A stretch of 64,000 bases of DNA from Maribacter litopenaei (GTDB lineage: Bacteria; Bacteroidota; Bacteroidia; Flavobacteriales; Flavobacteriaceae): the NCBI RefSeq assembly GCF_025244665.1, contig NZ_CP104205.1, positions 992,001 to 1,056,000 of the forward strand. Reading direction: 5' to 3'. This document shows positions 1 to 64,000 of this stretch, one piece after another. Each line of letters starts with the position of its first letter. Position 1 is the stretch's first letter. Made by a program: the position numbers and the translations under genes. The notes under the pieces are model-generated. The model made no database searches. It worked only from the letters and a program-made list of their open reading frames with translations, and was not told the DNA's origin.

Positions 1-888
1 TTTGGAGGAGGCGGAATGAACATGGATGACATTTTCAGCCAATTCGGTGATATTTTCGGTAGCGCTTTTGGTGGCGGCGGATTTAGTGGTTTTGGCGGTT
101 TCGGTGGCGGTGGTCAACGAAGGGTCAAAGGAAGTAATCTGCGTATACGTGTAAAACTTACTTTGGAGGAAATTGCCAATGGCGTGGAGAAGAAGGTCAA
201 GGTTAGAAGAAAAATACAGGCAGAAGGTGTTACTTACAAAACATGTTCAACGTGTAATGGCAGGGGCCAAGTAACAAAAATTCAAAATACTATTTTAGGA
301 AGAATGCAAACAGCTGCCACCTGTAATACATGTGGTGGGAGTGGACAAGTGTTGGATGGCAAACCCGGTGATGCGGATGCTCAAGGCTTGAAAATTTCGG
401 AGGAGACTGTATCCATCAATATTCCTGCTGGAGTTGAGGAAGGAATGCAGTTAAAAGTTCCTGGTAAGGGTAATGATGCTCCCGGAAATGGTATTCCTGG
501 TGATTTACTGGTTGCCATTGAAACACAGGAACATGAGACCTTAAAGCGTGAAGGTGATAATTTGCACTACGATCTTTACATAAGTATTTCTGATGCCATT
601 CTAGGTACATCCAAGGAAATTGATGCTGTTGGTGGTAAGGTTAGAATTAAATTGGAACCTGGAATTCAATCTGGAAAAATCCTAAGATTAAGAGGCAAGG
701 GAATCTCAAGTCTCAATGGATACGGTAGTGGAGACTTGTTGGTTCACGTAAATGTATGGACACCCAAAGAGTTGAGCAAGGAACAAAAGGAATTCTTTGA
801 ACGAATGCAGGGCAATGAAAATTTTGAGCCAAAACCTGAAAAATCGGATAAGTCATTTTTCGAAAAAGTCAAGGATATGTTCTCTTAA
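1..888 (+). CDS. dnaJ: DnaJ co-chaperone, C-terminal part (5' end outside the window)
   Basis: Hsp40 partner of DnaK that delivers unfolded substrates and stimulates its ATPase in the cytoplasm. The frame is open from the first base, so the J domain lies upstream of the window. Visible in order are a Gly/Phe-rich linker (about residues 1-35 of this fragment), a cysteine region, and the C-terminal substrate-binding beta domains ending in a Lys/Phe-rich tail. Only two CxxCxGxG motifs are present (CSTCNGRG and CNTCGGSG) where classical DnaJ has four, leaving ligands for one zinc ion. I recall this reduced form from other Flavobacteriaceae, so it is probably lineage-typical and not damage. A hairpin terminator follows. 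The CCAGA-complement pentamer at 670-674 is intact here. Confidence 0.95.
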   Translation, partial: FGGGGMNMDDIFSQFGDIFGSAFGGGGFSGFGGFGGGGQRRVKGSNLRIRVKLTLEEIANGVEKKVKVRRKIQAEGVTYKTCSTCNGRGQVTKIQNTILGRMQTAATCNTCGGSGQVLDGKPGDADAQGLKISEETVSINIPAGVEEGMQLKVPGKGNDAPGNGIPGDLLVAIETQEHETLKREGDNLHYDLYISISDAILGTSKEIDAVGGKVRIKLEPGIQSGKILRLRGKGISSLNGYGSGDLLVHVNVWTPKELSKEQKEFFERMQGNENFEPKPEKSDKSFFEKVKDMFS

Positions 889-933
889 ACGTCAAAATAT
901 TTGGTGTTTAAATAAAAAACGTATATTTGAAAC

Positions 934-953
934 AATATTGGGTAACCAATATT
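934..953. repeat. Perfect 8-bp inverted repeat (AATATTGG / CCAATATT)
   Basis: AATATTGG, a four-base loop GTAA, then CCAATATT, in the gap after dnaJ. It has no T-run, so it does not look like a terminator; a stronger terminator hairpin follows at 981. It could be an operator or an mRNA-end stabilising hairpin. No function can be assigned. Confidence 0.5.
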
Positions 954-980
954 AATTTTCTTTTTCATAGCAATTTTTTT

Positions 981-1017
981 CCCATCCTTGATTCTTTTGA
1001 GGGTGGGTTTTGTTTTT
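981..1017 (+). terminator. Rho-independent terminator after dnaJ
   Basis: A nine-pair stem with two or three G-U pairs (CCCATCCTT pairing with GAGGGTGGG), loop of about nine bases, followed by TTTTGTTTTT. It separates dnaJ from the ABC operon at 1106. Confidence 0.7.
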
Positions 1018-1105
1018 AGGTCATTTTAATTGGGTGATTTGGTAAAATTCCTATGGAAGAAAAGGCTTATGGAAACAATTCAATATCTTTGAACAAATTG
1101 CTTGC

Positions 1106-2039
1106 ATGAATCATGTTTTGGTCGCAAATAAGGTCTCCAAAAGGTACGGTGACCACGCTGCTTTGCAAAATGTTTCCATAGAAATTCCCAAAAATAGTAT
1201 TTACGGTTTGCTAGGCCCAAACGGGGCAGGTAAAACAACATTGATACGGATTATCAACCAGATTACATATCCCGACCAAGGAGAGGTGCTATTCGAAGGC
1301 GAACCCTTAAGGAGCGAACATATTGCACAAATTGGCTATCTGCCTGAGGAAAGAGGTCTTTACAAAAGTATGAAAGTTGGTGAGCAGGCTTTGTATCTCG
1401 GCCCAACTGAAAGGGTTGTCCAAAAGCGACGCCAAGCAAAAATTAAAGTATTGGTTTGATAGATTGGAGATAGGGGATTGGTGGGATAAAAAAATCCAAG
1501 AACTTTCTAAAGGAATGGCACAAAAGATACAGTTTATTGTGACCGTACTGCACGAGCCCAAACTCCTAATTTTTGATGAACCTTTCAGCGGTTTCGACCC
1601 AATAAACGCCAACATAATCAAGGACGAAATCCTTAATCTTAAGGAGAATGGAACCTCCATCATTTTTTCCACCCATAGAATGGAATCTGTAGAGGAATTG
1701 TGCGAGTACATTGCGTTAATTCATCGCTCGGAAAAAATACTGGATGGAAAGCTATCGGATATAAAGCAGGCCTATAAAAAGAATATTTTTAAAGTAGCTA
1801 TTGATACCACGACACCTTCCGGATTACTGGAACAATTAAAAAATAGTTTTACAATATTAGATTCAGCCACCATGAAAGGTCAATTGGATTTTTCCGTACA
1901 ACTCCAAAATGGCACATCTAACAAGTTGTTACAATTTTTAGGGACTCAGGGTATCATTAAAAGTTTTACGGAAACAATTCCTTCCACCAATGAAATTTTC
2001 ATTAGAACAGTAGAAAATAAAGGTGTTGCTCATGAGTAA
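1106..2039 (+). CDS. ABC transporter ATP-binding protein, NatA-type (one frameshift in this sequence)
   Basis: ATPase of an ABC-2 type exporter, acting with the permease that overlaps it downstream. Walker A is GPNGAGKT near residue 37, the signature LSKGMAQK, and Walker B LLIFDEPFSGFD. The C-terminal third is the extra domain typical of NatA-like exporters. The frame breaks at 1396-1401, where TCTCGG stands for an inferred TCTGG; removing one base gives Leu-Ala-Gln-Leu and restores 310 residues. I treat this as a sequence error because both halves are intact and the total is a whole number of codons. The stop overlaps the next start by 8 bases (ATGAGTAA), which suggests translational coupling. 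Substrate unknown. Confidence 0.88.
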
Positions 2040-3368
2040 GCTACCGTTAATTATCAAAAGAGAATATTTGGCGAAGGTCAGGAACAAGTCGTTCGTTATA
2101 ATGACATTTCTTAGCCCCTTTTTAATGGTAGGTATGATCGTTCTAATCGCCTATCTTACAAAATTGAATGACAATGAGAAGAGAATAATCGCCGTTCTGA
2201 ACGAAAGTGATTTTTTTGCCAATGAGTTTTTAACTTCAGAAAGTACTTCGTTTGTGAAATTCAGGGACATCTCATTGGAACAGGCAAAAGATTCGACAAT
2301 GAACATGGGGTATTATGGGCTGGTCTATTTGCCCAATGAGACCAATTTGGAAAAAGTAAGCCAGCGATCTTTTTTTTATAGTAAGGATGCACCAAGCACC
2401 AATACCCTGGAACGATTGGAGAAGATATTTAAGGAAAGACTGAAACAGGAAAGGTTAAGGGAATTTGGTATTTCTGCCAGTGAATATGCAGAAATGGACA
2501 ATGAGTATGAATTGAATATTTCAACTTTTGATGGGGAACATAACCTAAAGGGCATAAACGAGATAAAGGCCGTTATAGGTGGAGGCTTTGGTTATTTGAT
2601 TATGATGTTCATCATCATTTATGGTGGATTTGTAATGCGCAGTGTTATTGAGGAAAAAACTAGTAGGATCATTGAGGTCATCATTTCTTCCGTAAAGCCC
2701 TTTCAGTTAATGTTAGGTAAGATTATTGGGACATCCTTGGCGGGTATCACACAATTTGGAATTTGGATAATTTCCGGTGGCATCCTACTTTTTTTGTCAA
2801 TGGCAATTTTCAATATAGACCCTTCCGACATGTCAAAAGGAGGCATGGGTCGGGATTAGGCAGTGCACCTAATCCTATAATTTCTTCGGCAGACTCCAAT
2901 ATGATATTGTATGCCCAAGAAATTATGGATATACCCTGGGTTCTATTAATTTTCTTTTTTCTAATTTATTTCATTACGGGGTATTTAATATATAGTTCAA
3001 TTTATGCGGCCATTGGTGCTGCGGTTGATAACGAAACGGATACCCAACAATTTATTTTTCCTATCATATTACCCCTGATGCTAGCCATTTATGTGGGATT
3101 CTTTTCGGTCTTTAGCAATCCACATGGGCCTATTGCCGTCGGCTTCTCATTATTTCCGTTAACATCTCCTATAGTAATGCTTATGAGACTTCCCGGAGGT
3201 ATAGGGGAAGGTGGTGTTCCCATATGGCAATTGATCTCATCGATTTTGATATTAATAATTACCTTTATTGGTATCGTTTGGCTGGCCGCTAAAATTTATA
3301 GGGTAGGTATACTTATGTACGGTAAAAAGCCCAGCTATAAAGAGTTGCTTAAATGGCTTAAATATTAA
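2032..3368 (+). CDS. ABC-2 type permease, NatB-like (one frameshift)
   Basis: Inner-membrane subunit of the exporter whose ATPase is encoded just upstream. The start chosen is the ATG inside the upstream stop region. There is one N-terminal membrane helix (around residues 21-45), a large periplasmic loop of about 130 residues, then five or six helices in the C-terminal half, including the conserved cytoplasmic stretch RSVIEEKTSRIIEVIISSVKP. The frame breaks at 2850-2853 (TCGG; TCTGG inferred, one T lost); repair gives 445 residues. MscS follows after 2 bases. The sodium-export role of NatAB is only an analogy. Confidence 0.85.
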
Positions 3369-3370
3369 TA

Positions 3371-4297
3371 ATGGCCCAAGAGGAAAAGGAAAAAATAAAG
3401 GAGATTATAGAGGAAGATATCACGGAGTCCATTAAGGAGTTTCTTGACCTAGGCTTTCATTATACATCGGGGGATAAATCGATTCACATTACTATTGGTC
3501 TGTTATTGTTATTGACCGTAGCATTTGTAGTTACAAGTTTTGTACTACAATGGGTACGCAAGTTTTTCACTAGAAGAATGGAGACCGATGATAAGTTGAA
3601 ATTTATCAGCATCTTCAAATTCATAAAATATGTGGTCTACATCGTGGTAATCCTTTTTACCATGAGCGCCGCAGGAATTGATATTACTATCCTTATTACT
3701 GCATCGGCCGCACTGTTCGTTGGTGCGGGACTGGCCTTGCAGGAGTTGTTTCAAGATATTATTGGTGGCATATTCATAATTGTCGATAAGTCCTTACGTG
3801 TAGGCGATATTATAGAAGTAGATGGAAAAGTGGGTAAAGTGTTTGAAATAAAGCTGCGGATCACAAGGGCTATCACAAGGGATGACAAAATCATCATAAT
3901 TCCAAATCATCATTTTATCAGCGAAATAGTGTATAACTACACGCAAAACCACAAGACCACCAGGGAAAGTGTTAAAGTGGGTGTTGCCTATGGCAGTGAT
4001 GTCCAATTGGTAACTAGTATCTTGGAATCTATTGTTCGAGAGCAAAGAGGAGTGCTGAAAAGCCCTAAACCATTTGTCCTTTTTGAGGATTTCGGGGATT
4101 CCGCCTTGTTGTTTTCGCTCAACTTTTACATTAGTGATAGTTTCTCAGATCCTAGATTAAAAAGTGAACTGAGGTACAAAATCGATGCGGCATTTAGAAA
4201 AAACAATATTACCATACCGTTTCCTCAAAGAGATGTTCATATTTATCAGCAAACACCTTTTCAGCATAGTAATGTCCAAACAGATAGTAAGGAATGA
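3371..4297 (+). CDS. Small-conductance mechanosensitive channel (MscS family)
   Basis: A channel that opens under membrane tension and protects against osmotic downshock. The 308-residue protein has membrane helices at about residues 38-60, 75-98 and 100-120. The third is the pore-type helix with Gly/Ala-rich sequence (ASAALFVGAGLALQELFQD), followed by the MscS beta domain starting at IIVDKSLRVGDIIEVDG and a C-terminal alpha/beta domain. The frame is intact. It begins 2 bases after the ABC permease and its stop overlaps the next start (ATGATG), so it is part of the 1106-6343 operon. Confidence 0.92.
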   Translation: MAQEEKEKIKEIIEEDITESIKEFLDLGFHYTSGDKSIHITIGLLLLLTVAFVVTSFVLQWVRKFFTRRMETDDKLKFISIFKFIKYVVYIVVILFTMSAAGIDITILITASAALFVGAGLALQELFQDIIGGIFIIVDKSLRVGDIIEVDGKVGKVFEIKLRITRAITRDDKIIIIPNHHFISEIVYNYTQNHKTTRESVKVGVAYGSDVQLVTSILESIVREQRGVLKSPKPFVLFEDFGDSALLFSLNFYISDSFSDPRLKSELRYKIDAAFRKNNITIPFPQRDVHIYQQTPFQHSNVQTDSKE

Positions 4298-5170
4298 TGG
4301 GCAGATGTAGTTGGGCCCTAATATTTGTGTTTTTTGTAAACTTTACAAACTGGGCGCAAACCCCTGATGTTTTTAGGGCGGAATATATGTTGATGCCAGA
4401 AAACCGTGCAGGTGTGGAAACATCTAGGATTAAATTACTGGCGAACGTTCCTATTGCTATCCAAAAGAAAAGAGATTTTATAGTTTTGGGCAGTGAATAT
4501 AATCGTTACAATTTTGAAGTGCCGGATACTTTGTTCTCTAATGCGGGAGACCTAAGAAAGCTGCATGTTTTTGACCTGAACTTTGCCTACGTTTATAAAT
4601 TGTCCGAAGAATGGAGAATGGTAGGGGTAGTCACTCCAAGATGGTCCTCCAATTTTGTGGAGGAGCTCCAAGAGGACGATTTCAATATAAATTATACATT
4701 GGGAGCCTACCAAGACAAAAAGAATATAGAAAAGCCTTTTCGTTTGGTTCTAGGGCTATCCTATAATTCTAATTCCCCGGTTCAAGTACCTTTGCCCGTT
4801 TTGTATTATGAAAAGCGATTTCATCCCAATTGGTCCTATATCTTGGGAGTTCCAAAATCCGGAATGAAATATTTTACCCCAAAAGGTCATTTTTTCCGGA
4901 CGGAATTGTTTGTGGACGGATATTATGTCAACATCCAAAACAATATATTGCTTTCACGGAAACACTTTATCTACGGATGTTTCTTATACGGCATTATTAT
5001 TGACATTGGGATATCAGTATAAGATTACCAAGGATATGTCCGTTTATTTGGTTGGGGGGCACTCCCTTTTTCAAAATGGGGCACTTAGGGATAACGAAAG
5101 AAAGGATATTTTTACATTGTACGATGAAGCCGGGCTATATTTTAGAACGGGATTCAGAATAGGAATTTAA
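4294..5170 (+). CDS. DUF6268-type outer-membrane protein (one frameshift)
   Basis: The protein has an N-terminal signal peptide ending near Trp-Ala-Gln, then alternating aromatic/polar strands typical of a Bacteroidota outer-membrane beta barrel of the DUF6268 family. The frame breaks at 4954-4959, where TCACGG replaces an inferred TCTGG; repair reads Leu-Leu-Ser-Gly-Asn-Thr-Leu-Ser-Thr and gives 291 residues. It overlaps mscS by 4 bases and is followed by the response regulator after 10. The role is unknown; its position in an exporter/mechanosensitive operon hints at envelope stress. The family name is recalled, not searched. Confidence 0.75.
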
Positions 5171-5180
5171 AGAAAGTAGT

Positions 5181-6343
5181 ATGTCAAAGATTTTAGTGAT
5201 TGAAGATGAGGCTGCCATTAGAAGAGTATTGGTGAAAATACTCTCCGAAGAGAGCGATAGTTATATGGTGGAAGAAGCGGAAGATGGTCTTAAGGGATTG
5301 GAGACCATTAAAAATAACGACTATGACCTAGTTCTTTGCGACATTAAAATGCCTAAAATGGATGGCGTAGAAGTTCGGAAGCCGCTCGAAAAATAAAGCC
5401 TGAAATTCCGTTTATTATGATTTCGGGTCATGGCGATTTAGACACGGCTGTAAACACTATGCGTTTGGGTGCTTTCGATTATATATCAAAACCACCTGAT
5501 TTGAATAGATTATTGACAACCGTTAGGAACGCATTGGATAGAAAGGACTTGGTCGCCGAAAATAAAATTCTCAAGAAAAAAGTAAGCAAGAACTTTGAAA
5601 TGGTGGGGGAAAGCGATGAGATTTCTGCCATAAAGGAAATGATAGAAAAGGTGGCCCCAACGGATGCCAGGGTGCTCATTACTGGGTCAAACGGTACCGG
5701 TAAGGAATTGGTAGCTCATTGGTTGCACGAAAAGAGTGCAAGGAGCAAGGCACCTTTTATTGAAGTGAACTGTGCCGCCATTCCTTCTGAATTGATAGAA
5801 AGTGAATTGTTTGGTCATGTAAAAGGAGCGTTTACTTCGGCGGTAAAGGATAGGGCGGGTAAATTTGAAGCTGCCAATAAAGGAACCATATTCTTGGACG
5901 AAATTGGGGATATGAGCCTATCTGCCCAGGCAAAAGTGCTAAGGGCCTTACAAGAAAATAAAATTTCAAGGGTAGGGATCGATAAGGACATTAAGGTAGA
6001 TGTTAGGGTATTAGCGGCCACAAATAAAAACCTTCAAAAGGAAATAGAGGAAGGAAGGTTCCGTGAAGATTTGTATCACAGGCTTGCAGTCATTTTGATC
6101 AAGGTCCCAAGTCTTAATGATAGGAGGGAAGATATTCCATTGTTGATAGAACATTTCTCCAATAAAATTACTGACGAGCAAGGTATGCCTTCTAAAACAT
6201 TTTCGGAAAAGGCGGTCAAACTTTTAAAGGCTTATGACTGGACGGGAAATATAAGGGAACTTAGAAACGTGGTGGAAAGACTCATAATCTTAGGAGGTAC
6301 TGAGGTATCGGAAGAAGATGTAAAGCTTTTTGCCAGCAAATAA
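5181..6343 (+). CDS. Sigma-54-type response regulator, receiver plus AAA+ domain, no DNA-binding domain (one frameshift)
   Basis: NtrC-like regulator. The receiver domain covers residues 1-120, with the acidic pair in VIEDE and the phosphorylatable Asp in LCDIKMPKMDG. The AAA+ domain (about 145-375) has a Walker A variant GSNGTGKE, Walker B TIFLDEIGD, and GAFTSA where sigma-54 contact loops usually read GAFTGA. The protein ends soon after the AAA+ domain (NIRELRNVVERLIIL...), so the usual Fis-type helix-turn-helix is missing. The frame breaks at 5375-5378 (TCGG; TCTGG inferred), and repair gives 387 residues. It is the last gene of the operon; no histidine kinase gene lies nearby. Confidence 0.88.
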
Positions 6344-6351
6344 CCATGATT

Positions 6352-7035
6352 TTATTTACCGTAGCAGTCACTTAGCTTCTCAAGGGCGTTCGCCGTAATT
6401 TCCTTTGTTCTAAGGTAATAGTATTTTTTGCCTTCCGTTAAGTTTTCTATCAATAGTTGGCTTTCACATTGTTGAATAATGTTTTCCACAAAACTGCTGG
6501 CTTCCTTACAGTTAACGGTTTCAACAACAGTATTCAGGGATTTTCTGTACTTCTCCAAGGATTGGTCTATTTCCTTATAAATTGGATTTACAGATTCCGG
6601 TTTTTTTGATGCTTCATTGTGTGATAATGAATTTTGGGAGGCATCCCTATTTTGTTCTTCGTGGTATTCATGTTCGGAGAGCGAGTTTAAACCTTTCATG
6701 ATATTTTCCAAAGAATTTAATAATAAGTCCTTAGCCTTAAAAAGTTTCTCTTGTTTTGTTGCTGATTTTAGGTTTTTAATACCTTCCTCCAAATCTTTAT
6801 TGGCGAATTCGCAACCGCAATTGGTAAGTTTTTTTTCGGTTTTCTGTATTGCACCTATAGCCTTATAAGTATGGTATTTTAACAGATTTACATCGGGTTT
6901 TTCCAAAGCCATTTCTATCTGCGATTTCGCAAATTGAATGTTGGCTTCGGCATATTCACATTCTCTAAGGTTTTCAAATGAACTCAAAGAAATGAAGAAT
7001 ATTACTAGGATGAGGTTTATGTAGGTTTTGTTCAT
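6352..7035 (-). CDS. Secreted protein of unknown function, helical
   Basis: A 227-residue protein with a signal peptide (hydrophobic residues 6-20). The rest is almost entirely charged and helical, with repeated Leu/Glu/Lys patterns and paired cysteines (CEYA, CGCE, and CKEA and ESQ-Leu segments with single Cys) that could form disulfides or bind metal. I do not recognise the family. It converges with the response regulator (8-base gap), so it is a separate transcription unit. The 195 bases between it and the PPK2 gene hold no further gene, only the two divergent promoters. Confidence 0.6.
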   Translation of the reverse strand: MNKTYINLILVIFFISLSSFENLRECEYAEANIQFAKSQIEMALEKPDVNLLKYHTYKAIGAIQKTEKKLTNCGCEFANKDLEEGIKNLKSATKQEKLFKAKDLLLNSLENIMKGLNSLSEHEYHEEQNRDASQNSLSHNEASKKPESVNPIYKEIDQSLEKYRKSLNTVVETVNCKEASSFVENIIQQCESQLLIENLTEGKKYYYLRTKEITANALEKLSDCYGK

Positions 7036-7229
7036 TCTAATAAGTTAGGTTGTAAAATTTGGGATTTTACAGGCTATAAAGTTACTATTCAGAGCCGCTC
7101 CAAATACTATTTTTTCGATAGGACATCGCAGTTGTTCGTTTAAAAGTCCATCGGTTCATTTTATAGGGTAAAGGGGTATTTTTATTAACAGTTGTAGCTA
7201 TTTCACCAATTAAAATTCTATATTTCAAT

Positions 7230-8117
7230 ATGGATTATATCGATACGGAAAAATATAGGGTACGCGAAAGTATACAAATGGCCAAGGTTCCCAGCTTTGA
7301 GGACTTTGGAAGAACAGATAAGCAACTAAAAAAGGATCTTAGCAAGATTAGAAGGGAATTGGGTGAATTTCAAGATACGCTCTATGCCCACAATAAGTAT
7401 AGTGTACTTATCTGTTTGCAAGGTATGGATACTGCTGGTAAGGATAGTTTGGTGCGGGAGGTATTCAAGGACTTTAATGTTAGGGGCGTACAGGTTCATA
7501 GTTTTAAGGTCCCTACCGAGCTGGAATTGGACCACAACTATTTATGGAGGCATTATTTGGTATTACCTGCAAAAGGAAAATTTGGGGTATTCAATAGAAC
7601 ACATTATGAAAATGTTTTGGTTACCAGGGTACATCCGGAATATATTTTAAATGAGCGTATACCTGGTATACACGAGGTAGATGATATTGATCAAAAGTTT
7701 TGGGACAAGCGTTTTGAACAGATAAATAATTTTGAAAGGCACCTGCACGAAAATGGTACTATCATCTTCAAATTCTTTTTGAATCTTTCCAAGGAAGAAC
7801 AGCGGCAGCGATTACTGAGAAGATTGGCAATAAGGGAAAAACATTGGAAATTTTCTCCTGGAGATTTAAAGGAGAGAAAATTATGGGACAACTATCAATT
7901 CTGCTACGAAGAGGCGATAAACAATACTACCAAGGAGCATGCCCCATGGTTTACAATACCGGCAGACAACAAAAAGGCGGCCAGGGTGATAGTCGCCAAG
8001 ATATTGTTGGAAAGGTTAAAAAAATACAAAGATATCAAGGAGCCCGTTCTGGAAGATGATATTATGGCTAATTTAGATGATTATGAAAATCAACTTCGTA
8101 GTGAAAAGGACGATTAA
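7230..8117 (+). CDS. Polyphosphate:nucleotide phosphotransferase (PPK2 family)
   Basis: Transfers phosphate between polyphosphate and nucleotides in the cytoplasm. The P-loop is GMDTAGKDS at about residues 65-73. The lid/arginine region runs through the stretch LWRHYLVLPAKGKFGVFNRT, with FNRTHYE at the Walker B position of PPK2 enzymes. Length (295 residues) fits the single-domain PPK2 class. The frame is intact, including a TCTGG at 8048-8052. Its 3' end overlaps the candidate starts of the downstream M28 peptidase, suggesting co-transcription. Substrate class (AMP, ADP or both) cannot be read from sequence alone. Confidence 0.9.
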   Translation: MDYIDTEKYRVRESIQMAKVPSFEDFGRTDKQLKKDLSKIRRELGEFQDTLYAHNKYSVLICLQGMDTAGKDSLVREVFKDFNVRGVQVHSFKVPTELELDHNYLWRHYLVLPAKGKFGVFNRTHYENVLVTRVHPEYILNERIPGIHEVDDIDQKFWDKRFEQINNFERHLHENGTIIFKFFLNLSKEEQRQRLLRRLAIREKHWKFSPGDLKERKLWDNYQFCYEEAINNTTKEHAPWFTIPADNKKAARVIVAKILLERLKKYKDIKEPVLEDDIMANLDDYENQLRSEKDD

Positions 8118-9487
8118 ACTTGTTATTGCTTGCCTTCTGTTTGTTCAAATTGGTTTTGCCCAAAATTCAGATGAAGAATTCATTAGGAAAATTTATGATG
8201 CTGCACTTACCAACGGCAAGTCCTATGATTGGTTAAACCATTTATCAAATCAAATAGGTGGACGCCTTTCAGGGTCCGTCCAAGCCCAACAGGCGGTTAA
8301 CTACACAAAGCAGGAATTGGATTCGCTTGGTTTGGATAAGGTCTCGGCTACAACCTGTAATGGTTCCAAAATGGGTGAGGGGAATACCGGAGTTTGCTTA
8401 TTTTGAAACCTCACCTGGAGTCACGACCAATGTTCCAATTACAGCACTTGGAGGCTCCATTGCCACGCCGCCTAATGGCCTGAAATCAGAAATTGTAGAG
8501 GTAGACGGGATTGAAGAACTGGCAGTTCTTGGAGAAGCAAAGATCAAAGGCAAAATAGTTTTTTACAATCGTCCTATGGATCCTACTTTGATCAATACCT
8601 TTTCTGCATATTCAGGTTGTGTGGATCAACGATATGCCGGTGCCATGGAAGCCTCTAAATATGGAGCTATTGGAATTATAGTAAGGTCTATGAATTTGCG
8701 ATTGGACGATTTCCCACATACTGGTTCTATGAGCTATGGGGATTTGCCCGAAAACGATAGAATTCCAGCGGCCGCTATCAGTACCAATGCTGCGGAGTTA
8801 TTAAGTGCCACCTTAAAACTAGACCCCAAGATTAAATTTTATTTCAAACAAAATTGCAAGCAGTTTCCCGATGTGGAATCTTATAATGTAATCGGTGAGA
8901 TAACTGGAAGCGATTTTCCGGAGGAAATTATTGTTGTGGGCGGGCATCTCGGATTCCTGGGATTTAGGGGATGGATCGCACGACGATGGCGCGGGTTGTG
9001 TGCAGAGCATGGAAGTATTGCAAGTTTTAAAACAGATAGGATATAAACCGAAAAGAACCATTCGAGCGGTACTATTCATGAATGAGGAAAATGGTTTAAG
9101 GGGAGGAACGGAATATGCTCGAGTTGCGGCGGAAAAGAATGAAAACCACATTTTTGGTTTGGAAAGTGATTACGGCGGTTTTACGCCACGGGGTTTTACT
9201 TTTGATGGTCCGATTCCAGTTTTCAAAGAATTCAAAGTTGGAAGAATCTTTTTGAGCCTTATCTAATCCATCTGTTCGAAAAGGGTGGAAGTGGTGCTGA
9301 TATAGGTCCATTGAAAAATGATTTGATTACACTAGCAGGCCTTCGACCTGATTCACAACGGTATTTTGACTATCATCACGCGGAAAATGATACGTTTGAG
9401 CAGGTAAACAAGAGGGAACTGGAGTTGGGTGCCGCAACAATGGCCAGTCTAATTTATCTTGTTGATAAATATGGTTTAACCCCTTAA
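8077..9487 (+). CDS. Secreted M28-family zinc peptidase (three frameshifts)
   Basis: Exported aminopeptidase/carboxypeptidase-type zinc enzyme. A signal peptide ends near FAQ; the start may be ATG 8077, ATG 8083 or GTG 8101, the last giving the most compact signal peptide. A protease-associated domain (around Ala-Leu-Gly-Gly-Ser to the Ala-Ala-Ile-Ser region) precedes the catalytic domain. Zinc ligands are readable after repair: GGHLDSWDLGDGSHDDGAG, then NEENGLRGG, and the C-terminal YFDYHHAENDTFE. Lesions are at 8342-8347 and 8947-8952 (both TCTCGG for TCTGG) and a lost A near 9235-9240 in an A-run. Repair gives 469 residues. Probably functions in periplasmic or extracellular peptide degradation. 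Confidence 0.87.
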
Positions 9488-9533
9488 TTGTAAGTTCAAT
9501 CATTAGTGCTAGACTTCAATTTATTCTTTTAAC

Positions 9534-9541
9534 TACCTTTG
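9534..9541 (+). promoter_or_regulatory. Bacteroidota -7 element (TACCTTTG)
   Basis: Matches the TAnnTTTG consensus of the Bacteroidota primary sigma factor, 22 bases before the start codon at 9564. The -33 element is not convincing. Confidence 0.55.
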
Positions 9542-9563
9542 CACTTCATTTAAAATATGCAAA

Positions 9564-10495
9564 ATGGAAGACGGATTATATGCGAAATTCAATACTAGTA
9601 AAGGTGAAATATTGGTAAAGCTTACTTATGACAAAACACCTGGAACAGTTGGAAATTTTGTAGCCTTGGCCGAAGGTAAAAGGAAAAACAAGATTAAGGA
9701 ACTGGGCGAGCCTTATTATGACGGATTAAAATTTCATAGGGTCATTCCGGATTTTATGATTCAAGGGGGCTGTCCTCTTGGAACTGGTACAGGTGATGCG
9801 GGCTATAAATTCGATGACGAGTTTCATCCGAATTGAAACATAATGGCCCTGGAGTTCTTTCTATGGCTAATGCCGGTCCTGGTACCAATGGAAGTCAATT
9901 TTTTATAACCCATGTCCCCACACCTTGGTTGGACGGAAAGCACACTGTTTTTGGACATGTAGCCGCTGGTCAGGAAGTTGTGGATTCCATCGCTCAAGGG
10001 GATATTATGGATTCCGTAGAGATTGTTAGGATTGGGGAAAAGGCCGAATCTTGGGATGCAGTAAAGGCTTTCGAGAAGTTTGAAACTTCAAAAGCCGAGC
10101 GCTTGGCTGCCGCTAAAGCAGCTCAAATAGCCGCATTAGACAAGATTGCCGCTGGGTTTGATGAAACAGATTACGGGCTTAGATACAAAATGATACAGAA
10201 GGGAGATGGACCAAAGGCCGAAAAAGGTAAAAAGGTGTCGGTTCATTATGAAGGGGCCTTGGTTGATGGCCAAGTTTTTGATTCTTCGTATAAAAGAAAT
10301 TCACCTATTGAATTTCAATTGGGAGTTGGTCAAGTAATCCCGGGATGGGATGAAGGTATTGGTTTGCTTCAGGTAGGGGATAAGGCGCGTTTTGTTATAC
10401 CGTCGGATTTGGCTTATGGAAGTGCCGGTGCAGGAGGTGTTATACCTCCGGATGCCACCTTGATTTTTGACGTTGAGTTAATGAAGGTGGGGTAA
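9564..10495 (+). CDS. Cyclophilin-FKBP fusion peptidyl-prolyl isomerase (one frameshift)
   Basis: Two unrelated prolyl isomerase folds in one chain. The cyclophilin domain covers roughly residues 1-165 ([14 protein letters not shown], then the catalytic-loop region [19 protein letters not shown]). A helical linker rich in Ala/Lys follows, and the FKBP domain occupies about 205-310 ([41 protein letters not shown]). This matches the dual-family immunophilin arrangement known from flavobacteria. The frame breaks at 9828-9831: CCGA for an inferred CCAGA, where Pro-Asp-Leu-Lys-His is expected. Repair gives 310 residues. No signal peptide is seen, so a cytoplasmic folding role is likely. Confidence 0.9.
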
Positions 10496-10520
10496 GAATT
10501 AAATCTAGTTCGTAACATAA

Positions 10521-10550
10521 AACACCTCGGATTTTCCGAGGTGTTCTTAT
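10521..10550 (+). terminator. Terminator after the cyclophilin-FKBP gene
   Basis: Perfect 11-bp stem (AACACCTCGGA / TCCGAGGTGTT) with a three-base loop, then a short T-rich tail. It also abuts the 3' end of the small minus-strand gene at 10547, so it may serve both directions. Confidence 0.8.
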
Positions 10551-10630
10551 TTCGTCCTGAGATAACTAGAAATCAGGATAAGGGCATTGAACAATACCAA
10601 TACGAAAACAATAGCTAGAAAGGTTTTCAT
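10547..10630 (-). CDS. Tiny single-span membrane protein A (27 aa)
   Basis: An 84-base reading frame starting with ATG at 10630. The product begins MKTFLAIVFVLVLF, continues as one hydrophobic helix and ends in Tyr-Leu-Arg-Thr-Lys. A second frame at 10724-10810 encodes a protein with the same plan (Met-x-Thr-Phe start, about 18 hydrophobic residues with an Asn in the middle, Ser-Leu/Tyr-Leu-Arg, basic end). That resemblance in an otherwise gene-free gap is the main reason to call it. No family is recognised. An insertion in the membrane with a cytoplasmic basic tail is the likely topology. Confidence 0.5.
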   Translation of the reverse strand: MKTFLAIVFVLVLFNALILISSYLRTK

Positions 10631-10663
10631 TTAAGATAGGGTTAAAAAGTTAACAAAATGAAT

Positions 10664-10679
10664 TTCAGATTTATCTGAA
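10664..10679. repeat. 7-bp inverted repeat between the two tiny genes
   Basis: TTCAGAT, two bases, ATCTGAA. It sits between the stop of tiny protein B and the start of tiny protein A, so it could be a weak terminator, a processing hairpin or an operator. Confidence 0.4.
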
Positions 10680-10723
10680 TAACAATTTGAACTTTGAAAA
10701 CCCTACTCGAATTTAAGCGATTG

Positions 10724-10810
10724 TTAATTTTTCTTCCTCCTCAAACTGGTTGCCAACATAACGATATTTACGAGAATCAAAAATAGAAGAACTCCAAAGA
10801 AAGTATTCAT
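10724..10810 (-). CDS. Tiny single-span membrane protein B (28 aa), paralogue of A
   Basis: An 87-base frame from ATG 10810. The product begins MNTFFGVLLFLILVNIVML and ends in a run of basic residues (Arg-Arg-Lys-Lys). It shares with protein A the N-terminal Met-x-Thr-Phe, the central Asn in the hydrophobic helix, and the Ser-Leu-Arg plus basic C-terminus. The two lie in tandem on the minus strand, 93 bases apart, between the immunophilin and cold-shock genes. Function unknown. Confidence 0.5.
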   Translation of the reverse strand: MNTFFGVLLFLILVNIVMLATSLRRKKN

Positions 10811-10896
10811 AGGTCAGTTTTTTAAGTGGGGAAACTGAGGTGCTTTTAGGTAGGATTCAAATACTTAAAATGGTTGCGTAAATTTTATCAAAAAAT

Positions 10897-10923
10897 AAAG
10901 CCCGAACAAATTGTGCGGGCTTT
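10897..10923 (-). terminator. Terminator after the cold-shock gene
   Basis: AAAGCCCG / CGGGCTTT stem with a smaller ACAA-TTGT stem inside the loop. On the minus strand it is followed by TTTATTTTTT, fitting termination of the cold-shock gene transcript. Confidence 0.7.
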
Positions 10924-10950
10924 TGAACTATAAAAAAGATAATTTGTTAC

Positions 10951-11145
10951 CTAGTCAATAACTTTCACATTAACGGCATTCAATCCTTTTTTACCTTGTT
11001 GTAGTTCAAATTCTACAACATCACCTTCACGAACTTCATCGATTAAGCCGTAAATGTGTACAAAATGATCTGTGTTTGAACCATCTTCAGTGATGAAACC
11101 ATAACCTTTGGAATCGTTGAAGAATTTTACTGTTCCTTTACTCAT
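10951..11145 (-). CDS. Cold-shock domain protein (CspA family)
   Basis: A 64-residue single cold-shock domain that binds single-stranded RNA/DNA as an RNA chaperone. The RNP1-like motif KGYGFITED and the RNP2-like stretch DHFVHIYG are visible, and the start MSKGTVKFFNDSKGYGF is typical. The second RNP motif reads HFVHI where HFVHF/VFVHF is usual. The 125 bases to the peroxiredoxin gene are AT-rich and probably hold its promoter and a structured leader, as is common for csp genes. Confidence 0.93.
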   Translation of the reverse strand: MSKGTVKFFNDSKGYGFITEDGSNTDHFVHIYGLIDEVREGDVVEFELQQGKKGLNAVNVKVID

Positions 11146-11269
11146 AATAAAAATATTAATTTAATTAAAGCGCGAAGATAACGTTTAATTATTTATCTAA
11201 TAGCTTTTTAGCAAGTTATCTTATCATAATGAATTTATGATTACAATTGAAAATCTTCTATTTAAATTC

Positions 11270-11908
11270 TTATGCTGTTGGATCTGGAGTCATTCGTAGG
11301 TAGGGCTTTATTTCTTCAACTCCCTTGGTGAAGATTTCCCTAGCCTCCGCAGTGGGTATTGCTGGGCTCACCACAACGTCATTGCCATGTTCCCAATTAG
11401 CGGGTGTCGCCACTTTATGATAAGCTGTAAGCTGCAGGGAATCGATAACTCTCAGTAGCTCATAAAAATTCCTACCTGTAGAGGCAGGATAAGTAAGTGT
11501 AAGTTTAACGGTTTTGTCAGGCGCAATAATAAATACGGAGCGTACAGTAAGATTGCTATCCGCTTTTGGATGTATCATGTCATAAAGTGTTGAAACTTTT
11601 TTATCCTCATCCGCTATAATTGGAAAATTAACCGTCGTATTTTGAACTTCATTAATGTCCTTTATCCATTCATTGTGGGAAGCTGCACCATCAACGCTTA
11701 AAGCCAACATTTTTACGTTTCTCTTATCAAACTCAGGTTTAAAATTGGCTGCTGTACCCAATTCGGTTGTACAAACAGGGGTAAAGTCCGCCGGGTGCGA
11801 AAAAAGAATCCCCCAACTATCCCCTAAATAATCATATAAGTTTAAAGTTCCCATGGAACTGTCTGCTGTAAAATCCGGTGCTTTATCACCTAATCGTATT
11901 GTTGCCAT
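11270..11908 (-). CDS. Peroxiredoxin, 1-Cys Prx6 type
   Basis: Reduces peroxides with a single peroxidatic cysteine. The active-site stretch SHPADFTPVCTTELG lies at about residues 37-51, with the conserved Pro, Thr and Cys. The long C-terminal dimerisation part (YPASTGRNFYELLRVIDSLQLT, then WEHGNDVVV) and the length of 212 residues match the Prx6 group, not the shorter AhpC group. The frame is intact, and the CCAGA complement at 11283-11287 is unaltered. Confidence 0.93.
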   Translation of the reverse strand: MATIRLGDKAPDFTADSSMGTLNLYDYLGDSWGILFSHPADFTPVCTTELGTAANFKPEFDKRNVKMLALSVDGAASHNEWIKDINEVQNTTVNFPIIADEDKKVSTLYDMIHPKADSNLTVRSVFIIAPDKTVKLTLTYPASTGRNFYELLRVIDSLQLTAYHKVATPANWEHGNDVVVSPAIPTAEAREIFTKGVEEIKPYLRMTPDPTA

Positions 11909-12006
11909 TTTATATCAAATTTAATTACCCTATAAAATTACTAGATTATTAATGACTTAAGTGGCAATTGTTGGTTAAATCTCTATTAAATTTTTATTTT
12001 TATGTG

Positions 12007-12543
12007 ATGGAGGACTTGGAAAAATTACGATATCCCATAGGACACTTTTCTTGTCCGAAAACTATCACTAGGGTGGTAAGGGACTCTTGGATACATGAAT
12101 TGGAAAATTTACCAAGAAGATTGGGAGCCTTAGTACTTCCTTTAAACGATACACAGTTGGATACCCCGTATAGACCACAAGGATGGACGGTAAGACAAGT
12201 GGTACATCATATTGCGGATAGCCATCATCACAGTTATACACGCTTTAAATGGGCACTCACCGAAGAGGCTCCTTTGATAAAAGCCTATGAAGAAAAGTCC
12301 TGGAGTGATTTATTCGATGCGAAAACAGCTCCTATTTCTCTTTCGCTGAGTTATTTGGAGGCACTGCACGCCAAACTTGTGTTTTTATTAAATGGATTAA
12401 AGGAAAGTCAATTTGAAAACTACTACTTTCATCCAGATGGTCACGTAAAAGTTACCGTTGCAGAAAATATTGGCAAATATGCGTGGCATGGAAACCATCA
12501 TTTGGCACATATACAAAATTTAGTGAATAGAAAGGGTTGGTAA
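12007..12543 (+). CDS. DinB-fold protein, YfiT-type putative bacillithiol transferase
   Basis: A small helical metal-binding protein. The YfiT group has been linked to bacillithiol S-transfer. Metal-ligand histidines are visible in VHHIADSHHHSYTRFKWAL (about residues 65-83) and near the C-terminus in WHGNHHLAHI. The start chosen is ATG 12007 (MEDLEKLRYPIGHF), with GTG at 12004 as an alternative. The 178-residue length fits. It converges with the GNAT gene whose stop lies 1 base away after repair. Which thiol, if any, this organism uses is not shown here. Confidence 0.82.
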   Translation: MEDLEKLRYPIGHFSCPKTITRVVRDSWIHELENLPRRLGALVLPLNDTQLDTPYRPQGWTVRQVVHHIADSHHHSYTRFKWALTEEAPLIKAYEEKSWSDLFDAKTAPISLSLSYLEALHAKLVFLLNGLKESQFENYYFHPDGHVKVTVAENIGKYAWHGNHHLAHIQNLVNRKGW

Positions 12544-12544
12544 A

Positions 12545-13082
12545 TTAATGAAGCTCCTTTTTTAAAATGTACATGGTTTTCTCATTTTCAATTACCTTTT
12601 CAAAAGGTACTTTACTATGGGCCACAATGGAAAAATGATTGGCCAAATAAAATGCAAGAGCTGTATTCTTTTTGCATGCATTCTAGAAAAATGGCCTTTT
12701 TTGAGAGTTTTTTTGCCTTCTCCTCAACGAATTTTATACACTTAGAACCAATGCCCCTACCCGAAAATTCTTTAAGAATGTAAATCTTGTCCAAAAAAAA
12801 CGCTTCCGATTTCGGATAGGTGAGAACATCTTTATGGAGCGTTATCTTAAATATTCCTACATACGAATCATCCAATTGTATTAAATAAAGTTGGGTGTTC
12901 ATATCCATTTCCTCATTTAGAAGTACCGCCCTAGTAAAGCTATATTCTATATAAGTTGAGGTATCTCCATTGGGCCAAAGATGTTTATAATGTTGATTAT
13001 AGGCCCTTGTCCCAATGGTAATGTAGTGGTGATATAAGGTTGGCGTCAATGCAACGAACCGGAGATTGGTTTCTAAGTCCAT
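12545..13082 (-). CDS. GNAT-family N-acetyltransferase (one frameshift)
   Basis: Acetyl-CoA-dependent transferase of unknown substrate. The acetyl-CoA-binding motif A reads IYILKEFSGRGIGSKCIKFVEEKAKK (about residues 95-120; Gly-Arg-Gly-Ile-Gly is the pyrophosphate loop). After the loop the frame breaks near 12652-12662; restoring it gives Thr-Ala-Leu-Ala-Phe-Tyr-Leu-Ala-Asn-His-Phe and a stop at 12545-12547, 178 residues. This break does not sit on the CCAGA motif; an extra A in GAATAC is the simplest cause. It converges with the DinB gene. Confidence 0.8.
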
Positions 13083-13114
13083 AACATTCTAAATCAACTA
13101 CAAAAAATAGCAAA

Positions 13115-13676
13115 TCAATTCGTTTTCCACTTAATGTTGCAACCAATGCTTGGTTTTTGGGTGTCCGGAACTGGAGTGCCATTCAGAAGTGCTTCTATGG
13201 AATTGGATAAATCTTCACCAGTAAGGGGAATGCCATTTTCTCGGACGTGAGTCATCCAATTGCCCTCTATATACAAGTGACAGATTTGAATCGAACAAAT
13301 AAAAGTCCGGAGTACAAGCAGCGTCGTATGATTTAGCTACCTCTTGTGTTTCATCGTATAAATAAGGAAATGGGTAGCCTTCTTGGTTGGCTTTCACTTT
13401 CATAAGCTCAGGAGCATCCTGAGGGTACTTTTCAATATCATTACTGGAAATGGCGATGAACTGGATACCTTTTTCCCTGTAGACTTTGGCCAGCTCCGTT
13501 ATTTTAGGATTCACATGTATAACAAATGGACAATGATTGCAAATAAACATTACTACAGTACCCTTATTTCCTTTTAGCTGTTCTAGACTCAACATATTTC
13601 CGGATACAGTATCCAAAAGGTTAAAACTAGGAGCCTTTGTACCTAGGTCCAACATGTTGCTCGGTGTTCTTGCCAT
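13115..13676 (-). CDS. Thioredoxin-fold AhpC/TSA-type protein (one frameshift)
   Basis: A redoxin of the group often annotated as thioredoxin family protein. The redox centre is FICNHCPFV near residue 45 (Cys-Asn-His-Cys), followed by a peroxiredoxin/TlpA-like fold (AISSNDIEKYPQDAPE, then ACTPDFYLF carrying the cis-Pro). No signal peptide is seen, so it is cytoplasmic. The frame breaks at 13239-13244 (TCTCGG on the plus strand; minus strand CCGAGA for CCAGA); repair reads Ser-Arg-Pro-Glu-Asn-Gly-Ile-Pro-Leu-Thr and gives 186 residues ending at 13115. The electron donor is unknown. Confidence 0.85.
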
Positions 13677-13765
13677 AATTATATTTTATATTCAAAGTTA
13701 TAAAAAGTAAAAGTGTTGTGATTGGCATAATCTATTGTTAACTTATAGGAACTTAAAATAGCTAC

Positions 13766-14069
13766 ATGAAAACTTCATATATATCACTTTCAGAGGCAAT
13801 AAACGATTTAAAAAAAGAGGGATTTACCGAAGATTTTAACTTGTGTGATGCCGGAATCGAGAACAAAGCAAAAAAGAATATCCACAAAGCGGTAGACCTC
13901 AATGTTATTAAATACTATCGTTTTGAGGGACAAACCAATCCGAGATGATAGTACTATTCTTTATGTCATAGAAACTAGCAAGGGCGAAAAAGGACTCTTA
14001 GTGGATGCTTATGGTGTTTATGCGGGAAATGTTTCTAGGGAAATGATTGAAAAACTCAGGATTCAATAA
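13766..14069 (+). CDS. Small conserved protein, often annotated as phosphoribosylpyrophosphate synthetase-like (one frameshift)
   Basis: After repair this is 100 residues: MKTSYISLSEAINDLKKEG at the start, then a compact alpha/beta domain with an Asn-Pro-Asp-Asp-Ser-Thr-Ile-Leu-Tyr-Val-Ile strand and a C-terminal helix. Homologues in flavobacteria carry a PRPP-synthetase name, but the protein is far too short for that enzyme and lacks its ribose-phosphate motif, so the name is probably a propagated error. The lesion at 13940-13945 is CCGAGA for CCAGA. Function unknown. Confidence 0.75.
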
Positions 14070-14194
14070 TTACTTTTTCTGAACCAGGCATAAATAGCTT
14101 TTTAACACTATTTTAGTATATTGCCTATTAGTCCACTTAAGGTAGGTAAACATTTAATCTTTGTTAAGATTAGACTGATTTTAATTATTGTTTC

Positions 14195-15115
14195 TTGATC
14201 GAAAATACCCTGGATAGTGTCCAAATTAATTTTGATGCCGAAGCCCTTTGGCTACTAAACATAGTCCTAGCGTTGGTAATGTTTGGTATAGCACTTGAGA
14301 TTTCTATTAAGGATTTTAGGCAACTATGGATAAAACCAAAGCCTGTTTTCGTAGGTGTCGTGAGTCAATTTCTTCTTTTGCCTCTTATAACCTTTTTATT
14401 GGTTTACTTATTAAAACCATATCCAAGTGTGGCATTGGGTATGTTCATGGTAGCTGCTTGTCCTGGAGGTAATATTTCCAATTACATTACTCATTTAGGT
14501 GGTGGAAACACGGCACTTTCCGTTTGCCTTACAGCCATTGCAACACTATTGGCCATCATAATGACACCTCTTAATCTAGAGTTTTGGGGCTCCCTTTACC
14601 AACCTACCTCGGTTATTTTGAATTCAGTGGCCATTGAACCTATGGAAATGGTGAAGTTGGTGGCCTTATTGTTGGGAGTACCCTTGGTTCTTGGAATGTG
14701 TGTGAATCATTGGAAACCATTGTTGGCTTTAAAGTTAGCTAAGTTTTTCAAGGTATTTTCCTTAATGTTTTTCATTTTTTTGGTGTTTCTCGCGTTAATA
14801 AATAACATCTCTATTTTTTTGGAGTATGTGCTGTATATTTTTTGGATTGTACTAATTCATAATTTACTCGCATTTTTAGGAGGGTTCGGAATGGCTAAGG
14901 TGTTTAATTTGAATTATCAAAATAGTAGATCCATTACCATTGAAACGGGAATTCAAAATTCAGGTCTTGGGCTATTATTAATTTTTACTTTTTTTGATGG
15001 TTTGGGAGGGATGGCTATTTTAGCTGCTTTTTGGGGAATTTGGCACATGGTTTCAGGATTGCTTTTGGCAAGTTATTGGAACGCGAAATCAGTAAAAGGT
15101 AAGACGCTTGCATGA
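14195..15115 (+). CDS. Bile acid:sodium symporter (BASS) family transporter
   Basis: Inner-membrane sodium-coupled transporter with about nine or ten membrane helices. Family hallmarks are ALVMFGIALEISIKDF near residues 30-45 and the AACPGGNISNYIT segment with conserved GG-N-x-S (around 90-102), followed by GIQNSGLGL near residue 255. The start is uncertain: the only reasonable codon giving a full N-terminus is TTG 14195, with weak ribosome-binding context. It overlaps the acyltransferase by 4 bases, so the two are co-translated. The natural substrate is unlikely to be bile acid in a marine bacterium; it is unknown. Confidence 0.88.
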   Translation: MIENTLDSVQINFDAEALWLLNIVLALVMFGIALEISIKDFRQLWIKPKPVFVGVVSQFLLLPLITFLLVYLLKPYPSVALGMFMVAACPGGNISNYITHLGGGNTALSVCLTAIATLLAIIMTPLNLEFWGSLYQPTSVILNSVAIEPMEMVKLVALLLGVPLVLGMCVNHWKPLLALKLAKFFKVFSLMFFIFLVFLALINNISIFLEYVLYIFWIVLIHNLLAFLGGFGMAKVFNLNYQNSRSITIETGIQNSGLGLLLIFTFFDGLGGMAILAAFWGIWHMVSGLLLASYWNAKSVKGKTLA

Positions 15116-16134
15116 AAAACTTTCTATATAGCTTGGTAAAGGTCTACATAAAAACAGGCTTACATTCTTATCATAAGAAAATTGAAGTTTTTGGATTGGA
15201 AAATGTACCTCCGGAGAAGCCGGTCTTGTTTTTGCCCAATCATCAGAGTGCTCTAATGGATGTATTGCTGATAGCGGTCGACTGTAACAGAAAGCCATAT
15301 TTTTTAACGCGTGCGGATGTCTTTGGTAAACCTTTGTTGAACAAAATATTCAAGTTTTTTCGGATGATTCCGGTTTATCGTATTCGTGATGGGCGGAGCT
15401 CCTTGAGTAAGAACGATGAAGTTTTTGATAGATGTTCCGAAATATTGGGACAGAATAAGGCCCTGGTCATGTTCCCGGAAGCCAATCACAATCTAAAACG
15501 CCGTGTACGGAATTTAAGTAAAGGCTTTACAAGAATTGTTTTTAGAACATTACAACGGCATCCGGATATCGATTTACAAATTGTTCCCGTGGGCCTAAAT
15601 TATAACGATGCGACCAGTTTTCCGGATTCCGTTGCTCTTTATTATGGCAAACCTTTGGATGCTCGATCGTTATTTGATGAATCGGACATTCAAGAATCTG
15701 AAAAAAGGACAAAAAGGGCGGTTTCCAATGCCCTGAAAAAGCTAACGACGCACATAGAATCCGAAGAGGATTATGACAGAATACTTTCATTTTTAGAAGC
15801 CAAGAAACTTTCCTATTTACGACCAAAAACTATTAATGAAAGAATAGAAGACTTTATTAAAGTGGACAGTGAAGCTATCAAGTATTCGCCACCTAATCAT
15901 AAAGGGAATTTTTTCAAAGTTTTAATAGGGTTCATAAACTTTCCTGTTTGGCTCGCTTGGAAAATTTTTATGAAACCCAAGGTCCGGGAACCCGAATTTA
16001 TGGGTACTTTGAGATACGCCACTGCCCAAGTAGGTTTTACAGTCTACTTTATGGTACTTTTTATTGTATCAACTTTCTTGGTGAGTGTTAAAATAGCATT
16101 GGCTCACGGTTATCGGTATTTATCTGCTAAATAG
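15112..16134 (+). CDS. 1-acyl-sn-glycerol-3-phosphate acyltransferase-like protein (PlsC family)
   Basis: Acyl transfer to a lysophospholipid or related acceptor at the membrane. The catalytic HX4D motif is NHQSALMD near residues 44-51, and the glycerol-3-phosphate-binding region includes MFPEAN (about 123-128). C-terminal hydrophobic segments (about residues 262-280 and 302-328) anchor it. The 340-residue length exceeds classical PlsC (about 240); the extra C-terminal part with two helices is common in Bacteroidota homologues. Overlap with the transporter gene suggests functional coupling. The acceptor is not known. Confidence 0.85.
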   Translation: MKNFLYSLVKVYIKTGLHSYHKKIEVFGLENVPPEKPVLFLPNHQSALMDVLLIAVDCNRKPYFLTRADVFGKPLLNKIFKFFRMIPVYRIRDGRSSLSKNDEVFDRCSEILGQNKALVMFPEANHNLKRRVRNLSKGFTRIVFRTLQRHPDIDLQIVPVGLNYNDATSFPDSVALYYGKPLDARSLFDESDIQESEKRTKRAVSNALKKLTTHIESEEDYDRILSFLEAKKLSYLRPKTINERIEDFIKVDSEAIKYSPPNHKGNFFKVLIGFINFPVWLAWKIFMKPKVREPEFMGTLRYATAQVGFTVYFMVLFIVSTFLVSVKIALAHGYRYLSAK

Positions 16135-16187
16135 ACTACTGGTAAAATTGGCTTAATTTTTACAAGAATAAAAAATGCCCTTAAAAT

Positions 16188-16222
16188 AAAAAAGACCCTA
16201 TTGCAGGGCCTTTTCTAATTTT
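16188..16222. terminator. Bidirectional terminator between convergent genes
   Basis: AAAAAAGACCCT and AGGGCCTTTTCT form a stem with one mismatch, flanked by A- and T-runs on both sides. It lies between the acyltransferase and the convergent DUF3276 gene. Confidence 0.65.
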
Positions 16223-16234
16223 TCTAAGGGTCAT

Positions 16235-16612
16235 TTAAATATCGTCAAAACTTACATCGGTGAAACTACCACTTGAATTGGAGTCACTAGCGTTACTTGT
16301 TTCTTCTTCCTCTTTTTTAAAGTCTTTTTGATGTCTTTCTGAAATTACCTCCTGACCTTTTTCGTCGATTATATAGTCCATCATTTCCTCTACATTTTCC
16401 TTAAAGGCCTCAAAATCTTCTTTGTAAAGGTAAATTTTGTGTTTTTTGTAGTGGAAGGAACCATCGTCATGAGTAAATTTTTTACTTTCTGTAATTGTTA
16501 AATAATAGTCTCCGGCCTTTGTGCTTCGTACATCAAAGAAGTAAGTTCTTCTGCCCGCCCTTAAAACTTTAGAGTGAATTTCCTCTTGATCCATTAAATC
16601 TCTGTCGCTCAT
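16235..16612 (-). CDS. DUF3276 family (PUR-alpha-like) nucleic-acid-binding protein
   Basis: A 125-residue protein of a family confined largely to Bacteroidota and spirochaetes. The single PUR-like beta-beta-beta-beta-alpha repeat is visible: SKVLRAGRRTYFFDVRSTKAGDYYLTITESK, then KIYLYKEDFEAFKENVEEMMDYI. The C-terminal tail is acidic and Ser-rich and probably disordered. In related proteins this fold binds single-stranded nucleic acids. The frame is intact. Confidence 0.88.
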   Translation of the reverse strand: MSDRDLMDQEEIHSKVLRAGRRTYFFDVRSTKAGDYYLTITESKKFTHDDGSFHYKKHKIYLYKEDFEAFKENVEEMMDYIIDEKGQEVISERHQKDFKKEEEETSNASDSNSSGSFTDVSFDDI

Positions 16613-16680
16613 TTCCTAATTTATATTCTATGGTTAGTCTACCAAAAATGAAAAAAAAATAGTTATTCGGCAACTAATTT

Positions 16681-18433
16681 TTAGTTTTCTTTATCTGATA
16701 GTTGATTCTTATAAAGCTCTTTATAGTAGCCTTCTACTGTATTTAATTCTTCATGTGTTCCTTCTTGAATAAGCTCCCCATCTTCTAGGACAAGGATTTT
16801 ATCGGCGTTCTTGGCCGATGAGACTCTATGACTTACAATAAGTGTAGTCTTTTCCTTAGAGGCTTTTTTAAGGTTGTTCAATATTTCTTCCTCTGTTTCT
16901 GTATCAACAGCTGAAAGACAATCATCGAAAAGATAAATTTTTGGGTTTTTTAATAAGGCCCTTGCAATTGAAACTCGCTGTTTTTGTCCCCCACTTAATG
17001 TGATACCTCTTTCACCCAGTACCGTGTCATAATTTTTAGAAAAGCCCATGATGTTCTCATGGACGACCGCTTCCTTGGCTTTCAAGATAATTTCTTCATC
17101 CGTGGCCTCTTCCTTGCCGAATTTTATATTGTTTTTAATACTATCCGAAAATAGAAAAGCGTCTTGAGGAACGGCCCCTATCGCTTTTCTTAAACTATTA
17201 ATTTCATAGTCCCTAATAGGCTTCCTGTCAATCATTATTTCTCCTGATGAGACATCATAAAGACGTGCTACCAAATCCAATATGGTTGATTTGCCTGAAC
17301 CGGTTTTACCTAAAATTGCCGTCGTTTCTCCAGGATTTATGGTAAAGGATAAGTTTTTAAGGGCATTTATCTCAGTATCCTCATAGGTAAAACTGACATT
17401 CTTAAACTCAATTTTACCTTCAACGTCCATTAATTCAACACTCCCGTTTTTAAGTTCCGATTGCTGATTCAAGAACTCATTGATTCTTTTTTGGCTGGCT
17501 TCCGCGGTTTGGACAATGGAGGTGAGCCACCCTACAATTGCTACTGGCCAGGTAAGCATATTTACATAGAGAATGAATTCTGCAATGAGGCCTACGCCGA
17601 TATATCCTCTTAGATATTGCATACCCCCAATATAGATAACAAGGATATTGCTGATTCCTATGAGAAGAATCATCAATGGAAAGAACCAAGCATTTACCCT
17701 GGCCAAGCTCATACTTTTGTCCTTACCATCATTGGCAAGTACTTTTAATTCTGCATTGGTCTGTGGTTCTAGAGTATAAGCCTTTATAACGGAAACTCCT
17801 GAGAACACTTCTTGGGTGAATGTGGATAGGGTGGATAAATATTGCTGAACGATGGTACTTCTTTTATGTATTATCTTACTTATTTTATAGATCAATATAG
17901 AAAGGATGGGTAGTGGTAAAAGAGTATAGGCGGCTAGGGTTGGGGCCTTAATAAACATTAATGGGACCAGGACAAGCGAAAAGGGTCAGGGTTTGAATAC
18001 CGTACATAATGGCAGGATCCGCATACATTCTAACCTGATTCACATCCTCACTGATACGATTCATTAAATCTCCCGTCCTATTCTTCTTGTAGAAATTCAG
18101 GCTTAGGTTTTGATAATGGTCAAAAATCTCATTTTTAAGGTCATATTCGATATATCGGGATACATTGATGATGGTCTGCCTCATCAGGAAAGTAAAAAAG
18201 CCGGATAATAAAGCGGCGCCCACAATAATCAATATATATTCCAATAAAAGGGACGTGGCCTCGGTTTTGGCTATTGCTGCATTAAGAAATTGCTCTACTA
18301 CGGTAATGATTTTATTTACGTAGGATGGCATTACCAATTGGAAAACCCTAGCTATAATGGTGATTATGATTCCTACGAAGAGTTTAAGCCAGTATTTTCT
18401 AAAATATTTGTTGAGGTGCCTAAGTTCCTTCAT
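16681..18433 (-). CDS. ABC exporter, fused permease and ATPase (MsbA-like; one frameshift)
   Basis: Half-transporter that dimerises in the inner membrane to export lipids or drugs. Six membrane helices span residues 15-300. The ATPase domain has Walker A GKTGSGKST, signature LSGGQKQR, Walker B IYLFDDCLSAVD and an H-loop in IVSHRVSSA. A Q-loop appears as GAVPQDAFLF. The frame breaks near 17970-17980, just after the QTLTLF stretch and before the VPLMFIKAP stretch; one extra base (or two missing) repairs it to about 583 residues. This break cannot be tied to the CCAGA motif with confidence. It is divergent from nusB. Confidence 0.88.
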
Positions 18434-18643
18434 GAAAAGTTTTGGTCGTGGTTTTAAATTTTCAAAGATAGGTCTTTTGACTGCTATTTAAATGTTATAA
18501 AATCCCTAAGATTATACAGTTTTGGGCTCTAAATGGTAGTTTTTTTTATAGACATTTAGAATGAGTCGAAAATAAAAGAACTTAAATCCAACAGTAGCAA
18601 AAAAATAGCGCTAAATGGTTTGGTATGCATTTAAATAGATGCG

Positions 18644-18651
18644 TATTTTTG
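18644..18651 (+). promoter_or_regulatory. -7 element of the nusB operon (TATTTTTG)
   Basis: Exact TAnnTTTG match 38 bases upstream of the nusB ATG. The 250-base gap to the divergent ABC exporter otherwise holds only promoter-like AT-rich sequence. Confidence 0.65.
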
Positions 18652-18688
18652 CCCCAGGAAATATTGATCAAAACCAAAGTTCATTAAC

Positions 18689-19641
18689 ATGCTTACAAGA
18701 AGGCATATTAGGGTCAAGGTAATGCAGTGCATTTACGCCCTAATTCAATCCAAGGATGACTCTCTCCAAAAACAAGAGAAATTTTTAACTGTAAGCATAG
18801 AGAACACTTACACCCTTTATCTTTTATGGCTTAGTCTTTTTAATGAAATTCATCAAAAGGCCGCAGAACAACTAAACTTGTCCTCCAAAAAATATTTGAC
18901 GGACACCACTGATAATCAGTTTCCAAACAAATCTAAGTTTGTAAACAACAGACTTCTTGTTCAAATTCAAGAGAATCCTTTGGTCAAAGAAGAACTTTCC
19001 AACAGAAAATTGGATAACTGGTACTTGAACGAGGAATATATTAGGCTCATATATAAAGCGATTGTAGATAGCGATATGTACAAAGAGTACATGGCGAAAC
19101 CGAGACACAGGCTATGATCATGACAAAGAATTCATCATTGCACTCTTTAAGGAGGTCATAGCTCCCAATGAAAAAATATACGAGTATTTTGAGGATAATA
19201 AGCTTACCTGGGTAGATGATTTGCCAATTGTAAATACTTTTTTGGTGAAACAATTAAAAAAGGTAAAACCTAATCAAAATCACAAATTCTTTCTTCCCAA
19301 ACTATTAAAAGATAAAGGAAGATATGGATTTTGCCAATAAATTATTGAAAAAGACGTTGTTGACAAATGAGGTACTGGAAAAAGAGATTGAGGGCAAAAC
19401 TCCAAACTGGGATAAAGATAGAATTGCGGATGTGGATTCAATTTTATTGAAAATGGCCATTTGTGAGTTGCTCAATTTTCCGTCCATACCAGAGCGAGTT
19501 ACCATTAATGAATATCTTGAAATCGCTAAGGAGTATTCGACTCCAAAAAGCAGCATTTTCATCAATGGAATTTTGGACAAGCTCACAAAGGAATATAAGA
19601 AGGAAGGAAAGCTAAATAAAATGGGCCGTGGTCTGTTATAA
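18689..19641 (+). CDS. nusB: Transcription antitermination factor NusB, long flavobacterial form (two frameshifts)
   Basis: RNA-binding factor that joins NusE/S10 in ribosomal antitermination complexes. The N-terminal RRHIRVKVMQCIYAL and the C-terminal NusB core (ILLKMAICELLNFPSIPERVTINEYLEIAKEYSTPKSSIFINGILDKL) are unmistakable. The middle contains an insert making the repaired protein about 316 residues, twice the length of enterobacterial NusB but usual in this lineage. Lesions are at 19100-19105 (CCGAGA for CCAGA) and one extra G near 19316-19318 (AAAGGAAGAT), the latter not on the motif. It heads an operon with the DUF1573 lipoprotein and yajC. Confidence 0.93.
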
Positions 19642-19682
19642 AAATATTTTCTAATTTTGTTTCAATCTAAAAAAAATCAATA

Positions 19683-20153
19683 ATGAAAAGAGTAATTTTT
19701 GCCGTTGGTGCAGTTGCGTTGTTTGCATTTACCTCATGCAAGGACAACGCGTCCAGTAAAATTAAATCAGATAACGTTGCAGAAGCCGCAGTAAGGGACG
19801 AAGCTGCAAAGGCAGTTCCTGTTATGACCTTTGAAAAGGCCGAACATGATTTTGGAACCATTGAACAAGGAACGCCACAAGAAACCGCATTTAAATTTAC
19901 CAACACAGGTAATGCGCCTTTAATCATAACAGATGCTAAAAGTAGCTGTGGATGTACAGTGCCAAACCCTCCTAAAGATCCGATCGCTCCAGGTGAGTCC
20001 AGTGAATTGGTTGTAAAATTTAATGGGTCCGGTCAAAACCAGGTAACCAAGACCATAACGGTTACCGCAAATACAGAAAAAGGTTCAGAACTTTTAAGAA
20101 TAAAAGCATTCGTGAATCCAAAAGGAGCTGCTCCACTAGGACCGGTAAAATAA
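19683..20153 (+). CDS. DUF1573 lipoprotein
   Basis: A 156-residue lipoprotein. The signal sequence ends in a lipobox with Cys near residue 19 (FAFTSCKD). A spacer rich in Ala/Glu/Asp follows, then an immunoglobulin-like DUF1573 domain starting HDFGTIEQGTPQETAFKFTN and including SSCGCTVPNPPK. The family often sits in envelope proteins of Bacteroidota; its molecular role is not established. It lies between nusB and yajC, which is the standard order in this family. Confidence 0.85.
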   Translation: MKRVIFAVGAVALFAFTSCKDNASSKIKSDNVAEAAVRDEAAKAVPVMTFEKAEHDFGTIEQGTPQETAFKFTNTGNAPLIITDAKSSCGCTVPNPPKDPIAPGESSELVVKFNGSGQNQVTKTITVTANTEKGSELLRIKAFVNPKGAAPLGPVK

Positions 20154-20182
20154 TTCGGTTGACATAAATAAAGAATACTATT

Positions 20183-20470
20183 ATGGGTGATATTGGACAG
20201 TTTCTTCCAATGATTTTGATATTTGTGGTTGCTTATTTTTTCATGATAAGACCGCAAATGAAAAGGCAAAAGGACGAGAAGAAATTTGCCGCGGAATTAA
20301 AACGTGGAGATAGGGTGATAACCAAAAGTGGTTTACATGGTAAGGTGGTTGAATTGAACGATAAGGACTTCTCCTGTATTTTGGAAACAATGGCAGGAAA
20401 ATTAAAATTCGATAGGTCTGCCATTTCCATGGAGATGAGCAAAAAGCTGACCACACAGGATAGCAAGTAA
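20183..20470 (+). CDS. yajC: Sec translocon accessory subunit YajC
   Basis: Single-pass inner-membrane protein associated with SecDF. A hydrophobic helix at residues 7-23 (FLPMILIFVVAYFFMI) is followed by the highly conserved RPQMKRQKDEKKF and a cytoplasmic domain with GDRVITKSGLHGKV. The 95-residue length is normal. It is the last gene of the nusB operon and is followed by a strong terminator. Confidence 0.94.
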   Translation: MGDIGQFLPMILIFVVAYFFMIRPQMKRQKDEKKFAAELKRGDRVITKSGLHGKVVELNDKDFSCILETMAGKLKFDRSAISMEMSKKLTTQDSK

Positions 20471-20494
20471 TTTCTCCCTCTTAAGATAATGAAG

Positions 20495-20523
20495 GCACCA
20501 ATTTGAAAATTGGTGCTTTTTTT
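20495..20523 (+). terminator. Terminator after yajC
   Basis: Perfect 8-bp stem GCACCAAT / ATTGGTGC with loop TTGAAA, then a seven-T run. The TTG in its loop is in frame with the next gene but cannot be a start codon, because it lies inside the terminator. Confidence 0.88.
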
Positions 20524-20562
20524 ATGGTGAAAATCCCTATATTCCGAAACAAAATTTTTGAC

Positions 20563-21912
20563 ATGTTAGGTAATAGAAGAGATTTTATAAAAAAGAGTAC
20601 TGCCGGTTTAATTGTCTCAGGCGCCACGTTTATGTTTCCCATGGAACTTTTGGCAACTATGAGGAAAAAGGTCGGGCCAAATGATACAATTAACGTGGGG
20701 CTTATCGGTTGTAATGGTATGGGGTTTTCTGACCTGTCTTCATTTCTTAAAATGAGTGATATTAATGTTATCGCCCTTTGCGATGTTGACGAAAATGTCT
20801 TGCAAAAAAGAACTGCCGATTTGGCAAAGGCCGGTATCAAAAAACCAAAATGGTACAAAGATTATAGAAAGCTTCTCGAGAATAAGGATATTGATGTCGC
20901 AATTATTGGAACACCAGATCATTGGCATTGTTTACAATTGACCGATGCCTTACAAGCAGGTAAGGACGTGTATTGCGAAAAGCCCATTGCCAATTCTGTA
21001 CAGGAAGCCAATATTATGTTGGACTATGTGGGTGCCAGTGATAGAATGGTACAGATAGGTCAATGGCAACGTAGCCAGCCTCATTTTGTGGATGCTATCA
21101 ATTATGTGCACTCGGTAAATTGGGAGAAATTCGTCCGGCGAAGGCTTGGGCATACCAAGGCTGGATGAAACCCGTTCCCATAGTTCCGGATAGTACAGCA
21201 CCTGAGGGTGTAGATTATGATATGTGGTTGGGATCAGCACCTCAAAGACCTTTTAATCCAAATCGTTTTCACTTTAATTTTAGATGGTTACGGGACTATG
21301 CGGGAGGTCTAATGACTGATTGGGGCGTACATCTTATCGATTATGCTTTGTATGGAATGAAAGCCGGCACACCTAAATCCGTTATGGCTCTTGGAGGTAA
21401 ATTTGCGTATCCGAGATGATGCTTCAGAGACACCGGATACCTTACAAACAGTTTATGAATTTGATGGATTTTCTATTCTATGGGAACATGCTACTGGCAT
21501 AGACGGTGGTAACTATGGACGAAATCATGGAATCGCCTTCATAGGAAATAATGGGACCTTGGTATTGGACAGACAAGGTTGGGAAGTAATACCGGAAGAA
21601 GAGTTCCAAGGTTGGGGCAAGGAAGGTATTCCTAAAATGGAAGCCATGAAATTCGATAATGGAGGACAAAGCGGTTTGGACCTTCATACTCAAAACTTTA
21701 TGGCGGCCGTAAAAAGCAGGGATGCCTCCAAGCTAACTGCACCTATAAAGGTGGGTTATGATGCTGCATTGGTCTCGCACATGGGTAATGTTGCTTTTAA
21801 GACCGGAAATAGAATTTATTGGGACGACGCAACCGGTAAGTTCAAAAATGACGATGCTAATAAATTTTTGATGGCAAACTATGAAAATGGATGGAAGTTG
21901 CCAATGGTCTAA
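20563..21912 (+). CDS. Gfo/Idh/MocA oxidoreductase with twin-arginine-type signal (two frameshifts)
   Basis: NAD(P)-dependent sugar or cyclitol dehydrogenase of the exported Bacteroidota type. The N-terminus MLGNRRDFIKKSTAGLIVSG carries the RR-F pattern of a Tat signal. The Rossmann fold has VGLIGCNGMG and the family motif YCEKPIANSVQEA, while the C-terminal domain holds GGLMTDWGVHLIDYAL. The start at ATG 20563 places it just past the yajC terminator. Lesions are at 21112-21115 (TCGG for TCTGG) and 21411-21416 (CCGAGA for CCAGA); they compensate in length, and repair gives 449 residues. Substrate unknown. Confidence 0.9.
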
Positions 21913-21931
21913 AGTTTACCTGTATTAGCTA

Positions 21932-22534
21932 TTAGCGGTATTTGTCATTCAAGCCCTGTCCTTCAAGAATCATAGGAAGAATTTTGGCCAATCCGGAAAT
22001 TTTCGTTTTTTCCAGTTTGGCTTCTTTGATATAGTCCGCATAATCTCTTTGCTTGTATGGAGCTAGGGAGTCAAACGCCTTTTTAGTCTTAAGTTGGTTT
22101 TTGAGTGCTGTTTGTAGTATATCGGGTAATACAAGCTTGGCAGATTTCTTCTTTTTTAAGGGAGGTGGTTCAATCCCCTTTTTTTGGTTTTCAATCGCTT
22201 CTGAAATGTACTGCGATATTTTCTCTTCGTTTATTTCTTCAATATTGTAGAATTTCCAATGCCTCATGGCCATTGTTTTGCCCTCTTGGGCATTCTCCAA
22301 AACCTTATAGGGGTCTTTAAGTAAGACGCCGTTAAAAAACCAAATACCAAAATGTTCTTTAAATCTTCCAATGGACATTATATTTTTGTCATCTAGCGTA
22401 TACGTCGGAAAGCTCCATTTAAATGTTTCTTTTAATCCCGATTTCAGAACGATTTCCCTTAATTTTTCCACAGCATTTTTAAATGGATGTTCTTCAGTAT
22501 AGAATGCTTTTACTTTTTCGGATCTCTCCATCAC
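21932..22534 (-). CDS. YdeI/OmpD-associated (DUF1801-type) protein
   Basis: A 200-residue cytoplasmic protein. The N-terminal DUF1801-like fold (LREIVLKSGLKETFKWSFPTYT, then IGRFKEHFGIWFFNGVLL) is followed by a Lys/Pro-rich linker and a C-terminal YdeI-type segment (ALKNQLKTKKAFDSLAPYKQRDYADYIKEAKLEKT). The family is common and uncharacterised. It sits 1 base after the pepT stop on the same strand, and is presumably co-transcribed. Confidence 0.82.
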   Translation of the reverse strand: MMERSEKVKAFYTEEHPFKNAVEKLREIVLKSGLKETFKWSFPTYTLDDKNIMSIGRFKEHFGIWFFNGVLLKDPYKVLENAQEGKTMAMRHWKFYNIEEINEEKISQYISEAIENQKKGIEPPPLKKKKSAKLVLPDILQTALKNQLKTKKAFDSLAPYKQRDYADYIKEAKLEKTKISGLAKILPMILEGQGLNDKYR

Positions 22535-22535
22535 G

Positions 22536-23763
22536 TTAACTTTTATGAGCTGTAAGTTCGCAAATTTTTACGATGACCTCAATGGCCTTTACCATACTCT
22601 CTACGGGAACATATTCATATTTTCCATGAAAATTATGTCCCCCGGCAAAAATATTAGGGCAAGGTAGTCCCATATAGCTGAGCTGAGATCCATCAGTACC
22701 ACCCCTAATGGGTTTAATGATTGGGGTTACACCCACAGCTTCCATTGCTTCCTTGGCAATTTCAACAACATGGAAAGCAGGTTCAATTTTTTCCTTCATA
22801 TTGTAATACTGATCTTTAATTTCCATATGAATGGCATCTTGATGAACTACCTTTAATTGTGATACAATTTTCTTTAATATCTCCTTTCTATTTTCAAAGC
22901 CGGATTTTGAATGATCACGAATGATGAGTTCAATTTCAGCATGTTCTATTTTTCCTTTAAAATGGTGCACATGGAAAAAGCCTTCGGTACCCTCTGTTTT
23001 TTACGGAACTTCGGCTTACGGTAGCATGGAAATAATCTTGTTGGCTATGAGTAGTGCATTTACCATTTTGTTCTTAGCGTACCCAGGATGGACACTTTTT
23101 CCTTTGACGGTAATTTTAGCACTCGCGGCATTAAAGTTCTCATATTCCAGCTCCCCAATTTGGCTGCCATCCATGGTATAGGCCCAATCGGCACCGAATT
23201 TCTTAACATCGAAATGATGTGCGCCACGGCCAATTTCTTCATCGGGAGTGAATCCTACTTTTACCGTACCATGTTTAATTTCACGGATGGTTGATCAGAT
23301 ATTCCATGGCCGAAACAATTTCGGTAATTCCGGCTTTATCATCTGCGCCCAACAATGTTGTTCCATCCGTAGTAATGATAGTCTGCCCTTTATATTGCTT
23401 TAAATCTTCAAAGTAGTCCGATGAAAGAAAGATTCCCTTTTCTTCGTTCAAGACAATATCATTTCCATCATAGTCCTTAATGATTTTCGGATGTACGTTT
23501 GCACCAGTAAAATCAGGGGATGTATCAAAATGCGATATGAAGCCTATCGTGGGTACCTCATACTCTAAATTACTTGGTAATGTTGCCATGATATAGGCGT
23601 TATCATCGATTGTTACATCGCTCATGCCTATTTCTTCAAGCTCAGAAACAAGTTTGTGTGCCAAATCCCACTGTTTTTCCGTACTTGGGGTTGTTTTGGA
23701 AGATGGGTCACTCTGGGTGTCGATAGTTATATAGCTTATAAACCGATCAATTATGTTTTGCAT
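22536..23763 (-). CDS. pepT: Peptidase T, tripeptide aminopeptidase (one frameshift and two false stops)
   Basis: Zinc aminopeptidase of the M20B group that removes N-terminal residues from tripeptides. Zinc-ligand motifs are [11 protein letters not shown] (His and Asp), [13 protein letters not shown] and, after repair, [11 protein letters not shown]; the C-terminal [22 protein letters not shown] is diagnostic. Length after repair is 408 residues, the same as E. coli PepT. Lesions are TCACGG at 23281-23286, and TTACGG at 23001-23006 and 23016-23021. On the coding strand the last two turn Pro-Glu codons (CCAGAA) into CCGTAA, giving in-frame TAA codons. Start chosen at the ATG reading MQNIIDRF. 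Confidence 0.92.
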
Positions 23764-23832
23764 AAGGTAGTTTTGAATCAAAAATAGGTTTTAAATTGTA
23801 TTTTAGCCTCTAAGAAAAGGTTCAATATATCT

Positions 23833-24276
23833 ATGTTAATTCGTTTTTCGATTTTACTTATTTTAAGTCTTTCCCCTATTTCCTTGATGTCTCAGGCGGA
23901 TTGTGTACTTGGAGTTGGAATCACTGAAAATGAAACCATAGCGGACATATTTCAAATGAATGATTCCCAAAAGGAGCAACTCGCCAATGCTGGGGCGGAG
24001 TTAAAATATAGGAATGAATTATTGAACAACCGACTTGAAAATCTTTACAACAGGCATCCCCAAAGTACGGTCGAGGAGCTAAACCAATTGGCCTTAAAAT
24101 ACAGAAGTGTCATGGATAGCATGGAATTGGTACAATCCATGATCGATAAGAAGGTGCTTTCCCTTTTTAATCAAAAGCAGTATGACTTGTATTTATCGCT
24201 TTGCCAACAAGCTTCTAGGTCGCCCCATATAATAACGCCTATGGTTTATGCGGATAGTGTTTATAAAAAACAGTAA
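23833..24276 (+). CDS. Secreted protein of unknown function
   Basis: A 147-residue protein with a signal peptide (hydrophobic 5-20, cleavage near Ser-Gln-Ala). The mature part is helical, with a Gln/Asn/Leu-rich heptad-like segment (NELLNNRLENLYNRHPQSTVEELNQLALKYRS) that could form a coiled coil. No family is recognised. The gene stands alone between pepT and pyrD. Confidence 0.6.
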   Translation: MLIRFSILLILSLSPISLMSQADCVLGVGITENETIADIFQMNDSQKEQLANAGAELKYRNELLNNRLENLYNRHPQSTVEELNQLALKYRSVMDSMELVQSMIDKKVLSLFNQKQYDLYLSLCQQASRSPHIITPMVYADSVYKKQ

Positions 24277-24328
24277 GTATACGTTTACCTTTAGCCCTAT
24301 TTAAGGAAATAATTATCCCCGCACTTCG

Positions 24329-24336
24329 TATTTTTG
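24329..24336 (+). promoter_or_regulatory. -7 element of pyrD (TATTTTTG)
   Basis: Exact TAnnTTTG match whose last bases overlap an in-frame TTG at 24334. Transcription should begin near 24343, so translation must start at ATG 24355. Confidence 0.65.
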
Positions 24337-24354
24337 CCAAAAATCCAACCCATA

Positions 24355-25396
24355 ATGTATAAGTCGGTAATTCGTCCCATATTATTTTTATTCGACCCGG
24401 AAAAAGTACACCACTTCAGTTTTACTTTAATAAGAATCGTTTCCAAAATAGGTCTATTGGGGTTGATAAGACCTATTTTTAATGTGGAGGACAAAAGGTT
24501 AGAGCGTGAGGTTTTTGGGATAAAGTTTAAGAATCCCGTTGGATTGGCTGCGGGATTTGATAAGAACGCTGTACTCTATAATGAACTATCAAATTTTGGT
24601 TTTGGTTTTGTGGAGATAGGTACCCTTACTCCAAAACCACAGGACGGAAATCCGAAAAAACGCTTGTTTCGTTTGAAGGCTGATAGTGCTATTATCAACA
24701 GAATGGGTTTTAATAACCTTGGTGTATTTGAGGCTGTAGAGAAACTAAAGAAGGAACATAAGGTACTGATTGGGGGAAATATCGGTAAGAATAAAATAAC
24801 TCCGAATGAAGAGGCCCTAAAGGATTACATGATTTGTTTTGATGCTCTATTTGACTATGTAGACTATTTCGTGGTCAATGTCAGTTCTCCCAATACACCG
24901 GGCCTTAGAGAACTTCAGGATAAAGGACCTTTGACCAGGCTATTAAGAGAACTTGAAACAACCAATAAGAAAATGGCCTCGGAAAAGTCGGTAAAAAGAA
25001 AACCGATATTACTGAAAATAGCCCCGGACTTAACCAATGACCAATTGTTGGATATTATCGATATTGTTGCAGAAACAAAAATCGATGGTGTAATTGCTAC
25101 AAATACCACTATTGAACGTAAGAACCTTAAATCTCATGGATTGCTATTGGAAGAGGCAGGTGGATTGAGCGGTAAGCCATTAAAGGATAGAAGTACAGAG
25201 GTAATTCGATTTTTATCCGACCATAGTAACAAAGCGTTTCCCATAATAGGGGTTGGTGGCATTCATTCTCCTAAGGATGCGTTGGAAAAGTTGGACGCCG
25301 GTGCCGATTTGATACAATTATGGACTGGGTTTATTTATGAGGGACTCTATTTTGGTCAAGAAAATAAACAAAGCAATCCTAGACCAAAAAGTGTAA
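24355..25396 (+). CDS. pyrD: Dihydroorotate dehydrogenase, quinone-dependent (class 2; one frameshift)
   Basis: Oxidises dihydroorotate to orotate in pyrimidine synthesis, passing electrons to the quinone pool. The N-terminal amphipathic membrane-associating helix ([23 protein letters not shown]) marks class 2. FMN-site and catalytic motifs include [28 protein letters not shown] with the catalytic Ser, IATNTT and IIGVGGI. The frame breaks near 25338-25345; the repair reads Tyr-Glu-Gly-Pro-Ile-Leu-Val-Lys-Lys-Ile-Asn and stops at 25394-25396, 346 residues. That lesion (extra T in GACTCTATT) is not on the CCAGA motif. Confidence 0.93.
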
Positions 25397-25400
25397 ACGA

Positions 25401-25823
25401 TTATTTGGTCCAATAATCCATTACATGCACATCGTCCAAATGAGGACCCAATACGGCTCCAAAGGCCTTATGGTCCGGATGTGGTAGATAAATCGCCCTG
25501 TCTTCCTCACTTTTAAAAGTTAAAAAGAAAATATGGGTAAACCCTTTGTCCAATCCTTCCGGACTATTATTGATTCCCCACTCGTATCCTGCAATCTGCG
25601 GAATTTTGGAGGGTAGGGCGTGAAAAGCATCTTCCACTTTTTTGATATCCTCCGGGGAAGTGCCGTCCTTAAACTTGAATAAGACCACATGTCTTAGGAT
25701 ACTATCATTGGATTGTTCCTTCTTTGTACTCATTGTTAGGTTATTTTCATTGAAATTGGTAAAGCTGTAACTAACAAATGCCAAAACCACAACTATTCCT
25801 AATATTTTTAATGCTCGTTTCAT
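25401..25823 (-). CDS. Secreted Dabb (stress-responsive A/B barrel) protein
   Basis: A 140-residue protein. A signal or membrane anchor covers residues 5-22, and the A/B barrel domain runs [40 protein letters not shown] to the C-terminus, with [23 protein letters not shown] typical of the fold. Members act as small ligand-binding or cyclase-like proteins; no specific role can be given. It converges with pyrD, only 4 bases apart after that gene's frame is repaired. Confidence 0.82.
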
Positions 25824-25887
25824 CGGATGTTAATTTTTGGACAAGATATAAAAAATTGGTTAGGCTATTATTTGTATTTTTCAACGA

Positions 25888-26527
25888 TTGATAGAAAAGG
25901 AAAATTTGAATTATTCCATACTGATAGCTTTTTCTATAGCCACCGCAGCATTGGCCATATCTCCTGGGCCTGACAATATTTTTGTATTGATTCAGAGTAT
26001 GGTCAATGGCAAAAAGCATGGTCTTTCAACAGTTGCGGGTCTTATGACCGGTTGTTTGGTGCATACCACCTTATTGGCTTTTGGGGTTTCCGCTTTGATT
26101 AAGGACAATCCAACTTTGTTCTATGGAATAAAGGTCTTCGGGTCTATGTATCTGTTGTATTTGGCCTTTAAGGTGTACAGAAGTAGTGGTGAGATTACCG
26201 TAAATGGGAAGACTGAGAAAAATAAGGGCCTATTAGCTCTTTTTAAACAGGGGTTTATAATGAATGTATTGAACCCTAAGGTTACTATTTTTTTTCCGGC
26301 TTTTTTCCCCGGCTTTTTATTTTCTAAGGATATGAGTAACATACTTCAATTCTATATCCTAGGTTTTCTTTTTATTACTGGTTTCCTCTTTGGTGTTTGG
26401 CTCGATAGCTATTTTGTCAGGGAAGATAGGAGTTATGGTTAAAAAGAACGCAGGTATAGGGATATTTCTTAAATGGCTTCAAATCATTGTTTTTTTAGGG
26501 CTGGCTGTTTATTTGCTTATTGGGTAA
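25888..26527 (+). CDS. LysE/RhtB-family amino-acid exporter (one frameshift)
   Basis: Inner-membrane exporter with six helices. The family signature SPGPDNIFVLIQSMVNGKKHGL lies near the N-terminus, and NVLNPKVTIFFPAFFPGF is the second conserved stretch. The start is uncertain (TTG 25888 or 25906; no ATG is suitable). The frame breaks near 26409-26413 (CTCGATAG, one extra base); restored, the C-terminus reads Ile-Leu-Ser-Gly-Lys-Ile and one more helix, stop 26525-26527, 212 residues. The lesion resembles the CT-to-CTC insertions elsewhere but no TCTGG can be reconstructed. Confidence 0.86.
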
Positions 26528-26580
26528 GTGTTTAGTAAAATCGTATGGATTCTTGATCTTCTTGTTTGTATTTTTACGGT

Positions 26581-27450
26581 ATGTCCATAACCAAGGTAAA
26601 ACTAATAGAATGTCCAAGAGATGCCATGCAGGGTATAAAGGACTTTATACCTACGGATGAAAAGGTAAGGTACCTTCAATCCCTATTGGGTTGTGGTTTT
26701 GATACCTTGGACTTTGGAAGTTTCGTTTCTCCTAAGGCAATTCCACAAATGACGGATACTGCGGAGGTATTGTCAAAATTGGACTTATCAAGGATCAAGA
26801 GTAAATTATTGGCAATTATCGCCAATGTGCGAGGTGCGGAGGATGCCGCAAAGCATTCGGAAATTGATTATTTGGGATTTCCATTTTCCATATCGGAGAA
26901 CTTTCAGATGCGTAACACGCATAAGACCATTGCACAATCTGTAGAAACGCTCCAAGAGATTTTCAACATTGCCGATGCCGCCAATAAAGAGGTGGTCACC
27001 TATATATCCATGGGTTTTGGAAATCCGTACGGTGATCCTTGGAATGTTGAAATCGTTGGTGAATGGACGGAAAAATTGGCCTCCATGGGCGCTAGGATCT
27101 TGTCACTTTCCGATACTGTGGGAACTTCGGATCCCGAAAATATCGAGTACTTGTTTTCCAACTTAATTCCCAAATATCCACTCATAGAGTTTGGGGCACA
27201 CTTGCATACCACGCCCGCCAAGTGGCATGAAAAGGTGGATGCCGCCTATAAAGCGGGCTGCCGTAGGTTCGACGGAGCTGTACAGGGTTTTGGGGGATGT
27301 CCCATGGCCAAGGACGAACTTACTGGCAACATGCCCACCGAAAAACTATTATCCTACATGACTGCGCAAAAAGCGGAGACCAACGTAAACTGGATGGTAT
27401 TTGAGGCCGCTTACAACAAAGCTACGGAGCTATTTAGTAAATACCACTAA
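26581..27450 (+). CDS. Hydroxymethylglutaryl-CoA lyase
   Basis: Cleaves HMG-CoA to acetoacetate and acetyl-CoA in leucine degradation. TIM-barrel HMGL-like domain: ECPRDAMQGIKDFIPTDEKVRYLQSLL at the N-terminus (Arg and Asp of the active site), LGFPFSISENFQMRNTH, the metal-ligand stretch FGAHLHTTP, and FDGAVQGFGGCPMAKDELTGN with the catalytic Cys loop. The 289-residue length is normal. ATG 26581 is preferred over the in-frame TTG 15 bases upstream. The frame is intact. Confidence 0.9.
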   Translation: MSITKVKLIECPRDAMQGIKDFIPTDEKVRYLQSLLGCGFDTLDFGSFVSPKAIPQMTDTAEVLSKLDLSRIKSKLLAIIANVRGAEDAAKHSEIDYLGFPFSISENFQMRNTHKTIAQSVETLQEIFNIADAANKEVVTYISMGFGNPYGDPWNVEIVGEWTEKLASMGARILSLSDTVGTSDPENIEYLFSNLIPKYPLIEFGAHLHTTPAKWHEKVDAAYKAGCRRFDGAVQGFGGCPMAKDELTGNMPTEKLLSYMTAQKAETNVNWMVFEAAYNKATELFSKYH

Positions 27451-27465
27451 GTTTCATCAATCAAT

Positions 27466-29686
27466 TTAGTACCGTAATTCCGGACCTCCGAAAACCCCTA
27501 ATGGCATACCGGGTCTTAGGCCGGCAGGTACACGGGCTACGGCATAGGTTTCGTTCAAAAGGTTCATTGCATTTGCGGTTATTGTGATATGATCGTTATA
27601 CCGATATTTAGTACCCAAATCCAGAATTATATTGGAATCGACTTTCTCATTATCGGGAATGGAACCCGTTCCCGCTTTGGTCCTGAAGGCTCCGTTAAAA
27701 CGTCCATTAAGGTGGACTTCAAACTTATTGAACTCGATACTGGCGGCAGCATTAAATTGATGCTTCGATAAATAAGGTAATTCGTCACCTTCACTTACCG
27801 TGCCCCATATATCGTTATCACTTCCAAAACTATTTTGGAATTCCGTGTCTGTAAAGGTATAGCCCAATGTAATTGGCATTGAAATATTTTTGGCGGATGA
27901 TAAAGGATCATAGTTCATTAATACTTCGATTCCCTTTACAATAACTTCTCCTGCATTGAATTGGTCCAAGGAACCTGTACCTCCGGTTGCAGCTAAGTCA
28001 CTTCCCAGTAGATTGCTGTAGTCATTGTAAAAACCGACCAATTCTCCGAGAAATTCCTAGATAGGAAAAACGTGTGCCCAATTCATAATTGACACTCTCT
28101 TCCGGTTTTTCTCCTTCTTGATTGCTGGGCGGAGAAAATCCTTTATGAACGCCTCCAAAAAGTGATATTTTGTCAAAATTATAATTGAAACCAATTCCAG
28201 GTATGACCACGTCTACCGTATTTTCTCGGGTTGAAATATTAGTTCCGGAGCGTCCAGGATCATTACTTCCGTAATCAGTTCGACCCAATTGCATAGTTTC
28301 ATAGCGGAGACCAGGGGTAAGTGTTAGGTCGTCGTACTTCAATTTATAAAGCATATAGGAAGAAAATGCTTTAGCGTCACTTATTCTATTGGCATCTGTA
28401 CCAGGTAAACGTCCAACGACCAAATCCATTATACCGTTGGTAATACTGTAATCATCCACCCATTGAAAGCGGTCCTCATCGTCATAATGGTACCTTAGGC
28501 CTATTTCTATATCATGAAAAGTCTTATTCGTACTCCAACGGTGATTCAGCCTAGATTGGATCCCAGTGGATAAATACTCCCTATTGTTGGCTTTAACGGC
28601 AATGGCATCATTGTCGGTCGTATTAACATTGCCATTTATTACGTTATAATATGTAGGTAGGTTCTCCGGGTTTTGAATAATGTTGGCAATACTCTGTCGT
28701 TCACCATTTAATGTCAAATTATCAACTTTATACCAATTTCGGTTAAAATCATTGAGGTAGACCGTAGTGGTTATTGAAGTATTTCTTCCCATAATAAGAG
28801 TGTGGGTGCCCATAACCTGGAAGTGCTCGGTATTCATTTCATCTTTTTGGGAACCGGCATAACGTCTAAATGGGGTAGCTGTAAAATCAGTTTCCGTAAG
28901 ACCTAAGTATGTTTCATTGGAATCTTCATTGGAATATTGAAATTTCAGCTCGAAAGATTGTCCAATTTTGGAATCAGGGCTGGTGTTAATTCTAAATTTT
29001 GCTACAAGATCATTTTTATCAAAACCGGTATTGTCTCCATTATCCAACTCTTTGAATCCATTGGAATTATAGTTTAAATATTCTATGGCATAACCAAAGT
29101 TCTTTCGGCTATCACCTAGTTGGGTATGTAATCGGCCACTATTGAAACTACCGTAACTAGAATTCAAAAAGATGCCGAAACTATCCGGCACTTCCGTCGA
29201 TATCATATTTAAGGCACCTCCAGTAGTATATGGGCCATATTGTACCTGGCTACTTCCTTTAAGAATTTCTACAGCCTGCATTCGACCAATAGTTGGGAAG
29301 TAGTAGGCAGAGGGTGCGCTATAGGGTGCAGGAGCTATAAGTACTCCGTCTTCCATAAGGGTAATTTTGGAACTGCGCTCGGGAGAGGTTCCCCTAAGGC
29401 TGATGTTTGGTCTAAGACCAAAACCATCTTCCTCGTAGACATTTACACCTGGAACACCTTTAAGCGTTCTATTGATATCGGTATAATTAAATTTTTTGAT
29501 TTCTTGAGGCGAAATATAAAAGGCCGAACCCGTTCTGTTCTTTGCTTCAAATTTACTACCTAATATGGCATTTGCTTTTAATGTTATCTCGTTCAAATGG
29601 ATAGAGTCCATCGTTGGAGTTGGAGTTTGTTGTGCTTTTAACGATAAACACCATAGGAGAATTGAAATGGAAAATAAACCTCTCAT
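27466..29686 (-). CDS. TonB-dependent receptor, FecA-like (one frameshift)
   Basis: Outer-membrane, energy-dependent importer. A signal peptide is followed by a plug domain: FNYTDINRTLKGVPGVNVYEEDG, then LRPNISLRGTSPERSSKITLMEDGVLIAPAPY, resembling ferric-dicitrate-type receptors. The barrel ends in an aromatic C-terminal residue (GPELRY). The lesion at 28046-28051 is CCGAGA on the plus strand for CCAGA (coding strand TCTCGG for TCTGG); repair reads Gly-Ile-Ser-Gly-Glu-Leu-Val-Gly-Phe-Tyr and gives 739 residues. Immediately upstream of the start lies the 24-bp element shared with the iron cluster at 39.9 kb, which supports an iron substrate. Confidence 0.9.
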
Positions 29687-29710
29687 TTTATTTAGACTGA
29701 TTTAAAATAA
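29687..29710 (-). promoter_or_regulatory. Putative iron-responsive operator, copy 1
   Basis: Begins TTTATTTAGACTGATTTAAA and is identical over 24 bp to 39865-39888. It abuts the start codon of the FecA-like receptor, so a bound repressor would block the promoter or ribosome site. The imperfect TTTAG...TTAAA dyad resembles DtxR/MntR-type operators; the regulator is inferred, not shown. Confidence 0.6.
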
Positions 29711-29751
29711 AAATTTTGGCAAATGTAAGGGCCGAGAGTTATATCTCAAAA

Positions 29752-29770
29752 TTTATTTAGAATAAATAAA
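29752..29770. repeat. AT-rich perfect palindrome upstream of the FecA-like receptor
   Basis: TTTATTT, five bases AGAAT, AAATAAA. Its left half begins TTTATTTAGA, the same ten bases that begin the 24-bp operator-like element 65 bp away, so it may be a second, degenerate regulator site. The surrounding 230-bp gap holds no gene. Confidence 0.4.
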
Positions 29771-29919
29771 AATAAATACTAAAAAATACTTGTTGTAGCA
29801 CTTTGTTGGAATTATTGAATACTCCAGCTATCCATAGGGAAAGCTTTTGGAATTCAATATTAGCACTTGGAATCATTTTCAATTTACAAGTTTTAACATC
29901 ACGATTAATGATGTGAATT

Positions 29920-30591
29920 TTGTATTTTACTCTTAATAATTTGTATTTCATTTTATTAGTGAAACCTTACTGCCTAATATTTTTTTTCTTCATTTTGATG
30001 TCCTGTCAAAATTCTCCCGCTTTAAAGGTAAAATCACTTTTTAATGGTACGGACTTTTCTGGTTGGGAAGGGGATACTTTAACTATTTGGAGAGTAGAAG
30101 ATAAAACGATTGTCGGTGGCTCTTTAAATAACACAGTTGCACATAATTACTTTTTGTGTACTATTGATACCTATGATGATTTCATTTTAAAACTTAAGAT
30201 AAAACTTACGGGAGACGAGGGCTTCATTAATTACGGAATTCAATTTAGGAGTAGGAGAATGAATGACCCGGATTACGAGATGGTGGGGTATCAGGCAGAT
30301 TTTGGAGAGGCTTATTGGGTAAGTCTCTATGATGAATCTCGCAGGAATAAAACCTTAATCGCTCCTGACGCTGTCAAGGTTTTGGAGTGGGTTAATAGCA
30401 ATGATTGGAACGACTACGAAATCAGGGCAGAGGGGAGAAGAATTCGTTTATTTATCAATGGACATCAATCCGTGGATTATACGGAAGATGATTTAAATAT
30501 TCCACAATATGGACTCATTGGAATACAGATTCACGGCGGAGGAAAGGCACAGGTTTATGTAAAGGATATAACTATTCAGGAATTAAAATAA
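29920..30591 (+). CDS. DUF1080 lipoprotein (3-keto-disaccharide hydrolase-like)
   Basis: A concanavalin-like beta-sandwich domain of the DUF1080 family, members of which bind or cleave 3-keto-glycosides. The domain is clear: SLFNGTDFSGWEG, FILKLKIKLTGDEGFINYGIQFRSRR, NDWNDYEIRAEGRRIRLFINGHQSVDYTE. Hydrophobic residues precede a lipobox (LMSCQNS). The start is uncertain: TTG 29920 gives the longest frame, GTG 29959 a compact lipoprotein signal. It is followed after 23 bases by the cupredoxin-dehydrogenase gene. In many Bacteroidota, DUF1080 proteins are paired with sugar oxidoreductases, which fits. Confidence 0.83.
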   Translation: MYFTLNNLYFILLVKPYCLIFFFFILMSCQNSPALKVKSLFNGTDFSGWEGDTLTIWRVEDKTIVGGSLNNTVAHNYFLCTIDTYDDFILKLKIKLTGDEGFINYGIQFRSRRMNDPDYEMVGYQADFGEAYWVSLYDESRRNKTLIAPDAVKVLEWVNSNDWNDYEIRAEGRRIRLFINGHQSVDYTEDDLNIPQYGLIGIQIHGGGKAQVYVKDITIQELK

Positions 30592-30614
30592 TACCAACTC
30601 TATCAATCAACTTC

Positions 30615-33481
30615 ATGAAAAAATTAAAGTTTTCGGCGGTTTACCTAGAAATAATCCTAATTCTGTTTTTTGTGTCTTCTTGCAATCAACATAAGGAAGG
30701 AAAGGAAATGGCAGAACATGTTGAAAGGGATTCTACCACTATCAATAGGGAATATACGCTCGAGGCCAGTATGTTAGGTTATTTTGCTCCCGACGGTACC
30801 CGAAATCCTACGCTTAAAGCAAACAAGGGAGATCGTGTGCGTATTACCATTATTAATATGGAAAATATGACCCATGATGTGTCAATGGAAAAATTGGGGG
30901 TCAAGAGCAACACTCTAAATGAAGTAGGGGAGAGTACCAGCATTACTTTTTGGGCAGAATCGGATGATACTTATTTCTGTACGATTCCCGGCCACCGTGC
31001 CGCGGGTATGGTTGGTGATTTCAAAATAGTGGAGGGGAATTTTAGTAGCTCGGTAATCGCAGGGATAGTCCCGTTTAAGAATGGAAAACCCATAAATGTG
31101 GGGTTTGAAAGGGGAAATCTAAGTGATTGGCAAGCACAAGGTGACGCCTTTAAAAATCCACTTTTTACAAGGAATGATTCCATCCATAAACTGAACACAA
31201 AAATTGGGTTTGATGGGGATTACTTCCTAAGTAGTGGGGGAATAGGGATTCTGAAAAAACGGGAATATTAACTTCCGTTCCTTTTAAAGTAATACAACCC
31301 TATGCCTCTTTTAAAGTTTCGGGGGGAGCCATGGCGGAAACCCGGGTAGAATTGGTATCCAAAGAAAACGATGAAATTATTTTTAAAACGACCGGTCAAG
31401 GAAGAACCAATATGCAACCCGTGGTGGTCGATTTGACAGATTATTTGGACAAGGAAATATTCATCCGAATTATAGATAACGAGACTGGACTTTCTCCAAT
31501 TCCTTATATCAGACCTGATGAGTTGGCACATATCAGTTTTGATGATTTTCTTTTCTATCCGGTTAGGCCACAGTTTGATAATGAATTAAAACAAGAGGAC
31601 ATTATTGTTATGCCTCCTTTGGACCCCATTATTAATGCCGGACTTTCCGGTACAGAAGCGGCAAAGGCTATGACCTTGCCAAAGGGTTTCGAGATTACTC
31701 CGGCGGCATCGGAACCGGATGTGGTCCGTCCAATTAGTTTCACTATCGATGCAAGAGGACGGCTTTGGGTTGTTGAAGGGCATACGTATCCGGTTCCAGC
31801 AGAAGAAGGCAAGGGTAGGGACAGAATTCTAATTTTTGAGGATACCAACGGTGATGGTACTCGGATAAGAGAAAAGTATTCATGGAAGGACTAAATATGG
31901 CCAGTGGTATAGAATTGGGAATGGGTGGTGTTTGGTTGGGAGCTGCGCCGTATCTGATGTTTATTCCTGCTGACTTTGAAAATGACAAACCTACTGGAGA
32001 GCCGGAAATTTTGCTTGATGGTTGGGGCCTCCAGGATACCCATGAAGTGCTCAATAATCTAAGATGGGGACTGAGATGGATGGCTCTATGGAGTACATGG
32101 GGTTTTTACCCATTCCAAGGTGGGCAAACCAGGTACACCGGAAGAGGATCGAACCAAAGTGAATGCAGCCGTTTGGCGGTATCATCCAATAAAACACGAA
32201 TTTGAGGTCTTTTCCCATGGCACAAGTAACCCATGGGGAATTGATTTCAATGATTATGGACATCCATTTATTACCGTCTGTGTTATTCCCCATATGTATC
32301 ATGTCATACAAGGGGCAAGATATCAGCGGCAAGGCGGGGAACATTTTAATCCGTATACGTATGACGATATTAAAACCATTGCGGATCATAGGCATTATTT
32401 GGGAGATAGAGGGCCACATGCCGGTAACTTTAGGTCGGCCGCCGCGGGTGGAGGGCATGCTCATGCAGGAGCCATGATTTATTTAGGGGGTGATACTTGG
32501 CCTGAAGAATATAGAAACACCATTTTTATGAATAATATAAATGGAGCTATTATGAACAATGATCTTCTTACAAGAGATGGCTCCGGTTATGTGGCCTCTC
32601 ATAAAAAGGATTTTATTGTTATGAACGATTCTTGGTCGCAATGGCTCAATTTCAAGTATGATGCCAGTGGATCTGTATATGTGATAGATTGGTACGACCA
32701 AAATCAATGTCATAGCCCCAATCCTGATGTACACGACAAGACCTTAGGGCGTATTTTCAAAATAAGCCATGAGAATGATAAATGGGTAAATGAGAATCTA
32801 TATAAAGCTTCGGATGCGGAGCTGGTTAACTATCAATTGCATGCCAACGAATGGTACGTGCGTCAGGCACGGACCATTTTACAGGAACGAGGAGGTAATT
32901 CAGAGATATATAGTTTGCTGAAAAATATTGTCGAGAAAAACCAAGAAGTAACCAAAAGACTCAGAGCTTTATGGACACTTCATGTTACAGGTGGAACGGA
33001 TGAGGATTACTTGAATAAATTACTGGATGATGAAGACGAATACATGAGAAGCTGGGCTATTCAACTTGTAACGGAAGACAAGAAAATTTCTGAAACTACA
33101 TTGTCAAAATTCAGTGATTTGGCTAGCAAGGATGATTCGGCTCTTGTTAGACTATATTTGGCATCCGCTTTGCAACGTTTGGAACCATCGAAAAGATGGG
33201 ACGTTTTGGCTGGGTTATCAAAAAGGGAAGAGGATGTACAGGACCATAATCTTCCTCTGATGCTTTGGTACGCTACAGAACCATTGACAGATTTGGATGC
33301 GGAAAAAGCTTTGGAGCTAGCAGAAAATTCAAATTTCGATTTGATATTGGAGTATACATTGAGAAAGATATCGGAGGGAGAAGATGATACTTCTCAAAAT
33401 ATCTTACAAAAGTTTAGAAACAAAAAGTCTGAAAAATCAGAGGTCTATGGGGGAATGATAGATTCTCTTTTGTCAAAGTAA
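30615..33481 (+). CDS. Cupredoxin-dehydrogenase-HEAT fusion, secreted (three frameshifts)
   Basis: A 955-residue exported protein after repair. In order: lipobox (VSSCNQ), a cupredoxin domain with copper-ligand pattern MTHDVSM ... FCTIPGHRAAGM (His, Cys, His, Met), a linker domain, a beta-propeller dehydrogenase-like domain of the membrane-bound dehydrogenase/DUF7133 type (PKGFEITPAASEPDVVRPISFTIDARGRLWVVEGHTYP; DWYDQNQCHSPNPDVHDKTLGRIFK), then HEAT-like helical repeats. No CxxCH haem motif was seen, so copper is the likely electron carrier. Lesions: a lost A near 31240-31245, TCGG at 31861-31864 (TCTGG), and CTGAGA at 32071-32076 (CCAGA). Probable role: extracytoplasmic sugar or polyol oxidation. 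Confidence 0.82.
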
Positions 33482-33492
33482 AAAGAATTGAG

Positions 33493-34668
33493 ATGAGCAG
33501 AAGAAAAATTAAAAATATAGCTTTTGTGCTTTTAGGTTGTGTTACCGCGTTTACATCATCATGGGCTCAGACTATTGAAAAAGACAATTTTAAAAAGACG
33601 GTTTTAACAAGGGATTTCATCTCTGAAGGTGTAGCTGTTGCTGACTTGAATAAAGACGGTCTTACAGATATAATTGCCGGATACTATTGGTTTAAGGCAC
33701 CTAATTGGGAGATGTATGAGCTGGCTCCATCAAGAAAATTTGACCCATATAAAGAGTATAGTGAGTCCTTTCTCAATTTAGGAATGGATGTAAACCTTGA
33801 CGGATGGGAGGATGTCATAATTATAGATTTTCCAGGTAAGGCTGGTTTTTGGTTTGAAAATCCGAAAGGGGAAGACCAACCGTGGAAAAAACACATGATA
33901 GCGGATTCCATGGGTATTTCTAATGAATCACCTGGTTTTATTGATGTTGATGGAGATGGCCGATTGGATATTTTATGTGGGGATGTAGATAAGAAACAAA
34001 TTGTTTGGCTACAAGCTCCCTTGAATAAAGGTGAAACTGCATGGAAAAGGCATGCCTTAAGTGAAGAAAATGTGCCGGGAACCAATAATTTTTCACATGG
34101 TATTGGCTATGGAGATATCAACAAAGATGGCATTGAGGATGTAGTGATTGTGGAAGGTTGGTTTGAGGGACAGAAGGATAAAAATTCGGGAAATTGGAAA
34201 TTTCATAAAACCAAATTAGGTGAACCTTGTTCACATATGCAGGTATTGGATGTTAATGGAGACGGCACTCAAGACGTTGTTAGTGCATCAGCACATAAAC
34301 TCGGAATTTGGTGGCATGAACAGCTGTCCAACGGCACTTTCAAAACACATCTCATGAGTGAGACCACTGCACAAACACATGCATCGATTATGTCAGATCT
34401 TAATGGGGATGGTCGAAAGGACTATATTACAGGAAAGCGTTTCTTGGCACATAATGGTAGGGACGAAGGGGATGCGGACACCCCTTATTTGTTGTGGTTC
34501 GAATTTATACCTGGAGTTTCGCCTTATTACAAAGAGCATGTTTTGGATGAAGATTCAGGGGCTGGTCTTAATATAGTAGCTCAGGATATCAACAAAGACG
34601 GAAAGCCGGATATCATAGTAGCCAATAAGAATGGCGTTTTTCTATTTGAAAATAATATTTCACCATAA
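33493..34668 (+). CDS. Secreted FG-GAP/VCBS-repeat protein
   Basis: A 391-residue protein with a signal peptide (cleavage near TSSWAQ) and at least five calcium-binding repeats of the form D-x-N-x-D-G-x-x-D: DLNKDGLTDI, DVNLDGWEDV, DVDGDGRLDI, DINKDGIEDV, DVNGDGTQDV, DLNGDGRKDY, DINKDGKPDI. This predicts a beta-propeller on the cell surface or in the periplasm. The frame is intact. It begins 11 bases after the dehydrogenase fusion, so the three genes 29920-34668 form an operon. The ligand is unknown. Confidence 0.87.
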   Translation: MSRRKIKNIAFVLLGCVTAFTSSWAQTIEKDNFKKTVLTRDFISEGVAVADLNKDGLTDIIAGYYWFKAPNWEMYELAPSRKFDPYKEYSESFLNLGMDVNLDGWEDVIIIDFPGKAGFWFENPKGEDQPWKKHMIADSMGISNESPGFIDVDGDGRLDILCGDVDKKQIVWLQAPLNKGETAWKRHALSEENVPGTNNFSHGIGYGDINKDGIEDVVIVEGWFEGQKDKNSGNWKFHKTKLGEPCSHMQVLDVNGDGTQDVVSASAHKLGIWWHEQLSNGTFKTHLMSETTAQTHASIMSDLNGDGRKDYITGKRFLAHNGRDEGDADTPYLLWFEFIPGVSPYYKEHVLDEDSGAGLNIVAQDINKDGKPDIIVANKNGVFLFENNISP

Positions 34669-34688
34669 TGGGTTGGAAAAACATTTTG

Positions 34689-36886
34689 CTAATAGCAATC
34701 TGTTTTCAATTGCCCGTTGCCTTCGAAATCGCTTAGGGGTGTGGCAAGGTGTTCCAAGGTGCCTTTTTCAAGAATTTCCAGTACATCGTTCTGCATACGT
34801 AATGCTCCACAAATCATGACGACCGCACCGTTTTCTAGGCTCTTGGAAATGATTTGTAAATCTTTTTTCACCAGGTCCTGAACATATGAATTAGATCCTT
34901 CTGTACGCGACAAGGCCACGTGTAGGGTTTTCATTTTTCCGGCACTTTTAAGATGCTCCAAATATGGAGTGTAGATTTCCAGGGACGCTGTGTATCGGCC
35001 ACCCCAATACATGTGGATTGGAATTTTTTGGTCGTTCTCCGATATAATTCCTAAAAAAGGTGCTATCCCGGTACCATTGGAAATACAGATAATCTCCTTC
35101 GCCTTTTTGGGGAAGCGAAAATGGGGATTTGGTTTAATGGAAGCTTTTAGGATTTCGCAAGGTTTTAGCGAGTTTAGGTAATTTGAAACGACCCCAAATT
35201 CGTGTTTCTTGATGCTAAGTAAAATCTCCTGACCTATTTTGGCAATGGAAAACCACCTTGGGATTCCATCCTTCGGGGTCGGTATTCCAATAAATCCCCG
35301 GATTGGAATTTGCATTTTCCTTTTGCATTAAGTCGAATTACAAAGGTATCGTCCCTATTGGGTTCGGTTTTGGATACCACTTCAAATTCATGCAGTTTTA
35401 GAATTTTATTTTTGATACCCAAAGCTGGAAGTTCCAAATGCTCCCCCGTAGCTTTGCTCCATTGTATGGCCCATTCCCTAAAGGTATCATAGGATTGGTT
35501 GTTAACTTTATATAGGGGAATCGTTTGCTCAAAACCGGATGTTGTAGCGAGTCCATTTTCAACATCAATGGCGTATTTGCAATAGTTGGGATAAAGGGTG
35601 GAGCCAAAACCGATGACAGCATATTTCAACGGATTTGGTTGCTTTACGGTCACCAATAAATCCAAAAAGTTTCGGCATTGGTGGGAGGGTCTCCTTCCCC
35701 GTAGGTCGCTGTCAGGATAAAAAGATGTTCTGCATTTTTATAAACATCATAGTCGTTTAGTTGGGCGACAAGCACTTTCTTCCCCGATTTTTTTAAAGCG
35801 CTTTCAAGTGATTTAGCAAAGCCGAAAGTAGTTCCGGTTTCGGAGCCTACCAAAATAATGTGTGAACATACATCGGCATTTTTGTTGTCAAATTTTACGG
35901 AGTTTTTGATGCGTTTTCGCCACATCACAAATCCCGAGTATATAAAAAACAGGGTGGATGCACTTGCCAATAATAGAACTAGAGACCAGCCAATGGAACC
36001 TTGTCCCGTATGTAAGTTCAGGCTTAATTCACTTGCCAAGAACGTAAAGGGATATGGTTTTTCGCTTAAAATTTCTCCTGTGTATTGGTGGACATAGATT
36101 TCCCTATCTCGGAGCGAAACTTCAAAATAATCCTCTCGGAAATGGCGTAAAAGGAAAGTTCACTTTTCTTACATCGGCCAAGAAAATTGTTTTGAAAATG
36201 TCCAATTCTTGGGTCCTTACCGATTCGTCCACGTCTATATCGGGATTAACCCTATCATGAACAACGAGCGTGCGGGGAAGCAAGGAGAATTTTTCCGCGG
36301 ATAGGTATGCTCCGGTCGCTGTCAAAATTAGAATCGGAATCAGAAACCAACGCCCTAGAATAACATGGTATCGCAATTCAAAATAATCCTTCTGGACCTT
36401 GGAAAATAATTTTGAAATCCCTCCTTGTCTTTTTATGATAAGTACGAGACCTGTCGCTGCAATAAGGCAAAGCAGGAGGGAAACAAGGCCCACGAAAAAT
36501 CGACCTATGCTCTTTAAAAAGAGAGATCGGTGCAGGTTCGTCGTAAATTGAAAAATAGGATGTTGCGGGGAGGGCTGGCCCAGTGCCTCACCTGTTTTGG
36601 GATGGATGTATAGCCGTTTGCCCTCGCCATCTTTGGTAAGCACATCGGCAAGGACAAAATCGTTCGCATCCACTTCTATGCTCAAAACCTCCTCGTACTC
36701 CGCTTGAAGTATACCTATAGTTTCGGACAGGGTCACTTTTGACACCGCTACCGGATTATAGGGTTTCAACGCTCCCTGTATAGGTTCAAAAGCCAATATA
36801 ATCCCCGTAATGGACGCCAATATCAAAAAAAGGCCCGTGGATAGGGCCAAAAGTAAGTGACTATACCTCCAAATAGAGATGGTCAT
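34689..36886 (-). CDS. PepSY-flavodoxin-FNR membrane reductase (three frameshifts)
   Basis: An inner-membrane flavoprotein reductase. The PepSY-TM part has an N-terminal helix, two PepSY-like segments, and helices in FVGLVSLLLCLIAATGLVLI and WFLIPILILTATGAYL. A further helix leads into a flavodoxin domain (LVGSETGTTFGFAKSLESAL), then an FAD/NADPH module like sulfite-reductase flavoprotein (ISNGTGIAPFLGI; MICGALRMQNDVLEIL). The repaired protein has 732 residues. Lesions: TCTCGG at 36134-36139 (TCTGG), a lost base near 35672, and a lost C in a C-run near 35275-35280. Predicted to reduce ferric chelates or siderophores imported by the linked receptor, with NADPH as donor. Confidence 0.83.
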
Positions 36887-36895
36887 ACACGCATT

Positions 36896-37381
36896 TTATT
36901 GTTGAATCATTCGTACATACCGGATAAAACCCTTGCCTTCCTTTTTGGACGCAAGATTTTCCGTGGTAAGGTCAAACTCCGGATCATCCTTATAATATTC
37001 CTGGTCCTCCACGGCGGATTCAAATCGGATTTTATATCCGGAATCGATTTTATCTGTCGGGATGTTCAAAACGGTCATTTTACGTTGCCCCCCTGTAATG
37101 GTCTCACCCACAATAGCATCGATGTTTGGCCGCCTGATACCAAAGATATTCTTCCACCATTCCTCCAGGTCACGGTACCATTCGTTGTCATCGCCCTGAA
37201 CATAAAGGGTTTCCTCATAGTTGCCTTTGCTGTCCAAAATGGACACCACGATGTAGGCCCCTTCGCCCTCGTAATTGGTCAGCTGGATCATACATTTGTA
37301 GGAGGTGGTTTCGGAAGCTGTGCCAAAGGCTAAGAGAGTTAAACAGACTATGGCTATTACGGGTATAAAAAACTTTTTCAT
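36896..37381 (-). CDS. DUF2271 periplasmic protein
   Basis: A 161-residue protein with a signal peptide (MKKFFIPVIAIVCLTLLAFG) and a DUF2271-type beta-sandwich domain (YIVVSILDSKGNYEETLYVQGDDNEWYRDLEEWW). The family repeatedly neighbours PepSY reductases in iron-related loci. It sits 9 bases upstream of the reductase gene on the same strand. It may present or sense a ligand at the periplasmic face; no biochemical role is established. Confidence 0.75.
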   Translation of the reverse strand: MKKFFIPVIAIVCLTLLAFGTASETTSYKCMIQLTNYEGEGAYIVVSILDSKGNYEETLYVQGDDNEWYRDLEEWWKNIFGIRRPNIDAIVGETITGGQRKMTVLNIPTDKIDSGYKIRFESAVEDQEYYKDDPEFDLTTENLASKKEGKGFIRYVRMIQQ

Positions 37382-37389
37382 ATTCTTAA

Positions 37390-38880
37390 TTATATTTTTA
37401 AAAAATCCAATGTCACGTTGTGCTTTTGCAACAATTCATTTTCACTCGCCAGATCGTAGGGCGTTTCTTCAAATTCGGTTTTTGCGCTCACGTCCGCACC
37501 CATTGAAATCAGATATTTTAACATGTCTTCATTATCGGATGACATGGCGGCAAAGTGAAGTGCCGTGATGCCATCCTCATTTTTTTGATTCACGTCGATT
37601 TCCAAATCCTCCAATCGCTTTAAGAGTGCCAAGTTGTTGGCCTTGGCCGCAAGATGAAACAGCGTGTTACCATTGCCCTGCTTTCCGGTCATTTTTAGAC
37701 CGGCTTCTTGAAGTACGTTCCACTTTTCTTCAAACTGAGCGGTATTTTGGGGATTGTAATTTTGAATCACATAATAGGCTACGGAATTTCCGTCGGTATC
37801 CAATGCGTTTACATCCGCACCACTTTCCAATAGGAAATCGACCACCTCGGTACTATTCCTTTCCACCGCCATCATTAGCGCATTTCTACCTTTGTTATCG
37901 ATTAGATTTATATCCTCCACATGTTTTGCCAAAAGCTCCACAACCTCAAGGACGTTTCCGGATGCAGCGATCATAAATGGGGTTTGGCCTTCCTTGTCCT
38001 TCAAATTTGTAGAAACTCCCGATGCTATAAAATGTGCGAACAAGGGAAGGTCCTTATTCCTTCCGGCAATTAAATGCAGCAGATTTCTACCTTCCTTGTT
38101 GATCAGTTGGTTGGAAAGGCCAAGGCTCTCCAAATAGTCAAAGACCTCCTTGCTGTTTTGCTTCCGTCGGGTTCCCCTAGCGGCCATGAATAGGGAATTC
38201 TCTCCTTCCATGTTCACTTTTTTATACTCCAAACCTTTTTCGGCTAGGGTTTTTAACACGGAAATATTCCCGCCACGGGAGGCATACTGGAAGACTCCGT
38301 TACCGGTATCGTCCGTACTATCCAATGCCAGGCCCTTGTCCACGAAGTAGTGTATAACATCCAAGTTTTTCGCACCGGATGCCGCAAGAAGCAGAGCGTT
38401 CGCGCCCTCATGAGTGGTAGCGTTTATATCCGCTCCTTTGTCCAATAGCGTTTCATATATGTTCGTTTCGTTGATGCCGGAATTGGCGGCAAAGTTGATT
38501 ACGGAATAGCCATGGGCGTCCACTGCTGCGGCATCAGAACCTTTGTCGAGAAGGTGTTTGACCAATTCCAAGTTTCCGGCATACGCGGCCCAATGCAGAT
38601 AAATTCTACCATCATGGGTCAATTTAGCGACACCATTGCCTTCTTTGGCAATGATATGTGCCATAGTTTTGGTATTCACCTTCTGTAGAATGGCGTAGGT
38701 AGGACCATCAAAATAGGCGGCATTTCGCTCCGTAATGTCATGGCCTTCCTGTATCGAAGCCTCTACTTCCTCCTGGGATGGATCGCTGTTCCAATATTCC
38801 CTTTTCAAAAAAGGGTTTTCCTGTGCTGCCATGCCCACATAAAATACGGCCGTGAAAATCGCGCTTAAAATATTCTTCAT
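37390..38880 (-). CDS. Secreted ankyrin-repeat protein
   Basis: A 496-residue protein with a signal peptide and a long ankyrin array. Recognisable repeats include GRIYLHWAAYAGNLELVKHLLDKG, EGANALLLAASG, EGRNLLHLIAGRNKDLPLFAHFIASG, KGRNALMMAVERNSTEVVDFLLESGADVNALD and DGITALHFAAMSSDNEDMLKYLISMGADVSAK. About a dozen units can be counted by eye. Ankyrin domains mediate protein-protein binding. An exported one in an iron operon is unusual and could bridge receptor and periplasmic partners, but this is inference. The frame is intact and the CCAGA at 37450 is unaltered. Confidence 0.9.
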   Translation of the reverse strand: MKNILSAIFTAVFYVGMAAQENPFLKREYWNSDPSQEEVEASIQEGHDITERNAAYFDGPTYAILQKVNTKTMAHIIAKEGNGVAKLTHDGRIYLHWAAYAGNLELVKHLLDKGSDAAAVDAHGYSVINFAANSGINETNIYETLLDKGADINATTHEGANALLLAASGAKNLDVIHYFVDKGLALDSTDDTGNGVFQYASRGGNISVLKTLAEKGLEYKKVNMEGENSLFMAARGTRRKQNSKEVFDYLESLGLSNQLINKEGRNLLHLIAGRNKDLPLFAHFIASGVSTNLKDKEGQTPFMIAASGNVLEVVELLAKHVEDINLIDNKGRNALMMAVERNSTEVVDFLLESGADVNALDTDGNSVAYYVIQNYNPQNTAQFEEKWNVLQEAGLKMTGKQGNGNTLFHLAAKANNLALLKRLEDLEIDVNQKNEDGITALHFAAMSSDNEDMLKYLISMGADVSAKTEFEETPYDLASENELLQKHNVTLDFLKI

Positions 38881-38883
38881 GAC

Positions 38884-39819
38884 TTATTTACTTTTAAGGG
38901 CTACTTTGGAATTTTTTTCTACGACAAAGGAATCTATGATATCTCCAATTTTATCGGGGCTGGAAACTTCGTCATCGAATAAATACTTGTAGAGTACCTT
39001 ATTGTCTACTTTATGCTGAAGCACTAAATCGGTATTTTGGGCAAACACACTGTCCCATTTGTCACGTACCATGGCCCATTTATCATCATTCGCTGTCCAC
39101 CAATCGGCCGCAGCTTTACAGCGCGCATCCGGAACCTTTACATAGGTATTGTACCCTTTTTCCTTGGCCAATAGGATATCGGCCTCCCCATCCTTACGGA
39201 CGATTTTGGAATTGTCCTGATCATGCACCCAACCATCGGCTGTAATTTCATGTCGGTTACCACGCATGGTGAGGTTGTAATCGCCTCGGGTCGTGTATTC
39301 CCTTCGGGCAATGGGGCAGGTGTTGTGTTTTCCCAATAACTGGTTCCATCCACATGCACCCAAGAGGCACTCCCTTCATACCTTGGACTGTCGTCTACTT
39401 GATAAACTTTTTGTGTCCACTGTCCTGAGACTTCATTTTTAGTTTTTTGGGTGTAGTTCCATTCGTTATCACCATTGTATAAATAGAAATCCGTGTTTTC
39501 ATACAACCAATCCTGTCTCCAGTGTTTTACGATCATGGGTTCTGCAGGATTCCCTACCTGTAGTATATGCTGAATTACGATCTTGTCGTCTTCATCGGTT
39601 ACCAATTGGGCCCATTCCGAGACCTTTATCCACCTTTGTCTTTGAAGGTTTATATAATGAATCCTGACTGTAATTAAAGGTTTCGGCAAAGTTGAAGGTG
39701 ACTTCGAAACAGCCGCACATCTCCTTTATGGAATTTTGGTCCTTCTCTTTTTTGGTCCGGGCAAAAACATTCGCTCCCATTAGAACGAACATTACGGTAA
39801 ACAACTGTACTCTTTTCAT
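38884..39819 (-). CDS. DUF6607-type secreted protein (two frameshifts)
   Basis: A 311-residue protein after repair, with a signal peptide (FTVMFVLMGANVFA). The body is rich in Trp, Tyr and Asp (WRQDWLYENTDFYLYNGDNEWNYTQ; CKAAADWWTANDDKWAMVRDKWDSVF), typical of the DUF6607 family found beside TonB receptors and PepSY proteins. It heads the minus-strand operon, next to the shared operator. Lesions: 39617-39622 reads CCGAGA on the plus strand (coding strand TCTCGG for TCTGG), and one C lost from a C-run near 39302-39306. Function unknown; linkage points to iron or haem uptake. Confidence 0.75.
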
Positions 39820-39864
39820 TTTTATAGATGTTAAAGTTTAGGATTCGTTGAAATTTTTATTCTA

Positions 39865-39932
39865 TTTATTTAGACTGATTTAAAATAATAATTATTTTTG
39901 AGCCAAATTTATATAGAATGAGTCTAAATAAA
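39865..39932. promoter_or_regulatory. Divergent iron-cluster control region with 12-bp inverted repeat
   Basis: The left part (39865-39888) is the 24-bp copy identical to 29687-29710. Its first 12 bases, TTTATTTAGACT, recur inverted as AGTCTAAATAAA at 39921-39932, overlapping codons 2-5 of the TonB receptor. Between them TATTTTTG at 39892-39899 fits the -7 consensus for the receptor. A protein binding both half-sites could control the two divergent operons together. Confidence 0.62.
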
Positions 39933-42014
39933 AATAATTTAACATTAATTTTTTTCACACTTTGTATAACATTGGTCTCGGGGCAGGTGGAAGAACAAAG
40001 AGACTCCATTCTGACACAAGATTTGGACGAAGTTGTGGTAACGGCTACACGGACCGTCCGCCAATTGTCGTCCCTGCCCTTGCCTGTTACCTTGATTCCT
40101 AAAACCCAGTTGGAGCAAACAGGGGTCACTCGGTTAAACGAGATTTTGAACGAACAGACGGGGATTATCATGACTCCCGATGCCACCGTCGGTGGGGGAG
40201 AGGGTGTACAGATACAGGGAATTGCCTCGGATTATGTCCTAGTACTTATCGATGGAGTCCCCGTTGTAGGGCGAAGTTCCGGTAATTTGGATCTGAGTCG
40301 GTTTGCCATTGGAAACATTAAGCAAATAGAGGTGGTCAAAGGGCCCTCAAGCAGTCTCTTTGGTTCTGAAGCACTTGGGGGGGTCATTAATATCATAACC
40401 GAAAAACCATCGACCGAAAAAATAAGCGGACAGCTAAGCCATCGCATGGCAACGTTCAACCATCATAACAGCAATTTTAGCATCAACCAACGAAAGGAGG
40501 ACTTTGGTTACTCCTTTTTTGTGGATAGGCTCAGCACGGATGGTTATGACCTCGCCTCCGGCGATGTAGGGCAGACGGTGAATCCTTTTGATAACTATAC
40601 GTTGAGCGGACGCCTTTTTTACGATGCATCGAAAAAACTTGATTTCTTTGTCTCCGGTCGATTCTTTCATCAGGACTTTGATATAGCTCCTAGTACTAGC
40701 ATGGAACAGGATTGGAACCTTTTGGTACGGGCGAACCACGACCCTTCCCCAAAAACGAATGTGCAGTACGAACTGTACTATACCAATTATATTACTGATG
40801 AGGAATCGTTGGACCTACTTACTGATGAAGTGCTTTTGTCGAACGATTTCAATCAGAAACTGTTCCGTCCGGAGGTCCGGTTTAACCAAAAATTTGGGGA
40901 AAATACCTTAACGCTGGGCGTAGGGGGCAATTTGGAAACCTTACAGCGCAACCTTTTTGCGGACAATGTTTCCTTTTTTTCGCAATATGTCTTTTCCCAG
41001 TATGATTTTACCCCTCCGGAAGGCCTGAATGTGATTGCGGGCCTTCGATTTGACAATCACAGCGAATACAATTCCCAATTCAGCCCAAAGCTTTCCGCAC
41101 GTTATGAAATATCGCCAAGCCTCGCCGTTAAAGGTTCCGTGGGCAGCGGCTTCAAGGCTCCGGATTTTAGGCAGTTATACCTTGATTTTACCAATGCGTC
41201 GGGCGGGGGGTATTCTGTTTTTGGCAAGGAAGTGGAGGCCCAGGGCATTCGGCAATTGCAGGAAAATGGAGAGATTTCCAATTTGGCCGTAAACCCCTCC
41301 CTGTTAGGGGAAAGATTGAATGCTGAAAGTTCCGTTGGATATAATTTGGGGCTAACCCTAAAATGGGGAAAATTAACGACCGATGTAAACCTGTTCCGAA
41401 ACGATTTCACGAATCTTATTGACACCCAAATCCTTGCCTCCAAGACCAACGGTCAGAACGTTTTTGGCTATATCAACAGGGAACGGGTGTATACGCAGGG
41501 ACTTGAAACCGATATTAAATTCAACGGCATTAAAAACCTCAATCTTTCTGGTGGATACCAATTGCTTTTCGCTTATGATAAGGATCAGGAAGATTCCTTA
41601 GATCAAGGCGAGGTTTTTGCTCGGGAACCTGAGACCCTACAAACCGTGCGTTTGGAGCGAAGCCAGTACTTTGGTCCGGAAAATCGCTCCCGCCACACCT
41701 TTAATTTCAAGGTTTTCTATGAAATCCCAAAATGGGACGCAAACGCCAACCTCAGGGTCGTTTACCGAAGTAAGTTCGGGCTTACCGATAGAAACGGCAA
41801 CAAACTTCTAGACGATTTTGATAACAGTTTCGTGGATGGTTACTCCTTGGTGAACCTTTCCTTGGGAAAAACACTTTTCAAGCATTACCAACTACAGTTG
41901 GGTGCGAACAATCTTTTGGACTTTAGGGGCAATAACCCACTCGCTTTACAGGATAACGAGGTTCTGATAAATCCTGGTATACAATTATTCACTCGATTAA
42001 ACATTACATTTTAA
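39918..42014 (+). CDS. TonB-dependent receptor, HmuR-like
   Basis: A 698-residue outer-membrane importer with intact frame. The signal peptide ends near LVSGQ; the TonB box region is DLDEVVVTATRT, and the plug contains LPLPVTLIPKTQLEQTGVTRLNEILNEQTGIIMTPD and EVVKGPSSSLFGSEALGGVINIITEKP. The barrel carries the usual aromatic C-terminal strand (LFTRLNITF). It precedes a HmuY-like lipoprotein by 12 bases, so haem is the best guess for the ligand, with siderophore as the alternative. The intact TCTGG at about 41547 shows the motif is not always damaged. Confidence 0.88.
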   Translation: MSLNKNNLTLIFFTLCITLVSGQVEEQRDSILTQDLDEVVVTATRTVRQLSSLPLPVTLIPKTQLEQTGVTRLNEILNEQTGIIMTPDATVGGGEGVQIQGIASDYVLVLIDGVPVVGRSSGNLDLSRFAIGNIKQIEVVKGPSSSLFGSEALGGVINIITEKPSTEKISGQLSHRMATFNHHNSNFSINQRKEDFGYSFFVDRLSTDGYDLASGDVGQTVNPFDNYTLSGRLFYDASKKLDFFVSGRFFHQDFDIAPSTSMEQDWNLLVRANHDPSPKTNVQYELYYTNYITDEESLDLLTDEVLLSNDFNQKLFRPEVRFNQKFGENTLTLGVGGNLETLQRNLFADNVSFFSQYVFSQYDFTPPEGLNVIAGLRFDNHSEYNSQFSPKLSARYEISPSLAVKGSVGSGFKAPDFRQLYLDFTNASGGGYSVFGKEVEAQGIRQLQENGEISNLAVNPSLLGERLNAESSVGYNLGLTLKWGKLTTDVNLFRNDFTNLIDTQILASKTNGQNVFGYINRERVYTQGLETDIKFNGIKNLNLSGGYQLLFAYDKDQEDSLDQGEVFAREPETLQTVRLERSQYFGPENRSRHTFNFKVFYEIPKWDANANLRVVYRSKFGLTDRNGNKLLDDFDNSFVDGYSLVNLSLGKTLFKHYQLQLGANNLLDFRGNNPLALQDNEVLINPGIQLFTRLNITF

Positions 42015-42026
42015 AATTAGATTTAC

Positions 42027-42900
42027 ATGAAAACAACTTTTAAACTTTTTACACTTTTATTGGTGATTTTTTCCTTTTTGGCCTGTAGCGATGATGATGG
42101 CGACGCGGTATCGGAATTTACGGTGTCCACCATTTCGCCGAATCCGGGACTGTAGGTACAGAAATTAGAATTACAGGCACCGATTTCCCTTCCGATGCTT
42201 CTGATATCTCCATTTCGTTCAACGGAATTTCCGCTGATATAACTTCAGTAACCAATACTGAAATTATGACAACGGTTCCTTCGGCGCCGCTACTGGCAAA
42301 ATAGAAATTTCCGCGAATGGGTTTACAAAAATATCGGCGGCAACTTTTACGGTTTTATCAAATCTAGTAAAGGAGACCATTACAAACTTGGAGGCACCGC
42401 AGACCGGTGGGCAGGGCCAGCCGATAGGAGGCCCCTTTACAAAATTTAGTTTTGAAACCGGAGCCGTAACGGATAGTGAAACGGATTGGGACATTGCCTT
42501 TAGAGGTACCTCCATTGCGGTGAATGGCGGTACAGCCACTGGAACGAATGAAGAGCCGGCGAGGAACGGCAATGCCGGGGCCACGATACAAAATGGGATT
42601 TTTTCCGATATCACAAATGCCGCTGGACTCTCCTTTGATCAGGATGCAGCAGGTTCTTTTGCCGTACCTGCTGGAAGTGGCGAAGGATGGTACAATTACA
42701 ATCCAGCCACCTTTACAGTGACCCCCATACCGGGCAGGATATTGGTATTTAGAACCCATGACGGTAAATTTGCCAAGATTGAGATTGTAAGTTATTACAG
42801 GGATGCACCTGCGGAACCGGATGCATTTTCGGATGAATCGAGGGTATACACCTTCGATTATGTGTACAATCCCAACGAAGGCGAAACCGCATTAGAATAA
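42027..42900 (+). CDS. HmuY-like haem-binding lipoprotein with IPT/TIG domain (two frameshifts)
   Basis: A 291-residue lipoprotein after repair. The lipobox is FLACSDDD (Cys at residue 20). Next comes an IPT/TIG domain (ISPN, Gly-Thr-Val-Gly-Thr-Glu-Ile, ITGTDFPSDA), then a HmuY-type beta domain (GGPFTKFSFETGAVTDSETDWDIAFRGTSIAVNGGTATG to RVYTFDYVYNP). The conserved Asp-Trp-Asp-Ile-Ala-Phe core is the family hallmark. Two bases are missing: at 42144-42148 (CCGGG, perhaps CCAGGG) and 42287-42290 (CCGC, perhaps CCAGC). It may capture haem at the surface and pass it to the upstream receptor. Confidence 0.82.
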
Positions 42901-42923
42901 AATAGGTATCAAGAATTATTAAG

Positions 42924-42958
42924 ACCGAGTATTTCTTCATGGATAGCTCGGTTTTTTT
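42924..42958 (+). terminator. Terminator after the HmuY-like gene
   Basis: ACCGAG / CTCGGT stem, extended by TAT/ATA with a bulge, followed by seven T. It closes the receptor-HmuY operon. Confidence 0.75.
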
Positions 42959-43109
42959 ATGCGGAATATGAATATCGGTTAAATAAAGTTGACTTAAAAA
43001 ATACAAATGATTGAATGCTTTTATCGGGATTTAGAAGTATAGGATTCCTTCGTAGCCATTTTGTTGGAATACGCCTTTGTATCGAATGAATTATCCAAAT
43101 TAAAAAGCG

Positions 43110-43140
43110 TATATTTGCACGCAATTAAATCCTTAATTGC
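43110..43140 (+). promoter_or_regulatory. guaB -7 element and start-abutting palindrome
   Basis: TATATTTG at 43110-43117 is a good -7 element. GCAATTAA / TTAATTGC (43121-43128 and 43133-43140) forms a perfect 8-bp dyad ending exactly at the guaB start codon. Transcription should begin within or just before the dyad, so it may be an operator or a short start-site hairpin. Confidence 0.55.
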
Positions 43141-44614
<1,474 letters not shown>

Positions 44615-44620
44615 ACTTCA

Positions 44621-47188
44621 TTAAGGTTTTATTGCTTTTCTTAAAAGTTGTACCCTTCTCAGGTCATCGGCAGCTTGCCATAATTTACTTTTAAGAGACG
44701 GATTTAATTCGGATTGACGTCCAAATAATCCTGCATGATTAGATAGGCCTCTTCGGAAGTATGATTTCCAATGGTACTGCTAAGCCAACGTTTGGGAAAG
44801 AAAATATCACCAGTTTTTTGTATCTCATCCAAAAGATCTAGACTTTCCCTAAGCTTTTTAAGCGCATAGTTTTCATGTAGCGGATGATTAATGTTGTTCA
44901 ATGCCGATGCCGTCCAGGCCTCCTTTGAACGGTTCTTTTCAAGTTTCAGGGATTCCATAAAGTCGCTTTTAACCGATGCATCCTGGGAAACGGAAGGTAG
45001 CAGGAAGTTGAAGCGTTCCAATTTGTCCGGATTGTCAAGGGCATTTTTAGCCGTTTGCAAAATTTCCTGTGATTTAGGATGTTGATAGAGTGCTAGGTCC
45101 AAGGCCATTTCGGTAAAGTCATCCTTGTTCAGTCGAAGATTGGATATTTCGATTTTTTTGGACCAAATGTCGTACAACTGTTGGATGGAAGCTCCTGTGT
45201 AAGCCACCGACTGGAAGGTTGAGAACAAGGTCTTTTTCTTGTTCGGGGAAAGGTCCTTTTGCAGTTGGGACTATAAATTATCGGTGATTTTGGACTGCTC
45301 CAAACGCCGTTCTTCTTCCGTCAGGTATTTCCGAACAAGCTTTTCGAATACCCCGATAACAAATTCGCTAACAATTCATTCCCTTCCGGATACAATCGGT
45401 TTTCATAAAAACGGAGTAGCTCCAAAGGTTTTATAGTTCCATTTAAAGCATTTTCATAGGCGTTTATGTACAAGGAGCCTCTAGCGACTTCATTCCCTAT
45501 AATCGCTATAGTCTCAAAAGCTTCGGATTTATTGGAAAGACGCCATATCCCATACCATCTGAATTATAAAGGACTGCGAGTGGTTTTGGAAGTCCAACCG
45601 CTTCGGTTACTTTTACGGTGTTTCCTGTAAATTCCACGGGAATTCTTTGAATGGTATCGGTGTGGATTAAGGAGATCTCGAAAATCGGGGCCAAATATAG
45701 TCCGAAGCATCTTCGGCCATTTGTCTCAATTCAAAAGAGGATATCTTGCCGCCCTCCGTATATGTTACACTATCCTTGAAAATAGGCCTGCCGGAACTGT
45801 TTACCCATACGTTACTCCAAGTAAGAAGGTCTATATCCGTACGGTCATCCAAAATCTTCACGAGGTCGTTCCAATTCGCATTCGAATTTTGATAGGTTTT
45901 TATATATTCCTGAATACCCATTTGAAAGTTTTCCTTACCCAAGACCGCTTCCAACTGTCGCATCATAATGGGCGCCTTGTTATAGATGATACTGCCATAA
46001 AGCGAACCCGCATTGTTGAGGTTTTTCAATTCTTGCCTGATTGGATTCGTACCTTTTGTACGGTCTTCACCGTAAGCACTTGGGTAATGGCCCACCATAA
46101 ATGCCAATTCATGGTTTATTGAAGGAAATGTGGGATTTACGATTTTATCCGCCATGAAGTTGGCAAAAACTTCCTTCATCCAAACATCATTGAACCAATC
46201 CATGGTTACCAAATCCCCGAACCACATATGGGAGGTTTCATGGGCGATCAGTTTGGCCCTACCCAGTTTTCTGTTTTCCGTAGCGCTGCCATCCAAAAAA
46301 AGGGAACTTTCCTTGTATTGAATGGCCCCCACATGTTCCATGCCACCGTATTGAAAGCCTGGAATCGTGGCAAAATTCAATTTTTGAAAGGGGAAGGGAA
46401 AATCGTTATAGAATTCGAGAAACAGTTTGGAACTGTGGTGCAACTGGAAAATGGAATCGATACTGTACCTGATTTTTTCTTCATCGGTTTCCCGATATAA
46501 CATTTTCATAGGAAAATTGGCTATTGCCATTTCTTCGGATTTAAACTTTCCCGCCACGAATGAAAAAAGATAGGTGCTCATTTTGTCCGACTCCCCAAAC
46601 CGGTGCTCCGTAAATCCGTTTTTGTTGACCTCGTCAATTTCTCGGAGCGGCACAGAGTACTTTCCAGTTTTCAGGGGCGGTAATTGTCAACGTGTAGGTA
46701 GACTTTAAATTAGGTTGGTCAAAGCAGGGAAAAAGGGTTCGTGCACGATCCGGAACCAATAACGTATATAAGTATTCTTCATTTCGATTTAGCGAAAGTT
46801 CACCTGCCCAAAAATCGATTTCTATTGTATTTGTTCCTTCCTTTAAATGATTCGTAGGAATTATAATATGTTCGTTCCTATGTTCGATTTCAATTTCGGA
46901 GCCATTGACTACTAACTTTTTTAAATGGTCCGATTCTTCTTTGAAATCGAGAAAAAGTGGAGTGTTTGAATCTTGGAGTGATAGTGCTAGTAATAATTTG
47001 GAGTCAATTGGGTTCGCTTTGTTTTCGGGTATACTAAAACTTAAATGGTAATTTACATTGGATATATTTTCCTTCCTGATTTTGGCCAGCTTTAAGGGAA
47101 CACCGGCTTCAGGCATATATTGTTTATCGGGACCTGAACTACAATTGAAACAAATAAGAACAGGAAGGAGAAATATTATAGGACGCAT
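44621..47188 (-). CDS. M1-family aminopeptidase lipoprotein (five frameshifts, one false stop)
   Basis: Zinc aminopeptidase, 856 residues after repair. The lipobox (FNCSSG) implies envelope attachment. The exopeptidase motif reads GGMEH (GAMEN class), and the zinc site is HETSHMWFGDLVTMDWFNDVWMKEVFANF (HExxH with Glu further on). Five breaks all fit the CCAGA/TCTGG rule: 46640-46645, 45685-45688, 45523-45526, 45353-45356 and 44709-44712. A TAG near 45272-45277 in the same frame (Asn-Leu-stop-Ser-Gln-Leu) is unexplained, probably a miscalled Trp. The last break extends the C-terminus to the stop at 44621. It converges with guaB. Confidence 0.88.
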
Positions 47189-47295
47189 ATTTTAATCTAA
47201 TTTATTACAAGAAAATTAGTTAAATACGCTTGAGTGGGCAAGGTTGTAATTAAATAAGAGAGGATACGACCATCATTTGTCCAATAGGGTAAAAC

Positions 47296-47327
47296 AAAAA
47301 AGGCGTGGTTTCAAAACCACGCCTTTT
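47296..47327 (-). terminator. Terminator after the thioredoxin-fold gene
   Basis: AAAAAGGCGTGGTTT / AAACCACGCCTTTTT, a perfect stem with a two-base loop and T-runs in both directions. Its position just past the stop at 47345 assigns it to the minus-strand gene. Confidence 0.85.
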
Positions 47328-47344
47328 TACTTTATCTCGTTTTT

Positions 47345-47877
47345 CTATTTACCAGCTCCCGAATAAGTCTTCCAGTCTTTGTCCTTGTAAATATTATCAC
47401 CAAAATATCTAGCAATATTTAAGAAGGGTTCTGGTTTTTGGTAACCTGGGACGGGGGATAGCATATTGAATTGTTCGTCTAAGAAAATAGTTGTTGGGTA
47501 GCTTAATCTTCCCTGCATTAATGCTGCGGCCAATTCATGATATCCTTTCCTGCCTGAAGGCACAAATTTATAGGTTTTTCCTTTGAATTCGATAGGTTCC
47601 GCGCCTTCGCCGTCAAGCTTTACCATATAGAAATTTTTAGTCATATAAGCGGCTACTTCGGATTTTGGAACGTATCCTTGTCCATTTTTTTGCACCACCC
47701 GCACCAATCGGTATAGACGTCAACAAAAACTTTTTTTGGATTTTTATCAGTAGCCGCCAACTCAGCAGCTTCGTTCCAGGAAAGCCATTTCACTTCCTGG
47801 GCCTCGATTCCCATGGAAAGAAGGAAAAAAGAAGCTAAAAAAAGGTGTTTAATATGAGTGGCAATGCTAGTTTTCAT
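47345..47877 (-). CDS. Secreted thioredoxin-fold protein (one frameshift)
   Basis: A 177-residue exported redoxin after repair. The signal peptide ends near GIEAQ. The active site is DWCGWCKKMDKDTF (about residues 57-70), of the thioredoxin/DUF255-like type, and the fold continues with YPTTIFLDEQFNMLSPVPGYQ, carrying the cis-Pro. The frame breaks at 47658-47661 (TCGG; coding strand CCGA for CCAGA), where Asn-Pro-Glu-Val-Ala-Ala-Tyr is expected. Probably a periplasmic reductase of disulfides. Confidence 0.87.
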
Positions 47878-47934
47878 AAGTTTTTATGGAGTTAGTCCAA
47901 CAATTATACCAAAACTAACGTTTTTTTTCGCTCT

Positions 47935-49173
47935 TTATTTCACTTTTTCTCGCTGCTTGACAGCAAATAGATCCTTTACATCTACTTGATTTTTAATCAA
48001 ATCGTCAAACGTCTCACGTTCCCTAATTAAAATAGCTTGTCCTTTATGCCATAAAACCTCCGGTGGTCTAAATCCGGAGTTATAATTGCTGGCCATAGTA
48101 AAGCAGTAGGCGCCGGCATTTTTGAAACAAAGAATATCTCCTTCCGATATCTCATTAATCCTCCTATTGCTGGCAAATGTGTCGGTTTCACAGATATAAC
48201 CAACAATGGAATAGTAGCGCTCCCTTCCTTCGGATTTGAAATGTTTTCTATGGAATGGGTAGCACCATAAAACATAGGTCGTATCAAATGGTTAAAACCG
48301 GAATCAATACTAGCGAATACCGTAGAAGTGGTTTGTTTTACAACATTTACCTTTGCCAAGAAGAATCCGGCTTGACTTACCAAGAATTTTCCAGGTTCGA
48401 AAGCCAAGGTCAATTCCTTTCCATATTCCTTGCAGAATTCATTGAATCTTGAACCCAACTTTTTTCCCAATTCCTCAACGTTCGTCTCAATATCGCCTTC
48501 TTTGTAGGGAACCTTGAATCCACTTCCAAAATCGATAAAATCCAAATTTTTGAAGTTTTTGGCGGTTTCAAAAAGAATTTCCGAAGCGTAGAGGAATACA
48601 TCGATGTCCAAAATATCGCTTCCGGTATGCATGTGGATTCCGTTGATGTTCATTTTGGTAAGCTCAACAATTCGCAATAAATGCGGTATTTGATGTATGC
48701 TAATTCCGAATTTCGAATCAATGTGACCCACGGATATTTTAGAATTCCCACCGGCCATTACATGTGGATTTATCCGAATACATACAGGGATATCAGGATG
48801 TTTGCTACCAAACTGCTCTAAAATGGAAAGATTGTCAATATTTATTCGAACGCCCAATTTGGCCGCTTCCTCAATCTCTTCCAAGGAAACGCCATTGGGA
48901 GTGAATATAATGGATTCACGGTTTGAAACCTGCCAACAGGCCGAGTTGTACCTCCTGTATAGATACCGTGTCAAGACCACTTCCTAAACTGTTCATTAGT
49001 TTTAAAATGGTGATGTTTGAAAGTGCTTTGGCAGCATAGTTTAATTTCAAATTCTTTACGGTACCAAAAGCCCTGGTAAGACGATTGAATTGGGAAATTA
49101 TTTTTTCGGAGTCATAAACGTATACTGGGTCTCCGTAGGTTTTAGCGATTTTTAGTAAATCCGCATTTTTCAT
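47935..49173 (-). CDS. lysA: Diaminopimelate decarboxylase (two frameshifts)
   Basis: Last step of lysine synthesis, PLP-dependent. The PLP lysine is in NYAAKALSN (Lys49); HMHTGSDI, the glycine-rich phosphate loop DFGSGFKVPY and EPGKFLVSQAG complete the cofactor site. After repair the C-terminus contains the catalytic CETDTFASNRR region, and the total is 412 residues. Lesions at 48916-48921 (TCACGG; coding CCGTGA for CCAGA) and 48230-48233 (TCGG; coding CCGA for CCAGA) compensate in length. A -7 element TAGCTTTG lies upstream on the minus strand. Confidence 0.94.
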
Positions 49174-49189
49174 AGCGATATATTTTTGT

Positions 49190-49197
49190 CAAAGCTA
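49190..49197 (-). promoter_or_regulatory. -7 element of lysA (TAGCTTTG, minus strand)
   Basis: TAnnTTTG match 17 bases before the lysA start codon. The same octamer, TAGCTTTG, occurs on the plus strand at 49304 for the divergent gene. Confidence 0.6.
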
Positions 49198-49303
49198 GTA
49201 GTATCAGAGGATAACAACAAATAAATACAAGTAAAAATAAATAATACAACAAATTGTGTTAAATATAACAATCAAAGATAGCCTTTTCCTTGTTCCCCTT
49301 ATC

Positions 49304-49311
49304 ATAGCTTT
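49304..49311 (+). promoter_or_regulatory. -7 element of the Lon-domain gene (TAGCTTTG)
   Basis: TAnnTTTG match 73 bases upstream of ATG 49384. An in-frame TTG at 49327 lies just after the expected transcription start and is unlikely to be the real start codon. Confidence 0.55.
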
Positions 49312-49383
49312 GTATTTTAGGGACAATTGCTGATTCCTCCAAATAAAAGATTGATTACAAACCCCATTATCATAATCCTTTCA

Positions 49384-50022
49384 ATGAAGCTACCACTATT
49401 TCCTTTAAAATCTGTCTTCTTTCCAGGTGATACCGTACCCCTACATATTTTTGAACCCCGGTATAAGCAATTGATTCAGGATTGTAGGGAAGAAGCCATC
49501 ACGTTTGGTATTCCGGTTTTGTACAATAATAAATTAGAATATGGTACAGAAGTCCAATTGGTGGAGGTTGTGAACACCTATGACGGTGGGGAAATGGATG
49601 TGGTCTGCGTGGCGCGGCAAGTATTTAAGGTCGTCTCTTTTGAACCCCAAATGGGAGGTAAACTGTATCCTGGGGGACAAGTGGATTTGTTGGAATATGA
49701 CTACATATGTCCTTCCAGTTATAAGGCAGAGGTGGTACAAAAGATTCGAAAGCTCTATGAAATTATGGAACTTCCTAATATTAGTATTGATCTGGCAAAG
49801 TATAACAGTTTTGTTTTGGCCCATAAAATTGGCTTATCCTACGAGCAAGAATTTGATTTACTAAAAATACCTAGGGAGAAGGATCGACTTGATTTTATTT
49901 TGAATCATCTTGTAACTACCATAAATGTGCTGTCGCAAGTGGAGAGAGCTAGAAAAATTATAGAATTGAACGGTCATTTTAAAAATTTTGACCCGCTAGA
50001 TTTTAAAAATATTGAAACATAG
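49384..50022 (+). CDS. Lon-substrate-binding-domain (LON N-terminal) protein
   Basis: A 212-residue protein consisting of the Lon N-terminal (PUA-like) domain without the protease: LPLFPLKSVFFPGDTVPLHIFEPRYKQLIQDC is diagnostic, and the C-terminal part is helical. Stand-alone members are thought to bind peptides or partner proteins; none has a clear function here. The ATG at 49384 (MKLPLFPLKS) is the family-consistent start. The frame is intact, including a TCTGG at about 49790. Confidence 0.87.
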   Translation: MKLPLFPLKSVFFPGDTVPLHIFEPRYKQLIQDCREEAITFGIPVLYNNKLEYGTEVQLVEVVNTYDGGEMDVVCVARQVFKVVSFEPQMGGKLYPGGQVDLLEYDYICPSSYKAEVVQKIRKLYEIMELPNISIDLAKYNSFVLAHKIGLSYEQEFDLLKIPREKDRLDFILNHLVTTINVLSQVERARKIIELNGHFKNFDPLDFKNIET

Positions 50023-50099
50023 CTTATTTCTGTTTTTGGTAACTGGGGCGGCATAATCAATTAATTTAGTTTAATTTTCAATTATTACCCTGTCTTTCC

Positions 50100-50107
50100 T
50101 ATTTTTG
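50100..50107 (+). promoter_or_regulatory. -7 element of sucC (TATTTTTG)
   Basis: Exact TAnnTTTG match 25 bases before the sucC start codon, giving a short leader. Confidence 0.65.
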
Positions 50108-50131
50108 CCCAACAAATAAAACTACCCTAAT

Positions 50132-51325
50132 ATGAACCTTCACGAGTATCAAGGAAAAGAGATATTATCAAGTTTTGGCGTTCGCATACAAAGAGGAATC
50201 GTAGCGCACAGTGCCAAGGAAGCGGTTGACGCAGCAAAACAATTGACAGCAGAAACCGGTACAGGTTGGCACGTAATAAAGGCTCAAGTTCACGCCGGTG
50301 GTCGTGGAAAAGGAGGAGGTGTTAAATTGGCTAAAAACTTAAAAGAGGTAGAGGAACTTGCAGGGCAAATTATTGGTATGAATTTGGTTACGCCACAAAC
50401 CTCCGCTGAAGGTAAAAAAGTACATCAGGTTTTGGTCGCCGAAGATGTTTATTACCCTGGTGATAGTGAAACGAGCGAGTTTTATATGTCAGTTTTGTTG
50501 AATAGGAGTACGGGTAGAAACATGATTATGTATTCTACTGAGGGTGGAATGGATATTGAGGAAGTTGCGGAGAAAACACCTCATTTAATTTTTACGGAAG
50601 AAATAGACCCTGCAACAGGTTTACTTGCTTTCCAAGCCGGAAAGATTGCCTTTAACTTAGGATTGTCGGGAACTGCCTTTAAGGAAATGACAAAGTTTGT
50701 GACAGCATTGTACAAGGCATATGTTCAGAGTGATTCCAGCATGTTTGAAATCAATCCTGTACTAAAGACTTCCGATGATAAAATAATGGCAGTAGACGCC
50801 AAAGTTTCTATCGATGATAATGCACTTTACCGAAGAAAGCAATATGCTGAAATGAGGGATTTAAGAGAAGAAAATCCAATTGAGGTAGAGGCAAGGGCCG
50901 TTGGTCTTAACTATGTAGATTTGGATGGTAATGTTGGATGCATGGTGAACGGAGCCGGTTTAGCGATGGCTACCATGGATTTGATCAAGATGGCCGGTGG
51001 GGAACCTGCAAACTTTTTGGATGTTGGAGGAACCGCGGATGCAAAAAGAGTAGAAGAGGCTTTCAGGATAATTTTAAAGGATCCTAACGTAAAAGCTATC
51101 CTCATTAATATTTTTGGAGGAATTGTTCGTTGTGACAGAGTTGCCCAAGGTGTAGTAGATGCCTATAAGAATATGGGTGACAGTATTCAAGTTCCAATTA
51201 TAGTTCGTTTGCAGGGAACCAATGCTGAAATGGCCAAGGAGATTATAGACAATTCCGGGCTGGCCGTACACTCTGCAGTACAATTCAAAGAAGCTGCTGA
51301 TAAGGTGGAGGAAGTATTGAAATAG
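50132..51325 (+). CDS. sucC: Succinate-CoA ligase, beta subunit
   Basis: Citric-acid-cycle enzyme producing succinate with ATP or GTP formation. The ATP-grasp domain starts MNLHEYQGKEILSSFGV and contains VKAQVHAGGRGKGGGVKLAK. The C-terminal ligase domain has FLDVGGTADAKRVEEAF and the phosphate-helix stretch NIFGGIVRCDRVAQGV. The 397-residue length is normal and the frame intact. The alpha-subunit gene is not adjacent: a strong terminator follows, which is usual in flavobacteria. Confidence 0.97.
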   Translation: MNLHEYQGKEILSSFGVRIQRGIVAHSAKEAVDAAKQLTAETGTGWHVIKAQVHAGGRGKGGGVKLAKNLKEVEELAGQIIGMNLVTPQTSAEGKKVHQVLVAEDVYYPGDSETSEFYMSVLLNRSTGRNMIMYSTEGGMDIEEVAEKTPHLIFTEEIDPATGLLAFQAGKIAFNLGLSGTAFKEMTKFVTALYKAYVQSDSSMFEINPVLKTSDDKIMAVDAKVSIDDNALYRRKQYAEMRDLREENPIEVEARAVGLNYVDLDGNVGCMVNGAGLAMATMDLIKMAGGEPANFLDVGGTADAKRVEEAFRIILKDPNVKAILINIFGGIVRCDRVAQGVVDAYKNMGDSIQVPIIVRLQGTNAEMAKEIIDNSGLAVHSAVQFKEAADKVEEVLK

Positions 51326-51354
51326 TTGGTACAATAACTTCATATAAAGATTAC

Positions 51355-51387
51355 AAGGCAATGTTACCGTAACATTGCCTTTTTTTC
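51355..51387 (+). terminator. Terminator after sucC
   Basis: Perfect 12-bp stem AAGGCAATGTTA / TAACATTGCCTT with a three-base loop and a run of seven to nine T. Confidence 0.92.
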
Positions 51388-51521
51388 ATTTCCATTATAA
51401 GTACACTATTTATTTATCGAGCTTTTGTGAATTTTATTAAAAATTTTCATGTGTTTTGGGAGCCCTAATTAGAAAAATTTAAGGGTCTTTTTTTTGATTT
51501 AATGTGTTGAAATTAAGTCTA

Positions 51522-51656
51522 GGTTAACCATTTGAAATTTTGGTTAACACTTTTTGATACCGATGCACAACGTCAATTTCACTGTAACTTTGACTTGATG
51601 TTTAAAAGCATGATTTTGATTAAAAAAATGTTAAAACCTAGTTTTATTGTAACATT
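51522..51656 (+). promoter_or_regulatory. Long upstream region with GGTTAAC repeats and a leader hairpin
   Basis: The 354 bases between the sucC terminator and the gene at 51742 hold no reading frame of note. GGTTAAC occurs at 51522-51528 and 51542-51548, 20 bp apart (two helical turns). AATGTTA-AAAC and GTTTT-(ATTG)-TAACATT form an imperfect hairpin at 51627-51656. Together they suggest a regulated promoter and a structured leader. Confidence 0.4.
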
Positions 51657-51741
51657 CTCATTTTTGAAGCGTCTTTTTAGTAAATCATCATCAATCAATT
51701 ATTAATCAACTTTCAGAAATGAAAGAAAAAAACAACAAGTC

Positions 51742-52077
51742 ATGAGAAAATTAAGTTTAGTTTTTGTAGCAGCTTTGCTATTCGCAACAGGTAATGTTTT
51801 AGCCAACGACACAGAAGGTGTTGAACCTGCCAAAAGCCTTTCGGGTCAAATTACCAAAATGTTGGAAAATAATTCCTTTTCTGATATAGAATCGGATTTA
51901 ACAGCCCAAGTTAGGTTTACCTTGAACAGTGAAGGAGAAATAGTAGTCCTTTCCGTGGATACTGAATCAGTAAATCCGGAGAGATTTGTGAAAGGTAGAC
52001 TGAACTATCAAAAAGTAGACATTTCCAATGTAGAGGAAGGGAAGCTTTATACCGTTCCTGTTAGAATTGCCTCTTAA
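51742..52077 (+). CDS. Small secreted protein of unknown function
   Basis: A 111-residue protein with a signal peptide (residues 1-21, cleavage near VLANDT). The mature part has an amphipathic helix followed by three beta strands (AQVRFTLNSEGEIVVLSVDTES), reminiscent of the C-terminal domain of TonB-like energy transducers (FTLNSEGEIVVLSV), but shorter and without a TonB anchor. It stands alone, with a long leader and its own terminator. Role not known. Confidence 0.65.
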   Translation: MRKLSLVFVAALLFATGNVLANDTEGVEPAKSLSGQITKMLENNSFSDIESDLTAQVRFTLNSEGEIVVLSVDTESVNPERFVKGRLNYQKVDISNVEEGKLYTVPVRIAS

Positions 52078-52096
52078 CCATACAGAAAACGTACAG

Positions 52097-52131
52097 AAAA
52101 TCCTGATTCTTTAGAGTCAGGATTTTTTTTT
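52097..52131 (+). terminator. Terminator after the small secreted protein
   Basis: AAAATCCTGA / TCAGGATTTT stem, ten-base loop, then eight or more T. It overlaps the 3' end of the convergent DUF1456 gene. Confidence 0.85.
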
Positions 52132-52479
52132 GTTCTTGTATTTTCCGTGGCTCAAGTTCTTGTCTACGTTTTGGAGCTGTTTTTTTTTGAAACTTTTGGA
52201 TTTGTCAAAATTTTTCTGTGGTTCCTTTTTCAAAAGGACCTCACCCGGATTTTTAGGGTTTTCCTTAGTGCCTCGCATATATATAACTAATCCGTTCAGA
52301 AAATTTCTAAGTATCTGGTCGCCACATTCCATATAGTTGGGATGGTCTTCCTTTCTAAAAAAAGCTCCTAGCTCACTTTTGGAGATTTTAAAATCTACCA
52401 GTGCTAAAATTTCTACTATTTCGTCATCCCGCAACTTTAGGGCAACTCTCAACTTCTTAAAAATATCGTTGTTGGTCAT
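52117..52479 (-). CDS. DUF1456 (YehS-type) protein
   Basis: A 120-residue protein with two copies of the DUF1456 helical unit: NNDIFKKLRVALKLRDDEIVEILALVDFKISKSELGAFFRKEDHPNYMECGDQILRNFLNGLVIYMRG. The basic C-terminal tail (Lys/Gln-rich) is disordered. Its function is unknown. The frame is intact, and a CCAGA complement near 52314 is unaltered. It converges with the preceding gene across a shared terminator. Confidence 0.85.
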   Translation of the reverse strand: MTNNDIFKKLRVALKLRDDEIVEILALVDFKISKSELGAFFRKEDHPNYMECGDQILRNFLNGLVIYMRGTKENPKNPGEVLLKKEPQKNFDKSKSFKKKQLQNVDKNLSHGKYKNKKKS

Positions 52480-52663
52480 TTGTTTAAAATTTAATGCAAG
52501 TTATCATTATTATTCTTAAGCACTGTCCTATTTGGAATAGTGACTTTGAACGATGATTAAGATATTCTCAATTGTTAAATAACTGTTTTTCATGCACTAG
52601 GCAATACTATTATTTCAATTTTAATGTTATCTCCATAGACGTAATTGGGTAAAGGAAAGTTCT

Positions 52664-53032
52664 ATGAACACCTTAAAGGAAAAATTAAGTATTCTTTCGG
52701 AAATGATTGCATTTGCAAGGATAGATAATACCTTGAAGCAATCTGAATATGATTTTCTTTTCAATGTGGCCCAAAGCCTGGAAATAAGTAAGAAAGAATT
52801 TGATGCTTTGTTTCAAAAAGAAGTAGAACATGTTATTCCCCGATCTCAAGCAGATAGATTGATCCAATTTAATCGTCTTATATTATTGATGAATATAGAC
52901 AATAACAATAACCTAAAAGAAATAGAACGATTACACGACATAGGCTTAAGGATGGGATTGCCGCCATCGGCGATTGAACAGGTTCTGTCAATCATGCATA
53001 AGTATCCCAATAAAATAGTCCCCCCGAAGTAA
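52664..53032 (+). CDS. TerB-like helical protein
   Basis: A 122-residue, all-helical cytoplasmic protein: MIAFARIDNTLKQSEYDFLFNVAQSLEISKKEFDALF fits the N-terminal half of a TerB/DjlA-like domain with its acidic metal-binding pattern, and IERLHDIGLRMGLPPSAIEQVL the second half. The assignment is by pattern only. It converges with DUF2254, whose stop is 28 bases away. Confidence 0.65.
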   Translation: MNTLKEKLSILSEMIAFARIDNTLKQSEYDFLFNVAQSLEISKKEFDALFQKEVEHVIPRSQADRLIQFNRLILLMNIDNNNNLKEIERLHDIGLRMGLPPSAIEQVLSIMHKYPNKIVPPK

Positions 53033-53060
53033 TCATTAATATTTTTAAGGCGCATTACAA

Positions 53061-54329
53061 TTAAGACCAAGAATGAAACCCGTCTTTTAGTCGGGTAAGG
53101 TCCCTTTCATTTTGTATCAACCTCTTTATATCATTTTCTAAATTGTCGGTCTCTACTCGGATAGCGTCGGTTTGCTCCGAATTTACGGTTCTTTGACTTA
53201 ACAGTGTTAGCATGTACAATAGTTTGCGTGTGACCATGACATCATGAGTGCAATAAGGCCTATAGGTGGCAAGAACATTGTATAAAACCTCTGGAAAAGT
53301 GCTTCTTTTTATTTGTACTCGGTTATTTCCCTTTTTATCGGATACATACTCAAAATCCTTAATGCGTAGCAGAAATGTAAATAGTTCCGTCAAATAGTCT
53401 ATACTGTTCAGGGCCGTTCCAGGATCATTTATTCCAGGTGACATGGCTTTTATCCCAATTTCGGAGATTTGCCTAAAACCATAAATATAATTATCGCCGG
53501 TAAGCTCTTCATTAGATATGATCAAAGACTTTAAAATCTTCTTTTTTAGTTTTTCGGAAACAGGTTTACTGACCATTATTCCCTCTTCATCACAAAGAAC
53601 AAATTGTCCCTTCTTGATATTTAGAGTAATTTTCAGTTCATTTTCAAGACATATCCCCAATAAATCATCCTTTAGAATACCTTGAAAATATCCTGTGGTA
53701 CCTAACTCTAATGCTGTCCAGTTTTTAATAGGTGTAAATTCATTTGAAGTCTCTTTTTCTGCTTCGATGGTGTTTGCTAATCGCTCCTTTGTTCTTGAAT
53801 GAATGGAATATAGAATGGTGCTCACCTGTATCGATTGGGATATGTGATGAATGAAATAAATAAATGAAGCCAAACAAATGACCGTAAGAATAATAGCAAT
53901 CAATACAGAAAACCCTGGAGTCTGATAAGTAGCATCGGTTGGCTCTATCGATACAAGAATGAATATATTATAAAGTATAACCGCAATGTAAAGTCCTAGA
54001 ACAATTTGATGTTTCTCGTCCGAAATGATTCCCGGAAGCACCCTTGGGGAAAAATTGCTGGAGGCTTGGTTCAGCAGAATCATTACCATAGAGAAACTAA
54101 AAACCATTAACGAAATCAACCCTCCGATCAATGTGCTTAATAGGGTTCTTGCGGTTTCGGTATTATCTATTACGAGCCCCGGGGCAATTTCCATTAAATA
54201 TTTTGATACGTGCCTCTGCTCCAAATAAATAAAAATAAAAGCTACCAATATGCCCGTAATGGAAATAATGGTCGGGTAAAAAGCAATCTTGCTCCTTACC
54301 CTGTAAAAAATGTTCTTTAATCTATTCAT
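53061..54329 (-). CDS. DUF2254 family membrane protein
   Basis: A 422-residue inner-membrane protein. Four membrane helices lie in the N-terminal 180 residues (IISITGILVAFIFIYLE; LLSTLIGGLISLMVFSFSMVMILL; VLGLYIAVILYNIFILV; VLIAIILTVICLASFIYFIHHI), with the conserved SPRVLPGI segment between helices 2 and 3, then a large cytoplasmic domain containing IGIKAMSPGINDPGTALNSIDYL. The family is widespread and uncharacterised. The frame is intact. Confidence 0.88.
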   Translation of the reverse strand: MNRLKNIFYRVRSKIAFYPTIISITGILVAFIFIYLEQRHVSKYLMEIAPGLVIDNTETARTLLSTLIGGLISLMVFSFSMVMILLNQASSNFSPRVLPGIISDEKHQIVLGLYIAVILYNIFILVSIEPTDATYQTPGFSVLIAIILTVICLASFIYFIHHISQSIQVSTILYSIHSRTKERLANTIEAEKETSNEFTPIKNWTALELGTTGYFQGILKDDLLGICLENELKITLNIKKGQFVLCDEEGIMVSKPVSEKLKKKILKSLIISNEELTGDNYIYGFRQISEIGIKAMSPGINDPGTALNSIDYLTELFTFLLRIKDFEYVSDKKGNNRVQIKRSTFPEVLYNVLATYRPYCTHDVMVTRKLLYMLTLLSQRTVNSEQTDAIRVETDNLENDIKRLIQNERDLTRLKDGFHSWS

Positions 54330-54412
54330 AAACTGTACTTTCTAAAGCTAATATGAAGTGGGTCAGTTTTCTATTTAAAACGCAATATAAATGAACTCAA
54401 ACGCTATATTGA

Positions 54413-54461
54413 GACATAATGTCACTAAACAAAGTAAAAATTAGGACATATTGACACAAAA
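54413..54461 (+). promoter_or_regulatory. Two 17-bp direct repeats before the Hsp20 gene
   Basis: GACATAATGTCACTAAA at 54413-54429 and GACATATTGACACAAAA at 54445-54461 agree at 14 of 17 positions and are spaced 32 bp, about three helical turns. They lie about 70 bp before the start codon and suit a transcription factor binding on one face of DNA. Confidence 0.5.
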
Positions 54462-54528
54462 ATATTGATGGTATAAGATTTGTCTCTTGGTAAGCGTAAT
54501 AAAGTTTAATCAAAAAAAATACATAGTT

Positions 54529-54954
54529 ATGAGTTTAATCAAAAGAAATGACGTACTGTTTCCTTCACTAATGAACGAAATTTTCAAACCTGATTGGTTT
54601 GGTGGTATGGAAAACTATAACGGAAATGTTCCTGCTGTTAACATTAAAGAAAGCGAAACCGGTTTTGAGCTTGAATTATCGGTTCCAGGTAGAAAAAAGG
54701 AGGACTTTAATATTGAGATAGACGATAGTCTATTAACAATATCCTCTGAGGTGAAGACCGAAAATGAAACCAAGGAAGAGAATTATACGAGAAGGGAGTT
54801 CGGTTTTTCTTCTTTCAAAAGGTCGTTCACGCTACCGGAGTCCGTTGATGAGGATAAAATTGATGCTTCATATGAAAATGGCATCTTGAGGTTTACATTA
54901 CCAAAAAGGGAAGAGGCGTTACCTAAGCCTAAAAGAATGATTGAATTGTCTTAA
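54529..54954 (+). CDS. Small heat-shock protein (Hsp20/alpha-crystallin family)
   Basis: A 141-residue ATP-independent holdase. The alpha-crystallin domain spans about residues 38-130 (PAVNIKESETGFELELSVPGRKKEDFNIEIDDSLLTISSE), with the usual A-x-x-x-G-V-L class signature as SYENGILRFTLPK, and an IxI-like end is weak. ATG 54529 is preferred over upstream in-frame codons because it gives the typical MSLIKRNDVLFPSLMNE start. A terminator follows. Confidence 0.93.
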   Translation: MSLIKRNDVLFPSLMNEIFKPDWFGGMENYNGNVPAVNIKESETGFELELSVPGRKKEDFNIEIDDSLLTISSEVKTENETKEENYTRREFGFSSFKRSFTLPESVDEDKIDASYENGILRFTLPKREEALPKPKRMIELS

Positions 54955-55011
54955 AAGAATTGTGTAATCCTTCAATGGATTTCATGATGTTTGGTTGAGT
55001 TGGTTAGTTAG

Positions 55012-55043
55012 AAAGTGTCCTGAGAAATTGGGGCACTTTTTTA
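55012..55043 (+). terminator. Terminator after the Hsp20 gene
   Basis: AAAGTGTCC pairs with GGGCACTTT (one G-U pair), ten-base loop, followed by a T-run. Confidence 0.72.
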
Positions 55044-55093
55044 TAGGTCTTCTTGAGATTTACTAAAGCTAGAGACTACAACCATGGGCTAAA

Positions 55094-56617
55094 CTAATCC
55101 AGTTTCTCTGTAAGAATGGCCAAACAGCTCATTATACCTTCCTTATAATTCCCCAAACGTAAATTCTCATTGGGATCATGAATGGCATTATCGGGATTTG
55201 GAATACGAATGGATACTGCCGGTATTTCCAAAGTTTTAATGAATGGCGCAATGGGTTGCGAACCTCCGGTGGTACGCATATTTACTATATTCTCTCCAAA
55301 AACTTTATTCATTGCCCTATTTAGGAACTCTCCAATTGGACTGTCCATATCCGTTCTAAAGGGCTGTGACCCCAAACGATAATTAAAAGATGCCAATTTT
55401 GGAAATTGGGCCCTCTCTTCATTTGTGGGAATGGAATCTACTAGATGGTATCCGAAATTTGAGATATGGTCTTTTAAAAGTTCCACCTGCCGAGTTCCGG
55501 GCGTTTCGGGTACTAACCGCATATCAATTTCAATGATTACGTCAGAAGGTATAATGGTCCGTACCTCTTTTTCTACCCAGGCAGCCCTAAGTCCTCTAAT
55601 GTTTAAGGATGGATACTGTAATGATTCTTGATAGTTGGGTGCCACTTTATCGGCGCTGGCAATTCCCAGGTTAATCAAGGTGCTATCTAAATTTTCGGGA
55701 ATGGCGTCTAAACTTTTCTTGTCCATAGAGGTTAGTTGCACGCCATCGTAAAATCCGGGAATGGTTACTTTTCCGGTATCATCTTTCATACTGGCTATGA
55801 GACGTGATGCCTCAAAGACTGGATTAGGGGCAAAGTTTCCATACTGTCCGCTATGTAGCCCATATTTTGGTCCAAAAATCCTTATACTGGCTGTTGCTAT
55901 TCCTCTTGCTCCATAGGTTAGTGTAGGCAAGTTGGACAAATGTCGTGTGCCATCCATAATAAACAACATCTCGGCATCCAGTAATTCCCTATTATCCAAA
56001 ACCGCTTTGGGAAGATCTGGAGACCCCAATTCTTCCTGGAAATCCATGATAACCTTGATATTAAATTCAGGTTCGATGTTTATGGAATGAAGAATCTGAA
56101 GTGCGGATATCAAAGACATAGCTGGCCCTTTAGAGTCAGAAGATGAACGGGCAAAAATTCTCCAGTCCGGATCTATTTTTTGATTGATTTTTTCAAATTC
56201 GATAATCTCCCATTGACCGTTTATTTTTTCTTTTAGAATCGGTCTAAATGGACTAGGCTGAAACCATTTTGTGGTATCCACTGGTTGTCCATCGATTTGT
56301 AAATAGAAAAATACGGATTTACTTTTTTTCCGATATATTTTTTCAGCGAATAGGAGGGGGGCTCCTTCTGTATGTATGACCTGAGTCTTGAACTTTAATG
56401 CCGAAAAAAGACTATCGCACCAAGACAGATTTACAGCAATTTGTTCGGGAAAATTACCATCATTTGGAAGTGTTAAAAATTGTCGTAAATTGGAAACTGA
56501 TTCAACGAAATTTTCATCTGTCATTGCTTCAATTTTTTCGGCCGATAAAGTTTGCGACCAGCTTTTCTGAACAAATAGACAGCTGATAAAAACTGACAAA
56601 AAAATACACTTTTTCAT
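55094..56617 (-). CDS. Secreted M20-family hydrolase with an altered metal-site His
   Basis: A 507-residue protein with a signal peptide (FVQKSWSQ). The M20 catalytic frame is readable: the first motif LQIDGQPVD (usually GHxDxxP), then RSSSDSKGP, FQEELGSPD (catalytic and ligand Glu pair), a MDGTRH segment and a C-terminal TTGGSQPIAPF. A dimerisation domain lies between residues 235 and 400. The His of the first metal-binding motif is Gln here; whether that is normal for this subfamily is not certain. The frame is intact. Predicted to cleave peptides or amides in the periplasm. Confidence 0.85.
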   Translation of the reverse strand: MKKCIFLSVFISCLFVQKSWSQTLSAEKIEAMTDENFVESVSNLRQFLTLPNDGNFPEQIAVNLSWCDSLFSALKFKTQVIHTEGAPLLFAEKIYRKKSKSVFFYLQIDGQPVDTTKWFQPSPFRPILKEKINGQWEIIEFEKINQKIDPDWRIFARSSSDSKGPAMSLISALQILHSINIEPEFNIKVIMDFQEELGSPDLPKAVLDNRELLDAEMLFIMDGTRHLSNLPTLTYGARGIATASIRIFGPKYGLHSGQYGNFAPNPVFEASRLIASMKDDTGKVTIPGFYDGVQLTSMDKKSLDAIPENLDSTLINLGIASADKVAPNYQESLQYPSLNIRGLRAAWVEKEVRTIIPSDVIIEIDMRLVPETPGTRQVELLKDHISNFGYHLVDSIPTNEERAQFPKLASFNYRLGSQPFRTDMDSPIGEFLNRAMNKVFGENIVNMRTTGGSQPIAPFIKTLEIPAVSIRIPNPDNAIHDPNENLRLGNYKEGIMSCLAILTEKLD

Positions 56618-56752
56618 TTATAATAAAAGGAAATATAGGTTTTTAGACTTATCTAAAAATTATTATTATTCATTGATTATCAGTATTTTTATATACTATT
56701 ATATGAATTGATTATTCAATAGGGTATTATTTAAAGAGATTTTATATTTCCT

Positions 56753-58744
56753 TTAAGTTTCTTGCTCCTGAAGCGCCTTGATTTCATCCCTAAGTTTAGC
56801 GGCTTGCATAAAATCCAACTCCTTTGCTGCCTTTTCCATCGCCTTTCTTTTTTCTCTAATGAGCTTATCTAATTGATCTTTTGTGATGTATTCCAAGTCA
56901 GGTTCCGCAGCCCTTAATTCTTCTTTTTGAAAGTGGTAAGTGGAGACAGAATTTTTAGAAAGTACACTGTCCAAATTTTTGTTGAGGGCCTTGGGAGTAA
57001 TGTTGTTTTCTGTGTTGTAATTGATTTGTTTTTCCCGACGATAATTTGTTTCATCAATGGTTTTTTGCATGCTCTCTGTGATCTTATCGGCATACATAAT
57101 TGCCTTTCCGTTTAGGTTTCGGCAGCTCTACCAACGGTCTGAGTCAACGATCTATTATTACGTAAAAATCCTTCCTTGTCCGCATCCAAGATAGCAACCA
57201 AAGAAACCTCTCGGAAGATCTAATCCCTCCCTAAGGAGATTGACCCCAATCAGCACATCAAAAATTCCCTTTCTAAGATCTTGCATAATCTCTACACGCT
57301 CCAAGGTATCCACGTCACTATGGATATATCTACATCGAACACTAATTCGATCTAAATACTTTGCAAGTTCCTCTGCCATCCTTTTGGTAAGCGTGGTAAC
57401 CAATATCCGTTCATCGCGTTCTACTCGTTGATGGATTTCTTCCACTAGATCATCAATCTGATTCAGGCTGGGACGCACCTCAATAATAGGGTCCAACAAT
57501 CCCGTGGGACGTATGACCTGCTCTACGTACACACCTTGACTTAGCTGCAATTCGTAATCCGCTGGCGTGGCACTAACATAAATGACTTGGTTTTGTAAAG
57601 CCTCGAACTCTTCGAATTTTAGGGGTCTGTTATCCATGGCTGCAGGCAGTCTAAAACCATAGTCCACCAGATTGACTTTTCTAGAACGGTCCCCTCCATA
57701 CATTGCATGTACTTGCGGAACGGTAACATGACTCTCATCGATGACCATTAGATAATCATCTCGGAAAATAGTCCAACAAGCAGAAGGGTCTTGTTCCCGG
57801 TTTTCTGCCGTCCAGATATCTAGAATAGTTTTCTATACCTGAGCAGTAGCCTAATTCCCGAATCATTTCCAAGTCAAAATTGGTCCTTTCCTCCAACCTT
57901 TTGGCCTCAAGAGGTTTGCCTATTTCCTTGAAATACTCAATTTGCTTCACCAAATCATCCTGTATTTCATGAATGGCGTTTTGCAATACATCTTGAGAAG
58001 TCACAAACATATTGGCGGGGTAGATATTCAGATTTTCGTATATCTCCAATACGTTGTTATTAAATGGGTCGAAGGCTTCTATTTCCTCAATTTCATCCCC
58101 AAAAAAATGAATCCTAAAAGCATGATCCGCATAACTAGGAAATACATCTACCACATCTCCTTTGACCCTGAAATTCCCATTTCTGAAATCTCCCGTTGTT
58201 CGGAATAAAGGCTTTGTACCAATTGATGAAGAAACTTTGTTCCGGATATGACCTGGTCTTTTTTGATCGAGATAACATTCTTTTGAAACTCGATCGGGTT
58301 TCCAATTCCATAGAGACAGGAAACGGAGGCCACAACCAATACATCCCTTCTTCCTGACAATAGGGAAGAAGTGGCACTTAGCCTAAGTTTTTCAATATCC
58401 TCGTTTATGGATAGGTCTTTTTCAATATAAACACCGCTAGTTGGGATGTATGCCTCCGGTTGATAATAATCGTAATAGGAAACAAAATATTCTATGGCAT
58501 TTTTTGGAAAAAATTGTTTGAATTCTGAATATAGTTGTGCCGCCGGAGTTTTGTTATGGGCCAAAACCAAGGTGGGTCGCTGTACCCCTTCAATAACATT
58601 CGCAATAGTAAATGTCTTTCCTGATCCCGTAACACCTAATAGGGTTTGATACTTTTCACCGTCCTTGATTCCGCTGGATAATTGTTTTATAGCGTTAGGC
58701 TGATCTCCAGTGGGATTAAATTCTGATACTACATTAAATTTCAT
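56753..58744 (-). CDS. uvrB: Excinuclease ABC subunit B (four frameshifts)
   Basis: Damage-verifying helicase-like subunit of nucleotide excision repair. Walker A is GVTGSGKT (about residues 38-45), the beta-hairpin region [13 protein letters not shown], helicase motifs [13 protein letters not shown] and [10 protein letters not shown], and the C-terminal UVR domain [28 protein letters not shown]. The four breaks (58200-58203, 57759-57764, 57209-57214, 57119-57122) all fit CCAGA/TCTGG and sum to zero, giving 663 residues. A fifth motif copy near 57811 is intact. An essential-type repair gene with four breaks argues strongly for sequence error. Confidence 0.96.
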
Positions 58745-58849
58745 GAACTAAAAGTACGAAAGACAATTTCTTTTGTTGACGGAAGGAGTACAATTCTTAC
58801 TCGGTATTTAATTTTTTCTCGGATAACATGGAATGACTTAGTAATCATT

Positions 58850-60309
58850 TCAGCGTTTAAGTGTAAAGTGCCCCTTTATTTCCTTTTTGTTAAAGGAAAT
58901 GGCTCTGAACCAATAATCCGAAGCAGGCATAAGCCTTCCGTTAAAAATCCCATTCCATCCTACCGATTTTGGATCTATTTGGGCAATGAAGTTCCCATAC
59001 CTATCAAATATATGGATGACTTCGACCGAAATCTCGCTCGAGTTGTTTGGGTTCCTATACTGCCAATAGTCATTATAACCATCTCCATTTGGAGTAAAAA
59101 AAGAAGGGAAGTCCTGAAGTGATAATTCCTTTTCTATAAGCCGCTCGGTAATGCCACAACCAAGCCTGTCTTTTACAAATACCTTTCTTTCCCCAGGTTT
59201 GACATTTGTAAATACAGGACTGTCTTGAAAATTCTTATCGGGACTATCTAGGGCATATTCAAACTCTCCTAATTCTTCAACCCTTACAGTTATCGTGAGC
59301 CCGCTATTTCCTCTAGTTATGATTACATCTTCTATGATTGGCACTATGGAATTTACTACTTGAAAATTCTTAGATACGGGACACTCTATAGTTCCGCCAA
59401 ATTCATTTATGGTGTTGTAAAGTTCCAAACGATATTGTCCAACTTTTTCATATTTTAATTCGGGTGCCTCTGAAATTATGGTTTCGCTTCCATCGGCCTC
59501 AATGAATATCCATCGATATCCCCTAGCTGGATTGTTAGATTTAAGAATTCCAAATGGTTCGTTTTCACATAAGGCCACCTTATCGGGAATTGAAATTATT
59601 GGGTAGTCGAATTCTTGGCAGCTAACTGTTGGTACCCCTGTGGTAAAGCTTTCTTCCAAACATCCGCTCGCCGAACCATTTTCATTTAGTGGTATTATTA
59701 AAACAAAATACTCTTGATTGAGTTCCAAATTTTCATCTAATCCATAGAAAATTGTATTTCCTGTTAGTTCATTTTCAACAATGTCATAAATACCAGGGGA
59801 GGTTCCAATTGAAATTCTGTAATCGGTTGCCCCTGGGGCATATTCCCATTTAAGATTGGTGTTTACCCGTACCCCCGTTTCATTATTTTGGGGATTGGCT
59901 AGCCTTGTACATTCGGAGGAGTGGTAATGGTTTCCGTAGTGAAAATTTTTAACGGGCACACTTTAATTGGGGCATCCGGAAGAAATAAACTTATAGTGAC
60001 ATATACCACAGTGTTCGAAGGTAAACCCACCTCAGGTTGGTAGAAATTATTGAGACCGGAAGATCTTCTGTTTATAATTTCCCCACCACCTGGCGTGGTT
60101 CCAAGGGATACAAGGTAACCAATGATGCCATCAACGGCTGTCCACTCTATTAGGTTATCCACGGGTACATCGGTAGCACCGTCAAGTGGAGAAATAAGTG
60201 TTGGGCATTCTTGGGCATTTCCCTTTAATGTGAGAAAACTAATCACGATAAATAATAAAGGGATAATCCTTTTCCTCACAGCAATTGGTTTTTTGTCGAA
60301 ATAAAGCAT
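58850..60309 (-). CDS. T9SS type-B sorting-domain surface protein (one frameshift)
   Basis: A 486-residue secreted protein after repair. The signal peptide ends near GNAQ, followed by two fibronectin-like repeats of the pattern CPTLISPLDGATDVPVDNLIEWTAVDGIIGYLVSLGTTPG and CTRLANPQNNETGVRVNTNLKWEYAPGATDYRISIGTSPG. The C-terminus is the CHU_C/type-B sorting domain: FFTPNGDGYNDYWQYRNP, then HIFDRYGNFIAQIDPKSVGWNGIFNGRLMPASDYWF. It is exported by type IX secretion and attached to the surface. Lesion at 59913-59916 (TCGG; coding CCGA for CCAGA, Pro-Pro-Glu-Cys). Ligand unknown. Confidence 0.9.
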
Positions 60310-60536
60310 GTATTCATTGAAGCTTTCTTTTCGTCAAAATACCAAGGACTTTTTTTCTTCTTGCCCAATCCAAACCAAATGCTATACGATGTATAGCAGA
60401 TTGACTGTATCCGACGATTTTCATAGCGTATTGATAAACAACACAATATAATTAAAAAAGAATTTTGTCTGTGCTAATAAGTGTTAAATAGCTGATATCG
60501 ACGACTAAATTCTAAAGCTATGAAGGTCCGAGCTTT

Positions 60537-61370
60537 TTATAAATCGCGCTTTTTGAGCAAAATATAGGATAGGTATATGAATATTGCCGTCCAAGCAATG
60601 ACAATAATAAATTCATACCAATGAACTTGGTAATTCAATCCGATTTCCTCTCCAACTTGATTTGCTACAGTCTGAACAGCTTCAAGCCGTGCAAAAGGCT
60701 GTTTTATCAAATTGAACATGGATTGCAGAGGGAAAAAGCCCATAATCGTGTCCGTAGTATCTCCATCAAATAACTTCCAACGAATCAATCCTCTTATAAT
60801 ACCCTCCAATATTTGCCATAGGATTAAAAATCCTAAAGCAAAGGCTGAACGCTTCACGAGTATTCCCAAAAAAAGGCAGAATGAGAAAAAACCCATTAAC
60901 TTAAAAAAGAACGCCGCTAGAAATTCCAAATCTGAAAATATAATGGACAACTCATCGTAATCAGAATATATAAGTCCTAATATCAAGGACACCACAAATA
61001 CAAATAGAGTTGAGATTACAGAAAAGGATACGACCGTCAAAAATTTTGAGAGTATGAATTCTTTTTTGGAAAGTCCATCAATGAGGTTCTGCTTGATGGT
61101 TTTATTGCTGTATTCGTTGGACATCATTGACACTATGACGATGGCCAAGAACAGTTTAAAAAAGGCGGTAACAAACGTGTTGAAGTGCCATATATATGGA
61201 AAGTTAAATATTCCAATCTCTGCCAAATGAAACTTAACAGGACCAATATCGAACTTAATGGCAGCCACCAATGCTATAGATGTTAGGATGAAAAAATAGG
61301 AAATAATAAGCACCTTGCTTGCCCTATTGTTCCATAGCTTGATGAACTCTATTTGTAATAATCGTATCAT
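60537..61370 (-). CDS. ABC-2 type permease
   Basis: A 277-residue inner-membrane protein with six helices (residues 20-38, 62-82, 104-130, 142-160, 165-185, 250-272). It is the membrane half of the exporter whose ATPase lies 8 bases upstream on the same strand. The conserved LIDGLSKKEFILSKFLTV loop sits between helices 2 and 3. The frame is intact. The 228 bases after its stop up to the sorting-domain gene hold no gene. Confidence 0.85.
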   Translation of the reverse strand: MIRLLQIEFIKLWNNRASKVLIISYFFILTSIALVAAIKFDIGPVKFHLAEIGIFNFPYIWHFNTFVTAFFKLFLAIVIVSMMSNEYSNKTIKQNLIDGLSKKEFILSKFLTVVSFSVISTLFVFVVSLILGLIYSDYDELSIIFSDLEFLAAFFFKLMGFFSFCLFLGILVKRSAFALGFLILWQILEGIIRGLIRWKLFDGDTTDTIMGFFPLQSMFNLIKQPFARLEAVQTVANQVGEEIGLNYQVHWYEFIIVIAWTAIFIYLSYILLKKRDL

Positions 61371-61378
61371 GATTTTGG

Positions 61379-62280
61379 CTAGTTTGATTGATTTTTGGTG
61401 AGTGTCAGGAATTGTTCCTCAAGACTTTCCTTCCTTTTTACGAGATGGGATAATACTATGCCATTTTTAAAAAGGGATTCGTTCAAGGTCTTAGCATCCA
61501 TTTCTTCGGAGAGGAATGCGGTAATCAATCCATTTTCATATTTTATCTCGCCAAAATTTGGATTGGATTTAAGGGTAATGGCCAATTTTTCCATGTCATT
61601 GGATTTCAATTCAAAGAAGCCATGGCTAGCCATCATACCATCGACTAGTCCGAATATAATTTCTCTCCTTTTCTTAGGATAATCACATGGCTACATACCT
61701 TTTCTACCTCGTCCAATAGGTGGGAAGCCAATAAAATAGTTGTTCCCTGCGATGCAATTTTTTTTATGATTTCCCTAATTTGATGGATTCCTTGTGGATC
61801 TAATCCATTGGTTGGTTCATCTAGAATAAGAATTTCAGGGTCATTAAGAAGGGCGGAGGCAATGGCCAAACGCTGTTTCATACCTAGTGAATAGGTTCTA
61901 AACTTACTATTCTTTCGGTCTAATAGCCCCACTAACTCAAGTTTCTCATCAATTTTATCGGCACCAACTTCCTTGATTTTACAAACCAGTTTTAAATTCT
62001 GAACGGCCGTCATGTATGGGTAGAAATTGGGACGTTCTATAATGGCGCCTACTTTTTTCAAAGCCTCATGGGTCGAAGTATTACCATCGAACCAATAAAA
62101 GTCCCCACTGGTTTTGTTTACAACGTTCAGAACAATACCCAAGGTGGTGGATTTTCCACTTCCATTGGATCCAAGAATGCCATAAACATTACCTTTTTCT
62201 ATGGAAAAGGATAAATCCTTTACAGCGGTTAAATAGCCAAATTTTTTGGTGAGGTTGTTTACGGTAAGAATAGTGCTCAA
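61379..62280 (-). CDS. ABC transporter ATP-binding protein (one frameshift)
   Basis: The ATPase of the exporter encoded with the downstream permease. Walker A is GSNGSGKST, the signature region is YSLGMKQRLAIA and Walker B is ILILDEPTNGLD. The C-terminal extra domain (FFELKSNDMEKLAITLKSNPNFGEIKYENGLITAFLSEEM to EEQFLTLTK) is usual in this class. The break at 61650-61653 (CCGA on the plus strand; coding TCGG for TCTGG, Tyr-Ser-Gly-Leu-Val-Asp-Gly) is repaired to 300 residues. Substrate unknown. Confidence 0.9.
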
Positions 62281-62551
62281 AGCAGGAGTTTTTTGATTGA
62301 TTGTACTGGTTTGACGAAGCAGTTAAGAAATTGTTACAATTTTAAAAGTAAAATATCCTGGCCATTGCTTCAACATAGGCAATCGATACAAGTCTAGATG
62401 TCAATGAATTTTATACTCGCCAGGCATGACCGTAGATGGTATTCTTGTATTATGAAGTAGCTTAAAGGTTAATGGGACGGGACCTTTCATTCTTTTAAGA
62501 CTTGACTTTATGTAATGGCTTTATTGTATCTTTAATTGGTAAAGAAGTGCT

Positions 62552-63631
62552 ATGGAAGAAAGATTGATGTCAAAGAAAAAACCTGCCTATCCTGTCAGTA
62601 AGGCATTGGATGACTACCTTAAACATTACAATCGAAAAAGTGAGATACCTATTTTCTATGACGACCTACTGCGGTTTTCTGGTTCTGTTGTGGTATATGA
62701 CAATAATGATGAGGATACACTTTGGATTAGGGTATATTATTCTGAATTTGACAGAAAGGAAATTGATGACAGTTTAAAAAAAGTCTATTCAATTCTTCAC
62801 TCAGATGGTAGTAATAACATTCATCAATATCTAAATGTGGATGCTGTGGACTTCTGTACCTTTGGAAATTCTAAACCATTTAGGATAAAGATTAGAAATA
62901 TCCTAAACGACAACTTCACTTATTTCTATATAAAACGTACCGATGCTTCGCGTATTTACGGGTTGGAATTGGAACATATGCTTTCTCCCTATAACTTGAA
63001 TTTTTTAGTCTATAAGGATACCTTGATTGAAGAGCATATCGCTGGTATTCCTGGGGACGAGTTCATTAGGAATATGCTCCCCAAATGTTCGGAACCGGAA
63101 AAAGCTCAGCTTGCAAAGGAGTTTGTAAAATTCAATGAACGATGTATGATTCGGTTATTGGGGGATATGCGCTCTTATAATTATGTAATCGTACCTACAC
63201 ATGATTTTGACCATGTAGTCTACAAAATTAGGGCGATAGATTTTGACCAGCAGTGCTTCGAAGGAAAACTCAAAGTATATCGTCCACAGTTCTTCAAGGA
63301 AAATTATCAAATGGTAGAAATGGTAAGAAACAAACTTTTAAGGGATTCAGTAGACCAGTATAAGCTTGAAGAGCGCTCTATGGTGGCCAAACGGATATTG
63401 AGTTCGCGTAATCGAATCAAGAAGCTAAGGGCGATTTGCAAGGAAGATACCATTTCCACGGAGGAAAACATAGCTTTATTGAAGGATCAGATAGGGACCT
63501 TAACCTCGGACTCTAATTTTAGTAAATGCAGAACAATGGGGGAGGTATTGGACCTAGCCCTAAATTTTGTACGCCGCAACTACGAGGATGTTAGTATGAA
63601 GCAGATTATTGAGCAGAATATTAAAATTTAG
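62552..63631 (+). CDS. Conserved protein of unknown function with kinase-like motifs
   Basis: A 359-residue cytoplasmic protein, intact frame, no signal peptide or membrane helix. I do not recognise a named family. One stretch is suggestive: LLGDMRSYNYVIV followed about 20 residues later by IRAIDFDQQCFEGK. The spacing of an Asp, an Asn five residues on and a later IDFD resembles the catalytic and metal loops of protein-kinase-like folds (HipA/aminoglycoside kinase type), but no glycine-rich loop was found. The C-terminal 100 residues are helical and basic. It stands alone between the ABC genes and the next minus-strand gene. Confidence 0.6.
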   Translation: MEERLMSKKKPAYPVSKALDDYLKHYNRKSEIPIFYDDLLRFSGSVVVYDNNDEDTLWIRVYYSEFDRKEIDDSLKKVYSILHSDGSNNIHQYLNVDAVDFCTFGNSKPFRIKIRNILNDNFTYFYIKRTDASRIYGLELEHMLSPYNLNFLVYKDTLIEEHIAGIPGDEFIRNMLPKCSEPEKAQLAKEFVKFNERCMIRLLGDMRSYNYVIVPTHDFDHVVYKIRAIDFDQQCFEGKLKVYRPQFFKENYQMVEMVRNKLLRDSVDQYKLEERSMVAKRILSSRNRIKKLRAICKEDTISTEENIALLKDQIGTLTSDSNFSKCRTMGEVLDLALNFVRRNYEDVSMKQIIEQNIKI

Positions 63632-63651
63632 TTTTAAGTTATAGGTCAATC

Positions 63652-63999
63652 TTAGCTTTTCTGCTCTTTGTTGAAATACACCAAGTAATAGTACATTTGA
63701 CGTTCTTCGTCCCAGCCTTTTTCTACGAATTTCTCAGCAGACTCGGGATTAATGAAATCCATCTTAATTTGGATATTGGTATCCAAGTTGATTACATTCT
63801 TAATTTTCTTCTCGGCATCTGAAACGGCCTTATTGGCAATGTCGAAATTGGAAACATCCTCAATGCTATATTTAGGACCTTTTTCAACCTTGTAATGTTT
63901 AAACTCCGGTATTAGGGCAGGATTCTCCATTACTTCGTTTAGGAAATTTGTTTCCTCAAAGGCATCGTTTTTAGCAAAATGATTTACGGCCCTGTTCAT
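63652..63999 (-). CDS. Hypothetical protein, reaching the window edge
   Basis: A 115-residue frame with a start codon at 63997-63999, one base from the end of the window, so the true N-terminus may lie outside. The visible part is charged and helical (DIANKAVSDAEKKIKNVINLDTNIQIKMDF), ending in an aromatic stretch (MYYYLVYF). No family is recognised. It converges with the previous gene (20-base gap). Confidence 0.5.
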   Translation of the reverse strand: MNRAVNHFAKNDAFEETNFLNEVMENPALIPEFKHYKVEKGPKYSIEDVSNFDIANKAVSDAEKKIKNVINLDTNIQIKMDFINPESAEKFVEKGWDEERQMYYYLVYFNKEQKS

Positions 64000-64000
64000 A

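Follow-up and report, generated by a model that had tools for sequence, protein, structure and literature searches.

Frameshifts at CCAGA in a Flavobacteriaceae genome: a probable base-calling artefact at a putatively modified motif

The window analysed here is a stretch of 64,000 nucleotides within a one-contig, 3.86 Mb Flavobacteriaceae genome (G000). Of the 52 genes in the window that were aligned to one relative (G005), 25 are broken as deposited; names were sought for 20 of these broken frames, and nine of the 20 were matched. Frameshifts were called from BLAST alignments of the window with four syntenic relatives; agreement of two or more relatives, making up at least two thirds of those covering the position, defined a consensus. 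This rule reduced 167 gap clusters to 43 consensus frameshifts, from which gap events supported by one relative alone were excluded. The sites are given below by window position (+1, insertion; -1, deletion), with the strand where one is assigned; "new" marks sites absent from the list in a preliminary description of this DNA.

670..674, minus strand: intact CCAGA, one of 22 (sequence count)
1396..1401, minus strand: TCTCGG form, +1 against four relatives
2840..2855: consensus frameshift with a TCGG form near, -1, new
4954..4961, minus strand: TCACGG form, consensus +1
5373..5378, minus strand: TCGG form, -1 against four relatives
8342..8347, minus strand: TCTCGG form, +1 against four relatives
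8947..8952, minus strand: TCTCGG form, +1 against four relatives
9208..9214, plus strand: CCGA form, -1 against four relatives, new
9827..9832, plus strand: CCGA form, -1 against four relatives
13239..13244, minus strand: TCTCGG form, +1
13940..13945, plus strand: CCGAGA form, +1
16098..16110, minus strand: consensus frameshift with TCACGG adjoining, +1, new
19098..19105, plus strand: CCGAGA form, +1
21111..21117: CCGA/TCGG form, -1
21411..21416, plus strand: CCGAGA form, +1
23000..23021, minus strand: two TTACGG copies, substitutions, same length as in four relatives, one of which reads TCTGG at one copy
23281..23286, minus strand: TCACGG form in the peptidase T frame, +1
28046..28051, plus strand: CCGAGA form, +1 against G005, the sole relative aligned there
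31860..31865: CCGA/TCGG form, -1
32071..32076: CTGAGA form, +1
36134..36139, minus strand: TCTCGG form, +1 against G005, no gap against G002, which is also aligned
39303..39309: CCGA/TCGG form, -1, new
39617..39622, plus strand: CCGAGA form, +1
42280..42286: CCGA/TCGG form, -1, new
44140..44145, minus strand: TCTCGG form in the IMP dehydrogenase frame, +1
44706..44712: CCGA/TCGG form in an aminopeptidase N-like frame, -1, new
45330..45360: frameshift region in noisy alignment, holding position 45353 of the preliminary list
45521..45526: CCGA/TCGG form, -1
45684..45690: CCGA/TCGG form, -1
46640..46645, minus strand: TCTCGG form, +1, CCAGA in three relatives
47657..47662: CCGA/TCGG form, -1
48228..48233: CCGA/TCGG form, -1
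48916..48921, minus strand: TCACGG form, +1
57118..57123: CCGA/TCGG form in the uvrB frame, -1
57209..57214, minus strand: TCTCGG form in the uvrB frame, +1
57759..57764, minus strand: TCTCGG form in the uvrB frame, +1
58200..58205: CCGA/TCGG form in the uvrB frame, -1
58241..58245: CCGGA, substitution class, non-silent in its frame, CCAGA in three relatives
59913..59920: CCGA/TCGG form, -1
61649..61654: CCGA/TCGG form, -1

A written form lies within about 8 nt at 34 of the 43 consensus frameshifts, where about 3.6 would be expected, and each form carries one sign: CCGA is a deletion in 18 of 18 cases, CCGAGA an insertion in 12 of 12, and the other forms are insertions in four of four. The preliminary description claimed about 36 breaks at CCAGA and actually listed 33 coordinates, 28 of which fall within 8 nt of a consensus frameshift; sets of 33 random covered positions gave a mean of 0.45 such matches and a maximum of 3 in 1000 draws. 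All 14 of its named CCGAGA/TCTCGG coordinates are present in the window. Thus, the breaks at CCAGA are confirmed and extend beyond the earlier list. The other five listed sites are weaker or of the same length. Position 45353 falls in noisy alignment, and 28046 and 36134 each show a +1 gap against G005, one relative in each case and no consensus. The changes given at 23001 and 23016 are consistent with false stops but weakly supported, TCTGG being read by one relative at one of the two; neither shows a gap against any of the four relatives, and these two are thus same-length changes. Intact CCAGA, earlier put at about 20 copies with six named examples, occurs 22 times in the window, the six included, versus 99.5 (sd 10.1) in shuffles. 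CCGAGA taken alone shows no significant excess in the window over the shuffles (22 versus 16.4, reached by 11 of 100).

The same signature spans the genome. In 464 kb of G000, with expectations derived from the relatives, depletion among the 512 pentamers is strongest for CCAGA (154 seen versus 752 expected), followed by GGACC/GGTCC (333 versus 520), and CCGAGA tops the enrichment ranking of the 2,024 hexamers expected 40 or more times (214 versus 84). The missing share, originally estimated at two thirds, is therefore closer to 80%. Across the whole genome CCGAGA occurs 1,760 times, versus 759 for the reversed word. Strain specificity was assessed from CCAGAT counts in 35 genus relatives and from CCAGA counts in the four syntenic relatives, over roughly 72 kb per genome, and depletion is absent from the relatives counted: CCAGAT occurs 193 times per Mb in G000, versus a mean of 512 and a minimum of 406 in the 35.

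Specificity for the pentamer is also evident site by site. Among pentamers with at least 30 sites, CCAGA has the highest frameshift rate (26 of 294 sites); it is intact at 5 of 294, compared with 55 of 262 for CCAGT, 38 of 204 for CCAGG and 28 of 159 for CCAGC. This intact rate is not the lowest, since CGCGC (0 of 31) and CGCGA (1 of 59) match it or fall below it. Frameshift rates are also raised at the relatives' CCGGA (31 of 361) and CCTGA (17 of 306), which we read as diverged silent positions. None of 10 unanimous CCAGA sites is intact, although the CCAGT comparison keeps only three of 10; four of the CCAGA sites read CCAAA or ACAAA, which looks like ordinary divergence. The fraction of CCAGA kept in the 464 kb depends on the following base (T, 91 of 216; G, 22 of 111; A, 34 of 341; C, 7 of 84), as an effect of the pore k-mer would give. 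Same-length substitutions, chiefly TCCAGA to TCCGGA, appear to follow the same pattern. On the other side, the frequency of TCCGGA (1.03 per kb in G000) is itself variable across the relatives, at 0.33-0.67 per kb, and CCGTA and CCTGA, each taken as a whole, show no excess in G000. By a rough sum, gains of CCGAGA, TCCGGA, CCGTAA, CCGTGA and CCGAA total about 490, set against 598 copies of CCAGA that are missing.

These errors are concentrated at one short motif, genome-wide, strain-specific among the relatives counted, and found in genes that must work. The best reading, and one held with high confidence, is that a modified CCAGA was miscalled in long-read, probably nanopore, sequencing. From the error pattern we infer that a modification is responsible, which platform was used and how many of the sites are modified. 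The genomic DNA of the strain would carry a modified base in the asymmetric CCAGA/TCTGG at most copies; a base-caller untrained on the altered signal would write CCGAGA, CCGA, CCGTGA, TCCGGA or CCGTAA, depending on the neighbouring bases, and the consensus would retain the error at about 80% of the sites.

The frames broken as deposited (25 of 52 against G005) are what speaks for real decay, in which the genes would be pseudogenes. However, rpoC, a single frame in all 15 of the near-complete relatives that were searched, occupies three frames in G000, and all five breaks in rpoB and rpoC that were called against both relatives used (G005 and G007) adjoin a written form; at these five, the relative reads CCAGA at four (G005) or three (G007). 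The codon-position ratio is 0.163 in the 25 broken genes and 0.198 in the 27 intact genes, so that third-position bias is as strong in the former as in the latter. Since the written forms also interrupt rpoB and rpoC, and since constraint on the broken genes matches that on the intact ones, decay is rejected as hardly credible; the fixed motif, with one sign for each form, argues the same way. Indeed, the original view that the breaks are artefactual rather than biological is borne out by the RNA polymerase breaks, by the lack of relaxed selection and by CCAGAT being depleted in G000 but in none of the 35 genus relatives. True avoidance of CCAGA under restriction, combined with unrelated frameshifts, would resemble the depletion taken alone, but it is very improbable given that the gained error forms make up most of the missing copies and that the frameshifts carry the same forms as the gains.

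A weakness of the base-caller at CCAGA in unmodified DNA would place the error in the software alone. Such a weakness would fit the flank dependence, which suits any signal-level error. This explanation is nevertheless distinctly improbable, since a flaw inherent in the model should show up in other genomes called with it, and the 35 genus relatives, whatever their platforms may be, have no comparable CCAGAT deficit; in addition, CCAGG, CCAGT and CCAGC are retained at ordinary rates. A point against the artefact at a modified motif is that a mark on one strand of an asymmetric site should spare half of the reads, whereas some 80% of the sites are wrong. Either both strands would have to be affected or a biased polisher would be needed. 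A bolder version is a long shot: the mark would lie outside the three usual methylations and current base-calling models and be strong enough on both strands to overwhelm the consensus at about 80% of sites. Such marks would be legible in finished assemblies through k-mer comparison with relatives, with no need of raw data, and modified motifs would thus lie recorded but unread in public long-read assemblies.

The mark would most likely be 5-methylcytosine, carried on the second C of the motif and placed by a type II m5C methyltransferase. The preliminary description favoured systems typical of type III or type IIG, and an m6A or m4C mark from such an enzyme, a version of the artefact reading whose odds overlap with it, would suit the short, asymmetric motif; the enzyme may lie on an unassembled plasmid or belong to another family. 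Profile searches, which covered five methyltransferase families, with MmeI- and PglX-specific models outside the set, make this version unlikely. PF01555 (N6_N4_Mtase, the domain of the type III Mod subunit) and PF02086 (D12) have no match in G000; for PF01555, 12 of the 21 genomes and 11 of the 14 controls do have one. The type IIG feature, a long Eco57I-type methyltransferase fused to a nuclease, was not found in the PF07669 search of G000, which gave four weak matches, with an E-value of 1.5e-9 at best: two in frames (490 and 355 aa) to which a type I model matches as well, and two in frames of 284 and 252 aa. Taken together, the hits to PF07669 and PF02384 comprise two type I loci plus two short frames. 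No match to any of the five families lies in the window, consistent with the earlier statement that the methyltransferase is absent from it.

Three cytosine-5 methyltransferases were found in G000. By elimination only, the first candidate writer would be an accessory HTH-m5C gene with an HNH partner (G000:C1:1952124-1953629), which has close relatives in two of the 396 other genomes sampled from the family. An attempt to link this gene to CCAGA through avoidance in these two genomes (G322 and G393) failed, neither showing CCAGA avoidance (O/E 1.21 and 1.11). A split m5C gene (G000:C1:3174909-3176331), although it may yet be the writer, was given lower priority: next to it lies a match to RE_EcoO109I, whose site is GGNCC-like, and GGACC/GGTCC ranks second in pentamer depletion. 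The third gene (3681918-3683162), which may likewise be the writer, was set aside since seven of eight genus relatives have a frame of 410-437 aa belonging to that family; the one such frame compared is 72% identical over 402 aa, and the orthology of the others is assumed.

As far as literature searches show, this kind of artefact is already known and CCAGA is new as its motif. A nanopore study of Listeria monocytogenes (Modpolish) describes systematic consensus errors at the lineage-specific pentamers GCAGC and GCTGG, ascribed to modifications on which the base-caller had not been trained and lessened when the genome was amplified, with 1,533-5,670 Illumina-checked mismatches per low-quality genome (PMC10687267). 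Both cases show systematic consensus errors at pentamers; unlike the Listeria mismatches, the errors of G000 are one-base indels together with substitutions, at CCAGA, in another phylum and known from the assembly alone. In Neisseria meningitidis, NEIS0771 is described as a type II m5C methyltransferase of CCAGA; the motif was confirmed in serogroup W by MspJI cleavage, being undetected by SMRT, and in serogroup Y MspJI and FspEI gave CCAGR, read by the authors as CCWGG plus CCAGA (PMC7046676, PMC7973814). The likeness to G000 is by motif alone, and the available portions of these accounts make no mention of base-calling errors (PMC7046676, PMC7973814). With ONT R10, consensus errors associated with 5mC were reported for N. 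meningitidis, a species able to carry a CCAGA enzyme, and Salmonella; in 199 of the 208 discrepant SNPs a G or C had been called as A or T, a different kind of error, and the text lacks the word "motif" (PMC12506013). The restriction enzyme BspNCI, compared by site only, recognizes exactly CCAGA (Biopython enzyme table, which gives no cut site); the literature search found no paper on it.

Scaled from the 464 kb rather than counted, roughly 5,000 sites would be affected genome-wide. The 25 genes of the window would receive broken annotation, and the artefact may account for the low completeness value of the assembly and would mislead work on gene loss, frameshifting or metabolism in this genome. 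The results suggest that an assembly may by itself suffice to recover a modified motif, the pentamer most strongly depleted against relatives being the motif and the most enriched hexamer an error form, and the same k-mer test could be applied to other long-read-only genomes with relatives.

Homopolymer runs are the other classic source of long-read error. They were rejected as the main cause, as 34 of the 43 frameshifts carry a CCAGA form. Among the nine form-less frameshifts, the one at 16098 has TCACGG just beyond the range of about 8 nt, and six, versus about 2.8 expected from background, lie near runs of four or more, which homopolymer errors may explain.

Frame-breaking gaps in the window (G000:C1:992001-1056000) were called only inside frames that are open in relatives, with syntenic stretches from four relatives as the comparison set (DNA identity 69-91% in pieces >300 bases). 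A consensus frameshift required agreement of at least two relatives and of two thirds of those covering the position, which reduced 167 gap clusters to 43. CCGA/TCGG lies near 30 of these 43 (2.8 expected), and the sign of the gap follows the written form of CCAGA/TCTGG: CCGA marks deletions (18/18), while CCGAGA (12/12) and the other forms (4/4) mark insertions. The preliminary description, made from the sequence alone, had placed most gene breaks at CCAGA; 28 of its 33 listed positions coincide with a consensus frameshift, compared with 0.45 for random positions. Of the others, 28046 is backed by G005, the sole relative aligned there; 36134 is supported by G005 but not by G002; and 45353 is without a clear call. 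At 23001 and 23016 the length equals that of all four relatives, so these are substitutions, which fit the false stops described but not frameshifts; TCTGG is read there by just one relative, at one of the two sites. Nine consensus frameshifts lack a form, six of them near runs of four or more; beyond these six, no evident cause was seen. At one of the nine, 16098, TCACGG adjoins. The other eight are:

Window 17971, 19315, 23846, 25346, 25805, 26377, 31241 and 33536: consensus frameshifts without a form

Counting both strands, the window contains 22 copies of CCAGA versus 99.5 in shuffles; CCGAGA alone (22 versus 16.4) is not clearly in excess in the window, since 11 of 100 shuffles reach its count. 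Specificity was assessed without the earlier list, by comparing each pentamer of the relatives in the coding alignment with the window's reading. Frame breaks are most frequent at CCAGA (26/294), which is kept at only 5 of 294 places, compared with 55/262 for CCAGT, 38/204 for CCAGG and 28/159 for CCAGC. Against its uniqueness, retention is no higher for the rare CGCGC (0/31) and CGCGA (1/59), and CCGGA breaks nearly as frequently (31/361); we take both CCGGA and CCTGA to be CCAGA sites that have diverged at silent positions. CCAGA is intact at none of 10 sites where at least three relatives read it. At sites in coding frames on which every covering relative agrees, it is again intact at 0/10, but four of these ten look like normal divergence, and for CCAGT retention is only 3/10.

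The pattern extends beyond the window and, it seems, to substitutions. The genome, G000, is one contig of 3,864,532 bases with a completeness of 81.68; of 18 same-genus relatives, 16 reach 97-100% and the remaining two 83 and 85. The window's succinyl-CoA ligase has its best named matches, at 93-95%, in Flavobacteriaceae (Pelagihabitans, Pseudozobellia, Maribacter and Flagellimonas among them). In a 464-kb sample (the window and 20 stretches of 20 kb each), with expectation taken from relatives, CCAGA ranks first for depletion among 512 pentamers (154 versus 752, log2 -2.28; runner-up -0.64), and CCGAGA ranks first for enrichment among 2,024 hexamers (214 versus 84). Genome-wide, CCGAGA occurs 1,760 times and its reversed word 759 times, and CCAGAT falls to 193 per Mb, against a mean of 512 and a minimum of 406 in 35 genus relatives. 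Same-length substitutions seem to belong to this pattern: TCCGGA is doubled (480 versus 225 expected), while TCCAGA is down to 61 of 267. TCCGGA is palindromic, so every site is counted twice and the excess is ~127 sites; with CCGTAA (+79), CCGAGA (130), CCGTGA (45) and CCGAA (111), the gains come to ~490 versus 598 missing CCAGA, a rough sum rather than a count of events. Taken whole, CCGTA and CCTGA show no excess in the sample. TCCGGA stands at 1.03 per kb in G000 versus 0.33-0.67 in relatives, among which it varies.

Retention of CCAGA in the sample depends on the next base, with 91/216 kept before T and 34/341 before A. The fixed motif, the few fixed forms and this dependence point to a signal-level reading error. 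Such an error could arise from the base-calling model alone, but its strain specificity points to DNA modification as the cause, with the reserve that the relatives may have been sequenced on other platforms. Biological decay is rejected as the cause. In each of the 15 near-complete relatives searched, rpoC is a single frame (1,425-1,458 aa), but in G000 it is spread over three frames at a single locus. Five breaks in rpoB and rpoC are called against both G005 and G007, and forms adjoin all five; G005 reads CCAGA at four of them and G007 at three. Across the whole fetched rpoB/rpoC stretch, coding and non-coding, a form is present at 10/21 gaps versus G005 and 9/19 versus G007, and the remaining gaps are without one. 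Moreover, broken genes are as constrained as intact ones: the codon-position difference ratio versus G005 is 0.163 for 25 broken and 0.198 for 27 intact genes (0.167/0.204 versus G007, 0.177/0.208 versus G013). Among the broken frames, named from intact copies in relatives, are those of IMP dehydrogenase, UvrB, peptidase T and an aminopeptidase N-like protein; that of dihydroorotate dehydrogenase is also broken, at 25346, where a CCAGA form is absent. The earlier observation is confirmed and widened, and its interpretation of the breaks as artefact is supported.

Errors of this kind are a known artefact, although literature searches found no such report for the CCAGA motif. The nearest precedent is Listeria, in which, in the available text of the study, modifications at GCAGC or GCTGG accompany 1,533-5,670 mismatches per genome in ONT data, and sequence quality rose after amplification (PMC10687267).

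The further suggestion that the mark is typical of type III or IIG systems is unsupported. A family search of the genome gave no match to PF01555 or PF02086, and the PF02384 and PF07669 matches comprise two type I loci, identified by models and frame reading, and two short frames. Three cytosine-5 (m5C) methyltransferases are present; one belongs to a type that 7 of the 8 genus relatives searched also carry. The other two and the type I loci are:

L068 9124-11719 (G000:C1:1952124-1954719): accessory m5C methyltransferase with N-terminal HTH, then an HNH_2 protein
L070 9148-11331 (G000:C1:3174148-3176331): type II system; its m5C gene is split between two frames, and a shortened frame beside it matches RE_EcoO109I
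L069 6795-10986: type I restriction-modification locus (PF02384 match and frame reading); methyltransferase and specificity frames appear split
L071 3713-10834: type I restriction-modification locus (PF02384 match and frame reading)

FspEI cleaves at 5mC preceded by C, so its action on CCAGA would place the mark on the second C. In N. meningitidis, the available text of two reports describes type II m5C methylation at CCAGA, which MspJI cleavage confirmed and SMRT did not see, and an earlier finding of CCAGR by MspJI and FspEI, taken as CCWGG plus CCAGA (PMC7973814 / PMC7046676). Together with the listing of BspNCI for site CCAGA (Biopython), this analogy makes 5mC a plausible mark in G000. 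The accessory HTH-m5C gene is a candidate writer at most. Close relatives of the enzyme (89% and 87%) occur in 2 of 396 other genomes searched (G322, G393), where the frame 3' of them is 366 or 323 aa; CCAGA avoidance was not found in either carrier, and the link by avoidance failed.

Several minor observations concern other words and one gene. GGACC/GGTCC, the second most depleted pentamer versus relatives (O/E 0.46), may reflect true avoidance. CGATCG is scarce in the 464-kb sample (20 versus 61 expected from relatives), and GATC is under-represented both in G000 (O/E 0.55) and in three of the four relatives, the exception being G002 (0.91). The ankyrin-repeat protein at window 37390-38880 has 43.8% identity to a Spirosoma oryzicola plasmid protein; G005 aligns across its region, but the stretches fetched from G007, G002 and G013 have no aligned piece >300 bases there.
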